This document shows positions 1 to 64,000 of a stretch of DNA of 64,000 nt, in pieces. The notes beneath the pieces are model-generated. The model did no database searches. It was given only the letters and a program-made list of their open reading frames with translations, and was not told where the DNA came from. Source of the DNA: Perkinsus olseni (taxonomy: Eukaryota > Perkinsozoa > Perkinsida > Perkinsidae); the NCBI GenBank assembly GCA_013115135.1, contig JABANP010000148.1, forward strand, positions 1 through 64,000, read 5' to 3'. Position numbers and translations under genes: made by a program. Positions within the stretch are counted from its first letter, which is position 1. Each line of letters opens with the position of its first letter.

Positions 1-1984
1 GAGCATGAGTCGTACTGCATGACGAGCCCCCATCAATTTTCTAGACCCCGGACCGGGCCTCGCCAGTCTATGTCTGGTCCTTCATTAATTGACAACCCCA
101 CAAGATGAAATCGGAGCCAGTAATCGACTGGTGAGAATACGAGGCACCTGACCTATCGAACCGTTCTACAACCTAATGAAATGCCTCAATGGCTGTAATG
201 GCTGGGATAGTCAGGCCGTACCATAGTATAATGATCCATGCCGCTAGAATAATCACCGGGCGGCAGGGCACTGTGCCTTAGGCACATAACGAACCCCTTC
301 GGGCCCCCGTCGGCCAGAAGAGGGATTGGCTGAATCACGCCTTCGGCCGCCTTCACAATAGAAGGGTGGTAATATGAACACGCTACTGATGACAGATGAA
401 GGATGTCACTTAAGAGTCAGCTGTCACGCGGTGCAACCAGAGTCTCCTGGGTTTCGATCTGGCAGATCCGATCTGCCTCTCTCCAGGTAAGACGATGGTC
501 ACAGCCCGCGTGGCTCAATAACGCAGTGACTACAGAAGGACTATTGTCACCCGGATCCGAGCGTCTGAGAGAGTCGAAAAAATGAAATAATAATGATACT
601 CTGTGCCGCAATCAGCATTCATCCAATAAAAAAGCACACTTGAAACCTCGTCCGTTCTGTAAAGGGGCTCAGTTCCAACCGTGTACTCTGAATAGAAAGA
701 GGAGTCTCGGAACACCGAGATGGGCAGGTTCGCGCGATGCGAGTGTGTAGCCATGAACGTGCCGTTGGGGAGTGGATCTCATGAAGTACTCAGAGCTTCT
801 CGAGGAGCTGTCGAGCGCCTTCAACGGGTATGACAACCGTCACACCTGTGGCGAAGGTCATGGACGCAAGATCGCGCCCCTTCTTGAGGTTCAAAGCGGG
901 ACAAGACTTCTCGACATCATCGAGGTATCTGTCAAGAGCAGCTTGTTCAGTTGGGTCCACAACATAGTGCACGTAGGGGCGATCAGCGCGGTTGAACTTG
1001 AAGAGCTCGTAGTGAGAAGGACCTCCATCACACCAGACCTGCATGCGCACACCGCCGTCGGCGTATATGTCGTAAACCACCTTGAGACGCGGAGCATCGG
1101 GAGACCTGTAGAGGTATATGCCTGGATTGATGCCGAACCCGACCCTAGTGAGCAAGACTGCTCGGTCTCGGAAGTTGACAGCGATGGAATCAGCGGTCTG
1201 ATAATATAAGAAGGCCAAGTCGCCCTTGCGGAACTTTTTTCCTGGAAAGAGTAGGTCAATGTCGTCGTACCAGTAGTCGACTCCTTTGAAGGTGTTGCGG
1301 AAGTCAACCTCGTAGGTGTTGCCGGGCCTCTTAAGGAGGTGGTACAGGCCGTCAGCGAAGGCCGGCTTACCATCCACTCTGAAGGTGATACCAACACGAT
1401 GGTCTTCGTACATACTGAATGCCATATAGAACTCGTTCGAAGAGAACTCGAACCTTCCGACATCTTGAGCCGTCACGCACATCAGCAGCTGAACAATCAT
1501 CAGCCAAGGTTGAATGAGTTTCATCATTGGGGAAGTTCTGGCAACCGAACTATCTATCAAAAAGCTCCTCCTAGGGAGTGTAGAGCACAAGAGGCTCTGA
1601 CGAGATGCTGGAAACTGTAATTCGACCCTGCGGGATCAAAAGGACATTGCTGGCTACCCCCAGGCCCTGTGTCATTTTTTGTTCATGTACGTTACAGGAC
1701 AGTGAAGTACAGTAGCTCGAGGGACTCATAATGAGGCTGAAAGAGCTGGGAAGAACGAAGGCGCACCCCACAGGTGATCTATGATACGTAAGTGCACGCA
1801 CGAGGCAGCGCCGCAATTGACAGCAGATTGCCAGCCTGGGTCCCGTCGGCCGGTCAGCCACACAGGGTTATGCCCCCTTCAGACGACCCTGAATGTCGCT
1901 GGTCCTTAATTCCCCATCCAGCGACGTCAAATATCTGTCGGCGTCGATTATAACCCCATCCCAGGATTAAACGACGGAGACACT
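1..1984. repeat. Tandem segmental duplication, copy A
   Basis: Nearly identical to 5914-7894: base 1 aligns with 5914 and both copies lose similarity just after the shared string GACGGAGACACTC. Only scattered substitutions and one-base indels separate them. The segment includes one complete secreted-protein gene plus about 780 bp on its 3' side. Copy A may begin upstream of the window. The DNA following each copy is also related (3111-3395 to 9206-9500; about 3830-5030 to 10720-11820) but much more diverged. Confidence 0.95.
790..1524 (-). CDS. Secreted protein of unknown family, copy A
   Basis: Single-exon ORF of 244 codons when started at the ATG before KLIQPW. The frame stays open 22 codons further upstream, but this start places a clean signal peptide (KLIQP, then a hydrophobic stretch ending CVTAQ) at the N-terminus, so export is predicted. 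The mature part is rich in aromatic residues and alternating hydrophobic patterns (for example FEFSSNEFYMAF and GINPGIYLYRSPD), suggesting a beta-rich domain. I recognise no catalytic motif. The paralogue at 6701-7435 differs at only a few residues, such as FSMYED/FSVYED and DDIDLLFPGKK/DNIDLLFPRKK, so both copies look intact. It resembles the lineage-specific secreted proteins expected in Perkinsus; no function is assigned. Confidence 0.8.
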   Translation of the reverse strand: MKLIQPWLMIVQLLMCVTAQDVGRFEFSSNEFYMAFSMYEDHRVGITFRVDGKPAFADGLYHLLKRPGNTYEVDFRNTFKGVDYWYDDIDLLFPGKKFRKGDLAFLYYQTADSIAVNFRDRAVLLTRVGFGINPGIYLYRSPDAPRLKVVYDIYADGGVRMQVWCDGGPSHYELFKFNRADRPYVHYVVDPTEQAALDRYLDDVEKSCPALNLKKGRDLASMTFATGVTVVIPVEGARQLLEKL

Positions 1985-2560
1985 CTCTACGTGACACGTA
2001 GTACGTGTCCAGCGCTGTCTACAAGACAGCGCTTGTGGTTTGCTCTGAGCAAATTGCTCATGACGGGGCGCTTGAAGAATCACTTCAGCCGTTCGTCCGG
2101 AACCTCGACTTGATGCTGATTCTCGCCCGATCATCGGGTCTGTGGTCAGGATTATATGCCCCATCTGCCGTTGAGAAGTCGACCAGTCCATTGCATGCCA
2201 TGAGCCGTGAAGCGTGACACACGTTTCGGCTCACTGAGTGAGACATAGTGATTCAGTGCCAAATTGGCACAGTCAAAGCTGACTCCCAGCAGCTGCACGT
2301 AACAGTGCACATGCAACTATCACAATCGAAATGCGGTATTGACAACAGGCGCGCTTCGTGGCACGAAGTTCGTGCGGAGAATTGTGGCGAATGCACCATG
2401 TACAGCCTGCACAGCTCCGGCTGTGCAGTACAGCACCATGTACAGAGGGAGCTTCAATTACTCAGTGCAAGGCCCAACTTGAATTGCGTCGTCCGACGAC
2501 TTAAAGACGAGACCGATCAGCTCACGCTGATTATCAATGTTATCATCGATTGATAATTAT
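1985..2560. repeat. Serial array of short perfect hairpins
   Basis: No gene is recognised. The segment is almost continuous small inverted repeats placed end to end: GACACGT-agt-ACGTGTC, AGCGCTGTCT-aca-AGACAGCGCT, TTTGCTC-t-GAGCAAA, CCCGAT-c-ATCGGG, TCACT-g-AGTGA, GTGCCAA-a-TTGGCAC, TTCGTG-g-CACGAA, CTGCACAGC-tccg-GCTGTGCAG, GTCGTC-c-GACGAC, ATCAGC-tcac-GCTGAT and TATCAAT...ATTGATA. ORFs crossing it are incidental. Confidence 0.85.
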
Positions 2561-2664
2561 GCGGAAGCATTGGCAAGGCTGGGGTAGCAATGGCAACTCA
2601 CATCTGATATGGAGCGGTTGGTCCCGTCCACGCTGCGAGGACGAGGGGACTCCCCCACGAGAGT

Positions 2665-2870
2665 GCTCTGAGGTTTCACTAATTTGGCCTGGGCTTTATT
2701 AAAGCACTGGGGTTTCACTAATTTGGCCTGGGCTTTATTAAAGCACTGGGGTTTCACTAATTTGGCCTGGGCTTTATTAAAGCACTGGGGTTTCAATAAT
2801 TTGGCCTGGGCTTTATTAAATTGCTCTGGGGTTTTACTAATTTACTCTGGGGTTTTACTAAGTAGATCTG
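2665..2870. repeat. 39-bp tandem repeat array
   Basis: About four copies of a 39-bp unit beginning GGTTTCACTAATTTGG and containing GGGCTTTATTAAAGC, then degenerate half-units with GGGGTTTTACTAA. The period is a multiple of three, which creates an artefactual repetitive ORF on the minus strand (unit KPQCFNKAQAKLV). Related arrays lie at 9757-9890 (opposite orientation) and 10205-10380 (same orientation), all ending next to an AGTAGRTCTGGAAA-like sequence. Confidence 0.9.
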
Positions 2871-3060
2871 GAAAAGGTGCACTAGCGCTAGAAGACAATT
2901 GGATTGTATGAGTGCCCACACAAAAGCATGAGTTCACTCCAACTCAGTGCAAATCCGCTAGACATAGTGAAGCTCCAATGGTCCAATTTCGTATTGTTTC
3001 AAATTGAATCTTTCAATCCGTGCGCTTCAATTTCGGACAGTACCAGGCTGGTTAACGCGT

Positions 3061-3087
3061 GGTACGCATCACGACGTGATGCGTACC
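3061..3087. repeat. Perfect 12-bp-arm hairpin
   Basis: GGTACGCATCAC, loop GAC, GTGATGCGTACC. An isolated long example of the small-hairpin class that fills the intergenic DNA here. Confidence 0.9.
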
Positions 3088-3110
3088 ACGTGCTCGAGGC
3101 GAAGTCTTGA

Positions 3111-3395
3111 AGGCTGGTACCACCAGCTCGGACATGAATGTCTCTAAATTATTGTCCTCGCACTTGCCTAAGTTGAATTGACTACTGGGAATCGCAAGTA
3201 CAGTCTTCAGCCCACTGAAGCGAGCATATGTTAGACAGACACAGAGAACGATTTTCTCGGGGCAGTGTCCCCGTTGCCTGTTCTCTTCGTATACCCATAT
3301 TCTGCAGGTATGGACGAAGCCACATACCGTCGGTGAAGCCGGCCGTGTGGGGACATTCGACACTAAGGTGCAGCAGTGTTACATCAGCTGCACAG
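3111..3395. repeat. Diverged repeat paired with 9206-9500
   Basis: Collinear similarity from the GGTACCACCAG region through TTCGACACTAAGGTGCAGCAG, with frequent substitutions and small indels. Copy A carries an extra insertion from about 3396 to 3731 (including the spliced-leader relic) that is absent after 9500, where similarity resumes at GCGCTAGTACAA. No gene is supported in either copy. Confidence 0.8.
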
Positions 3396-3404
3396 CTAGT
3401 GATG

Positions 3405-3634
3405 AGATCGAAGGCTGTCTCATAGATGATCCGCTTCCCTCTCGTGTTGGGATGCGCATCTCTGTTGCTACTGGTGTCTCGGCTGGTGTTCGACGTACCC
3501 GCCGTTACTGGTCCCCCGGTAGGGTCTGTGGCGTGCGCAAGTCTGGCGCCCTAGATATCCTATTGGACGCTGCCGAAACGGCTGGCTGTGAAACTGTCCG
3601 AGTTGATGAGACTGAATTCAAAGTGTTGCGATGA
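3405..3634 (+). pseudogene. Coding-like fragment of unknown origin
   Basis: The frame translated from about 3405 to the TGA at 3634 has a protein-like composition (RVGMRISVATGVSAGVRR ... GALDILLDAAETAG ... VDETEFKVLR). It lies wholly within the segment present only in copy A. No start or splice site could be assigned. It may be the 3' end of a retroelement or host ORF; no family is recognised. Confidence 0.3.
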
Positions 3635-3664
3635 GTTGCATGCTAAGTATTATTCCGTATATAA

Positions 3665-3686
3665 TCCGTAGCCATCTTGGCTCAAG
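3665..3686 (+). other. Spliced-leader relic (trans-splicing leader sequence)
   Basis: A 22-nt match to the dinoflagellate/Perkinsus spliced leader, starting TCCGTAGCC and ending TTGGCTCAAG, with C at the position that is U in the common dinoflagellate form. In an SL-RNA gene the leader would be followed by a GT splice donor. Here it is followed by ACCTTAG, so this is not a functional SL gene. The arrangement matches known relic leaders left when a trans-spliced mRNA is reverse-transcribed and reinserted. It also gives strong taxonomic evidence for Perkinsozoa or Dinoflagellata. Confidence 0.8.
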
Positions 3687-3719
3687 ACCTTAGTTGGGCT
3701 TTTGCGTTTCCCCAATTAG

Positions 3720-5030
3720 CATCCAACATAGCGCTAGTACAAGACCCCGTTTCTGCCTTGGTGTACTCGAGTTGAGTTGGCTCATTTACGTTCGGGGTGT
3801 CAGGATTACTCGCGTAGTGAACCCGACCCAAAGATGTACTGCAACCTTGTACCGAGCGGTTACGCTTATCTGCGCCTCGAGCATGGAGCCAGAGCAATCA
3901 TGCCGTAGCTGCGAGATATACTCATCCTTCATCGTCTCTGCGTCATCGGCAACAAATGGCTCCTAACTCATCGATGCAAACAGGGAGTATATTAAATCCG
4001 ATGCGCTTCTATACTCCGGAGTGACAAACTCGCAGTGGTTCCATCCCTCGCTCCAACTTTCGCGCTAACTTGCTATTCCTCCTATGACACGTGCAGTAGC
4101 TAGCTATTACACTCCGCGTCCCATACTACACGACCCAACCATGCGAGTACTGGTGGTTGGTATAGCTTCAAATGGAGATACTGATTGGGTGATGAGTGGC
4201 TACCCCATTACTCACCAGCAAGGAATTACTCTGCTAACCTCCCAAACAGGGTACCTCGCCCGGTTACAAGCATCAGCAGGCATCGCCACATGAAGGCCGC
4301 TCCGTTCAACCATCACTGGCGGTATTAATATCGTGAGGCGAAGAACCGTCCTCAGCTCAGCCAGTCCTCGGTTCTTCCATCGGCAGACTGCCGACGGTGC
4401 AGTTCAACACGTCGCGGAGGCACCTCCGACTAAACACTGCCTGACTGCTAAAGCGCTTCCTGCGTGGCGCGAGATCGGACGGAGGACAAGGCGAACGCCA
4501 ACCCCATCCGCGTGGAGTAGCGTCCGGCTGCCAGGAGAGACGCTTGCCTGCAGTTGAGCTAAGCGCACCTGCGTGGAACTCAGCAAGAGAAAACTCGCAG
4601 AAGTCTCTTGCGGCGGAAGTCCAGCTTCTTCCGGTAAAATAAGTCGAGATTTGAGCAGACGCTCAGAGAGCGGCAACGTCGTTTCGATGTAAGTTGCCTA
4701 ACTTCATCCTCCAATCCAATGTCGTGAGGAAAACCTCAGAGGAAAATCAAATCCTGCAGTGACCAGGACTCCGGTCCAGGATTCCTGGACAAACGTGAGG
4801 CTACTACGGAACCGTCTGGACTTTCTATTCTCAAGTCACGTAAGTTCGAGTATGGTGCACGGGATGCACTGCATCCGTGTTTGAATGATCTCGAACTAAA
4901 AATCACCATAACTGCGAAATAACTCTGCCAAAGCGCATGCAGTTTGCCTCTACAGCGACGGTACCTCCTCCTTGAAGCTACTACAATCACGACGAAGTTA
5001 AGGAAAAAGTGGAAAAATATCGGAAATTTT
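3720..5030 (+). mobile_element. Decayed retroelement-like segment, copy A
   Basis: Aligns with 10720-11820 through many indels, starting near the shared string CGGTTRCGCTTATCTGCGCC and ending at CTACAATCACGACGAAG. In copy B the same block leads directly into a non-LTR retrotransposon zinc-knuckle ORF, so it probably derives from the ORF1 side of that element. Short frames rich in Tyr, Ser and Asn appear in several phases, but no intact ORF survives. Confidence 0.5.
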
Positions 5031-5913
5031 TCAACAACTCTAGCGCGCCGAAATTCTGCGCCCACGGGCGCTGAATCCCCATTAGCTTAAGTTCTACGGG
5101 CTGGAGCATTTCGGAGGTGTGCAATTTCTGTTAGATCGCGACGAAGTTATATCGCCACTCAACGGGTCTTTGAACAGGATACTATTCAACTCGAGGACCC
5201 GCAGTCCGCTCATCAGCCAGGGATGAATCGAGAGGTGCTCCGTCACTAAGATTCGAATCTTGGTAGAATAATTACGCGCCTGCCGTTGCAGAAGTGGCGA
5301 GGCCACTATGGCGTGAATCCTTCGGTGTGAGGTGCCGCAGCGGCACTGCCGCCCGCAAAGTCGGATGCTCGAAGATTTCCTCCTGTCGAGAATGCTGAAA
5401 TGGGATGTTGTTAAATCTACGGCTGGCGCGATAGCTCCAGGTAGTAACTAACATGATGACTTGCCAAGTCCGGCTAACAGAAAGCGGTAGTGTTCTGCGG
5501 TGATAGTCTGTCCCAGTAAAAATTTCCGCATTGGAGAATTTACGCTAGGACGTTGCACAGGGCGAGTTTAGCAGTGAAACCCATTGTTACGGAAAAGTCC
5601 CGATGTTCCGCATCTAATGGGGCCCGTAGGCCCGCATACTCAAGTTCGTCGAGCCCGCTGCGCCGACTAGGATGATCGTAGGAGCTCCGGATCCTTTCTT
5701 TCGGTCCATTCACAGTGGATGGTCCACTGTCCAACGGTTCAACTCCAGCAGCAGGAACCGCGAGCGGAGCCCTTAGAACCGAAAAATTTCGGAACTTTCA
5801 GTTTCGGAATTTCCTGTCCGATTTCTTTCTATCTTGGTCCAACTGTTGCGGTGATGAACTCGCCACGTTTCATGTGGGCTATGCTGTACGAAGGGTCTCA
5901 ACGAGACATGAAC
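5031..5913. other. No gene recognised
   Basis: Short ORFs only, none with a recognisable motif or consistent splice structure. A few small inverted repeats occur. This stretch separates the relic retroelement block from duplication copy B. Confidence 0.6.
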
Positions 5914-7894
5914 GAGCATGAGTCGTACTGCATGACGAGCCCCCATCAATTTTCTAGACCCCGGACCGGGCCTCGCCAGTCTATGTCTGGTCCTTCATTA
6001 ATTGACAACCCCACAAGATGAAATCGGAGCCAGTAATCGACTGGTGAGAAATACGAGGCACCTGACCTATCGAACCGTTCTACAACCTAATGAAATGCCT
6101 CAATGGCTGTAATGGCTGGGACAGTCAGGCCGTACCATAGTATAATGATCCATGCCGCTAGAATAATCACCGGGCGGCAGGGCACTGTGCCTTAGGCACA
6201 TAACGAACCCCTTCGGGCCCCCGTCGGCCAGAAGAGGGATTGGCTGAATCACGCCTTCGGCCGCCTTCACAATAGAAGGGTGGTAATATGAACACGCTAC
6301 TGATGACAGATGAAGGATGTCACTTAAGAGTCAGCTGTCACGCGGTGCAACCAGAGTCTCCTGGGTTTCGATCTGGCAGATCCGATCTGCCTCTCTCCAG
6401 GTAAGACGATGGTCACAGCCCGCGTGGCTCAATAACGCAGTGACTACAGAAGGACTATTGTCACCCGGATCCGAGCGTCTGAGAGAGTCGAAAAATGAAA
6501 TAATAATGATACTCTGTGCCGCAATCAGCATTCATCCAATAAAAGCACACTTGGAACCTCGTCCGTTCTGTAACGGGGCTCAGTTCCAACCGTGTACTCC
6601 TGAATAGAAGAGGAGTCTCGGAACACCGAGATGGGCAGGTTCGCGCGATGCGAGTGTGTAGCCATGAACGTGCCGTTGGGGAGTGGATCTCATGAAGTAC
6701 TCAGAGCTTCTCGAGGAGCTGTCGAGCGCCTTCAACGGGTATGACAACCGTCACACCTGTGGCGAAGGTCATGGACGCAAGATCGCGCCCCTTCTTGAGG
6801 TTCAAAGCGGGACAAGACTTCTCGACATCATCGAGGTATCTGTCAAGAGCAGCTTGTTCAGTCGGGTCCACAACATAGTGCACGTAGGGGCGATCAGCGC
6901 GGTTGAACTTGAAGAGCTCGTAGTGAGAAGGACCTCCATCACACCAGACCTGCATGCGCACACCGCCGTCGGCGTATATGTCGTAAACCACCTTGAGACG
7001 CGGAGCATCGGGAGACCTGTAGAGGTATATGCCTGGATTGATGCCGAACCCGACCCTAGTGAGCAAGACTGCTCGGTCTCGGAAGTTGACAGCGATGGAA
7101 TCAGCGGTCTGATAATATAAGAAGGCCAAGTCGCCCTTGCGGAACTTTTTTCTTGGAAAGAGTAGGTCAATGTTGTCGTACCAGTAGTCGACTCCTTTGA
7201 AGGTGTTGCGGAAGTCAACCTCGTAGGTGTTGCCGGGCCTTTTAAGGAGGTGGTACAGACCGTCAGCGAAGGCCGGCTTACCATCCACTCTGAAGGTGAT
7301 ACCAACACGATGGTCTTCGTACACACTGAATGCCATATAGAACTCGTTCGAAGAGAACTCGAACCTTCCGACATCTTGAGCCGTCACGCACACCAGCAGC
7401 TGAACAATCATCAGCCGAGGTTGAATGAGTTTCATCATTGGGGAAGTTCTGGCAACCGAACTATCTATCAAAAAGCTCCTCCTAGGGAGTGTAGAGCACA
7501 AGAGGCTCTGACGAGATGCTGGAAACTGTAATTCGACCCTGCGGGATCAAAAGGACATTGCTGGCTACCCCCAGGCCCTGTGTCATTTTTGTTCACTTAC
7601 GTTACAGGACAGTGAAGTACAGTAGCTCGAGGGACTCATAATGAGGCTGAAAGAGCTGGGAAGAACGAAGGCGCACCCCACAGGCGATCTATGATACGTA
7701 AGTGCACGCACGAGGCAGCGCCGTAATTGACAGCAGATTGCCAGCCTGGGTCCCGTCGGCCGGTCAGCCACACAGGGTTATGCCCCTTCAGACGACCCTG
7801 AATGTCGCTGGTCCCTAATTCCCATCCAGCGACGTCAAATATCTGTCGGCGTCGATTATAACCCCATCCCAGGATTAAAACGACGGAGACACTC
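5914..7894. repeat. Tandem segmental duplication, copy B
   Basis: Second copy of the segment at 1-1984, offset by 5913 bases at its start and 5911 at the gene because of small indels (for example GAGAAATACG versus GAGAATACG). Divergence is on the order of one percent by eye, much less than between the flanking repeats downstream. Confidence 0.95.
6701..7435 (-). CDS. Secreted protein of unknown family, copy B
   Basis: Intact 244-codon paralogue of the gene at 790-1524, with the same signal peptide (here ending LVCVTAQ) and the same stop. Amino-acid changes are few and conservative, and no frame is broken. As in copy A, no catalytic motif is recognised. The family's main visible traits are the signal peptide and the aromatic-rich, probably beta-structured mature region. 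Confidence 0.8.
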   Translation of the reverse strand: MKLIQPRLMIVQLLVCVTAQDVGRFEFSSNEFYMAFSVYEDHRVGITFRVDGKPAFADGLYHLLKRPGNTYEVDFRNTFKGVDYWYDNIDLLFPRKKFRKGDLAFLYYQTADSIAVNFRDRAVLLTRVGFGINPGIYLYRSPDAPRLKVVYDIYADGGVRMQVWCDGGPSHYELFKFNRADRPYVHYVVDPTEQAALDRYLDDVEKSCPALNLKKGRDLASMTFATGVTVVIPVEGARQLLEKL

Positions 7895-8159
7895 AGTGCG
7901 TATGATGATCATATCGCGGCGACCCAGCACGTGCTGCACAAAACTGCAGAGCACGCGCGCCGAGGGGCGCCCGACCGAATGGATTTGAGATAGAGATTTT
8001 TCGCTCTCCCTCCCGGCCCAGAGGCTCGGTATTTCCGATTTGGAAAATTCCAAACGCCGTTTGGCAAACAGGAACTTCCCGAATTCCGCGAACTTCCAAA
8101 TGGGAAGGACGCATCGCTGAAGAAGGTTGGAGCTCTTATCGCTTCTCACTCCCCAATAC

Positions 8160-8236
8160 GTACGTAATACTCGTACACGTAATACTCGTACACGTAATGC
8201 TCGTACAATAATACTCGTACATAATACTCGTCACAC
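8160..8236. repeat. 15-bp tandem repeat
   Basis: Degenerate direct repeats of CGTAATACTCGTACA, four to five units, becoming shorter towards the right. A looser relative with TTCGTACAC-type units occupies about 8600-8730. Confidence 0.8.
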
Positions 8237-8499
8237 ATAGTACTCTTATACATAAAACCCAGCGCTCGTACACTATGCTGCTCAGTCGCAAAATGGCCAC
8301 GCAGACCAGACAAACAGACTGGTAGACTTTTTCCAGTCGGAAAAGGCCATTGACACCGCATGAATTACGACTTCAACACTGAGAAATGATTGAATCGTTC
8401 AGGACTTCAGAAATATTGCAGTTTGGAATCTGTTTGAGCTCCAACTGTGCGGAAATGCCTTGCGCCAATATGCGCTCCACCGGCTGGCACTGTACTGTA

Positions 8500-9000
8500 G
8501 GATCCTCACCGATCTAAATGCCGTACTCTAACACAGTGTTAGTAACACTTGATTCACCGACGGTGAATCACCGTATGCTCTTAGTAGAGCCTCTCACACA
8601 TTCAATTCGTACACTTCCAACTCGCACACTTTCAACTGGTTCACGTTTTAACTGGTACACCTATAATTCGTACACCTCGTACACCGCAAAGCGGTTCACA
8701 TACAGTTCGTACACAAACAACCCATACACCGCCGTTTCGCTCACACCACAATCTTCAACCCCTGCACTTCAACCCGTTCAGGTCAAAATTTCATGTGCGA
8801 GGTTGCGTAGGCGCTCCGCGACTTGCAGTGCAAGTCTTGCACTTGAAATTTCGGTGTTTGCTTCTCTCGGTTCATCTTCGTCGCTCAGTATGCAGTGCTT
8901 ACTGCATACTATGGGCATGCATACTCATGCCGGCGGTATGCATACTATGATAGTACCACTATCCCGCCTGAGACTAGCGCTACACTCACCGAGGGGTTCA
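8500..9000. repeat. Hairpin-rich non-coding block
   Basis: Successive small palindromes, for example TAACACAGTGTTA, TGATTCACCG-ac-GGTGAATCA, GCTCT-tagt-AGAGC, AGTATGCA-gtgcttac-TGCATACT and GGCATG-catact-CATGCC, interspersed with the degenerate TTCGTACAC repeat. The open frame across it is an artefact of these repeats. Confidence 0.75.
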
Positions 9001-9205
9001 CATACCAGTGGCCTTATTCTCACTCTCTGGCTCCGCCTTTTTCTCATCGCGCCCCTGTGAGACCTTTTTCGTCCATCGAAAGTGTGGTCGCTCGCATAGA
9101 CTTCGAGGCCTCGATTAATCCTCGAAGTTCGAGGATTGTAGCGTGAGAAGAAGTCTTACCTCCTAGTCGGAAGCCATGTTTTTCAAACCACGACAAACCA
9201 CAATT

Positions 9206-9500
9206 CGAAGGGTTGGTACCACCAGTTCGGACATGAATGCTTCGAAACTATTGTTCTCGTACTTGCCTAAGTTGGATTGACTACTGGGAATCTCAAGCAC
9301 AATCTTCAGCTCACTGGAAGCGAGCAGATGTTAGACGGAGACGAAGACGGGTGATTTTTCGGGGGCAGTGTTCTCGTTGCTTATTCTCTTCGCTTACCCA
9401 TATTCTGCAGGTGTGGACGAAGTCACCTACCGTCGGTGAAAGCCGGCCGTGTGGGGACATTCGACACTAAGGTGCAGCAGTGGTACATCAGCTGCACACT
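9206..9500. repeat. Diverged repeat paired with 3111-3395
   Basis: Second copy of the repeat described at 3111-3395. Similarity continues past the insertion point in copy A, at CAGCGCTAGTACAAAACC. Confidence 0.8.
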
Positions 9501-9756
9501 GTAGCAGTGCGCAGCCAGCGCTAGTACAAAACCATGTTTCTGCCTTCGATGTACTCGGAGTTGGAGCTGGTCTACTATTGTTCGTTCCCTAGGGAAGACG
9601 GCTGCGCCCCCGCGTGTCATCACGCGCCCTCTTCTGCTCTTTATGTAGTAAAACTTTTATCCACCCTCCCTAAAACCCTGCGAATCCGAGAATGTGGATG
9701 AGCTCGTCCTCACCAGAGCATGGAGCGGGCTCGACGTGTCTACACCGTCCAGACCT

Positions 9757-9890
9757 ACTTAGTAAAACCCCAGAGCAAATTAGTAAAACCCCAGAGCAAT
9801 TTAATAAAGCCCAGACCAAATTAGTAAAACCCCAGAGCAATTTAATAAAGCCCAGACCAAATTAGAAAAACCCCAAAGCAATTTAGTCGG
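9757..9890. repeat. Inverted arm of the 39-bp repeat array
   Basis: Units of TTAGTAAAACCCCAGAGCAA and TTTAATAAAGCCCAGACCAAA, the reverse complement of the array type at 2665-2870. With 10205-10380 it makes an inverted pair around about 315 bp of unrelated sequence (with a 62-codon ORF at 9943-10131 of no known family). This is the layout expected of a foldback-type element. Confidence 0.75.
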
Positions 9891-10204
9891 CACGCGAGAC
9901 GCATCCGGATCGTCCTTCCTCCCGGCCCGGGGACTCCGGCCCATGAGTGGCGGTGGAGCGAAGGCAGAGTACCTCCTGCCGTACTGTGAGAAGTTGCTTC
10001 AAAAAGTGGTTGAAGAGGTTACTATGCAACGTATCCAATTTGCAACTTTGCTTCAATCACGCCCAAACATTATATCCTTGTTGCTCAGCTATGTAAGGCA
10101 TGCCAGTCGGAGGCTCAATTCGAATGTTTAACGATTAAACTTCAACCCGCGATCTGTAGAATAAGGAGGGCTTACTCAATGTAGGCTGACGTTGTGAGTT
10201 CTTC

Positions 10205-10380
10205 CGTACTTGTTAGTGATTTTTGTTGGGCTTTACTAAATTGGTCTTTCATAAAATCAAATTGCTTTTGGGGTTTTACTAATTTGGTCTGGGCTATATC
10301 AAAATTGCTTTTGGGGTTTTACTAATTTGGTCTGGGCTTTATTCTGCAAATTGCTCTGGGGTTTTACTCAAGTAGGTCTG
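10205..10380. repeat. Direct arm of the 39-bp repeat array
   Basis: Units of TTTGGGGTTTTACTAATTTGG and GGTCTGGGCTATATC, ending AAGTAGGTCTGGAAA as the array at 2665-2870 does. It is opposite in orientation to 9757-9890. Confidence 0.75.
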
Positions 10381-10699
10381 GAAATGGTGTAGTGCCATTT
10401 TCTGCTTGGCGAGGTATTTGGGTCGAATACTCGGCGCTCATGGACTCTCGCAAGTCCGTGATCGCTCGGATTTCGGCTGACAGCCGATGGCTGTGCCAGC
10501 TTTAGGATACCTCCTCCGCGGAACTGGTCTCGCCTTAAGGTTCCGGCACTAGAGTACGCCCCACATCCACCTCCCCACACTCCAGAGGTTTCACCATGAA
10601 GAAATCATCAAAAAGCTGATGCATTTGGTCTCCTGCACTTTGCACTTGCAGTCGCGTACGCAGTAGACCCTCGTGTGAGGCAGTCGAGATCCCTGTTCA

Positions 10700-11929
10700 C
10701 ATGCGAGGAAGTCTCGGCCGGCAAAGAGTTGAAGCTTGTCCCCGAGCGGTTGCGCTTATCTGCGCCTCGAGGCATGGAGCCAGCAGAGCAATATGCCGTA
10801 GCTGGAGTATATCTCATCCTTCATCGTCTCAGCATCATCGGCAACAATGGCTCCCAATTCACAGCAAACAGGATTATTAAACTATGCTTATACTCGGAGT
10901 ACAACCGCAGTGGTTCCTATCCTCGCTCCAACTTTCATGCTAACTGCTATTCCTCTCATGACAATGGGTGCAGTAGCTACTATTAATTCGCGTCCCATAC
11001 TACACGACCTAACTATGCGAGTAATGGTGGTTGGTATAGCTTCAATGGAGATACCGATTGGGTGATGAGTGGCTACCCTATTACTAATTACAAGGAATTA
11101 CCTACAACCTCCCAAACAGGGTACTCGCCCGGTTACAAGCATCAGCAGGCATCGCCACATGAAGGCCGTTAGTTCAACCACTGGTGGTACACACCGGAGC
11201 GAAGAACCGTCCTCAGCTCAGTCCGGTTCTTCCATCGGCAGACTGCCGACGGCAGTTCAACACGTCGCCCGAGGCACTCTCGACTAAACACGCTCAGATT
11301 GCTAAAGCTCTTCCGCGTGGCGAGATCGACGAGGACAAGGCGAACGCCAACCCCATCCGCGGAGTAGTCTCGGCTGCCAGGAGAGACGCTGCCTGCAGTT
11401 GGAACTAGCGCACCTGCGTGGAACTCAGCAAGAGAAAACTCGCAGAAGTTCTGCGGCGGAAGTCCAGTTCTGAAAATAAGCGAGATTTGAGCAGACGCTC
11501 AGAAAGCGGCAACGTCGTTTGATGTGTTGCCTAACTTCATCCCTCCAACTAATGTCGTGAGGAAAATCCTCAGAGGAAAATCCTGGTGACCAGGACCTGG
11601 TCCAGGATTCCTGGACAAACGTGAGGCTACTACGAACTGTCTGACTTTCTATTCTCAAGTCACGTGTTCGGTACGGTGCATCGGATGCACTGCATCCGTG
11701 TTTGAATGATCTCGGAACTAAAATCACCATAACTGGTGAAATAACTTGCCAAAGGGCGCAGAAGTTTGCCTCTACAGCGACGGTACCTCCTCCTTGAAGC
11801 TACTACAATCACGACGAAGACATTCGTTCCCATGATAGCGCCCTGGTTCCTGCCACATGCCGATGGAATGTGGTTCACGCCAATGATAAGTACACAGTGT
11901 ACACTCTCCTCTACAATGAATGCTTAGCA
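10700..11929 (+). mobile_element. Decayed retroelement-like segment, copy B
   Basis: Diverged copy of 3720-5030 that runs directly into the zinc-knuckle ORF at 11930. Several overlapping partial frames remain (for example GEIDEDKANANPIRGVVSAA) with stops between them. I interpret it as the degenerate 5' part of a non-LTR element ORF1. Confidence 0.5.
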
Positions 11930-12289
11930 ACGTGACTCACGTTACGTGCGAAGCTGATCCTAGAGGAAGGCTGTTTCGTTGAAGGGCGGAAACTTAAATG
12001 TAAGGGTATTGTTACGGTTAGAGTATGTTTGGCTTGTGGCCGAGCTCATCCTAACCGTAGAACTAAAGTAGAAGATAGGGTACGTGTTCGCTGTGGTGAT
12101 AAGCATCCCTTACGGCTTGCGGAATGTCCTGTAGAAGATTGCCCCGATGTCCTGAAGTCTTGCCACTGCGGAGAGGTCGGTCATTCCCCTTCCCGTGGTG
12201 ATAATTCAGGATGTAGTCAGACTAATGAGCCAAAGCAACGTGAAGTCAATATGACGGATTACGGCGATGGGGTTCTGCCTAGTCAGTAG
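11930..12289 (+). mobile_element. Non-LTR retrotransposon ORF1, C-terminal zinc knuckles
   Basis: Open frame ending at TAG 12287-12289 with Cys/His clusters VCLACGRAHPNRR, VRCGDKHPLRLAECP and CHCGEVGHSPSRGDNSGC. This is the arrangement of gag-like knuckles at the end of ORF1 in LINE-type elements, where they bind the element RNA. The frame overlaps the start of the endonuclease reading frame that follows. The N-terminal part is lost in the decayed block upstream. Confidence 0.6.
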
Positions 12290-12329
12290 TCTGTTACTGT
12301 TGATTGGTAATATACTAAATTTATTTCCT

Positions 12330-12844
12330 GTTATCATGTTCTTGTATATCTGTCAGATTAATTGTAATGAGTCTAATGAGAGTATTAATGTGTTATCAAA
12401 GACTCATTGCTTCGATGCTCTATTTGTCCAGAAAGGTACGCCCAGAAAGTTCCAAGGTACGCCCAGAAAGCTCCCAGGCAGGTATGCCCATCTTTGAAAG
12501 ATGATCTTTCTGGTTTTATTCGTCTTCGAGCTTCTACCTCGAGCCGATCTTCAATCTATATTAGAAATAAGATTGCTGAGGGATTTGCACTCGTTTCAAG
12601 TCTCTCTTCCGATCTCAATGCGCTGGTGGCCTCTCCTGAAGTATGTCTGATCTCCTTCTATATTCCCCCACGGTCTGGCAATATAGACTCCCTTCGGCAA
12701 CTGAGTGAACGCTTTCTTCACAATGACAAAGTTGTACTTGGAGGGGACTGCAATGGTTATCATGATGCCTGGGGGATTTTGCATCCGGAACGTCTCAATG
12801 AAGCTGCTATCCGTATTGCCAATACGGTATTGGTAAATTGGTGA
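12330..12844 (+). mobile_element. Non-LTR retrotransposon ORF2 endonuclease, truncated
   Basis: Apurinic-type endonuclease/phosphatase fold, split over two frames. It begins CQINCNESNESINVL and DALFVQ (the family's QINxxxS and LLIQE positions) and continues SSIYIRN, EVCLISFYIPPRSGNID and VVLGGDCNGYHDAWG, matching the conserved SVYIPP and GGDFNAHHxxWG motifs. A short direct repeat (GGTACGCCCAGAAAG twice, then GGTATGCCCA) sits at the frame change and probably caused it. The reverse transcriptase is absent: coding similarity stops at the TGA near 12844. The element is therefore a dead, 3'-truncated copy. Confidence 0.8.
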
Positions 12845-12849
12845 TGGAG

Positions 12850-14250
12850 GGAGAAAACTCGACGCCGATCTTGTCTGTCACTCTGGTCGATACCAAACTG
12901 CGGAACACATTTTTCCGAAAACCGCGAAAACCGTATTCTCAGTTCTTCGCTCTTCCTTCTCCGTTGTCGCGACGGGAAATTCGTTAAGCGGCTATCACTA
13001 CCGGTTTCCACTATCAGGGGAGGATATGACGATAACGAATTTTCTCCCAGAGGAGAGTAACGAGTGTTTGAGAGCGCTGAAGAAGGTTGGAGCTTTTCAC
13101 GCTTCTCACTCCTCAGCGAATCTTACGAGCTTGACTGAGTTCCAACCATCGAGGCTGGTATTTATGAAACCTCATGTACAGTACGTTGTACAGTTGTGAC
13201 GTTCGACCACTTGGGCCTTTGAGGATATGACGATTGCAACTTGCAACTTGGATATCGAAGTACATAGCCAGAGAAGTTCAGAACTGGATATATCGTGTAT
13301 AGTTCACTTTTGTGGACATATCGCGACTGGACACATTAACGTGAAGCCAACAGCATAACGTGGATGGAAAATCGTACCAATGCTCGATGAAAAAATCAAT
13401 CTTTCGGACCAACCTTCTCGGGATGGTCACCTACATGGAAAAATTACCGCTGCGCTACGAAATTATGTGGACTTCTTACTCGTTTTTTGCTGCTGTTGGG
13501 ACCGACGACGCCTTTTGTCCAGGAAATCGTCGGCGGTCTCGTCAACGTGACCGAGAACAGATAGATGCTCAACGCGCTCAGCGAAATACCGAAATCTGAC
13601 AAATGAAATTCCGCAATAAAAATTGCTAGGATCAATAAACTGCGGACCGTGAAGAGCGTATTCCCTCACTTCACAATAGCTGAGGGTGTGCGTATGCTCT
13701 TGCACAGCCCGATTGGGACGATCCAGAACAGATACGAGAAGATCTCCTCGAGAACTCGTCGAGTCGCTCGGCCCCGTTATGCTCACAAAGGGGTTCGCGT
13801 TCGCCAAGTCAAAGGAGACGGTTCGCGGATCCTCACCGATCGAAGTTGTCTTGCAGTTTAACGGCAACCGCGGTTGGTCGGAATGTGACATCTGGTAAAG
13901 ATACGAAAAAGACATCTTTAGCTTGATCCTTGTACCTGACGAAATCACTAAAAGTTGAGGAGGCGTCGCTCCGCCTACTTCCGGTAGCGCACATCTAAAC
14001 GCTCTCGTTTGAGCTCTTCGGTACTCGAGCTGGAGTCACTGTCGTCGGCGGTCTGAGGGCATCCGAAGGTCCCCGGTTCGAACCTCCCTTTCGGCATTAT
14101 TCACTTCGGGACTGCCCTCCTTCTCCTTCCTCCCGCTGGCAATTTCCAGCGCGCCTGTGAAGGTACCAGTCTAAACGAAACGAGTGGTAGTCGGAAGGTC
14201 GCAGGTTCGAACCCCACGGTCGTCACCTCAGTCGTTGGTATTCTGACCCC
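12850..14250. other. Intron-like and possibly exonic DNA, no gene resolved
   Basis: On the minus strand the stretch 13450-13950 has coding-like segments bounded by plausible splice sites. One candidate intron (about 13440-13490) carries the TTTCGTAGCGCAGCGG A-box-like motif. At 14056-14100 and 14185-14225 there are tRNA T-arm motifs (GGTCCCCGGTTCGAACC and GGTCGCAGGTTCGAACCCC) of the kind found in introns elsewhere in the window. I could not build an in-frame model. A short repeat at 13080 (GCTGAAGAAGGTTGGAGCT) recurs at 8114. Confidence 0.4.
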
Positions 14251-15277
14251 ACTATGGAAAGTGAAAGATTCTCCTGGACGAACGAGAGGCTGAAATAATG
14301 ATGAAAATCAGCATACAAAACTTCGCTCCGCTAACAAAAAAATCACTATCAGCAAGAATTTTGAGGGCACGGTGAATCGCTGGTCTCACGACTGGAAGGT
14401 TGAGATGGTTTTCAGCGGAGGAAAAGATATGATCGAAGGATCTAAAATTTTCAATCCCCTGCCCTTCTCGAAAACTCGATACGACCGGTTCTACCATAGC
14501 AAATTTCTCGCGCGCTACGAAATAAGTTTCTCACCGTCAAGCCGACCACGCCCATGGCCTCTTCGCTGCCCGGGTTGATATCAGCGAAGATCTGAAAACC
14601 GGGGAGATGTGGAATGTCCGTGCTAAATCCACACTGCCATCGAAAATTTGGAAATTTCGGAAAATGGGAAAAATTGTCGATTCATTTTGTCTCTGCGCAG
14701 CCTTCAGCGGCGTTAACATACTTGGGCACAGAGAGCCGTGACGCTTGACGTGCGTATAGCGCAAAGATATTTTCTTCCGGCCAGGTGTGTTCATCCGATC
14801 AGTACCAGAGCTGTAGTCCAGCCGACCACAGGTCGCGCTGGCCGTTGTGGTCACCGACGGTTAGTCCGCCTCTTCGCGAAGACGTTAGTGGAACAACCCG
14901 ACTTGAAGAGGCAGTACCAAGGATACCATCCCCGGCCTCTGAATTTCGATTCGGTAAGAAATTAGTCTAATTCGCTTCGGTTGAAGAGAACGAAACCTCA
15001 GATTGAGGAATGCACTGCTGAGCCCGTCTCGGGTGTTGTGTCCTGAATCAGTCGGCCGGTAAGGTCCAGCTCATGTAAAGACTCGTGAGCTTGCAACGGG
15101 ACACACAATTTGAGTTTGCTAAGTTGTAGGGAAGAGCGATGAAGGGATAAAACTCACATCAATGAGCAAATCCGACGGTCGCTCGAAGTGGCGAGAGCAG
15201 AGTTTTAGAGCTAACGAAAGCGAGGCGAACTGTTGCATAAAATTTTGCTGGTCTGCCCGACCACCATTCCTCCTCAC
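14250..15277 (-). other. Probable 3' exons of the ApaG-domain gene, unresolved
   Basis: Coding-like minus-strand segments follow the ApaG exon: LDYSSGTDRMNTPG (about 14770-14810; compare the ApaG motif YSSGxxLxTPxG), then GFSTDIPHLPGFQIFADINPG and EEAMGVVGLT (about 14540-14640), which fits the IPxF end of the domain. Between them are candidate introns including the A-box-like motif TTTCGTAGCGCGCGA. The reading frame could not be closed across all junctions, so this is evidence for continuation and not a model. Confidence 0.4.
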
Positions 15278-16163
15278 GTGGTCATCAGCGTCCCGAAAAG
15301 TGTAATTTCGGCCAAGTATTCGATACTCGTTATTCTGATGGAGATTGTGTATTGTTATGCGATATGTGTATACCTGAAGGGAAAACGTCGTCGCCGAGGA
15401 TCGAACCCGGGATCTATCACGTAGGTCCGCTTGGACGGATCGGCAGGCTGAGGGGCGTCTTGGCAATATCCGGTAGCCACCTGATGAAGATACTCCTAAA
15501 TCGATCACGTGATCGATTTGACCTGTATCATTAATCCAGCTTGTGGATCGACACGTTGGAAGTTACTCGCGTTTAATACAGATTGTTCGGATACGTATCT
15601 GACAGCCACCTGTGCATGCGTGCTAATCGAATCATATCGTAGTAACCCACTTGACGGTTTCAAAAAGAGTGTCTTCTTCTTCTCGAGGAGCCACAACAAC
15701 CTTGTTGTCATCCTCGCAGAGCAGCGGTCTGAAAGATGATAATCCAAAGGCCCCGGGTTCTATTCCCACGCATGACATACCGTAACAATCGATCTTTTAG
15801 GCGACCGATTGAAAGCCCCGAGACCCTCGCCGGGCGGCTGTCGGAATCACAACCACACGGGATCGACTTCGATACCAGCTGAAGGGAATCTTGAGGTCGA
15901 CCCAGGGCGTATCTTTGGACGTCGTGTTGTGCCAGCTTGAAAGATACTACATGGAATTTAAGAGCCTTTTCGGCTGTATACGCCAACTCGGATACTCGAA
16001 CAACGTTGGTAGTCATTGAATATCCTGAAAAAAGAATCTTGAGGTTGAGCGTGCAAGATACAAAATGGGTCAAGCCGTCGACCTCGCCCCCAGAAGTCGA
16101 TTTGACAGGGGTAGTTCGTCTGCAACAGTTGTCGGCCATCCATCAGATTGACGATCTTCCCAC
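15278..16163 (-). CDS. ApaG (DUF525) domain protein, partial model
   Basis: Seven exons join in frame: 16083-16163, 15951-16024, 15781-15878, 15647-15728, 15523-15609, 15421-15480 and 15278-15373. The protein ends in a clear ApaG core, TYVYTYRITIHNL ... YRILGRNYTFRDADDH, matching the family pattern YxYRIxIxN...LLxRxWxxxDAxG. This beta-sandwich fold occurs in bacterial ApaG, FBXO3 and PDIP2-type proteins. The upstream part (GKIVNLMDGRQLLQTNYPCQ, RPLLCEDDNKVVVAPREEED) is coding but not recognised. The six introns are 58, 72, 52, 37, 42 and 47 nt, and five belong to recurrent families: A, A, T antisense, B and T sense. The 5' exons probably lie beyond 16163 (an acidic segment near 16480-16530 is a candidate) and 3' exons below 15278. 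The fold call is solid; the cellular role is unknown. Confidence 0.7.
15374..15420 (-). repeat. Family T intron (tRNA T-arm, sense), 47 nt
   Basis: Whole intron GTGATAG...CCTTCAG between exons reading SKRTY and VYTYRIT. It contains CCCGGGTTCGATCCTCGG, a T-arm with the B-box GGTTCGATCC. Confidence 0.85.
15481..15522 (-). repeat. Family B intron (ATCGAT hairpin), 42 nt
   Basis: Intron GTC then AAATCGATCACGTGATCGATTT then AGGAGTATCTTCATCAG. The perfect palindrome makes up half the intron. The flanking exons read GLMIQ and VATGYCQ in frame. Confidence 0.85.
15729..15780 (-). repeat. Family T intron (tRNA T-arm, antisense), 52 nt
   Basis: Intron GTATGTC...CATCTTTCAG. It contains GGGAATAGAACCCGGGGCC, the reverse complement of a T-arm, followed by TTTGGATTATC. 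Confidence 0.8.
16025..16082 (-). repeat. Family A intron, 58 nt
   Basis: Intron GTCGACGGCTTGACCC...TTTTTTCAG. It carries GTATCTTGCACGCTCAACCT and CAAGATTC, the reverse complement of the family A core found sense-oriented at 17310-17362. Confidence 0.8.
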
Positions 16164-16169
16164 CTGAGA

Positions 16170-16410
16170 GTATCTTATCAACCTAGTTAGCCACGAAAAA
16201 AGTCGAGTAGAGGTTATAGAAGTATCTTATCGACCTAGTAATATACGAAATAGGTCGAATAGGAGAACAAGTAGTATCTTATCAGCTCAGTGAGATGCAA
16301 AAGTGGTCGAGACGAGTATCTTATCGCCCTAGGAAGATGTGAAATTCATCGGAATAACGCGATAGAAATATCTAATCGACCTAGTAAGATACAAAATAGG
16401 TCAACTAGAA
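16170..16410. repeat. Tandem array of five family A intron-like units
   Basis: Units start near 16170, 16222, 16274, 16316 and 16368, each about 42-52 bp, of the form GTATCTTATCGACCTAGTAAGATACRAAATAGGTCGA. Each resembles the core of single introns elsewhere. The array lies just upstream (in minus-strand sense) of the first resolved ApaG exon, probably within an intron or 5' leader, and about 550 bp upstream of the helicase start on the plus strand. Confidence 0.85.
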
Positions 16411-16953
16411 GCATTTTCTCCCAACTTACTCTTCCTCATTTGCCTCAGCAACATCACCGTCAACGACCTTCTTATCGACCGAGGACCCTTCGCCGTCAAC
16501 TCCGTCATAAAAGTTACTTAAACCATGCAACCTCTTTCACACCATCCATCCTGCGCCAAATCGATCATCGGGGCGCGCGCTTTTCTACCGCTGCGTCAGT
16601 CTGGCACGTAGACGCCGTTGGTGACCGTCCGGCGTTGCTTTTCATTTAATAAGCCCTTCAAGTGACCCCTCGGGGACTGGATGATTTCTAGTGTCCTTCT
16701 CGCATTGGAATCGGAGTATTTGTGGGGAAGGAGTGGTATGGGAATATTCTGTTGCTTTGGGAAGGCCGAGGGAATATTAACTGGGTGAGATTGAAAATAT
16801 CCGAGGTTGAAGCTTGCTCGATACGCTACATTAAGATACTTATAATAATTATTAGAGGAGAGGTTCCCTCTTCTGTCCTCTGTCCAATGTTCTCTATTTT
16901 ACCCTTTCTCCATCAATAATAGTTACTTCTTCTTTCCCTGTCTATTTCCCACC

Positions 16954-19984
<3,031 letters not shown>

Positions 19985-20421
19985 GTTATTCTATGATTGC
20001 CTCGGATCAACCTAAGATTCGCCGTCTCTTCTGCTCGGCCATCGATACTGTTTGTTTCTTCCCTCTCCCTCTACTGTAATTTACATCATCACCATCACGT
20101 CTATAAATTACCACTGGATCGTTGACGATTAGTTTCTCTCGCAAGTTGGCATAAGCGTATCTTAGGTCGAAGCTGGCATGCGGCAGAATTATACCGATTG
20201 TCATCACTACGTCAGAAATTATTCCTCTCACACTCAGCGCTGAACTTCCTCAGCGCCCGCAGCCGGAAGATTTTTCTCCACCCAAGGATACTCCAATTTT
20301 AGGGTGAGGAATATTTCCGCTGTATCTATACAATTGGTATTGAATGTTGTGTTGGGGGTATCCTAGGTTGAAGCTAGTAAGATACAAAATAGGTTAAGTT
20401 TGGGTTCTCCCATTTGTTGAT

Positions 20422-20908
20422 ATGAGTCGTCATATTCAAGGCGGGAAGGCTAAGCCGCTCAAGGCTCCCAAGTCGGGTAAGCACGATGATGCCGATACTA
20501 TCGCCATGAAGAAGCAGATGGTAGGTCCTTCTCATACCACATTTTTCGTAACTCTCGGTGATCTTGGATGATATCTCGTCATCACGACGTATCTCCTTCC
20601 TCAACATTCCCGTTATCACAGCGGTTCTCGTGGTTCTCTCCGTCGCTTTTCTTGGGAAGGAAAACTCGCGTCTTTCGTGTTCGTTTTGGTCATCTTACAG
20701 TAGTAATGATGATCCAGGTTTGGTCTTTGAATTTTTGTCGTCAAATTTTTCGAATGAAAAGAGGTCCTCCCCTGTGTTCGGGTTTCCTTCATTTTTTCGC
20801 GGAAATATTTCCTGTTGTGATCAATACTTTGTTTTTCAGAATGAAAAGAAGGCCGCCGAGAAGGCCGCCGCGAAGGCGTTGATGGCGAAGAAGAAGAGTA
20901 TCAAATAA
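20422..20908 (+). CDS. TMA7: Translation machinery-associated protein 7
   Basis: Two exons, 20422-20520 and 20840-20908, give 55 residues: GGKAKPLKAPKSGK near the start and KKAAEKAAAKALMAKKKS at the end. This matches the small, lysine-rich TMA7/CCDC72 family (usually about 64 residues), whose hallmark is GGKxKPLKxPK near the N-terminus followed by a charged helix. The yeast protein associates with ribosomes. The 319-nt intron starts GTAGGTCC and contains CATACCACATTTTTCGTAAC, also seen in helicase intron 4. A family A element (GGTATCCTAGGTTGAAGC ... AAGATACAAAATAGG) lies at 20355-20395 just upstream of the ATG, in the leader. Confidence 0.85.
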
Positions 20909-21021
20909 GAAGATTATTCACTCTCACTGACTGATAGCATTTCCAAAAATACATTTTTCGCGTCGGGTTGTCAATCGGGTTACCGTCACTGCGCCACGAA
21001 ATTGCTCTTCAGGGTTCATAT

Positions 21022-24000
21022 ATGTCATCATCGTCACCGGCAGAGTTCAAGGATTTTTATGAAGTTTTGGGGATTTGCCCTACGGCCACTGATGCTGAGA
21101 TAAAGACAGCGTAGTAATGGGAGGAGGGCGCTGAGGAAATTCAAGATTGCAAGATTTGGCGAGATGCTGGTATAGAAATACTTCGCAGTTGGAAGTTTGA
21201 GTTTCAATTACCATTGAACTATTGAGGGATGGTGAGAAAGTAGAAATTATCAACTCGCTGTTATGTTGTAGAAGGTATTCTTGCTTGGATGCGGCGGAAG
21301 GCGCTCATTCCAGTACGTCGTCTGGTGGCGGACTAGTAGAAGTGCTTTCGATTCGATTCGATAGAGAAGTACAAGATTCAATTTCCTATTGACATAATAC
21401 TTGAAGGAAGGGTAGAGAAAAGATAAAAGTTTGTCAAAATTTCGGGAATGTTGTAAATGTTTTTTGAGAAAATTCTCGTCTTGTAGAGGAAAGAAAGTTT
21501 TGCGAAGAGAGGGTATGGGAACCGAAGCGAGGTGAGAAGTACTCGAGAGGATGACGGCTGGGGGTTGAGAAAAATTCATTTTTCCCTCTCGATAATTCCC
21601 GTCTTGATTGTCGAAATAATTCCTCCCTTTTCTCTCCCGGGAAAATTTCCGAAAATTTTTTATACACTTCGCCACCCTGCTCGGAAAGGTAACGTCGAAT
21701 CTTGCGATCTGAATGAAGGCGGCAAAATGTGAATCGTTGGTTTGTGTAATTTTGAAATGACGACAATACGGCTTCGTTAGACTAGCGCATGGGGGATCAG
21801 TTAAGCCTGTCGGGCGGTGCAGTAACGTCCCAACAAGATCCGTATGGGAACGGTCGGCGGGGAAAAAGAATAGAAGATGATGGGTGTGCTCTACTCTAGC
21901 GATGCCTCCTCACTTTGGGGCAATGTTGATACCTGGACCGTGCCTGGAATGTTGCTCTCGGAGCGAGGTCATCGTCGAGGCAGATCGCTGGTTGTCCTGA
22001 GAGCAAAAGTACATGAAAATTTGCCGTATGAATGAGGAAATCTCACTTGAGGTGTATCATTATCGTATGAACAAAGCCTAGTGATAATAATATTTAAACG
22101 TAGTATTGTAAAAATAAATGAAGAACTGAAAGTTGTTGGGATCTCTTGCCAATGTGACGGTCAGTCACAGTCACTCTTTAGTGCATCGTTGTTATCCTGG
22201 TAACAGGCCTATACTGGAATGGCTTTCTTAAAGACAGTTAATTTCTAGGGTTGAGTACCACGACTGCGAGTTATCACTCGCGTGGGCTGCACTCGAGGTG
22301 TGTGTCTACTGCAGTCCCGGAATCCTGACCTCTAGAACTCAATGCCATGAGGGATTGGTAGAAATCTGAACTAGTAGCCATAAACTTGGTAGTACAGAGC
22401 TCAACGGGACTATAGCGTGGAGGCGCTAGAGGGACAGCTCCATAGCACCAGCTTTATGTGCTATGATACGGAATCTCCTGTACGGTGACAGCGCCTCACA
22501 TGTGTCTGGCAGTCTCAGCCACTGATGGTGCTTTCGTACCACTCCATGCGTCCGACAAGTAAATGTTGAGAATAGGTGAATATTTTTTATATTTAATAAA
22601 TCTAGATTTGTTACTATAAAATATTGAATCTTGAATATTGTGAGTTTGAAACTATTGATAGGCACCCGTATGTTCCAGTTCGTGAGGTTATCATAATAGC
22701 ACCATGGGAACTCTTTCTCCCTCTTTTTTGGGTTCGCCTCGAGATATCTTCGTCTGCTGGGTATTGGAGGATTCTAACTCGAGAATTGTGGGATTTACGG
22801 TATGGGAGGGCTCCCGGTTAGGTATCGAGAGACGATTAAATTATGGCATCCTGATAAGCATAAAGGGGACGGCAGAGAGGAGGCCTTGGGGAAGAGTCAG
22901 ATCATTAATGAAGCTTATGCGGTACTAAGGATAGGTCGCGGATTCGATCCTCGCCAGCGGCATTTTTCTGGAATATATCGCTGTCTGTGAGGTACTGAGG
23001 GATCCAGACAAACGGCAGAAGTTTGATATCGAGTTGTTGAAAAATCGGCGTACCCGCGCGGATGTAGAAAAGGGGGCCGGGAATTTCGTGGCGCAGTGAC
23101 GGTTGCTAGGCTGCCAAGGAGGAAGGAAATAAATGCTATCGGTCGTCGAAATTCGAAGAAGCGGTTCAACACTACAGTCGGGCGATTGATTTTGATAGCA
23201 CTAATCATGTATATTATAGGTGGGTGAGAATCGATCAACTGGGCGCGCGCTAAATTCATGAGGTTAGTAATCGGTCTACAGCGTATGCTGCACTGGCGAA
23301 GTGGGGTGAAAGTCGGGAGGATGCTGAGAAATGCGTAAGTGAGAGCAATATTACAAGATTTCTTATTTTGGGGTTGTTAGTTGGAGATCAATGAGCAGTC
23401 TGTGCGAGCGCATTATAATTTGGTGAGGGCGAAGATCAAAATGGGTCATTTGGGTGAGTTGGGCGGTTGTGAGTTGCGAAAAAATTTGGTATGGAGAACT
23501 TCTCCATACCTAATTTTTCCGAAAATTTTTCCGAAAATTTTACGAAAAATCTCGCCCTTTTCCAGGAGAAGGGCGAGATTTTTCGCTTTAAGTCGCTTTC
23601 TCTAGCGGAGCGAAGGTGGGGATATTTCGTTTCTCAGGAGACGCCCAGAAGACGCTGACGATAGCGCTCGGGAAGTTTCCGCGGGATTCGGATCTTATTA
23701 AACTGAGAACGGAGTTATTTACTTCCTCCTCGCGTCCGTCAACGCCGCCGTCAAAGTTGGTAGTACGGGATGGTGACGAAAATTATTTTCTTGGATCAGA
23801 TTTTTTTTCGTTCCTGCAGGATTTTTTTTCCAATGACATTCTTTAATGTTTTGTTAATTTTTTTCGCTTTTTTTCTGAAAATTTTCTGGTCTTTTTCGAA
23901 TTTTCCGATTTTTTCTGTCCTCAGCAGGCGAGTAGCAGATTGTCGAGTTTAACGCCACCTCGCAGCCGGTCGGTTGTGAGAGATTCGACACCAACCAGGG

Positions 24001-24311
24001 AAAGGGGAAGAACCCCACCACGAGTAGGGCGGAGCGAAGCGATTTTTGAATGCCAGTATTTTTCGGCGGCGTTTCAGAGTATAGATGATGATGATGATGA
24101 ATTAGAAAGAACGGCGAACTTTGGAAAATTGCGAGTAATAGGCGACACCGCACTGATGAGGGTTCGTGAATGGCCGAAGCAGGTGGACCGTGAGAAGGGT
24201 GATGGTTCGCAAGAAGAGCGCGCGGCCTGCTTCGGGATGCCAACAGCGTCCGCTGGGGTGAGTTGTCATACGGGGATTCACGGAGATGTCTCAGTAAATT
24301 GCCGGCGCTGA
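21022..24311 (+). CDS. J-domain protein with C-terminal TPR repeats
   Basis: Eight exons join in frame (21022-21110, 22822-22921, 22992-23063, 23110-23219, 23268-23334, 23381-23453, 23638-23759 and 23925-24311; about 339 codons). The N-terminus is a J domain: DFYEVLGICPTATDAEIKTA, then YRETIKLWHPDKHKGD with the HPD motif that stimulates Hsp70 ATPase, then VLRDPDKRQKFD. TPR-like helices follow: AAKEEGNKCY ... FEEAVQHYSRAIDFD, SNRSTAYAALAKWGESREDA and RAHYNLVRAKIKMGHLG. The combination suggests an Hsp70 co-chaperone that also docks a chaperone tail through its TPRs. The tail is low-complexity (TPPRSRSVVRDSTPTRERG). A 33-nt family G segment at 24021-24053 may be an intron; removing it keeps the frame. 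The first intron is 1,711 nt. Confidence 0.85.
22922..22991 (+). repeat. Family T intron (tRNA T-arm, sense) with flanking direct repeat, 70 nt
   Basis: Intron begins GTACTAAGGAT and the downstream exon begins GTACTGAGGGAT, as expected if insertion duplicated the target and the left copy supplied the GT donor. Inside is GGTCGCGGATTCGATCCTCG, a T-arm. It splits the J domain between EAYA and VLRDP. Confidence 0.85.
23064..23109 (+). repeat. Family F intron (tRNA 5'-half / A-box), 46 nt
   Basis: Intron GTAGAAAAGG...TTGCTAG containing TTTCGTGGCGCAGTGACGGT. TGGCGCAGTGACGG matches a tRNA A box (TGGCNNAGTGG type). Confidence 0.75.
23454..23637 (+). repeat. Intron with two perfect hairpins
   Basis: Contains GGTATGGAGAA-c-TTCTCCATACC (family D) and AAAAATCTCGCCCTT...AAGGGCGAGATTTTT, then TCTAGCGGAGCGAAGG (family G core) near the acceptor, so several families are stacked in one intron. 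Confidence 0.8.
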
Positions 24312-24397
24312 ATGGTGGATTTTTGTGTCGGGGAGATCTGTGGATGACCTGGGAGGCGCGTCGAATATCCTCACTGGCGTTTGTCTTCCTGGGTATA

Positions 24398-24512
24398 CTC
24401 TTGAGCCACGTCGACATACTGGGTAACGCTGTTGAGGAAATGCAAGATTCGGCAAGATTCCTAGATTCTCAACATACCACCTACTTGTGACTAGCCCTCA
24501 AGGCACCTTGTC
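24398..24512 (-). pseudogene. Fragment of the DEAD-box helicase gene, intron included
   Basis: The reverse complement aligns with 19031-19145, from the end of helicase exon 8 (CTTGAGGGCTWGTCACAAGT) through the family E intron into exon 9 (CAGCGTTACCCAGTATGT). It reads VTQYVDVAQEY in the exon 9 frame, then diverges. The intron is present, so it was copied as DNA and not from spliced mRNA. It lies just beyond the stop of the J-domain gene, on the other strand. Confidence 0.85.
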
Positions 24513-25289
24513 GCGAGCATGGAAACAAATATTTTCGAAGCACTTATAATTGTCTCGAAAGGTTTGCGCCAACTTTGTCCTTCTACTTTTGGACGACGCC
24601 CGTGAGCCCTAGTTCCAGTAGCGTCGGTGTGGTCGGTGTGAGAGAATTCACCATTCACATAGAGGTTCGTGTGCCTACGCGATCACGCGATCTCGGACGT
24701 GGCAAGATTAGAATGGGTTCATAGTGAGAGAGAAAAGTGAATTGAGTAGTCGAGAGGACGAGAGGTGGTTTGATGAAGCTAGTGCTCGCAAGGTTCCACC
24801 GAGTCGGTGGCACCGACGATGACCTCGCTCTGAGAGCAACATCCCTTGGGCCAAGGGCCTTGGCTTGGGCCTATTCAACAGGTTCAAGTGATCCCCCAGA
24901 GAGAGGTTTATCGGTGCTAGTCTAAGTCGTACTGTCGGCGTTGGTCTTCAAACTCACACGCGACACGGTTCGATTGTGTTATGTAGAGAGTGCTAAGTTA
25001 TGCTGAGTTGTCAAAAGGAAGTTATCGAATTCTCAGGCAGCGGGTGAAGGGGGAGTTGGAGAGCTGCCACCGCTCGCCGCTCGATTGCGTCAACAGATGA
25101 AGCCAGCGATAAACCCAGTAAGATCTCATCATCTTCTACGACTGCCAAATGACGCGAAGTAGCGGTAAAATAGAATCTGGTGGATAGGAGCATGTGGAAA
25201 TAAAGACAGCGGGAGCGGTCCTCGGCACGACCTCAAAAAACGGCGAAACACTTTATACCAAAATTGGCGTTTTTGTGTAATTCTGGCAG
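24513..25289. other. No gene recognised
   Basis: Scattered short frames and no recognisable motif. It may contain 5' exons or the promoter of the partial gene that follows. Confidence 0.5.
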
Positions 25290-25636
25290 ATCACCGGTGC
25301 TCCGGTCGCGGTCTCGCCAGTGGCAGAGGGATCTCTGAGTTACCGAAGGAGTGGTTCGAACGATCAGAAGGGGGCCTGGCAGCCTCCGCCTCCAATGCCA
25401 GATGGAAGAAAGTGGGAGCTCAGCGGAGCGAAGCGATTTATGTCTTACATTTTAGGCTCGCCGCTGTGGCGCCTCCTAACCTGGCAGTACACAGTGAGTA
25501 TTTTGTCGAGCTTCGTTCTGGGCATGATACGGTCGTTAGGGTCGTCACCGCCGCATCACGTCGGAGCGGTGAGGAGAGATCTCACGCCACCAGCGCGGCC
25601 ATACAGGCATTCGGACTTTGCGGATCAGCCGAGTAG
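25290..25636 (+). CDS. Two exons of an unrecognised gene
   Basis: Exon 25290-25411 (after an acceptor TTCTGGCAG) and exon 25456-25636 join in frame: GAWQPPPPMPDGRK / LAAVAPPNLAVHSEYFVE, ending ...AIQAFGLCGSAE and a stop. The 44-nt intron 25412-25455 is family G (AGCGGAGCGAAGCGATTTAT). The start lies upstream and was not found. The product is Pro-rich then mixed, with no family recognised. In-frame removal of a recurrent intron type is the main argument that it is a real gene. Confidence 0.5.
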
Positions 25637-26041
25637 GTTATCACCGACTAAAAACCGGCACGAATTCTTAATTGATTTTTGCTCGTGAAATTGGGCGGTG
25701 GTTCGGCGGTCAGTGGATGCAAGAATTCCTGGGATGAAGGGATCTGGGGTGACACCTACCTGAGGGTACGGTTGACAGTGTATTGCTATGCTAGCGCTAG
25801 GTACTCAGCTATACGAACCGTTTCTGTTAACACGTAGAGTACGATGCAGCAGTCGTGCGTCGTACTGTTATAAACGACGTTGTTATGCCCACTGCTTCGC
25901 CGGCGTTCATGATAGTGAGGCTGAGGCGATTTATTAGAATGCCTGAGAAGCGTGGTTATCGTCAAATGACCACTACCAAGTGATTGAGTCGCTCTTTAGG
26001 AAGTCTGACGCCCCCGCCGTACGTCGAGGCCGGCTGGTGAG

Positions 26042-26430
26042 TTACTTTGGGTTGTGCTGTGCGATAGTGCTATCTTCAGGATGAGGGAGATCGTTCCGCG
26101 AGGAAGAGCTCCTAGTGGACCGAGCTTGGCGCTCGCGGCTTTGAAGGGAAGAATCTTCAATGGATTTACCAGCAAGAAATGATGACATGTAGAATTGGAT
26201 TTTACCACCCCAGGATGTGCGTCCGTCATATTTATACTTTACGTATTGCGTTGTAGTTGAGGGGAAATGGATATCTGCCGATGCCAACCAAACAGGATCC
26301 GTATAAGGACGGACGAGAGGATAAAAAGATGACGATAAGAAATGAAGGGTGTGCTCTACTTTAGCGATGACACACCTGTGAGCAATCGTGAGTGGAGCAA
26401 TGTTCATACCTAGACGGTGCACCGAGGAGA
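26042..26430 (-). repeat. Dispersed repeat with coding-like segment
   Basis: The stretch reading RLGMNIAPLTIAHRCVIAKV and EHTLHFLSSSFYPLV on the minus strand recurs on the plus strand at about 37650-37800 and, more degenerate, on the minus strand near 21835-21950 (inside the J-domain gene's first intron). Three copies at unrelated sites suggest a mobile element. No element hallmark was identified. Confidence 0.6.
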
Positions 26431-27096
26431 ATGAGAATCGTAATGGAGCGAGTGACCCAGCCGCGAACGATGTATCGAACGACTCTTAGTGAAGAAGCGG
26501 GTTGCGGCACAACCGTTGTGCGTAGTGGTGGAAACCAAGAGGGAATAACGACGGAAGTTGAGACACGAGAGACGAGACTCTCTTCCGTCGGGTATACTAA
26601 GGTTCCAGGTTACTCATCTTGAAGTAGCACGGTGAGGGAATGAGGCCCATCCTGAGCATCGGGAGCATATATACGGCGAGCTGGTGGAGCATTGTACATC
26701 CTCATCTGACAACTTTAAGTCGACTTAGCTGAGTTCCAGAACTTGGTGATTGAGCACCTAAAATCGCAGATTGAAATCCGTCTGCTCGGAATCGGAATCG
26801 AGGCACATGGGCCTCTAGGATGCAACATAGCGTGATGTCTCGCTCGCCTGCTGTGCCGTCACATTTTCGAGCTGAGTTCAATTTCCCAGCTCCCAAGACT
26901 CCCTATGCCCGGGGTGACTGTAGAAGATCAGTTTAGTTCGTGGGAAACCAGTCCCTGGTGTGGATTGAGTATGCCTCCCGAGTAGTGGCGTCGCCACTAC
27001 TCGGGCTGCCCGCCCATCCCCGCTGTGGTGATGATCGCCGATAATCGCCACATGGACAAGCTTCCATCTCATTCTGTCAGACCAGACTTCATTTAA

Positions 27097-27763
27097 ATGC
27101 CTAACAAACAGATCACCATCGCTGGCGTCCTGGCGGTCTTATACTGCCCACTCGTTAGCTTTGCCATCGGCACAGTGAAGCCTGATGATGTGAGTTACGG
27201 GGCGTATCGCAGACGGCCCCTGGGGATCTGAGCGTCGATGTCTTGTCATTCGACCGAGCTAGGCTGGGCGCTCCTTTCCTCAGGGCTTCCCTCCTCTGAA
27301 AAGTGCGAACGATGAATTTTGTCTTTTCGACAACGGCAAAAATGGAGACCACAGGGAAGCAGTGAGGATAAGCCTGGAGGACAACGACCTGACGACTGAC
27401 TACATCGCATGCCCGGAGACTCGTCACTGTAAAAGATTCCAAGCCGATTTGTAAGGCAATAGAAATGAGGAGAATCTTATTTTTTATAACAGTTACAACG
27501 GAGCTCTACTTGGTTACTATCCGTCGACCCACGCGGTGGGCCAGTGGCGTCACTGGGATGATCCTGAGTATGTGGAATACGAGGGAAGCGATCACATCGC
27601 CGATCCACTCGAGTCGGATCTCTTCGTGACACCTCCTGAAGAGGGAACTGCAGATCCGAGAGACTTTTGTTTGAGCGTTCGAGAAGCATTGATAGATAAA
27701 TATGCCACGTTCAGGGGGATGTGCTCGGTCTATCGTGAGGTGACTAAGATCACCCAGCTATAA
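27097..27763 (+). CDS. Small secreted protein family, member 1
   Basis: Three exons: 27097-27189 (signal peptide ITIAGVLAVLYCPLVSFAIG, then TVKPDD), 27284-27450 (GFPPLKSANDEFCLFDNG ... YIACPETRHCKRFQADF) and 27493-27763 (YNGALLGYYPSTHAVGQW ... DHIADPLESDLF ... FCLSVREALIDKYATFRGMC). About 177 residues, exported, with paired cysteines. Exon phases are identical in members 3 and 4 (0 after KPDD, 2 after the exon 2 end), so this is one gene structure duplicated in tandem. The start context TTCATTTAAATG recurs in the other members. No known domain; a lineage-specific secreted or effector-like family is the best description. Confidence 0.75.
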
Positions 27764-27789
27764 GTTCTGAGAGGTACCTAGTTTGGACC

Positions 27790-28560
27790 GTTTAACCATA
27801 AGTCCATGTGAACCTTTGTCGTTGTTCGTCGATGTTACTCGGTCGTTGTGTCAATCAGTTATGACGCGTACGTGTCTTTCAAGTACAACGCGGGTTTCTG
27901 CCCACTCTGGCTCTTGCCGATATCGCCCAATTCCGCCATTTGCTGCGTCACGCATGCGGCATGACGCGTCAAGCCCGGCTCTCTGTAGCAATTGATACGC
28001 AGTGTGATCAGGTGGTTTGTGGCGAACCACTGTCAAGTCAAGACGCGTGATGACGCGCCTTTAGATGGCCTATCGGAGATTATCTTAGATAGGTCATCTA
28101 TTAGATGACATCTGATTAGACCCATGCTGATACGGTATCAGTGATGCCGATAGCGTATAAGTCCAAATGAATTCACTGCCACGACATCGGACATTCTGCT
28201 TCCAGTCTGAAACGCTGGTGCATCCTATGCACAGATTCCATGAGTTGCATGACATCCTGAGCAAAATTCCCGGCCCGCCCGCTGCTCGCAGGGCACTCCT
28301 CTGAGGGCAGCGGCCGGGTGGCTCAATTTCTCGATTCCCCGCTGTCAAATACAGTACCGGGTTGTAATACAACCGTTGTAGCAAGTCTGCTGTCTGGTCA
28401 GATTTCAATTTCCGGGGTGGTCGGTTCTGGTGATGATCGTGTCGCTCGCCTTGGGTCTGTTGCCGCTTTCGAGCACAGTTTGAATTCCGGGCAAACTCCG
28501 GGCTCGCAATCTGTGCTCCAGATCCTGGAGTTGTCTAACGTGCTGGAGCCCTCTCTCAAT
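27790..28560. repeat. Hairpin-rich intergenic block
   Basis: Consecutive small inverted repeats, for example GCGTCA-cgcatgcggca-TGACGC, CTGATAC-g-GTATCAG, GGTTGT-aat-ACAACC and CGGTTGTAATACAACCG. No gene is recognised. Confidence 0.7.
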
Positions 28561-28618
28561 GCATGGCTGCTACGATAAGAAGATTCCGTGCTCTCCAGCT
28601 CGGTCAGACTTCAATCAA

Positions 28619-29126
28619 ATGTCTACCAAGAAAGTCATCATCCTCGCCGCAGCTGCCGCAGTGGCTACGTCGTCCATTGGGGGTGTCGACAACCCACCTG
28701 AGAATCTCGCCACCGGCACATCGAAGCCTGATGATGTGAGTTATGGGGCACGTATCGACTATAAGTTATCGTATGGCACGAATGATGCTCAACAAATCTT
28801 CCCTGCCGGCCTTGATACTATCATCACCCTGGCATCAGCCCACAGGGAGTCGGCACTCGGAACTCTTCTGCCTTCAGGCCTCCCTTCCACGTTTGAGGAC
28901 TTCCGAACATAAGGGGATCCCTCATCCCTCTTATCGCCTTTGGACCGGTGACGAATTTGACCCGTTTGATGATTTCCTTCGGGCGCGCCCTAGGAAGGAA
29001 AGCACGGCTCCGAAGACTTATTGGGAGAGAGTGGCAGAGGCTGCCGTCAACTACAAAAGGGAGACGGAAAGAATGGAACGTGAATATCTCAGATTGGCAC
29101 GGAATTCTCGTCACTTTGCGGACTAA
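28619..29126 (+). CDS. Small secreted protein family, member 2 (atypical)
   Basis: Exon 28619-28735 encodes a signal peptide (KKVIILAAAAAVATSSIGG) and ends TSKPDD at the family's GTGAGT donor. Exon 28878-29126 follows an acceptor at the expected place and joins in phase 0. It begins ASLPRLRTSEHKGIPHP, goes straight to the exon 3-like part (YRLWTGDEFDPFDDFLRARP) and ends RNSRHFAD. The Cys-rich exon 2 of the other members is missing or reduced to its first codons. This is either a diverged member that lost exon 2 or an incipient pseudogene. The frame is open throughout. Confidence 0.6.
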
Positions 29127-29129
29127 TAG

Positions 29130-30120
29130 TCCACGAAAACCCGCGTTGTTGTTCATAGCTGTTACATGGTTGTTGTGTGGGCGGCCCACAGTGGTCCAGT
29201 AACGATCATGAGGATGAGCTACTAGGGGAAAATCTTGAGTTGGAGCCGGGATGATATGAGGCTGGTCGACTAGCCGCCCCCTAGTACTCAAGCTTATTTA
29301 CGTCCGTCCATCTTGTACTATCATAACCCGTTCTATGATACGCTATTGAAAGCCCTGTCTGCATGAGCAATTCGCAGGGTTTACATTTGCCAAGGATACG
29401 TAACGTATCCAAGGTCGGATTTAGAGAGAAACGAGCCTAGCTTGCATGATGCAAGTTGCATCAAGCTCTGAGTTGAACGGAACGCAGACTGAGAATTACT
29501 GGAGGACATAATAGTTAGGAAAACAGAAGAAAGTGAGAGAGTGAGTAATGATGAAACGGTTTCTAGCGAAACGCTAGAAGACGAAACGCTTTGTGCACGC
29601 GTGCAGAACGAAGTATAATTGCCCTTCGCAATTCATTCGCATCTTGCTTGGAAGTCTCCTGGCGGGCGCAAGAATCATGAAGATCCGCTGAGCGGGTTCC
29701 GCTCAACCCCACACGATGAGCTAATAGACTATCAGTAATAGTTCTGAACGATCAGTAGGCTGATAATCAGCTGCCGACTCACTCTGTTCTTCTATTCACA
29801 CTAAGAAGGGCACAGCAACTCGTGTCCTCTACCTCAAATCAACACATCCGTTGAGGACTCCTGGGGAAGGAGATTACCTCGCTCGCCCGATTTGATGGTA
29901 CTCCCTCGAGCGGTATTCAATTCCCTTGTAACTGCGCAGGTGACGTTGCCATCTAGTCTGTCATTCCATAAACGGCTCGAGTCTCTGAGCCTCCTCGTCT
30001 CCTACACGATTGGCCACCTACGAAGAAATTCTTCAGATAGAGCGAGTAGCATCTCGTTACCTTAGTACTTCATCTTGCTAGGAGAGGGCGCCCAACCCAT
30101 CCGCTCGCGTAGGCTCTATT
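29130..30120. other. Intergenic, hairpin-rich, no gene
   Basis: Contains runs of hairpins around 29395-29760 (GGATACGT-a-ACGTATCC, CTTGCAT-gat-..., TCTAGCG-aaa-CGCTAGA, GCACGCGTGC, AGCGG-gtt-CCGCT). The last part is the promoter side of family member 3. Confidence 0.6.
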
Positions 30121-30123
30121 CAA

Positions 30124-31103
30124 ATGTCTTCCAAGCACATCATCACCATCGCTGGCGTCGTGACGATCCTATTCGTCCTACCTGCCAGTCTCGCCATTGG
30201 CGCAGTGAAGCCTGATGATGTAAGTCGAGCAGGAAGATTCGGTTAATCGTACTTGGAGTGGAATTCCTCTTCATGACGATCCTACATGAGTCGTGCAGTA
30301 TCTCGTTACAGGGGGTGTAGTTGTAGAACACGGAATGAGTAGATTGGGCTCACAGTGAACGAGATAGAGCAGATAAAGTGTTGAATCAACTACTCAGAGT
30401 AGTAGAGAGCATGGGCTGATAATGCGCAGCTAGCATAAGCACAGCTCGATTGTGCTATGTAGACAGAGCAATCGATCAATCTTCAGGACTTCCCACCGCT
30501 GCTCAACGCCGGCAACGACTCTTGCCTCTTCTTCAATGCAGACTTCAGAGCTGGCAGGAAAGCGCTCAGGGTATCTTACGCTGCAACCTTCAAGCTGCGG
30601 CTCAACTACATCACATGCCCGAAAACTCGTTCGCGAGATGCACTGCAAATGAACTTGTAAGGGGGCTGGACTTGAAAGCGGTCTGTTTGTGAGATCTTGC
30701 GCGACCTTTATTTTAAGTGACTGAAATCGCAATTTTGTCGAATCAAAACTAAATTATTAAATACCAATTTAGTCTGCTCTGGATTGGGTTAATTGAATTT
30801 TAGTGTCCGTTGTCTTCACGGTTTCATTCTGTCTTTAGTGACAACGGAACCTTGCGCTCCTACGTTCCCTCCGGACATGTCCTGTGGCATATCTTGTTGA
30901 AGAAACCTAACGGGAGGAAGACATACCGGGGCGAGAATCCCATCGAAGATCCATTTGTGCAAGATTTCGCCCGGACGTCTTTCCGCAGTGAGACGGGCGA
31001 CTTCAAAGAATTCTGTTTGTGGGTGGCCTATGAGTTGAAGAAGAGGTACGGGTCGTACGAGGATATCTGCGTTCATTTCCGCCAGTTGATCGACACGATC
31101 TAG
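30124..31103 (+). CDS. Small secreted protein family, member 3
   Basis: Three exons: 30124-30219 (signal peptide IITIAGVVTILFVLPASLAI, ending VKPDD), 30487-30656 (DFPPLLNAGNDSCLFFNADF ... YITCPKTRSRDALQMNF) and 30839-31103 (DNGTLRSYVPSGHVLWHILL ... ENPIEDPFVQDF ... FCLWVAYELKKRYGSYEDIC). Exon 2 is 170 nt, exactly as in member 4. The conserved pattern across members is FPP-N-C(L/F)F in exon 2, then (F)xNGxLxxYxPSxH, (E)DPxxxDF and (Y/F)xxxCxxFR in exon 3. About 177 residues, presumed secreted. Confidence 0.8.
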
Positions 31104-32175
31104 CTCTGAATTCAGCTCGAATTATGGCGTTTAGGAAAGGAATGATACTAGGGTTCGGACCATGAAGATGTTGGTTGTTGGTGTTTGTGGTTGCCATTTC
31201 CTTGCGTGCGCAGTACACCACCGGGGTTGTCGTCGCTGACTGTCCTCGTAGACAAGTTGTAACATTGCTGGGGCGAGGCCGCGGACAAGGAATACACTCA
31301 GTCGCAGCTGAGCGGATCTCCATCCCAATTCGATGCGTTACCTGAGAAACAGACCAGATGAAACAAAAGCTCCCTACAAAGCGACGATAGCCACTCTACC
31401 CAGACCAGATACCGTTCGATATCTCGCTCGCCTCCGCATGTTGTCCGATTTTCGAGCGGCCTCCAATTCCGTGCGACTGGGGGGGGAGGTCTGGTGATAT
31501 GCAAGGTCGGAGGTGACATGATGGTTGGCTTCACCCTGAGCCTGGGTCGGTTAACCGTCCGCTCTGATGCACGGCGAGACTGCTGCCGGCAGTACATGCG
31601 TGAAGCGCCCTTCCTTCCAATGCTTGAACGTTGGGAATTGACTCTAATGAAAGTTGAGAAAGAATTACGCGAAAAGGAAGCAACGAAAAGCCAAGGCGTG
31701 TTGAGGGTTGACGGGCCGATAGCCCACTAGAAGGACGACCATTCTCGAAACAGGGGCCATAGGGAATATGCTCCTCTCCATCGCTGCTGCCACGAAGCGA
31801 CATCATGCCGTGTATGATACACCGATGGTGTGTATACCTTCGTTCGTGTGAGGAGAAGTTGTACACAATTGAGTGTCTCACCCCTTGTGACTGTCTTCCT
31901 TGCTAGCCTACAGTAGCTTACGTATCACTGTTATTACTGTAGTTATAACCCAAGAACCACTGTAAACGACTCTTGTTGAGTTATCTAATCTAACAGTTCG
32001 TGCGCACCATAGCTCATTCGACCTCTGCACCAGCACCCCACCACTTCTACTAGACTGGCCCAATACCGTAACCGCCAACGCTCCTGCTTGAGTAGAGTAC
32101 TATTGGCCCAGCTGCGTTGATGAGCAGCTGTCTCGTTTTTCTCATCGCCATCGTCCCCACGCAGGCTTCATTCAA
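31104..32175. other. Intergenic, no gene recognised
   Basis: Frames on both strands are short and without motifs. The last 20 bases resemble the leader upstream of the other family members (TTCATTCAAATG). Confidence 0.55.
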
Positions 32176-32893
32176 ATGTTCATCAAACGTATAATCGTCA
32201 TCACCGCAGCTGCCTCGGTGGCGATGTCGTCCAACCCACACGACGGTAAGAAGCCTAATGATGTAAGTTACGTGGGGGACGGCCAAGGCAACCTAGTAGG
32301 AGTAGGGGCTGTTTCCTTTCTGTGCGTTCGTGTCGTATCGACGATCGAGGGGCCTCAGCCAGGCGGGAGCCCCCAGTGTTCCTCCAACCTCTCAGGGGTT
32401 TCCTCCACTGGAGAACGCGACGTCCGACTGCTGCTTCTTTTCCAATAAGAAGCTCACATACGACAGAAGATCGTTCAGAATAATCGTTGGGCCAGACTTC
32501 ACGCTACAGACCATGTACGTCGCCTGCCCAAGAACAAATAAGTGGGAGGCTTTTCAAGCGGACTTGTAGGCTCGCGCGGAGGAAAATAGATATTCCCAGA
32601 GACATGCTTTCAGTTTGAACCACGGAGCACTCAGTCGATTCTACCCCTCTGGTCACGCCCTGTGGCCTATCTTGTACAGGAAAGAGGCCGATTTTGAAGA
32701 GTATGATGAAGACGATCGCATGGAAGATCCGCTGGGAAGGGATTTTCGGGTGAAGTTTTCTACACGCGAGCCGAAGGATCCGACAGAAGTTTGCAAGAAG
32801 GTGATGGACAAGTTGGATAACAGATTCGGCACATATTTGGCAATGTGTGCTCATTTCCGTGACGCAATCATGGGCCGATACCGTCTACGTTGA
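32176..32893 (+). CDS. Small secreted protein family, member 4
   Basis: Exons 32176-32262 (signal peptide [15 protein letters not shown], ending KKPND), 32396-32565 ([18 protein letters not shown] ... [17 protein letters not shown]) and 32614-32893 ([20 protein letters not shown] ... [12 protein letters not shown] ... [15 protein letters not shown]). All splice phases match members 1 and 3. About 178 residues, two conserved exon 2 cysteines (in CCFF and VACP), presumed secreted. Confidence 0.8.
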
Positions 32894-33502
32894 CTTGCCT
32901 CGCCGAGATCGTGGATCTGGTAGTACCAGACTGGTACGTCCAGAAATCTCCCTTCAGAGCATCATTATATTAACTGGATCAGACCCAGCATGTTAATACA
33001 CGTTGTTATCGTACGTAGTAAATGAGTATTGCGTGCTACAGCGTCAATACAATCGGCCGAACCGAAACGAGATGCGATTTTCAATCGCGTCAATCCGGGC
33101 CTCCTTATTCCTCGTAACTGGTGGTGACACTGCCACTTGTCGTCAGTCACACTGTCGTGTGAGCCTCACGCGACTCGTCTCCTCCCGTTGGCCTTTCATT
33201 TGATGGGCTCGAGTCGAAAGGGAAAGACACCGTTACACTTGTTGTCAAACTAGTGCCAACGCAGAAGTGGCGTGTTTCAAGTGCCTCCCGAAGACCCAGC
33301 TATGTTTCACGTGCCTGCATCGCCTATCTACTTATTGTGGTTTGGTTCGCCCTACCAAGAACCTTACAAACTCCAACATTGCCCTCATGGTGGTTTGGAG
33401 TCGCCTGGCCGTATGGCGGCCGCGAGCGAGAGAGAGAGATGTTTTCCAACTTGCCGAGCATGCAGCTACAGCTTCCACCTAGTTACCGCTCTTTAGGCCC
33501 TC

Positions 33503-33535
33503 AATGTCTTCCCTAAAGTTTAGGGAAGACATTGA
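33503..33535. repeat. Near-perfect palindrome across a stop codon
   Basis: CAATGTCTTCCCTAAA, one base, TTTAGGGAAGACATTG. It overlaps the stop of family member 5 on the minus strand. Confidence 0.9.
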
Positions 33536-34527
33536 TGATGCCAAACTCGTCATCGTCTTGCACAGAGTCCCATCCGTGACGATGAGCCGCGTTGATAGTG
33601 TCGTTCGAGGCTCGGTAGAAGACCTCGCACGCGTCCTCAAAAGAGCCGAGCTCTTCCTCAACATAATCGAACACGGCCGAGCATAAGCCCCTCAGTTTAT
33701 TCGCTGCGACTCGCCTTCTTGGCGTTTGAGGGGCGGTTTCATCGCGTTCACGGAGAACAGCCGTAGGCCCCAGCTCCCTCGCCGACTTGTACAAGCTGAT
33801 TCTCTCGTTACGTACACGGGAGGGATGCAGCACTCTGAGTGGATCCATGCCCGCTCCCTGGGGTACACCGTTCGAAAAATCGTGCATCTTGCGGTCAAAG
33901 ACCTCCCCGCTGCCGTAAGAGAACCATGTGAGGACGGGGCTGTCTCCGTAACTAGAAAGGAAGCAGTCCCAATGCAACAGGGGAAGCTGTCAATTCCTAC
34001 GAAGTTTCGAAAGCTGCTCGTTCGCCAGCCTCGGAACAACGGATTCGAGATGTATGAATCACGGTGTCGTTAATGTAGATGTTCATAGCCTTTTGATCCC
34101 GTCTTCCTCCAGTCCTAAGTTAAACCGTTACTGTAAATGCAAAGGGTAGCGTTCCTTTCGACTTCGAAGCGTGAATGTCCATACTGTGGAGGATAGTCCT
34201 GAAAACTTCACAAGATGAAAATTTTCAAAATAGTAAGGAAAAAGAAAAAAAGGAAAAAAAGGAAGTTTTTCCGAAAAAAAGGAAAATCAGTAAAATCTAG
34301 AATCGTTTATGAACATATAAGAGCGAGTGAAATTCGAAAAGTTATCTGACGAACCCCGTGCAAGCCTCTTGCCCGGCCGACGGAGCGCAGGCATGAGATT
34401 CGCTCGAAGCCCTTACATCAGTAGGGTTGTGGCGGGTAATTGTGCCGCTAGCGGTAACGAACGGTGAGTTCGAGACAAACGTAACTGCAGCAGCTGACGC
34501 TCTGAGGGTGAAAGTCATGGGTGGCAT
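33513..34527 (-). pseudogene. Small secreted protein family, member 5, frame broken in exon 2
   Basis: Opposite in orientation to the other four members. Exon 1 34417-34527 encodes a signal-like N-terminus ending HNPTD at a GTAAGG donor. Exon 2 34001-34198 begins DYPPQYGHSRFEVERNATLC and ends RIRCSEAGERAAFE, but an in-frame stop (...SNGLT stop) separates these halves, which lie in different frames, and the exon is longer than the usual 170 nt. Exon 3 33513-33951 (YGDSPVLTWFSYGSG ... LGSFEDACEVFYRASND) has an open frame and a longer C-terminus. Either a small unrecognised intron sits in exon 2 or this is a pseudogene. Confidence 0.6.
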
Positions 34528-35106
34528 TGGGCTAGAGACGTTGAATGCTGCGTAGTCTACGCAGTTCTACGTAGTTCTCCGCAGCGCAGAACTACCAAGG
34601 GAGGATCCGATCCTCAGGATCGCTGCCGGTGCCGTCAACCCTCGAGTCACTCGAGGGTTTTTCGACTGCAGCAATATCTCGGGGGCGGGGGGCGTCGTAC
34701 ACCATCTCGAAGACCAGAGCTTTTATTGACGAGTAACGGGCTGGGCGCGACAGCGCAACATAGATCCCGTCGGACCGCAGTGTGACCTCTCGGGCCACAG
34801 CAAGGTGGCAAGAACTTTCATCCTAGACATCTTGATTCAAGATGTGGGTGAGTTGAGGAAGATGTCAGCGTCCTCGAGGTAGGGACCGTGACTACATAAC
34901 TCGACGCTGTGTCGGTCTCGAAAGCAATGACAAGTAGCTTCCGCTCAATGAGATCAAATAGAATATATTTTTCTACTAGGGGTCCGACTATTCAATACTC
35001 ACTTTAATAATCGATATCCACTAACGCCTCGGAGGCGTCGCCTCCGCATGCTAAATCGACTTTCGATAAATATTAGCGAAAAGCGACGAGAATAAATCAG
35101 CGCGCT

Positions 35107-35513
35107 TCAACGTCTGCGCGCATGTGCGGATTTGATCCTGTAGACTAAGTGAGGATGATCGAGCAATCTCAATTCCTCATAATGTGGAGAGTTCAAGTGA
35201 AGTCGTATCGGGCGTAGACATAATAAATGTTTTCCTCTGAGAGCATCAGTCACAGCACAGCGATGACCTCCCCGGTGCTTACGGGTGATTCTCTTGAACT
35301 TGGTTTTCTCATACAGCGCAATGGCCGTCGCTTTGGTTGTCTGCACGAGGAGGTACATGGCGACAACATCGCGTTTCTGGGTCGCGATCTGAGATCATCA
35401 AACGTCTTCTGGTAGCGGGAAGAGTAGCACCGCTGGAAACCTACGTATCCGAATGTACTGGTTATAAGAGCTTTACCGATCCCCTGCCCCTGCCATTTAG
35501 ACAGCACTTCAAC
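35107..35513 (-). CDS. GNAT-family N-acetyltransferase, partial model
   Basis: Two exons join in phase 0: 35445-35513 (VEVLSKWQGQGIGKALI ...) and 35107-35388 (IATQKRDVVAMYLLVQTTKA ... AIALYEKTKFKRI), ending ...SAHARRR and a stop. The first carries the acetyl-CoA pyrophosphate-binding motif of GNAT enzymes (xxQGQGIGKAL). The second has the motif B strand-helix (LxVxxxNxxAIxLYEKxxF; the usual Asn is replaced here). Earlier exons with the N-terminal half of the fold must lie above 35513 and were not resolved. The substrate is unknown. The intron is 56 nt. Confidence 0.7.
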
Positions 35514-36043
35514 CTGAGAACCAAAGCATTGATATCGCAGATTAGCAGCATCTTTCTCGGGCCATCTCTGGAAGGGCAGACGAGGTCAAACAACGCGTTA
35601 GGTCGCTAGGTTGAGTGTAAGATACTCACATAGTTTATATAACCGATCTTGCCTGCCTCAGTCGGTTTTGGCCTGAGTCAGAAGTAACTTAAAAGGCATG
35701 TGAACCTTGTGGGAGAATATTCGCTACATCGCTGCCCTGATGAGCTTCTCCAAGGACTTTTCCAGGGTTCGAGAGGGAATGGTCATCTCAATAATGCCAA
35801 TCACCGTCTGAACAGCAGGAGCAACTCTCGGCATGCAGCGAAGACAGGAAAATCGACAGGCGGATTCCCCTTGGACTGCAACTTGCAGTCTGCTAGTCAA
35901 TTAGCGAATCCCCAACCTCGCAAAATTCCAGCTGTTCGGCACAGCTGAAACTGGCCTAAGTTGGGACTGTAACAGCCTGTAACAGCCTGTTTCTGTCCCG
36001 ATACGAGATTGCTGTGCTAGGAGGAATCATCGGAGGAATCCTC

Positions 36044-36247
36044 TCAGGGTCGGCTGCTCACCTTCTCGCTGGTCCCAAGATCTACAGCGACATAACAAGG
36101 GTCTTCCTTACAACGGTCGAGCTTCTGGCCTTCCATAATGTCACCAGCCTCATACAGACGATACTCGATATTGGCCAGAGAACGCCTCGGAGGAAGGTAG
36201 CCTTCAAGTAGAGTGAGGAAGGGGAGCAGGAGAGTAGTGCCCTTCAT
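36044..36247 (-). CDS. Short secreted protein, possibly first exon only
   Basis: ORF starting KGTTLLLPFLTLLEGY, a typical signal peptide, then YRLYEAGDIMEGQKLDRC. A good splice donor (GTAAGG) follows LDR, so the annotated end may be intronic and the rest of the gene lies downstream on the minus strand. No family is recognised. Confidence 0.35.
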   Translation of the reverse strand: MKGTTLLLPFLTLLEGYLPPRRSLANIEYRLYEAGDIMEGQKLDRCKEDPCYVAVDLGTSEKVSSRP

Positions 36248-36329
36248 CTCTAACGAGCGAGGGGGAGGGTAGAATATGAACCTACACTGGTTCTTCGCCT
36301 CAGAAATAGTAACGCTACTGTTTATCAAT

Positions 36330-37640
36330 GAGCGCTAGTCGATTAGTCGCATCACACGGCGACTTGTCGAGTACGAGCGACTGATTGTGGGCAATGCTTA
36401 GTATGCAGTGAACGATGGAAAGGTAATCTCCCTACGGTAGAGCAAGCTTAGAAGAAAACCCTCTCTACTCTTCATGAAACCAGACAAGTGATGGTTCGAT
36501 AGCCTGAAGGCCCTATTGCCCAGTGTTTCTCGGCTACTGGCTGCATACAGTGACCACCATCTTCACTGCCTACTGTGTGACACAACCTACGCTTGGGCCA
36601 TCAGCACGCGCCGCATGCTGTCTTCACGCACGGACGTCTAGGAAGTAAGGACCACCATGGCCAAAAGCAGTCTGCCGAACGAAGTCGATCCACACACAGC
36701 CAAATCATAGAGCTACAACTGCTAGATAGCCTCGCATAACAGGGTCGAATGGAGCGCGCTAACTCCTACCACATACTGCAGCCCTCAGCGCTCGCCCCAA
36801 GGTGTCCTCTCGGGCCGAGGGCCTCAGCAAGCGGCATGAGACGATATAGTAATGGTTTCAGCTGACCTGAGTCGATTCGCGCAAGGCCAAGCTACTGGGC
36901 TGCCATTGCCACTCGCAGGTTAACCGGGCACAAACACTCCCCCGTCATAATGTTAATACATGATATCGATGTAGCAATGGAATTGGTGGTGGTCGGTAGA
37001 CGGCCATCTGTCTCCGGGCGGCTAGAGGTACGTATGTCTGCGTGCTCGCATGCAATATAACTCATCACTGTTTGACTATTTGAGATGCTGCCGCTGTCAC
37101 GGGGCTGAGAGAGAGGCAAAACAAGTCTTGAAGAAATTCCAGCGATGATGACATCATCATGATGTAATCAGTGGCTTAATCTAACACGTATACTCATGCA
37201 CGAGACGCAAGATGATACGAGATGCTGGTACCTTGAAAGATATCACCGATCGTCTGTTCTCTCAGACTGAGAGGACAGGCATGTTGCTTTTATGATCATT
37301 ATTGGCATCAGTTGCACTGTCTACATAATAGGGCTGTGCGCAATCTGCTTGCGTTCTACGCCTACTGCAATGACATGTAGCAAGGTATCACCAACCTTGT
37401 CGGCAGCCTACTGTGGCCCGCGGCTTGATGACTATCTGATATCTGCACCTGCCTTAGGGATTGTGTCGCTAGCGTTGTTATCACCGACCGGATCATGACT
37501 TCGGGTTCATCCTTCCTAAAGTAGTCAATGAATGAGTTGAGCTGAGGAACGGCCCTTGCATTGAGTGCTTGCTCAAGGGGCATGATAATGCGGTCCGGTC
37601 CGAACATCACTAGTAAACATAAAAACCATTCGGTTGTTTA
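36330..37640. other. No gene recognised
   Basis: Only short frames without motifs; some small hairpins. Confidence 0.55.
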
Positions 37641-37910
37641 CCAGTGGCAAGACGAGAGTTGCACCGTCTAGGTATGAACATTGTTCCGCACGCGATTGCT
37701 CCCATGTGTGTCATCGCTAAAGTAGAGCACACCCTTCATTTCTTATCGTCATCTTTTTATCCTCTCGTCGGTCCTTATACGGATCCTGTTTGGTTGTTAT
37801 CGCAGAGTGCCGAGCGCGAAGACGGAGTAACAGGGTATGGAAATCGGATTTCCATACCCTGTTGCAGAAGGACAGGCAACTCGCGGAACTCCACGACGTA
37901 ATAGAGCACA
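37640..37910 (+). repeat. Dispersed repeat copy with long hairpin
   Basis: Carries the copy reading RLGMNIVPHAIAPMCVIAKV related to 26042-26430. It is followed at about 37831-37865 by a perfect hairpin, AACAGGGTATGGAAATC then GATTTCCATACCCTGTT, the same GGTATGG...CCATACC type (family D) as in introns. Confidence 0.65.
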
Positions 37911-39100
37911 TCAGTGGTTCATAAAATGCCGGAATCTAGATCACAGATGGAGAGCTCGGCAACGTTGAGATGGTTCGAAGGCAGCCCGAGCAGTGTTAGT
38001 CAAACCTGCCTTCTTCGACTCAAGGACCTTGAGCCGAAGGAGGCGGTGAGAAAACTCACATATGCGGCAACTGAGGGAAAATATGCCGCCAACGGACTGG
38101 CGGTCAAGGAATGACTCATTCTGGTCGAGTGATCTTCCCATGTCGACAGGTGCTCTGCAGCTTGAATGCGAACTTGTCCGAAACTTGGCCCATGAGCTCT
38201 CTTAGCACATTAGTGTGATGATTCACCTCTTGAAGGGTACCGATCCTCGAGTGCGATGATGCACTTTATGACGTGCAGTCCTCAACGTCCCCATCCTGAT
38301 CTCAACGAAAGGTCCATAGTTTGGCGAGTCCTGACCCTAATCCATGTCGAACTCGGTGCTCTCTTTACCGATTCTATTATGGAAGCGATGTGCCGCCGCG
38401 GTATTACCGTGACGGTGGCAACCCTTTCATCACATTTCCCCCGGAAATTTTCCTGACTCTCGTCAACTGAACACAACCGAAGACGCTCATTAAACCTGGA
38501 GAAAGAAATGATTACCTCGAAAAAATGCCTATCTTGAAAAAAGTTTTTTCAAAAAACTATGGACAAGCCCTGCTAAGGAGGGCCTGACGCCTTGAAGGCG
38601 TCACGAAGTTCCTGAGCAAGTGTGTCGGTCCCTTGAAAGGTGCTTCTAGTTAAGTACATTGGCCGAATTCAACAATCACGAATCTTGACCGAATCAAGTT
38701 GAACCCAGATTAACATAGAACAATCTCACCAACCTCGCCTAATTTTCATCGTAAAATCCAGGCTGTTGTCAGTGACAACTTGCCTCGACAACTGCATGAA
38801 ACGGTTGACATCGTCAACTTGACAAGCGAAAGGGAACGCGCATACACACATATTGCTATGAAATGACTATTAAATGTGGTGGACCACTAGATGAAAGGAA
38901 GAGGGAAAATTTCATGGCTAAGCTGACAACCGTACAACAAGTCTTGAACAAAATCTATTTGAGGACGGAAAGAGCCTCCAAAATATTCGTGTATGATCGA
39001 CTCTAATCGACTGACGCTAGCATGAGAGGTGATGCTGCTAGAGGGAAACGTGCCCTCCAGAGGAGGGCCGTGGAGAGACTACGAAGCAGGGAATGATACA
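37911..39100. other. No gene recognised
   Basis: No coding signal I could support. It includes AT-rich stretches around 38500-38560. Confidence 0.55.
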
Positions 39101-39105
39101 CGGGG

Positions 39106-40416
39106 TTACATGTTTTCGACCAGAGCATGGAAGAGAGAATAGTTGTTCCACGGAAAGAGATCGGCCCGTGCCTGCTCTGGTAGTGATGCTTGCAGCGAAA
39201 TGCCATGAAGGCCATGCTCATGGGCAACCTTGATCTTGTTGACAGCACGTGGCTGCGAAAAGAAGAAGTAGTCGCCGCCATACTTGTTGTGCCAAGTGCC
39301 GTTGCCCTGTGGGTTTGCATGGTTGACATATATGAGCATCGAGTACCCGACATCAGCGGAACCGTAGTTCGATCGCGCGAGGAGAGGCACCTGAGATGAA
39401 ACATAGATGGGGGATCCTCGATTTGCACTGAGGGAACAAAAACAGTACGTGGATGACGACTCTCGATACTATTCGAACTTACTTCTAGAACAATTTTGCC
39501 AGGATCCACGCCCGCCGCAGAAGCGTTCCGGATGGCTTTGACGGCGAACTGGTCTGTGTTGAATGCTGCTGTATCGTTATTGTCATTATATCTTGGCCAC
39601 AGAGAGAGGAAGGTGGTATTGGCGATTCCTCCCACTTTGCCCTTCGCGAATACATCCAGCTTGCCGGGCTGCAACCTGACAACCCAACTGTCTCAGGTGA
39701 ATGCAGCCGGATCACAGTGGTCCGGCTTGTGTAGTAATGCATAAGACGAGATTCACACCAGCCTACACATAATTCATAGCTTTGTGCGAATCCCGCGTGT
39801 GCGGTGTCCGAAATCAAGGCCGCTGGCTCTTCCTGATGACTCACCGCAAGACTTACCGGATTGATGAGATCAGCCCTAGCGCGTTGATAGTCTCCAAAGC
39901 CTCTTTCACATGCTCGGCGGTCTGGCCCGAGTAGGGAAGAAACTCTGCGATTCTGAAGCCGTCGACAGGGAAGAGCTTCACGAACTTGGCCACATTCTCG
40001 CGGAAGAGCGTCTTGTTGAAAGGCTTGCCATACATGCCTTGCGCGTCGACCATGTCACCCAGTATCCTGCCGCCTCGGGCTTGCACTCTCTTCCTCAGAG
40101 CCATGAACCCAGTTTGATTCCATCGGCTAGTAGAGTTGTATTCGAGAATGAATCGGACATCGCTTCTCACCATCATGAGGCCGCCGAAGACGAAGTTCTT
40201 GACGCCCTTACCGAGGAGGTACCCGAAGTAGTCGTCCCAAGTGTAGTTGGGGTATTGGGGGCATAGTGCTCGGTTGAAACAGATGGGAGCCTCCTTCACC
40301 GCCCAAGGGTAGGTCAGATCCTTGTAGAACTCTAGATGGCTAGAAGGGGAGGGGGTTGGGCGCAAGAAAGCGGCCGACGCGACGGTACACAAGCACAGGT
40401 TGGCGTAGTTCCTCAT
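39106..40416 (-). CDS. Secreted chitinase-like (GH18 fold) protein, catalytic motif missing
   Basis: Three exons: 39857-40416, 39483-39675 and 39106-39390, 345 residues. The start at 40416 (RNYANLCLCTVASAAFLRP) gives a signal peptide; the upstream open frame is probably leader. The order of elements fits a GH18 TIM barrel: GVKNFVFGGLMM, ARGGRILGDMVDAQ where strand 3 (KVLLSIGG) should be, KLFPVDGFRI where DGxDxDxE should be, AAGVDPGKIVLEVPLLARSN matching the PxKIVLGxPxYGRS strand, and AHEHGLHGISLQAS near the end. The DxxDxDxE acid motif reads VDGFRIAEF, so ordinary chitin hydrolysis is not expected. A carbohydrate-binding or repurposed role is more likely. The fold call is by motif order only. 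Confidence 0.65.
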
Positions 40417-40619
40417 GAGGTGAACTGGAGGGGGAACAACTGCAGGGCTTGTTTCACATGCGACATTCACAGCGAGACAGACGACTCTTAAAGAGGAAGC
40501 TAATGGAAGTCTATGAGGCAAAGACTTCCCAGTCGGAAAACCAAGCATTCCGCTAAAATAGTTGAATGCCACGAGTTCGATTCAGGATAGGTCACCGAAT
40601 TACGTCGACACTGGTGATG

Positions 40620-41390
40620 GCCACTGTCTGATAGAGTAGTACTGAATAACGGGCCTGTTGTTCACAAGTTGTGCCGGCCTGCTACGTCGCATTGTGCGGC
40701 GGTCCGCACAAACTGGCGGCTACGTATGCGTTTGCATACGAAATTTTTGCATTGAAATTCCGAGCTCGGAAAGAATGTCCGAATCATACGTGACGTATGA
40801 TACGTCTGTCCACCATCAAACCAATAACTATAATATGCAGACGGTCGATGGCAGGTCTCTAGGATCCTAGCTCTAACGCAGTAAACTCGCAGACCACTCT
40901 CACAGTGAGAGAAAGTTTCTCAAGCGATGGCTTCAATTCGCGTTTCTCATTGCGTATGTTGTATCACTTCCCGGATTCGTTGAGCGTCACCGTGGTGGAA
41001 AATTTCAAATCACACTTATTTCGCTTCTGATAACGACTGGACCGACTCGGCGCGATTCGGTTGCCGTTACCGTAACACGTGAGCATTCACAAGCCAGCGG
41101 GCACAACCCCTTCGGGCATCCATTCGGGGACGTTCGTGGGCGATATCCAATCAACTGAGTGCAGCAGCACAATAAAAGGAATATTCTACGTGCAAAAGGT
41201 CCTCACAGCCCCTTGAATAATATCGCCACCCAGAGCTCAACTATATGCCATCCCATTCCAAGCCAAACTCGATTCCCGGTGGGTTCCATCAGTGTCTATG
41301 TTTTGGCAGAGTTCTGGTCGGCTTTGGGTTGCTACGTGGCCGCGAAGACCGGAGAGGCTGATCCAAGCAGCCACACAACCTGTCTCCACT
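40620..41390. other. Intergenic, hairpin-rich
   Basis: Short inverted repeats such as GCGGCTACGTATGCGTTTGCATACG, CATACGTGACGTATG and CTCTCACAGTGAGAG. No gene supported. Confidence 0.6.
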
Positions 41391-41391
41391 T

Positions 41392-44300
41392 TTAACGCAA
41401 GAAAGGTATAGAGTAGACACCCGGAGCTCCGGTGACACAAGACAACACATTCTCTCTCGTGCACTTCAGTGCTTCCGCCAAAGGCCTTTCATCAAATCCT
41501 CGAAGCAGCTTCGAAGTTCCGCAAAGCTCCCAGGCTGCTGCGTCTCCGAGATGCCCTGCTAGCCTGAACGAGACAGAGGTCGTGGGTACCTCCTGAGCAA
41601 AGATCAGCTTACCGTTGCCAGTCATTCAAGGACCGACTAAGTCTACGCGGCGATCGATCGTGCCCCATCATCCTTCCATTCAGAAGAGCGCTTCGTTGTA
41701 CTTCGCTCCAGTCTAGGCTGACTCTGTCTGTCACAAATTCTACTAAGCGTTTAGCATGCTCGCTGTACCGCGCTGAAAGTGCGGCTGGGTCGATCGAACG
41801 CTGACAGCCGGTCGCGGAAGGTGTGCTGCTCGAGTTGGCCCAAGCGTAAAGCGCACGGCGAGTGATCATCCTCTGCCGAGCTGTTTTGATACGGTCTGCT
41901 AGCTGTGATAATCGAGAAGACCCTCGAGCCAGGCTCTTCCATAATCTGAGGAAACGCATATGCCGAGAATGTCGAACAGAGGAGGACTATTCCCACCTGA
42001 GAAGGCAACGGAGAGACCGCTGGTTCCTCTGCCCGGAGGATAGGTCCTTCCACCAGTTGAATGCACTGAGTAGTTTGCTCCACTTTAGGATGAGCTCCTG
42101 ACGATAGAGGGCTTTGCGTAGCCATCGGAGCAGCTCGACCATACCACTCTTCCCCCAACTCTAGTCACCCTGGTGGCTCTATACCATCGTTCGAAATGTC
42201 TCATACGCTGCTTCTGTCGAACCTCGTAGGCGTGTTGCAAACACCTGCAGACCGATGTAGAGTCATCACTGATCATGCAAGAGTCCGCCAACCTGCGCCG
42301 CTCCCGATAGAAATCCGACCAGATAGTCAAACATCGACCACCCAGTCGGCTGGCCCTTATCGCTTCCCAAGCACGGGACAACGCCACCGCTCGGGTCAAT
42401 TGCAGCCAGCAGGATAACGCCTTTCGGGCGGGTTTTAGATATGTTCTGCTGCGCAGAGTATCCCTCGAGACCTTCTGCTTGGCGACGTATCCAGCCCAAG
42501 CCGCTGCGACTTCCGCCAGTCTCTTATCAGTGAACCTTACACGAGAAAAACGATGAGCTCCTTCACCGCCCATCCCAGGCAGGCCATCAATCGCTCCAGC
42601 CCGCCTCACCTAGCCGTGATCGCAGTCTCCACCTCCCTCCACAATTCTCTGATGTTCTCTAAACTACGCCTCCACCGACGCCAGGCCGTCGCAAGAAGAC
42701 GACCGTCGAGGGAATCGCCGCTACCAGCCCTGCAGAGCCTTCCCTGAGGAGACCGCAATTCGAAGTCGCATGTATGCCGATCGGTGGACCTTTTCCGCTA
42801 CGGCCTTTTTGTATTCGACAACCGATGACCATCCTCGAGTGACCGACCGTCGCAGGCGAGCCCAATAAAATCCCCTCAGCATCTGAGCTGCACGGCGACG
42901 AGCGACTTGTCGTTTGTACCAACGCCGCCAAGCTCGGAGGCAGTCGAACGTAGCGCGGCGAGGCCGGGTAGAGTTCCACCGTTCAACAGCCTGGTGCTTC
43001 CGCCAAGCTCTGAAAGGCCCGTCATGGGATTCGAACCGGGGTCAATGCATCTACAGGAAGGCCCTATCTCGAGCACACGAAGCTCTTCGTCCGGCAAGCT
43101 TGGCCAGAAGTATGACAGACCTCCATCTCCTGAGCGCCTTAGCCTGGACACCGGCGTCAATGAGGCTGTGCAGGGAGTCCACTGAACAGGATGAGGGGCT
43201 GGGCATGTAACGTCTTACTGCCCACAGCGTGGGTCATGCGTCGTCGACGAAAGTTAGAGAACTCATCGTCACTTCCGCCGATTTTCCCCCACCCGCCCCA
43301 AGGTTTTTACGTAGGTACGTGAAGAGTCCTCACTAAGGACCTTACGTCAGGTTTCCTACTAGATAGGTCTCTGCGGTGGTGCAAAATGCGGTGTTGAACA
43401 CTGCAGCAGTGCCGCCTACCCTTCCGAGCGAAGGCCATCGTCTTCCTCAGTTTTCTCCAGTCCGCGAAGATGCTCTCAACAGCAGCCCTCCGCCTCGGGA
43501 TAACCAAACTTACACCAGCAGCTACGACCGACTGGGACCATCCCATCCAGCGTGTGAAGAGTTGTTGTAACATCATTCGGTTGTATAACTGCTGGGCGGC
43601 AGCCGAGCGCCGGCGCTGAGAGATGAGGTCGACCCAAGCACTGAAGTGTGCTGCTGTATCTTTCTTAGCGGAATACCGTCCGTTGCGGAGGAAGATAACC
43701 TGAGGCACTCCGGCCATCAGAATTGAATTGAGCATCAGAGGCCTACTAATTCTCGTGAATTTCGCGTCTCTTTCCGGCGAGCAGTAAAGGTCCGCCAGCG
43801 TTGTAGGTTTGTTTCGAGGTGGGCATCATCGTGGTTCGTGCTGTAATCGCTGAGGTCCGGTATGACGATACGCATGAGCTTCCATCTGACACCACGCTGA
43901 TGCTCCTAGGGAAGACTGGACCGACCTGGCCTGTCTGCGTCGGGTCGCCAGTCCTCGCCAAGACGCGATCCTTCTGTTCATCACCCTCCGGAACAGCATT
44001 CCTGCCTGCGTTCGCCGAGTTGCTACTCGCGTCGCACTCTCGGCCCAGGTGCTCAGACATCCCCATGACAGGTGTGCTCGGTGATGTTGACGAGCCTTCC
44101 AAACCATCACGATGCTGGCTAGACAGATGACTTTGTAATGTCGTTTTCTCGAGGCTGCAGCGCGGGAGAAGGACTGCCTCAAAAGTCGTCGCCGGGCCGT
44201 TATTGTCGACAGCAACCGAAAGAATACTCGAAGGCGGAGAGATGGATCGGCCCAGATGAGCGATGGGATGAACGACACCTGGGAAGGGAGGGGAAGAATT

Positions 44301-45171
44301 TGCCTCTGAGCTCGGCCACCTACACGATCCGAGGCCTCTCGAAGCCACACCCGAATAGCTTCTTCACGACGTCTCTTCCACTGTGATAAACTCTTTGTCC
44401 GACAAGCACTCAGGTGGCGAGTCACATTCTTCCAACCGAGCAAGGTTCGTTTGGCCGCTCGCCTCATGGCACGGATGATTCGTGGGCTGACGTTGAAGGT
44501 CTCTAGAGCCCTGAGAAGGGATCTTCTCGTGCTAGAGATCGTCTGCCCGATCCTACCAGTCGCGGAAGTATGCCACAGCATGACGCTGCCCTTTGCGACG
44601 ATGCAGCGCCTCTGCGCGTCCTCGAAGGAGGCGGCGGTGCTGTACGAAGTGACGCCAGGCGGGGAACACAGACGACCTAGCCACTCCTAGGATGTGGTCC
44701 TGATGGGGGATAGTCTATTTGAACGAGCTAAAGGACTTGTAGAAATTGCCCCTATACACTGGCCTCGCTCACTCTGCCCGACAATCGTCTGGTCGCCTCC
44801 ACGACATCCAAAGTTCTCCTCCGCCAGGCTGCGAGGTAGACCGAAGTCAGCGCGCAGGCCTCCGAAAGATCCGCTCGATTCGGCGTGTCCTTCAATCTCG
44901 CATTCAGGCGACAGCGATACCATCTGGTAGCCACCATTTGCCTCTGCCACACTTGCAGGTGTCTTTCGATAACCGTACGGAGGAGGCAGCGTTCGACGCG
45001 CCAAGCCCGAACTCTCCCTCGGATCTTGTTTGCGACAAGATCTCGCCACTGGTGGAGGACGGTGGTACTGAGCAGGAGCTCCTGTGAGCCCGAAGATAGT
45101 GATTCGTCGTTGAGATGTAATCGCACAGTGATACGCCGTGGTGATGAGTCAGAGATGGACGGGGTGGCCAT
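41392..45171 (-). CDS. Sfi1-like centrin-binding repeat protein
   Basis: A multi-exon minus-strand gene beginning at the ATG at 45171 (ATPSISDSSPRRITVRLHL) and probably ending at the TAA at 41392. It encodes many Trp-containing helical repeats of about 23-35 residues: LHQWRDLVANK, HLQVWQRQMV, YLAAWRRRTL, PAWRHFVQHRR, TLLGWKNVTRH, SLSQWKRRREE, IVMVWKARQHH, CLSTWAESATR, IASWRGLATRR, HFSAWVDLISQ, LFTRWMGWSQ, IFADWRKLRK, CLRAWRRWYKR, ALSCWLQLTRA, CLTIWSDFYRE, HFERWYRATR and FLRLWKSLAR. This is the Sfi1 pattern (xFxxWxxxxxR), which binds centrin along a long helix at basal bodies and spindle poles. Several exon junctions were not resolved. One intron (43010-43054) is a family T element. Confidence 0.75.
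43010..43054 (-). repeat. Family T intron (tRNA T-arm, sense), 45 nt
   Basis: GTAGATGCATTGACCCCGGT then TCGAATCCCATGACGGGCC and TTTCAG, inside the Sfi1-like gene. It is followed by the exon reading AWRKHQAVERWNS. Confidence 0.8.
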
Positions 45172-46082
45172 AAGGGAGTTTTGTACAATAAGGCTACGAG
45201 TTCAACTCGTCGAGTTGTGTCGGGGTGAGCGATACTATTGAGCTGCATGCTGTCTACCATCCAGAGCCAAATCCTATCATGCCATCGATTCCCAGCCTTT
45301 CTACGACATTAACTCTGGTTGCGTTCTATCGGCAGTCTGGATTCAGCGTTGCTTCTCATCGCAGCAAGATAGGATCAGCGATATACCAAGATAAGAGTTG
45401 TCTCTACATCGCTTAGTCGGACTGAGTTAGTCCAAGCGGTAATAGAGACCGTGTTGGTAAGGATCATCATCAGACCCAGCACCGTGCTGGGTCGTGCCGT
45501 GCTGGCAGCACGGTGTAATCGGCTGATGGCAGTGGTGATATCGAAAGGGTATATGCTGTTGTGGGTTGGCGCAGGAAATACTCACTGGGATCGACGGCAG
45601 CAACCACCGAAGACTCGCCCTTCAAGACCGAATCGATTGAAGGATTCTAGTCAGGTCAGGTTAGTGAAAGGGGAGACCAAAACAACAAGAACCCAAAAAA
45701 GTCCACTAACTTCCTAGTAAACATCAAAGACGTTACCTAAAAAGTGAACATCGGCCATGTTCGCCTAGGCTGGTCTGATAACAAGTTGCATAAGGGGACA
45801 GAGATGAGCCGGAAAAAGCACACAAGTTTCGGAAGTAACCTCAATGTGTCATGTCACAAGGTGACCGGCTTGAAAGAGTACATGCTGACGGTTAACAAAC
45901 GGCTGGCGAAGAATATGATCAGATCATAGTGGTCTAGGGACACTTTCTGACCGGAACCCGATAACCAATGAGCGGGTTGTCAGAATCGTTTTATGTCCGG
46001 TCATTAGCGGCAACAACCACATAAACCACCGCATTGAGCCATAGCGGGCCAAACAAGGGGACCAGATGTAGGCAAGTCCCGT

Positions 46083-46349
46083 GGATAAGCAGAACTTACA
46101 GAAATCACAGAGACTGCCTCGTAGTCCTGGAGTGTCGGACGAGGCTTTCTTGGCAAAGCCGGGCAGTAGGTGACTCTCCGAACCTTCACTGGTAGTGAAT
46201 TCATCATCGAACTCGTAGTGGCCCTTAGCAGCTCCAACCTGCATCATGGGGGACCAGATTTCTTTCTGGCCCTTGGAGTCGATATCACCGTCCAGAGCAG
46301 CGACGGTGACACCAATGATGAGCAGAATCCTCGTAACGAAGTTTATCAT
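46083..46349 (-). CDS. Small secreted protein, first exon
   Basis: Starts INFVTRILLIIGVTVAALDG, a signal peptide, then an acidic segment (GHYEFDDEFTTSEGSESH) and GLRGSLCDF. A GTAAGT donor follows SLCDF, so the open frame beyond it (Trp-rich) is probably intronic. Downstream exons on the minus strand were not identified. No family is recognised. Confidence 0.45.
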
Positions 46350-46851
46350 TGTTATACAACGAACTCTGGTTGGATATTCAACTCAGCCCAACCCAAACCG
46401 CTTGCTGTTCTCAGCCGAACTCCAATCTGAGGAGAGTCAGAAGTTCCCACTAGGAAGTTCCTACTAGGAACGAAGAGGGGCGCCAGTAGGCACTTTGTCC
46501 ACTGCCGATTTGATGACTCATCTGAAATGATGTTCGCCGGCCACTGCCGGTCCTCTCAGGTTTCCTTTGGGGGACCAACAAGGGCCTTGTCACATCGGAG
46601 CCAAATTTGCAAACTTCGGCTGAGCTGAGGTTGATGAGCAATTCTCGAGCATCTGCGCAACGCAGACTGTGTACTAGAATTAGCCAACTCGACTCCACCT
46701 TTCCGCCTCAAAATAGTATCACTGTATAATGAGGTATTAGACATTACGCAGGAGAGATTATACGAATGGGAATAAACCTTGAACAATAAATGATAACGAT
46801 CACCTCACAGCACAGAGAGTATTGGTCAATCATATACCCGAATAACGATAG

Positions 46852-47824
46852 CTACACCTTTTCAACAACTAGTTCGACAGTGGAACCATCAAGTTCGCCG
46901 AGGCGGGCGAAGTTGGATGTACGAATCTGAAACGGGAATATCTATTCCGCACGTGGAACATTCAATTTCGCGTTGGGACTTTCGAGTCCGCACGTTGGCT
47001 TTTCGTAAGTTCAATTTCGACACGATGGAACTTTCAACTTCGCAATAGGAAACTTCAATTTCGCATTCGAACATTCAATATTCGTGAGCGGTCCTTGGAA
47101 CCTTCAATTTCGCGGCACTGGAACATTCAACTTCGCAAATGGGATGTTCGATTTCGTTGTTCCCAGCACTTTTTTTGCACTTCAATCCCCAATGAACACG
47201 AGAAGAACGCGCATGCTGAAACACAGTTCATGTGATGATGTCATGGCTACACTTCCGTAGGCATCGTCACTCGGTCACGGTGCCCCAAGCGGCTCGCCTA
47301 TGCGGGCACGCAATCGGATTCCTTGGAAAAGCGATCAACTTGGAAGATATGCCAGTTGGCGCTTAGATCGTTAAACGATCATCGATTCGCTGCAAGGCCG
47401 ATCCGTCACTACCGCGTGGCGGAAGTGTAGCCATGACATCATCACATGAACTGTGTTTCAGCATGCGCGTTCTTCTCGTGTTCATTGGGGATTGAAGTGC
47501 AAAAAAGTGCTGGGAACAACGAAATCGAACATCCCATTTGCGAAGTTGAATGTTCCAGTGCCGCGAAATTGAAGGTTCCAAGGACCGCTCACGAATATTG
47601 AATGTTCGAATGCGAAATTGAAGTTTCCTATTGCGAAGTTGAAAGTTCCATCGTGTCGAAATTGAACTTACGAAAAGCCAACGTGCGGACTCGAAAGTCC
47701 CAACGCGAAATTGAATGTTCCACGTGCGGAATAGATATTCCCGTTTCAGATTCGTACATCCAACTTCGCCCGCCTCGGCGAACTTGATGATTCCACTGTC
47801 GAACTAGATGTTGAAAAGGTGTAG
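46852..47824. mobile_element. Large near-perfect inverted repeat (foldback-type element)
   Basis: Arms 46852-47257 and 47420-47824 (about 405 bp each) are almost perfect reverse complements: one length difference in a T/A run (7 versus 6) and a few mismatches near the outer ends. The spacer is 162 bp. Each arm is built of degenerate 20-23-bp direct repeats of the type GGAACNTTCAAYTTCGC. Identical 61-codon frames on opposite strands (46889-47074 and 47602-47787) are by-products of the symmetry. No transposase is present, which fits a non-autonomous foldback element or a recent inverted duplication. Confidence 0.85.
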
Positions 47825-47829
47825 ATTGA

Positions 47830-49840
47830 ATATGAATCTTAGCCACACTAAGCTGTGTTGTGTTGAAAAGGGACAGTAATAATTGTGTATGTAAATCATG
47901 ACGATAATAGTATCGGTTCTTGTACAGACTGCGTCGCGGCGGGACGCTAGTCTTCCTGTGCGCGGGACTGACCCTGCGAATGCTGAGCAAACCGATGCAG
48001 CTTTGTTCAGAGATCTCATGCGAGAACCACAACGAGGCTTCCACATCAAAGACGACAATGAAGAAAATTGATTCAAAATTTACCTGCGATACTGCAGGAA
48101 ACTAATTAAGAGAGTCTAAGCCGGGTGTCCCCACTGATCTAGCTGGCGTTATTTGCCTAGAACTCTTAGAGCCCTTGCGTCCTCGAGGATGTACCATAGT
48201 TCACGGTGTCGGTCGTCCTGACGCGGGACTCTGAGGCGCATGCTCGTCGCAGTCTACAGACCGCAGAACCCTGCCACCCAAGAGCCACTTTCGAGTCGCG
48301 TTTCAACCTCGGGAAGCGATGTCTTCTCTCTGCGGTAAACAGGCTGGTCGAGACAGCACACGAAGACGTCTGAATATGCCGGATCTGGACTCGAAACGTG
48401 GCCACTAGTAGTGCCGCACTACCCACCATTGCACTAGCTACAGTCACTGACTCAGTGAGTAATGCCGATAAAAGCTCAACGTCTGCTCGAACCGTTATCG
48501 AGCACCTGACCACCCGAGCTGGTGCTCAGGCCACTACCCTGCTGGCAAGGGGGACGAAATCGTGAAATGTTTATGTCGCTGATCCTATCTTGCTACGATG
48601 AGAAGCTGCACCCAAGTGGCGGATGATAAGAAGACAGCAGATGAGAGATTGGATTCCTTTTGGCAAAACCGTGGGTGTTGTGTTCTCAATCAGCCAGTCT
48701 TTTCACAAACCGGACACGACGTGTCCCGTTGACAACGGGACACATCAACTCGCTGAACGCATTGCCATCGACGATTCTCTTCGCACGCGTACGCATGAAT
48801 CTCCGTCGCTCATTAATCGCTGCATCAACGGTCGTAGCCCATCGGGCGGAGTGGACAGCAAAAGAAGCTTTGCTTGCCATTATACTCAGTCATCATGTTC
48901 CTCGCAGGTGATGAGTCAGCCACTGCGGCTGTTACTACTAACAGATTCGAAATCTATGACCAAGAAGAAAAATCGAGGTGGTGCGAGGATGAGTTTGAGC
49001 AGAAAACAACGTCCAATGTTGAACACGGCGTCGTGAGAGTTCGGGTCTCGGCTGATACGCGGCGTATCGGGTAGCTTCCAGCTCAGAACAGTTTACCGTC
49101 TGCTCGACCCTCACAGGCACCCCACTACACTTCAGTAACTTGACGAACTCAACTGTCAAGCAAATTCAAAGTACAATAAATTCAGAAAGCAGTGAAATGT
49201 AATCACATCACAACACAGCCTCGCTCACAGCAGGTAACCAGAGACGACGCAGGTTTGGGGAAGGGCCGTACTGGACGAACGGTAGCCTGAAATTAACGGC
49301 CACTAGGGAAGCTCAAATTCAGCCGACAGCGTTACCGTTGGACTCGGGCTCGAAGCCTTCCGCCTCGGTGAGAGCTCCCCCACAGACGACGATCGTCTTG
49401 AGATCGGTGACACTCCCGGGGCGTGGGCGAAGGTACCGACATAGGGACTGTGTTTGTCCAGCAGAGGAGCCTGAAGGGAGCAACTCAGAGCAGCCCCATT
49501 CAATTGCGTTGCTCTGAGGATTCCGCATGGCAACACTCTAGCCCGCCTCAATGGACCGACTGTCTTTCCGACTTAACTGACATCAGTCGGGCTCGCCAAC
49601 CCCTCCTACAGATTCAGATATTCCCATTAGATGTGCTCTAACGCGCTGGATCAAAAATCGTGAGTTTTCAGTAAAATTCCTGCTGACTGATTCATCAAAA
49701 TGAAGGTCATATTGTTATCAACAGATCAGAAAGGTAAGGCACTCGGTATGAGTCGACACGTCAATATATTTTCACACGTTTCGATCGGGCTTGAAGGGAC
49801 CTGCTACGTCCGTTAACCGAACCATCACTGACGATGAGTA
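47830..49840. other. No gene recognised
   Basis: Short frames only. The hairpin GTGTCCCGTTG-a-CAACGGGACAC occurs near 48721-48744. A T-arm-like GACTCGGGCTCGAAGCC at about 49336 is too degenerate to call. Confidence 0.55.
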
Positions 49841-49852
49841 GTGATCCCGCGT

Positions 49853-52800
49853 CTACGCGTCCCCTACGCTGTGAATCTCGTGCCGCTGAGCCCAGACCCA
49901 AGTCTTGTCTCGGCTGCCCTCATCGTCGTCCATCGCAGCCAAGAACTCTTCGTAGTCGATCACACCGTTGCCGTCCTTGTCGAACTTAGCCAGGAGGTCG
50001 GCAACTTCCGCATCCAAATCGTCGCCAGTCGAAGGGCTATGCGAGAGGATGGCCCTGCAGGGCGAAAGTTGCGGAGGGAGTTCGGAAAGATGTCGGATTT
50101 GCAGGGGAGTCCATTGAAACGCCCTGGGTCCACGCATTGTCGGTAAGTACCGTCGCGCGACCTCCAACTCCCGACTGGCGTCCACTATTTAATACTAACG
50201 GCCAGACCAGCCGCCTACAACTCAGCAAGCGAAGATTCAATTTCGTGACTTTTAAGACAGCGGTTACCCATCCCGCTGGTGCGGGCGCGTGAACCCCTGC
50301 GAAGAATCTTCGCCGAAGGGGCCTACTTGAGCTCGTCTTCCGAGATCGTGCCGTTGCCGTCGATGTCAAACCTTCCAAAGATCTCCCGCATTCTGTCTCG
50401 GAACATTTCGGACCGCATATGGACGGCTGCTGCTAAGAATTGTGAATACTCGACTTCAAAATCATCCTCATCGTCCACAATCTGAAACGCCGCTGCTGGG
50501 GATAGATCTCACGACCTTTGGAAGGCTGACTGACTCACCTGCCCTCTTCCGCTACCTGTACTTTTTCCCAGCATCCGAAAAACAGATTGCATATCCTTCC
50601 GGTCCGTTGGAGCAATAACTCTGAGGAGCTCCGAGAACTGTATCACACCATCATGGTCGACGTCGATCTTCACAAAGGTTTTCTCCAAATCATGAACCTG
50701 CGGAAGAAAAGATAAGGATGACCCTAGCACTTATTAGAGAAGAGTGCAGTGGACTTCGCTGGTTTGAGATAATAATTTGTGAAGCATTGAGACGGGCTAG
50801 GTTGTGGAACAGAGTTGTGCAAAAACCTCTTTAGACTGCTACCGATATCAGAAAGAGCGAAAAATCGAGAAGGGGCAGAGAGACGATTCCCTGGCCGCAA
50901 GGCAATCCAAGCGGCGCCACCGAAGGACTCCGGCAGAATGCCTTGGCTACCTCACGTTCGTAGTAAGTGTCCATTTTCAACCCAATTCTGTCTGTCCTGA
51001 TACAAAAATCTACTTTGATGAAGATAGTCAACCAACATCGGTCAGCCTCACGATGGGATGTGTGCCCGGAAAGTTTTCTCGATTACTGATCAATAGTCAG
51101 TAGCCTAGCCCGTCTTGCTTCGGGCCAACGCGTTACCATTCGTAACGAGGGTCTAATATTTCCTTCGCCATCCACCATCTTCTCGAAGACTTGAAGACTG
51201 AAGTTCAAGAACGTTCACCCATTCATTCTGCACCGAAGATACGACTATGGCCACGCCCTTCACCGTCTGTTTTATTCTCGCGTTAGCCCCGCTGCGACGG
51301 AGGTCCTCCACGAAGCGCACCTCAGCTGTGACACCTCAGCAGTCTTTTTGGGGATGGCGGCGATTTTGGAGTAACATCGAGCCCCGCCTGGCATCTCCGA
51401 TTGCGACACCTCCCTCATGCTGCCCAACTTCACCTCCTTCTCGATCATCTCCGATACGATTTGCTCCAGCGTTTCGTCCGACTTGTAGTTCTTCAACGAC
51501 CGCCTCGGATTTCGGAGGACATGCGCCGATACCCATCCATTCGAAATATAAAATTCTTCGATCGCAGTTCACTTGCTGGCTGCGAGATATATGACCCTGG
51601 ATGGACTTCGTTGAATGCGTATTGACGCCTCAGGCCGGAAACCTTTGTCTCATGATGAGATGAGACTCTCGTCATTGCCGAATCCAGCAGCGACGAATCC
51701 GGGAACGTCGAGACATTGCCGCCCCGCAATTTGCAGGGCAGTTCCCCGCAAGAGAGGCCCTGGCGTACTCGTTGTCACGGAAGTTGTCGACACAACGTCC
51801 GAGTCCACAGCTTGCTAAGCAAGCTCACCATCACCCGGTAACCCGCCGCTTCTACTCGCGTCCATTTCGAAGCCCAAGCAAAAGATCATACGACCGCAAT
51901 CTTCAAGAGCAGATCCTGGAGCGGTGCTATCATAGTAACGTGAGGGCCGGCCTGACCTTTTGCGTTCGAGCATGGGAAGGAAGGACGGTTACCAGAAGAG
52001 GAAACTACAAGCACTAGGTCGCTAACGGATTGACTTAACTACAGCCTTCCGGTTACCCACTTCTCGCGAAGTCAGCCCCGACGCCACCATATTCAACGCT
52101 GCTTTTCTCAACGAATTAGCCACTGCATACCGCCGCATACTCTCCAGCACATCCCAAGGAAGGACTTCGGCGGCTGAGAAAGAGGAAGAAAAACACGACC
52201 GCTAAGAACAACTCCACGTCGGAAATTCCTCGAAGGGGGGGGGCGGATTCGGACGAGTTGGGAAAGATAATTCGGAGTATAGCTGATCAGAGTGAATGAG
52301 AGCAACTCAGAATTTCAACGCTTTTCTGTCGTCATTTTTCCTGGGACGGCAATACCGGCTTACTCGTAAAAAAGTTTCCCGAACAATATCTGACTCGACC
52401 GGCGTCTCTTACCGCCATTATTTTCTTCCCCCTCTCTCCGTTCATCTTTGTTCAGCATATTTGCAAGCCACTGGTCGTCCAAGGCTCGTCGAGCGCTGAA
52501 ACGCTCTGATGGCAGCACTTGCAGGCATCCTCTCAGAAAACTTTTCGCTGCTTCCGAGAGGTGGTTGAAGCGGTCACCACTGAGATACCTGGGATGTCCA
52601 GATCGATCACGTGATCGATTTCACCCGACTCACTTCCCCGTGCTCCTTTGGCGACGAATCTTTCTCATCTCTCGGAGTACGTCACCAACATTGGGCGACT
52701 CGAAAGGCATCTTTCCGGTGAGGAGGAGGTGGCAAATAACGCCGACGCCCCAAATGTCGCACTTCGCCGATATCGCCGTTGATCTAGGGAAGCCAAAAAT

Positions 52801-54310
52801 ATGAAAACGGAAGGGCCGTTGGTCAAGACATTTGATCAAGGTCGACTACTCGCCGATGCAAGTACTAACATGAAGATTGAACATGCCAGACGCGGCTGAA
52901 GCATCACAAGAGCTGCAGTCCCCCCAACAGGCGGGCCACGAGCCTAGGGCGACGACGGAATCGAACCTACGACCTTTCAAATGCCAGCTCACCCGCTGCC
53001 CCGTTGCTCTGCGTCGATGTTGTCTTGCTGATCGTCCAACTCGTCCTCACCGAAAACACTCACTCGCCTCTGCAGCGGCTTCCGAGATTCCCATTCGATC
53101 TCCAAGCACTCAGGGGCCATATAGGACAACGTGCCTCCCTGAAGAGGGTAATCCAATCACCCGGGTTCGATTCCTGGGAGAGGCGTTACTCCTAATGATT
53201 TGCTGGAACCGATCCGTCGCGCCAATCCGAAGTCGAAAAGCTTCAGACGACGGTCGGGACAATCATACACATGCCGTGGATCTGAAAGCCAGAAGAAATT
53301 GTAAGTGAATCGAGATAGAGATCGAGACCCCGGTTCGATCCCCGGTAGCGTCAATTTTCTATTCATCAAGACTTCCCTCACCTGTAATGACCGGACAGCC
53401 GCAAGTGAACATGAAGTGACTTGGTTTGATATCTCGATGGACCTGATAAAATGCCATCCGTTAGAATCGAACCCGATACCTTTCGATTACTATATTGGAC
53501 GTGTGAAGGTAATTAATCGCGTAGAGAACCTGAGCGATGATATCAGCAACTTCCGGCTCCGCAAAATAGCCACCAGAATTAAACCTGAGACAAAAATTAA
53601 GCAAAAAAACTCCCACTGGGATTCGAACCGCCGACCTCTGATAAATCATCTCATGCAGATCAGGGCCCCGGCAAAGCTCCATAACCAGATGCACCTGCGA
53701 ACCGAAAGGTCCCCGGTTCGATCCCAGGGAAGCTCACCATAGTCGGTGCTTCAAATACGTAGGCCAATCGGCAGATATTAGGATGGTCGACCGATAAGAA
53801 AATCTCAACCTCATTTAATAAATTCTTCTCTTGCCAAGCCGTCAAGTCCCTCTTCGATAACGACTTCAACGCGAATCTGATCCTCACACAAAAATGAGCA
53901 ACAAAAAAGGTCGTCGAGAAAGTCAAGTTCCTCCCGGAAGAATAATCTTCATTGGGGAGTCGAAGATTCAATCTTCCATACACGAGAAGTCAGATCTGCA
54001 AATCTTCAAGATTCGACGGGCGGAGCGACGCGAAAAAATGCGAGGACTCGATCGTTATTCGGCAGGTCGAGTATCTTACTCTTCTCCAGTTCGTTTGTGT
54101 ATAACTCTTCTTACCGTCGCTGTAGCCCCGTGACCCAACACCTGCATCGCCACAGAAAAAATGGTCTAATCGTTATGATCCACGTTTATCGTTCAAGCGG
54201 TCCCGGGATCGATCCCTCCGCCCTACATCTTGCGTAACCACAAATACTTGTGATAAAGGGCAAGTCATTAACCTCGATAATGAAGAGCTCGCCAAGCGCT
54301 CAACCCTCCT
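49853..54310 (-). CDS. Calcium-dependent protein kinase (CDPK)
   Basis: Minus-strand, many exons. The kinase domain reads, in order: VLGHGATATVRRVIHKRTGE (glycine loop), RFALKSLSKRD (ATP-binding Lys), NEVEIFLSVDHPNICRL, VHLVMELCRGPDLHEM, NYLHTSNI / VHRDIKPSHFMF (catalytic loop), KLFDFGLARRI (DFG), GTLSYMAPE, CDIWGVGVICHLLLTGKMPF. Then comes the junction helix DVLESMRRYAVANSLRKAAL and EF-hands: KIDVDHDGVIQFSELL, a degenerate second hand (DDEDDFEVEYSQFLAAA), RFDIDGNGTISEDEL and KFDKDGNGVIDYEEFL, with the stop at 49853. Calcium binding to the EF-hands releases the kinase from the junction helix. Odd point: the catalytic loop has KPSHF where kinases have KPxNF. At least six introns in the kinase part contain tRNA T-arms. 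The N-terminal exon is uncertain; an ATG at 54716 (SLSIGDDDETN) is a candidate. Confidence 0.85.
52913..52992 (-). repeat. Family T intron (tRNA T-arm, sense), 80 nt
   Basis: GTGAGCTGGCATTTGAAAGG, TCGTAGGTTCGATTCCGTCG ... CTGCAG, in the CDPK between subdomains VIII and IX. The following exon phase is not settled. Confidence 0.65.
53139..53189 (-). repeat. Family T intron (tRNA T-arm, antisense), 51 nt
   Basis: GTAACGCCTCTCCCAGGAAT, CGAACCCGGGTGATTGGATT, ACCCTCTTCAG. Flanking exons read SSKSLG and GGTLSYMAPE in frame. Confidence 0.85.
53282..53381 (-). repeat. Family T intron (tRNA T-arm, antisense), 100 nt
   Basis: Contains CTACCGGGGATCGAACCGGG. Flanking CDPK exons read CGCPVIT and DPRHVYDCPDRRLKLFDFG in frame. 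Confidence 0.8.
53443..53490 (-). repeat. Family T intron (tRNA T-arm, sense), 48 nt
   Basis: GTAATCGAAAGGTATCGGGT, TCGATTCTAACGGATGGCAT, TTTATCAG. It interrupts the kinase catalytic loop between HTSNI and VHRDIKP. Confidence 0.85.
53585..53635 (-). repeat. Family T intron (tRNA T-arm, sense), 51 nt
   Basis: GTCGGCGGTTCGAATCCCAG then a T-rich tract and CTCAG. Exons read EMIYQR and FNSGGYFAEPEVAD in frame. Confidence 0.85.
53695..53737 (-). repeat. Family T intron (tRNA T-arm, antisense), 43 nt
   Basis: GTGAGCTTCCCTGGGATCGA, ACCGGGGACCTTTCGGTTCG, CAG. Almost the whole intron is tRNA 3'-half. Exons read VFEAPTM and VHLVMELC in frame. Confidence 0.9.
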
Positions 54311-54777
54311 ATTCGAAACTGAATAAAAATACCGTCAAAATTACACCACTTCAAAAGCACTCTTCATTTCAACTCGTCCCCGAGCACTCCTAAAAATGTC
54401 AAAATTCCAAGATCACCACAACCCACAATGAACCCTCAAGTCCTCATCATCATCACACAAGTATTCGACACCTTTGGAGCCTCGTTCGAGATGTAGTTCC
54501 CTCATACATTAACCCCCATCTTTTTGCTCCAAAGACGCCAGCCGTTGGGGAGCTTCCTTCCGTAAAAAACCCAAAGGGGCTTTCTTCCTTAATCGCAGCA
54601 AGGAACGGAAAAAACCCATTCGGTTCAGCCCCATCCCGAGCGAGTTTACATTTCCTTTCCGAATGTCGTTGTGAGCCCAGATTAGTTTCGTCATCATCAC
54701 CGATAGACAAACTCATCGCTCTGAAAACAGCACGCTTCAACCTAAGATTCCAAAATATTATTATCGATCTATTACTA

Positions 54778-56701
54778 TCAGCCATCGCAACCCACATGGA
54801 AGCGACACCAATTTTTACCGCGAATAAACGATTCATCGAATTTTTTCACAAGAGTATCTTTTCTACTTGAGTACTGCCAGAGTCGAGCTAAGATACCCCT
54901 GCCAACCTTCTTCTCATCTGATTGTCGCCTCTCAGCTCTTCCGCGTCCAACGTAGCTCGCCTTATCATCAAGAAAATTTACCAGCTCCCCGAGGTCCTCG
55001 AAAATAAAAATCGATCAACTGATCGATTTTATCGATCAAGGATAAGGAAACTGGAACGCCTGCAGCAGGTCGTTCGAGATGACTAGCGCTCTGAATACCT
55101 TAACATGAAGGTCCCCGGTTCGATCCCCGGCAGCTCCATTTAATAAATAAACTCAATACAACTCTCACTGAGTGAAAATATGCAGATTTTTTCGCTTCGC
55201 TCCGCTCATTAACTGACCGGTATGAGTTGAAGGTCATCGGGAAGAGGCGGATCGCTTTCGAAGATTCCCTGCCGAATCACCTGACAGCAGGCCGTTGAGG
55301 AAACGCAAGTGAGAGCAAGATTGCAAGATCACCTTCTGTAAATTAGGGTTCTCGATCGCGGCTTGACATCGTTCTTTGTCGTTCAGTTGCTTGTTAACCT
55401 GCTCTTCCTGATCGTGCGTCCCTAAAAGTTCACTCGTAACCGAAAGGTCCCCGGTTCGATCCCCGGCAGAGACACTTTAAAAACACTAAATTATGGAAAT
55501 TCCCAATATTTTTCAAGAAAAAAAATCAGCAAAAATTTCGACAGCGTGAGTTCGGCCAAGATATGCTAAACATCAACTCCTCCCTGCAAGCCCACATTAT
55601 ACTTTAATTTGAATACAAGAAATCCGCAAAAAATCGAAATGACAATTTCCTTCGCGGAGCGCACGAGACGATCTTCTTATCTCTTCACCAAAATTCCCTC
55701 AGAAAAGGGCGAACAACAGCTTCCCCAAAGATTTGCGATAGGAGTTGGTATATGATAATTTCGTGGCGCGCGAAATATTCCCAACAGTACCTTCCTTAAT
55801 ATTAACATTAATCTTAATATCTCCGTTAGCCCCGCAAACGCACTTTTGCAGCTTCGTGCGGATGGTCAAACCAATCAGAGTGGCAACGGAACATGTGGGT
55901 ATCTAAATCGATCATCTGATCGATTGGCCGCTAGACATAATAATAATGTTACCGTTGGCGTGAATTCTACATCAATTTTGGTGATGCCATCAATTCCCTT
56001 GCTAACACGTATCTGCCAAAATGCTCATCAAACAAAAAAATATTAATACCAAACTTTCCACGACAACCCCCGAAATATTTCGAGAAAGGTGCCGGGAAGT
56101 TAATAATGAATATCAAAAAATTAATAATTATGAGGAAAAAAATTTATAAAGGACAGATCTTACAAAAAAACTGACTGAACGGTTCAGAAAAGTTGGTATG
56201 GGTTTAGCTCAGTTCCATACCAATTTTTTTCCGAAATTTCGATGAGCATGCACCAGCGCCATGAAGATACACTTGGCAAATTCACGACATACGATTAACA
56301 GAATTCCCTACTTGACGAAACAGAAATTCAACGGAAAAATTTTCTGCAATTTTTCATTCGACCCGGCGTTTTGACCTCATACCACAATTTACGCAATTTT
56401 CCCTCCGTGTAAAATCTTGATTAACCCAATTACTCCACCAAGAATTTTTAACGTAAATTCACGAGAAAATTTTCAGGAAAAATTGTAAAATTCCCAAGGC
56501 GTATACGACCCCAGCTAGTCCGAAATGACGACAAGGTTAAATGGAATGACAAAAAATATTTTTACGATTTTCTATTTTTCCAAAAATTCTGCAAAAAAGT
56601 TTTTTTTCCGATATGACCTGTTCGGCCGTAACAACTCTCAGTTGCTCCAATGACAGGGTCGGATGCTCGGGATCTCGAAGACCGCGGATAATTTCAAATA
56701 C
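54778..56701 (-). CDS. CIAO2: Cytosolic Fe-S assembly protein, CIAO2/MIP18 family
   Basis: Exons join in frame: 56618-56701 ([20 protein letters not shown]), 55953-56012 ([20 protein letters not shown]), 55791-55902 ([20 protein letters not shown]), 55333-55421 ([20 protein letters not shown] ... [10 protein letters not shown]), 55218-55280, 55052-55090, and 54907-54996 read through to a TGA at 54778. The motifs DPExPxTLEEL, FTPTxPxCSxATLIGLxIR, [28 protein letters not shown] are diagnostic of MIP18/FAM96, which delivers Fe-S clusters to nuclear and cytosolic apoproteins with CIAO1 and MMS19. The catalytic-type Cys in PTCSVATL is present. A C-terminal extension ([19 protein letters not shown]...) goes beyond the usual family length and is less certain. 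N-terminal exons lie above 56701. Introns include families B (55052 side, 55903-55952), E (55281-55332), F, G and T. Confidence 0.85.
55281..55332 (-). repeat. Family E intron, 52 nt
   Basis: GTGATCTTGCAATCTTGCTC, TCACTTGCGTTTCCTCAACG ... TGTCAG, between IENPNLQK and VIRQGIFES of CIAO2. Nearly the same core as helicase intron 19055-19110. Confidence 0.85.
55903..55952 (-). repeat. Family B intron, 50 nt
   Basis: GTAACATTATTATTATGTCT then AGCGGCC, CAATCGATCAGATGATCGAT and TTAG, between EFTPT and IPTCSVATL of CIAO2. Confidence 0.85.
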
Positions 56702-57990
56702 CTGAGAGAAATGATGATACTTTGAAGGCATTTGCTGACTAATAGATGCTTCACCCGACTATGAGTCAACAAACTGTCAGCCCATGGCTTATGAATATTA
56801 CGAACGTGGAGCCTTCGATTCTGAAACCGATTAATCCGTTTTTTTGACATTAACTGATGACGAAGACGCTCAGAATTTGGTCGTTGTGAGTCACTCAGTA
56901 CAACGACGGCCATCCTGCATGATGTATAACTAGGAAGCTGTTGACGAAGGCGTTCGTCGCTAAGGGAGCCTTATAGTGAGTACTTAGTCGGGTACTAAAA
57001 TTGCGGCTAAGGGGCAAGGGCTGTTCTGCCGATTAATAACTGATTTCTGAGACGCAAGTCCTCGTAGATCGTCATCAGTCTCAAGAGTCCCCTACAGTCC
57101 CGAAGACGTCTAAGTCATACTCCAAAGAAATTCAACAACCACGACAAACGTTTTATATATACCTTTTTCAAAAACAGCGGCAGGGATCGATTTTTTCAGC
57201 TCAACACGGAATTATACCCGTCTGAGATGGTAGATGAAAGGAATTGCAAATGAAACGCTTACTCAGCCACCCGGAAGCACAGCACTACGGCGGTTCGGAA
57301 TTCAGAAGGTCCTGTCGTGAGCTACAATGCCAAGTGGAAGGGATTATCATTTTTGAATAGTATTCGTTAGCCTCTCCTCGTGAGAAGCGTTTCCGGTAAA
57401 TTATGGTATTATGAAAAACCTTGTTAATTCGGTTTTGTACTTTGAATGGGATTTGAACTCTGACCCCGAAAAAATTTCAATTTTTTTGAATTTTAACACG
57501 ATCGATCGTAACTACTACGGAATCTCCCCGCTGTTTTCCCTCCATTAACGCGAACGGAACGTATCTTATGTTGATGCGTGCAAGATACGCTTCAGGTCAA
57601 CTTGTCATGCGGGTAATCAATCGTAATTAATGAACCGCGGAATCTTTGTCTCGTTTTTCCAACTTTTTCCTTCGAGTACACCAACGGATTTGTGTTATCC
57701 GCGAGAGCCGCCATTTATTATACACTGAAAAGTATCTTTCTTACATCCGTGCTTGATGCAGGTTAACCTGTGAGAAGCCAGAGTGGGGTATCTTTATATA
57801 ACGGGAGAGTTACGAAAGGAATGGTATGAGACAGGAGCGCTCATACCAACTTTCTATGAACGGGCAAAGTATAACTGAAGAGGCATCATGCTACTAGTAT
57901 ACCATCATTGAGTCAACACCACTATGCTGCACCGGGAAGGTCTTGTCACGCGCCACGAAATTAAGCGCTCGCCCTGACGAGTGATGTGAT
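56702..57990. other. AT-rich intergenic/intronic DNA
   Basis: Contains a family D hairpin near 57820 (GGTATGAG-acaggagcg-CTCATACC), a family A core near 57560 (CGTATCTTATGTTGATGCGTGCAAGATACG) and GCGCCACGAAATTAAGCG (family F, inverted) at 57950. A minus-strand ORF at 56741-56913 may be an N-terminal CIAO2 exon. No other gene supported. Confidence 0.5.
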
Positions 57991-57999
57991 CCTTCACCA

Positions 58000-59914
58000 C
58001 CAAGAGCGTATCTTATTCAGTTGTCTAAATGTTGTATCTAATTAACGAGCATGCATCTTAGAGGTCAACCTGAGGTCGGGCGTATCTTTTGCAGTGCGAA
58101 AGATATTCTTCGCTGTGCGTTGTTGTTGTTGCAGATACCGATACCGTCTTGGGGGCCTTATTGTTGTTACGTGGGGTATCACTGGAGGGCTGAGCTTCTG
58201 CTTGAGGTGAGTGAGGATGATTTGGGGAAGGAGCGGTACGGGATGTATTTTCATTTTACACTGGAAAAAGGAATCTTAGGTTGACCACGGAAGATACGCA
58301 CAATGTCGGTTAAAAACAGCCTATTGATTACAGATTACGTCATAGCTTGCTAAGTATATATTATTAATTACATCCTCCAGTCATTGGCCTTCGTAACGGA
58401 AGAGCGGAAAAACTTGACACTGTCAAAATAAAAAGTTACTGTCAAGTTGACATTAACTTTTTATTCTTTCCCCTCTATTTTTCGGCTGCGTCCGCCTCAG
58501 TTTTGGTTGGCAGAAGCGATTTCGTATTTTCTCGAATATAAAGATACTTTCATTTGAGTAACCCCCTCGCCGAAATACAGTAAATAGGGCCCGAAGCCCT
58601 CGGAAGTCGTAGTAGGCCTTACACGAGTTAACATCTGAGTAATGAGCTCTAGCTACGTAGGATACAACAAAAATTGGAAAAAATTTGTCGATAAATTTGC
58701 GAAAATTGTCGCGCTTCGAATCTGAGGACGTTACTGTGCTGTATAGAGTAAATCTCAGTGATATTTTCGGCTGATTTATCTTTTTTGGGAAGTTTTATTT
58801 TTTATTTTTTGTTTCTTTCAGTTACTGTTTGATGTGGTACAACAACAAACGTCGAAGGGGTCGTGGTGGGATTCATAAAAGGGCGAGAGAGTATCTTAGG
58901 TCGATCAGGGGAAGATCCGTTGCAGGTCGAGGTATCGATTGAAGGGTAGTAGGTTGAGCTTGCTCTTGGCAGGTGCGAAAGATACGTCTCCGAAGCTTCC
59001 TGCGTTGCAGCACGACCCGTACGGTCGATTCATGGAAGTGAGGAATCTTTTTTGTTGTGTCGAGCATGCTTAACCTGAAGATACGCTCGAAGTTTGTGGT
59101 AGGTTGCAGCCGAGACAAAAGCTCATCATGGCAAGAAAGATCCTACTGGGAATCTTGAGGTTGAGCGAGTAAGATACGAATCAGGTTGACCTGGCACCCG
59201 CGTTCGGAAGCGGATCGCAGTGGACTTTTCTTTTAGGTTGACTCGGGCAAGCATCATCATCACCGGAAGGGCAAAGTATGCTCGCTTGTGTTGCATGGCG
59301 ATCGGTTTATGACTGGATCTCTCAGGACTGATGGATGCTGGTAATCGAAAGGTCCCGGGTTCGATTCCTGGTCACCGAACTGAATTTGTGGAATCGTGTT
59401 GTCTCACGTTGTTGCTGTGTTGTTGTTGGTCATAATATTATTGCGTACGAGTCGTCAATTAATTAGGAGGGGTATCTTAGGTTGACCCGTGCACTACATG
59501 CAGATTTAGGATATGTCAACTTATGGTGACGATTCGGCACACGTCACATTCGTCGCTGACGAATCTTAGGTCGATGCGTGCGCTCCATAGAATTCCACTG
59601 TGAATGTATGTAGTAGAAGAGTATCTTAGGTCGATGCATGCATCTCGCAAGTACAGCTGGATAATGTTGATAGTGAGTTATCTGTGAAGATACTCTTGAT
59701 GGCAAATCCGCAATTGTTATGGTTATTATCGTCTTGTAGGAAGCCTCGGGTTGGTTGGTATTATGTGATGATTATTCTCAAATCGATCAACCGTTTCATA
59801 TCACTATTTCCCATGACCGTCCCTGCCCTGCGTGAAGCTGACCGCCCGACGACGGCGATGACTTTGGCGGTTGAAAAAGCGAAGGAAGCTCGCCAGAAGG
59901 ACTGGCAGAAGTAG
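58000..59914 (+). CDS. Intron-rich gene(s) of unknown function, not resolved
   Basis: Coding-like exons lie between family A elements: IPIPSWGPYCCYVGYHWRAE (about 58128-58210), YCLMWYNNKRRRGRGGIHKR (58820-58880), AKDTSPKLPALQHDPYGRFM (58975-59038), VAAETKAHHGKKDPTG (59106-59150), SGKHHHHRKGKVCSLVLHGD (59240-59310) and a last exon ending AMTLAVEKAKEARQKDWQK at 59914. They are separated by GT-AG segments such as GTGAGGAATC...GTGGTAG (59039-59105). I could not join all of them in one frame, and no domain is recognised. A T-arm element (GGTCCCGGGTTCGATTCCTG) at about 59351 lies after the DGCW codons. Confidence 0.4.
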
Positions 59915-60280
59915 TGAAAGGTGTGGTATGATAATTTATTCATGTTTAAAGTGTTGTTCCCCTATTCCCAACATTTACGGACAGGCGCGAAAATGAATAC
60001 CAGTCGGGAGGAGTACTTTCTTCGCCCGTCTTCACGCGTCTGTGGCATAATTTTATTAGAAAAGTTAATGTTATGCAGTCCTGTCCAGAGAGAATTCGGA
60101 AAGGTTATCTGCCGAGTAATTACAAGCGGATCGCATCACTATATAGCAAATTCGCTGCTTTTTCGAAAGACATGGTGAAACTGGAAATACTCACCGAAGT
60201 CGGCGAGAAATTCACGATAAGAAATTTTTTTCCGGGGCAATTGTAATTTTTTGCCTTTGATCTTATAGATTGACGTGACT

Positions 60281-60475
60281 ACGTCGAGTTTGCGGGTAAC
60301 TCAAGTGCTTCCGAACTCGCAAGGGCTCTCCAATGGTCCGAATGGCTTTGCATAATTCCGACGCGTCCAGAGTTCGTTGCCAACATTACTGTAGACCCTG
60401 AGCGAACGGCGATGAGAAGTGCTGCCTCCGGCCAGGGAAAATTCGTCTTGAACAAATTTTTAAAGATGGGGAAAA
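60281..60475 (+). CDS. Possible exon of unknown gene
   Basis: Open frame reading DYVEFAGNSSASELARALQW, SEWLCIIPTRPEFVANITVD and AASGQGKFVLNKFLKM after a T-rich acceptor-like tract. The composition is convincingly coding, but the acceptor phase was not settled. It may belong to the gene that follows. Confidence 0.4.
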
Positions 60476-60629
60476 TATGATTCACGAAAATTTTTTTTGG
60501 GGTGGATAGCCGAGAAAAAGGTATTCTCCGAGAGCTCAAGTGTTTGATACGTATCATTGAGTCAGTACAAGTGTATTTCAGTGGGGGGTTTGGTTTATTG
60601 GGATTTCCGAAGGGCGAGTTGCGGTATTA

Positions 60630-61517
60630 GGTTGTATAAAAGGGAACTGCGCCGACGAGAGAAGGAGAGGAGGATGCAGGTCATGCAGCAGGAGTATCTC
60701 TTCAGGCAGAGAGATGATCGCTATGGGTCAGTCCTGAGTTATTCCGTATCTTCCTCGCTTCAACCTTGGATATGCAGGATGGGCCCTTGTGGGGAGTTTC
60801 ACATCCCACCTATTATGTTTGGATCGAGCGGAGGGAGCAGCAACACTACAACTGCGACGCCGGCGGCCCGCGGACCTTCGAACACTCCCGGAAGGCCGGC
60901 CAAAGTGGCCGGTGGAAGCAGCAGCAAGAAATTTGGTGAAGTGGGGACGCCCATGCAGAAGCAGGAAGGTGAGTAGGGAGAGGTCGCAGGTTCGAACCCC
61001 AGCGGCGGTATTTTTTGTCAGAAGGCGCCCAGGCGGTTCTTCATATAACGCCGCAGATGGATCCTTCCTCTGTGGCTGCGGCTCATCTGCAAGCCCTCAT
61101 AGAGAGCGAGAATAAGAGTGATAAATATGCCGCGGGTGGGAATCGAACCTGGGTCGTCTGTATGACAGGACGGCAGAAGGTCGACGAGGCCCAACTCGAG
61201 TGGGACAAGAGATGCCTAGCTGCTTGGGACCATGAAGTGGACAGAAGGAAGTGGGTTGTGTTAATTTATCAAATCGATCACGTGATCGATTCTGTCAGGC
61301 AGTGGGATATATCGCATCAACTTCAACAAGCGGAGAGATCTCGAAGGGTCGAGGCGGAAGAGAGGCGGAGAAAGTGGGCATTCGGAATCCTCCACTTCTG
61401 GGAGTATCTTTCTTTTCTTCCGGGTGCGCAGGGAGTTCAACTGTTACGTCCAGCATAGACTGGAGATAGAGGATATTCATCTTGCTGCGGTGCCGCCCGA
61501 TCATCCGATGGCAAATA
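60630..61517 (+). CDS. Charged, coiled-coil-like protein of unknown function, partial
   Basis: Exons: ...YKRELRRREKERRMQVMQQE ... RDDRYG to about 60725; about 60779-60968 (MGPCGEFHIPPIMFGSSGGS ... GTPMQKQE); 61022-61135 (GAQAVLHITPQMDPSSVAAA ... SDKYAA); 61169 onward (RQKVDEAQLEWDKRCLAAWD); then QWDISHQLQQAERSRRVEAE; last resolved exon EFNCYVQHRLEIEDIHLAAV ... HPMAN to 61517. Strongly charged helices at both ends flank a Ser/Thr/Gly-rich linker. No known domain. Introns: family A inverted, T sense (60969-61021), T antisense 33 nt (61136-61168) and B (AAATCGATCACGTGATCGAT near 61274). The gene continues beyond 61518. Confidence 0.55.
60969..61021 (+). repeat. Family T intron (tRNA T-arm, sense), 53 nt
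   Basis: GTGAGTAGGGAGAGGTCGCA, GGTTCGAACCCCAGCGGCGG, T-rich tract, GTCAG. Exons read TPMQKQE and EGAQAVLHITPQ in frame. Confidence 0.85.
61136..61168 (+). repeat. Family T intron (tRNA T-arm, antisense), 33 nt
   Basis: GTGGGAATCGAACCTGGGTC then GTCTGTATGACAG. This is a whole intron of 33 nt. Exons read SDKYAA and GRQKVDEAQLEWD in frame; read unspliced, the frame also stays open but changes composition. Confidence 0.65.
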
Positions 61518-61653
61518 GTAAGTTGTGATGGCGCCCGCCCAGCTGATCGATTTGCAACTATCATTTGGTGGAAAACGGTGAATCTTTTACTGTAGTTGTG
61601 CTTAATTTGGCAAATATCATTTTTGTGCTCCACGAGAAGCGCGGTAGAGAAAA

Positions 61654-61724
61654 GGTTCTACCGGGATTTGAACCCAGATCGCCAGATTCAGAGTCTGGAG
61701 TGCTAACCGTTACACCATAGAACC
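61654..61724 (-). tRNA. tRNA-Gln (CTG)
   Basis: A complete 71-nt cloverleaf: acceptor GGTTCTA/TAGAACC (7 perfect pairs), D arm GTGT/GCAC, anticodon stem CCAGA/TCTGG with loop CTCTGAA (anticodon CTG, reading CAG), and T arm CTGGG-TTCAAAT-CCCGG. TTTT follows immediately downstream on the minus strand, a Pol III terminator. It is antisense to and probably inside a long intron of the flanking plus-strand gene. It is the only intact tRNA gene in the window and contrasts with the fragmentary T-arm introns. Confidence 0.93.
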
Positions 61725-61729
61725 GATGA

Positions 61730-62635
61730 AAGATCGGGTCGGGCTCGGTGGCCTATCGCTTGTTTTGCATGTAGCTCCTGCCATGCCTGAAGACCCCGCC
61801 CTAGAAAAGCAAGGGGGCAACCCGCCGAAAGTGCCCCTCGGCTCCGACTGATCATCACCAAATTCATCGCGTAAGATTGGAAGTGGTACCACTCGCCATT
61901 CGCCACTCCCGAGAATTTGACTTTCATCTGGGCATTCCGCGGCCGTGAGGGAGGACCATCTTGTGAGGGCTGACGGCTCAGTAGAGAACGTTAATCAAAA
62001 TCAAGTCCGAGAGTAACGTTTTTGGATTTGCTCTGGATACCGAATTAAGTTCTGGTAAATGCTTATTCCATGATATCATCATTACGCCCATGCTGTTGGT
62101 ATTATTATAACTTAGTACAATGGAATTAATACTGCTACTATTAGGCTTACACTCTAAAAGTGCTTAGAGTGATAGACAATACTCGATACCAATAGTAGTT
62201 ATACGGAATTGAAGCGTGCAGCGTTCGTCAGGTTTCGTTTTTTTTGCTGCGTCCGACCTGATAAGGTGCGAATCAATACCCAACCCTCGGCGGTACTGGA
62301 GCTGCAGGGAGTTTGGTTTTTCCTCAGGTTTTATGCAAGCTGGCGGAAGTCAGTGATTCATCATCATCAGCAGCTGTGGCTGCTATTCATATTGGGTTTT
62401 TATATTCGACCTTTTATGGACCATTCTCCTCGGTGGCGTATCTTTTCGTCTGTCGTCATGCGCAGCCGGAAGATTCGCAGGGCATGTGACGAAGAACTTG
62501 TGTTGCGTTTTGGGAGGGACGACGTTCTTGCCTAGCATAGGATAGTGAATCTTAGGTCGAAGCTTGCTGGATATGAGTGAGGTACTGATCCACTCCAAAC
62601 AGCAACGGAGTTCACTGAGAAAATTCATCAGCTGC
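61730..62635. other. No gene resolved; probable intron or intergenic
   Basis: Contains a family A core at 62545-62575 (GTGAATCTTAGGTCGAAGCT) and short frames on both strands without motifs. AGTGC-type hairpins lie around 62150-62170. Confidence 0.5.
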
Positions 62636-62648
62636 TGCGTTGCACAGG

Positions 62649-63960
62649 ATGTTCTCTCTATTTCGACGCTTGAGCGGCCTGCTCCACCGCCCCTCGTCTT
62701 CGTCTGATGCCACTCCGGGAGGGAATAGCGAGAGGAGCTCCTCGAGGAAGAGGAGAATTGACGATACAGAAGAGTCTGTGTACTCGGAAGAAAAGGTCCT
62801 GCTGGGATTCGAACCGGGGACCTCTCGCATGGCAGTCTGCTATAGGTTCCGACACACTGTGTGCGAACTTTGCGAAAGAGGACACTCCCGTCGGCGGCCC
62901 TCGGATACGGTCGGCCAGTGGGTGGTGACACGACGGGTGTGCGGAGGAGCTGGCCTTCGTCTATCACCGTCAAAGGTCGGATGGATTGCGGAAATTTCCG
63001 GAAAAATCGGGAAAAAACCGAAAAATTCGGCGACTGTATCGACAGATACACCGAGCGCTGATCTATCATCGCCGATAACAACAACGCAGGTCGATGCAGT
63101 GGATGCAAAATGCAGGAGCTTTTCGAAACACCCTCAAGTAGGGTAGGTCCCGGGTTCGAATCCCACGGACAGCGTTTTATCAGATATTGTCAACTTTATC
63201 TATTATAAGAAATTCAATCGTACCAACACTCAATGAACTCTTGGCCGAGAACAAGGAGTCCCTGGACAGCGGGGTGGGTCGGTTTTCGGTGCGTGGCCTG
63301 AGGGGCTTCATTCTTTTTCCCACTCTGGTTATTGATTGTTAGAAGGGATTTGTAACGCTTTGTGGCAGCTGATAGATCGCTCTCCCACCGGTTTTCCGTG
63401 ATGCAGATTTCAGGGTGGCGGGGATCTCGAAAGCATGCCGGCTGTCGCGAATTTCCTTGGTCCTCTTGGAGAGAGTTCTGCCCGAAATTTGGTATGGAAA
63501 TTCACAAAAACAGTAGAATTTTTGAAGCGGCTCTCCGCACTCGTTGCCGATGAAGATTATCTTGGCAGAACGTAGAGTGATGAGCCAAAGATAGGCGCAG
63601 AAATCGCTCCTTCGTTTCGCCGCTGCTGGGAGCTGATCGTGCGGCTCATCCAAGCGGCGAGGGTTCCACCCGAGGAAAGACATATCTTGTGTGGTGGTGT
63701 CAGGTTAGTGGGGGTCTGCGGGAGTCGATGCGGAAGAAGGAGCTGTTCTTGAATGATGTCACTTGCAAGGAGCAGGTTAGGTTGGACTGCATTGAACTGG
63801 ATGAGCTCAAGTAATGGGGGCCCTGGGAATAGATCCGGAGGCCTCTTGCATGTTAAGACAGCATTGTAACCATCTGAACTATATCAGGCCGGAGTACGGC
63901 AGCCGTCAAGAAGTGAGGGCGGCGAGGAAGCTGTTGATCGATTGGCTGGCCGAAGTGAGC
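62649..63960 (+). CDS. Intron-rich gene of unknown function, continues past window
   Basis: Start at 62649 (FSLFRRLSGLLHRPSSSSDA). Exons in frame: 62649-62795; 62846-62975 (VPTHCVRTLRKRTLPSAALG); 63100-63137 (VDAKCRSFSKHPQ); 63184 onward (ILSTLSIIRNSIVPTLNELL, AENKESLDSGVGRFSVRG); further segments CWELIVRLIQAARVPPEERH (about 63627-63690), LRESMRKKELFLNDVTCKEQ and DCIELDELK to 63810; 63888-63950 (PEYGSRQEVRAARKLLIDWL). Mixed helical protein with a Ser/Arg-rich N-terminus; no family is recognised. Three introns are tRNA-derived. Some middle junctions (63300-63620) are unresolved. Confidence 0.55.
62796..62845 (+). repeat. Family T intron (tRNA T-arm, antisense), 50 nt
   Basis: GTCCTGCTGGGATTCGAACC, GGGGACCTCTCGCATGGCAG, TCTGCTATAG. 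Exons read ESVYSEEK and VPTHCVRT in frame. Confidence 0.8.
63138..63183 (+). repeat. Family T intron (tRNA T-arm, sense), 46 nt
   Basis: GTAGGGTAGGTCCCGGGTTC, GAATCCCACGGACAGCGTTT, TATCAG. Exons read FSKHPQ and ILSTLSIIRNS in frame. Confidence 0.85.
63811..63887 (+). repeat. Family T intron (near-complete tRNA, antisense), 77 nt
   Basis: Reverse complement: TATAGTTCAGATGGTTAC (D arm/A box), an anticodon-arm-like TGCTGTCTTAACATGCA, then CCGGATCTATTCCCAGGG (T arm with degraded B box). It is a tRNA-length pseudogene filling a whole intron. Exons read ELDELK and PEYGSRQEV in frame. Confidence 0.85.
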
Positions 63961-64000
63961 CTCCAGTCCGATCGCCCCTCCCGCAGTACTCCCTGACAGG

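Follow-up and report, generated by a model that had tools for sequence, protein, structure and literature searches.

Within the window, the whole stretch of 64,000 nucleotides of Perkinsus olseni DNA analysed here, short GT-AG segments holding a tRNA T-arm with its B box interrupt a kinase gene, a DDX17-like DEAD-box helicase gene, a DnaJ-domain gene and a MIP18-family gene (Table 1). Perkinsus is a parasite of clams and oysters. The initial annotation had placed such T-arms at 19 sites. The motif was recovered at 18 of these, by pattern match or by a tRNA 3′-half HMM, and by neither at site 63811.

Table 1. T-arm introns, candidate introns and other tRNA 3′ ends in the window. Sense and antisense give the orientation of the tRNA relative to the gene; a slash marks the exon junction or splice border.
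Feature	Position	Strand	Basis
Kinase gene, six T-arm introns	52944-53737	-	protein evidence
Kinase T-arm intron 1, antisense, APTM/VHLVMELC	53695..53737	-	Pkinase on spliced protein; P0001
Kinase T-arm intron 2, sense, donor at variable-loop AG/GTC	53585..53635	-	Pkinase; P0001
Kinase T-arm intron 3, sense, NI/VHRDIKP, begins at GTAATCGAAAGGT	53443..53490	-	Pkinase; P0001
Kinase T-arm intron 4, antisense, CPVIT/DPRHV	53282..53381	-	Pkinase; P0001
Kinase T-arm intron 5, antisense, SKSLG/GGTLSYMAPE	53139..53189	-	Pkinase; P0001
Kinase T-arm intron 6, sense, RGSG/LVARLL	52944..52992	-	removed in deposited P0001; outside domain test
MIP18-family gene intron, antisense T-arm at 55453-55463	55422..55790	-	P0001; outside domain test
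DDX17-like DEAD-box helicase, sense T-arm intron in HRIG/RTGRAG	19506..19570	+	ab initio model; domain
Same DDX17-like helicase, antisense T-arm intron	19681..19779	+	DDX17 alignment
DnaJ-domain gene, sense T-arm intron, NEAYA/VLRDPDKR	22922..22991	+	DnaJ 1.5e-11 on spliced protein
Probable sense T-arm intron	15374..15420	-	pattern, HMM, copies aligned; outside domain test
Probable antisense T-arm intron	15729..15780	-	pattern, copies aligned; outside domain test
Predicted sense T-arm intron	43010..43054	-	gene finder
Predicted sense T-arm intron	60969..61021	+	gene finder; top 3′-half HMM match
Possible antisense T-arm intron	61118..61168	+	HMM; gene finder puts 61136 in exon
tRNA 3′ end with T run, candidate intron	62789..62822	-	3′-half HMM
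Possible sense T-arm intron	63138..63183	+	3′-half HMM; outside domain test
tRNA 3′ end with T run, between MIP18 and kinase exons	55110..55143	+	3′-half HMM
tRNA 3′ end with GTAATCGAAAGGTC lead, absent from initial annotation	59351..59372	+	3′-half HMM
tRNA 3′ end absent from initial annotation	14197..14224	+	3′-half HMM

Removal of T-arm segments joins 12 junctions that lie within conserved domains and are spread over seven genes (kinase, DEAD-box, DnaJ, kinesin, eIF4E, SNF2 and SMC), and three further junctions rest on deposited P. olseni proteins. Apart from those of the DEAD-box and DnaJ genes, the spliced proteins were also derived anew from the DNA. These deposited proteins, models that may themselves be computational, splice out nine T-arm introns at the same borders as those found here. 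The spliced kinase protein matches Pkinase in Pfam at 2.1e-34, and across 205 residues the deposited protein P0001 differs by a single substitution from the product of removing the six kinase introns; it also runs across the MIP18 intron, with at least 60 residues exact. The protein P0026 agrees with the removal of two eIF4E T-arm introns over 99 residues. At the first helicase intron, Helicase_C is matched at 2.9e-34 and the DDX17 alignment (4.2e-63) is ungapped. The length is not a multiple of three in 25 of 34 T-arm introns. Pfam searches of spliced protein pieces gave no match for one of four in one set and for four of eight in another; matches to HATPase_c and TPP_enzyme_C lay below the curated cut-offs and were not counted among the junctions. 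Protein evidence covers ten of the listed sites (six kinase, one MIP18, two DEAD-box and one DnaJ), the other nine (15374, 15729, 43010, 60969, 61136, 62796, 63138, 63811 and 55091) being candidate introns. GT-AG borders and exon continuity of conserved proteins, by which U2-type introns are recognized, are both found. The sequence evidence thus supports the earlier view of these segments as spliceosomal-type introns with a tRNA 3′-half body, in both orientations and in unrelated genes.

The motif is abundant well beyond the window. In the 61.5 Mb genome, exact GGTTCGANTCC occurs 1,835 times (944 + 891), against 155 (73 + 82) for the reversed pattern. The 64-kb window holds 24 matches with at most one mismatch against 5.1 expected, a number reached by none of 100 shuffles; among the 24 are one real tRNA-Gln and some chance matches. 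T-arms are enriched in the introns predicted by a gene finder whose splice and non-coding models were trained without the T-arm regions. Predicted introns hold 9 of 26 T-arm HMM matches (E < 1, real tRNAs taken out), though they make up 12% of bases (p = 0.003), and inside predicted genes they hold 9 of 11 against 28% (p = 0.0003). Of the remaining matches, two are in predicted exons and 15 lie beyond any predicted gene; this ab initio finder misses the kinase gene. A genome-wide pattern with strict flanks (AGGT...CAGG) gave 43 sense matches (6 when reversed), compared with 26 (2 when reversed) once the flanks were scrambled, and 23 antisense matches (3 when reversed). It was dropped as proof, since the matches are few and both the sense and the scrambled-flank ones are partly tandem tRNA-Ser.

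The fragments are the 3′ ends of tRNAs, running in either orientation from the anticodon or variable loop to a T-rich stretch where the terminator would lie. Information around the B box extends from -8 to +26 and is about zero beyond. Over 264 kb at E < 1, the 3′-half HMM gave 29 matches, three of them real tRNAs, and one in reversed DNA. The 5′-half HMM gave four, of which three are real tRNAs and one is weak, and one in reversed DNA; by this search neither an A box nor a 5′ tRNA half was found in the fragments. The share of T at +22 to +26 is 63% among 25 sense elements, 60% among 15 antisense ones and 61% among 26 left unassigned; elsewhere it is 22-32%. This likeness of the T-rich end in both orientations argues that it is not merely a selected pyrimidine tract; TTT near the terminator is present in only 14 of the 25, 5 of the 15 and 12 of the 26. 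Some donor GTs lie within the tRNA part, in the variable loop (AG/GTC) or the anticodon loop (GTAATCGAAAGGTC), so the proposal that the flanks supply GT and AG stands only in part, and not for the flanks as sole source.

The median length of the 34 T-arm introns measured, 22 of which came from a search limited to 90 nt, is 53 nt against 50 nt for ordinary introns, and the tRNA piece alone accounts for about 35-45 nt. An ordinary length indicates that the fragment is the intron itself, not an insert in an older one. It is therefore very improbable that pieces of tRNA pseudogenes entered pre-existing introns, even if some T-arm introns are long enough to suit that account (369 nt in the MIP18 gene, 100 nt for kinase intron 4).

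No consistent target-site duplication was found, either as short repeats at 35 introns or as long repeats at 71 elements. Four-base duplications (GGTG, AGGT and GGAG) look convincing at single introns but not over the 35. A register-0 repeat of at least four bases occurs in 7 of the 35 (20%) against a permuted mean of 14% and a 95th percentile of 20%, in a test where one row (60969) was mis-parsed and c1_71833 was not found, and in 16% of 241 ordinary introns. Long duplications of at least 7 bases are present at 5 of the 71 elements against 5.3 permuted, which is no excess. The 10-bp direct repeat GGTACTGAGG, which flanks the DnaJ-gene intron in copies C274 and C141, is an isolated case.

With the core masked, no body common to the copies was found. 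Besides neighbouring loci, one duplicated locus and a separate, larger tRNA-like family (21 matches), eight short matches of 16-23 nt remain, and the statement that the elements differ outside the arm was broadly right. All 12 elements compared are present in each homologous copy, at 91-97% identity, with no empty site among these copies, and kinase introns 1-6 are present in three of three. The elements predate the divergence of the homologous contigs examined, so the claim that a family “is generating” introns was not upheld. A more distant relative seems to have two of them in the same position, judged by amino acids only: its read-through protein P0003 seems to hold the T-arm at the positions of kinase introns 4 and 5.

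Such retention, together with a conserved core and variable stems, is what would be seen if the B box were a functional signal kept in introns, for example a TFIIIC or splicing-factor site. The likelihood of this is slight. Of 397 predicted introns, 17 hold the motif with at most one mismatch, the reversed control giving 5, and copies vary at 4 of 120 B-box columns, themselves chosen by the motif, against 219 of 3293 elsewhere, which is not clearly different.

It has also been considered that these introns are generated by a transposable family of tRNA origin (an introner or SINE) that has ends of its own and is now seen as decayed copies of several subfamilies. This is rather unlikely. The many copies, both orientations, the T-rich end and the retained B box are consistent with it; a left part AGGTCCCGG recurs among elements, and in BLAST three loci share an identical segment of 25-26 nt that contains GTAATCGAAAGGTCCCGGGTTCGAT. 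However, the acceptor strand is highly variable, the eight short matches are all that unrelated elements share outside the tRNA part, and neither a consistent duplication nor the A box with the 5′ half was found. As in introners, one sequence forms introns in many unrelated genes. Similarity from end to end with defined borders was not seen, only about -8 to +26 being common, nor were recent insertion with empty sites in the copies compared or the target-site duplication of DNA-type families. Of the features of a SINE, neither a 5′ tRNA region with A and B boxes nor a shared body unrelated to tRNA was found, and the earlier proposal of one mobile, SINE-like tRNA-derived family is not supported in that form.

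The T-stem provided an unexpected observation, unforeseen by the initial annotation. In 67 fragments its two strands pair at 106 of 201 positions against 102 permuted, whereas 27 distinct real tRNAs pair at 81 of 81. An unpaired T-stem is common in SINEs and to that extent fits a transposable family. The mismatch also argues against working tRNAs as the direct templates. Neither a paired T-stem nor a complete cloverleaf, as expected of a tRNA gene, was found; 55 of 62 sampled T-arm sites lie outside ARAGORN tRNAs, and the Rfam scan placed the real tRNA-Gln alone above cut-off. The right stem and acceptor (10 nt) equal those of a real tRNA in none of the 67 fragments, relative to 15 sampled sequences of only ten tRNA types; the nearest is one mismatch away and most fragments are 4-5 off. 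There is linkage within each T-stem strand (z 2.9 and 3.6, with a flank control of at most 2.1 in 27 blocks), and z is -1.3 between the left and right strands (66 fragments). Stronger within-half linkage at first analysis was reduced by neighbour-effect controls, under which a link between right stem and acceptor was gone at distances of at least 3.

The explanation that fits best, and is held to be fairly probable, is that tRNA-type (RNA polymerase III) transcripts supplied the 3′ ends from which these GT-AG introns were made, and that the introns are spliced. On the best reading of the sequence, the copies are 5′-truncated, perhaps mosaic, and were put into exons some time ago. The piece would start at the anticodon loop or the variable loop, include the T-arm and the acceptor strand, and finish with the U run of the terminator. 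Its passage into DNA would be most simply explained by reverse transcription that began at the 3′ end and broke off early; such 3′-primed copying leaves a sharp 3′ end and a ragged 5′ end. The DNA piece would then be inserted into exons in either orientation, and kept where piece and target together yield a donor GT and an acceptor AG. In the sense orientation, the donor GT would come from the anticodon loop, the variable loop or their vicinity, with the T-rich terminator preceding the acceptor; in antisense, other GT/AG pairs would be used. What is inferred is an RNA intermediate, its reverse transcription, and splicing in living cells.

An origin of the tRNA 3′ ends as filler DNA at the repair of staggered breaks, with some becoming introns and no dedicated element involved, is improbable. 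It would account for both orientations, the inconsistent duplication length and the repeats at single sites (AGGT, GGTG, GGAG and GGTACTGAGG), but random capture leaves the uniform terminator 3′ end and the scarcity of 5′ halves unexplained. If the filler were cDNA, this account would merge with copying from tRNA-type transcripts.

A more specific form of that copying, a template switch at the T-loop between two tRNA-like RNAs that gives a spliced exon insert, is put forward tentatively and is doubtful at present. Methylation m1A58 in the T-loop is a well-known stop for reverse transcription. Synthesis would begin at the 3′ end of a U-tailed tRNA precursor, stop in the T-loop, switch onto a second tRNA-like RNA at its T-loop and end a few bases on. 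Once in an exon, this mosaic product would undergo splicing, its acceptor preceded by the terminator that belongs to the tRNA itself. Such copying would yield 3′ ends, variable acceptors, a T-rich end and T-stem strands that are each coherent yet mutually unrelated. If true, tRNAs would be a standing source of introns, with perhaps at least a thousand such fragments in the genome.

The initial annotation knew of no described introner family of this kind; likewise, no description of introns built from tRNA 3′ ends was found in the literature searched. Both tRNA-derived SINEs and tailless tRNA retropseudogenes have a Pol III source, a T run or tail, and 5′ truncation. The Perkinsus fragments resemble them in proposed source, T run and truncation, and differ in that no A-box half, body or consistent duplication was found and in making up nearly the whole intron. 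Introners are likewise repeats that give rise to entire introns across many unrelated genes, chiefly of aquatic organisms, and both inverted repeats and target duplications occur in some families (Gozashti et al. 2022, PMC9860276). Known introners form families of similar introns, whereas the Perkinsus copies have only the tRNA 3′ part in common; “tRNA”, “SINE” and “Perkinsus” do not occur in the main text of that paper (PMC9860276). In Amoebophrya, an early dinoflagellate relative, the introner elements are also intron-borne repeats, but their splice sites are non-canonical, and they carry both inverted repeats (8-20 nt) and direct repeats (3-5 nt); tRNA is named twice in that report, one passage concerning synthetases (Farhat et al. 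2021, PMC7789003). The Dada transposons of Perkinsus marinus also link mobile DNA to tRNA genes; the duplications that they make are 6-7 bp long, and in three families the duplicated sequence is TAGCTC, which lies in the A box (Kojima and Jurka 2013, PMC3706591). The P. olseni fragments do not show this footprint, as they start downstream of the A box.

The T-stem mismatch is a specific clue to the copying step. The origin of new spliceosomal introns is an old question, and the bulk source described to date is transposons. If a cellular RNA gives ready-made introns, its loops providing donor GTs and its T-rich terminator preceding the acceptor, this would add a new source, and the pattern in Perkinsus points to an undescribed way of intron birth.

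On both sequence and protein evidence, the existence of introns composed of tRNA 3′ ends is confirmed, which bears out this part of the initial annotation. The short GT-AG introns that hold a tRNA T-arm with its B box (T-arm introns) were assessed by whether excision of the T-arm segment restores a conserved protein. The kinase shares 98% identity with a protein deposited for Perkinsus olseni, which identifies the source as P. olseni or a very closely related organism (phylum Perkinsozoa). In the kinase gene, five T-arm junctions lie within a single Pkinase match (2.1e-34), and splicing of all six T-arm introns gives the deposited protein P0001 over 205 residues with one substitution. The spliced product of the MIP18-family gene also agrees with P0001 across at least 60 residues; P0001 is probably a fusion of these two neighbouring genes, MIP18-family and downstream kinase, through an annotation error. 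Both T-arm junctions of the DEAD-box helicase fall in gap-free stretches of the DDX17 alignment (4.2e-63), one of them separating HRIG from RTGRAG (Helicase_C, 2.9e-34). The DnaJ junction reads NEAYA|VLRDPDKR (domain match 1.5e-11), and the kinesin junction GQT|GSGKTYTM scores 1.7e-20 when spliced against 1e-11 when read through. The eIF4E gene carries two T-arm introns, the second spanned by the IF4E match (2.6e-23); splicing of both agrees with P0026, a deposited P. olseni protein, over 99 residues, the sole difference from the typed eIF4E query being a third, non-T-arm intron. SNF2 (2e-9) and SMC (5.5e-14) have one T-arm junction each. This places 12 junctions in seven genes inside domain matches, the junctions in the HATPase_c and TPP_enzyme_C matches being left out of the count as both are below cut-offs. 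Three further junctions (kinase 6, MIP18 and the first of eIF4E) are supported by the deposited models, which may themselves be computational. The length of 25 of the 34 T-arm introns is not a multiple of three.

Coordinates of the features discussed (window positions unless a fetched stretch is named)
Feature	Position	Strand	Remark
Kinase T-arm introns 1–6	53737 down to 52944	minus	
MIP18-family gene intron	55422-55790		
61-bp stretch	53013-53073	minus	Present in C55 (the contig whose first 64 kb form the window) and C274, missing from C541; GCAGAG repeats flank; treated as coding by P0001
Element at 19506	19506-19570		Against fetched stretches L112 and L115, resembles slippage trimming the 5′ side
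Five elements compared between copies	14.8-23.4 kb		
Region with no long second copy among scored candidates	60-64 kb		
Repeat of ~75 bp	14800-14875		23 other matches across contigs, 81-93% identity
tRNA-like family, with stretch L062	L107:80-300		21 matches including itself, the others at 68-83% identity; similarity extends around the T-arm; possibly a SINE or decayed tRNA gene family

A gene finder, applied to 264 kb made up of the window plus C1:1-200000 from a second contig of the assembly, predicted 397 GT-AG introns, most commonly of 40-59 nt. Predicted introns make up 12% of the bases and hold 9 of 26 T-arm HMM matches (p=0.003); inside predicted genes, 9 of 11 matches are in introns (p=0.0003). 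Some kinase introns escaped the gene finder and are among the 15 matches outside predicted genes, which makes these enrichments conservative. In a tRNA-blind all-against-all comparison of the predicted introns, AGGTCCCGGGTTCGAT was among the strongest repeats, alongside other short ones: GAGTATCTT (6), TACCACTCC (6), GCGGAGCGA (6) and CGCGCCACG (5). The third eIF4E intron holds one of these, and they may represent additional intron-forming families.

The window contains 24 instances of GGTTCGANTCC with at most one mismatch, where shuffles give 5.1, and a complete tRNA is found at only one of these places. Across the 61.48 Mb assembly (968 contigs), the motif has 1,835 exact occurrences, compared with 155 of its reversed pattern. 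A non-random sample of 60 stretches with 62 exact sites, taken with some skipped from near the head of the genome-wide list, gave 7 sites inside ARAGORN tRNAs, 43 scored as tRNA 3′ ends and 12 that were neither. Among the 43, L094 is a near-duplicate locus and L099 may be a tRNA carrying an intron of its own. Simple proportion from these non-random sites suggests that fragments whose B box is exact number about 1,000 or more. Tandem tRNA gene arrays lie on C778, C823, C21 and C401; their types are Ile and Arg (ARAGORN, fetched members) and Gln-like and Ser-like (similarity only).

Alignment on the B box of 81 sites outside ARAGORN tRNAs, 14 of which were later dropped as not tRNA-like, showed information from -8 (AGGTC, variable loop) to +26 and almost none beyond, with a weak signal already from -15 (anticodon loop). 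The T-stem is followed by seven mostly variable acceptor-strand positions, the last a preferred C, then by the discriminator, which is A in 58%, and a T-rich stretch. At +22 to +26, T makes up 63% in sense introns (n=25), 60% in antisense introns (n=15) and 61% in unassigned copies (n=26); three consecutive T occur in 14/25, 5/15 and 12/26, respectively. As T is equally frequent in all three groups, selection for a pyrimidine tract does not by itself account for it, and the T-rich end is read as a putative pol III terminator. In the 264 kb (E<1), a tRNA 3′-half HMM gave 29 matches and a 5′-half HMM 4, three in each case being real tRNAs, against one each in reversed DNA; thus, scattered copies exist of tRNA 3′ ends but not of 5′ halves. 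A 3′ border that is sharp and a 5′ border that is ragged suggest that a transcript would have been copied starting at its 3′ end, and the copying of an RNA is likely.

The tRNA piece is about 35-45 nt long; had it entered a pre-existing intron of typical length, the result would be about 90 nt. The median is 53 nt for T-arm introns (n=34; 22 of the 43 kept sites, placed by a local intron model, and 12 hand-placed), a figure partly shaped by the 90-nt limit of that model, against 50 nt for ordinary introns (n=373). The predicted intron is then the fragment itself. For sense introns (n=25), donors are found 3-50 nt upstream of the B box, and acceptors 24-45 nt beyond its start.

The T-stems of the fragments are mismatched. 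In 67 fragments, 106 of 201 free T-stem pairs (three per fragment) are formed, against 102 (sd 5) with strands shuffled among fragments and 81/81 in 27 distinct real tRNAs of the same genome. With 35 sequences added from genome-wide flank-pattern searches, 165/306 cells pair. Linkage is present within strands (left z 2.9, right z 3.6; maximum over 27 flank blocks, 2.1) and absent between left and right strands (z -1.3) and between right stem and acceptor at distance >=3 (z -0.4). Simple decay would hardly account for this, as it should not lose cross-strand pairing while a strong strand consensus stays. The mismatch is tentatively read as reassortment at the T-loop, through template switching or recombination. 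No right half of the 67 was identical to a sampled real tRNA (ten tRNA types).

Contigs C274, C141 and C541 carry stretches homologous to parts of the window, at 91-96% identity. The initial annotation had proposed a mobile family at work; this is not supported, as no consistent target-site duplication was found among the T-arm elements examined and the elements are kept in every compared copy (12/12: six kinase, five in the group tabulated and one SNF2, at 97% in two copies). A 10-bp direct repeat flanks one DnaJ intron in two of the copies. The element at 19506 has 18 nt extra between AGGT repeats in C55, for which the simplest account is that C274 and C141 have lost them by deletion. P0003, a read-through protein from a relative (other contig, source lgn), seems on its amino acids to have antisense T-arms where kinase introns 4 and 5 sit. 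Variable columns among copies number 4/120 in the B box, 26/379 in near flanks and 193/2914 elsewhere, so there is no clear sign of constraint. The copy search with the eIF4E locus matched only itself.

Introns have been reported in 69.2% of 104 Perkinsus genes, mostly <100 bp (PMC3101222), and dinoflagellate introners by Roy et al. 2023, as cited in PMC11782384. Among open PMC papers, as judged by titles and abstract openings, none was found to describe introns built from tRNA fragments. The T-arm introns would be a case of insertion-driven intron gain.
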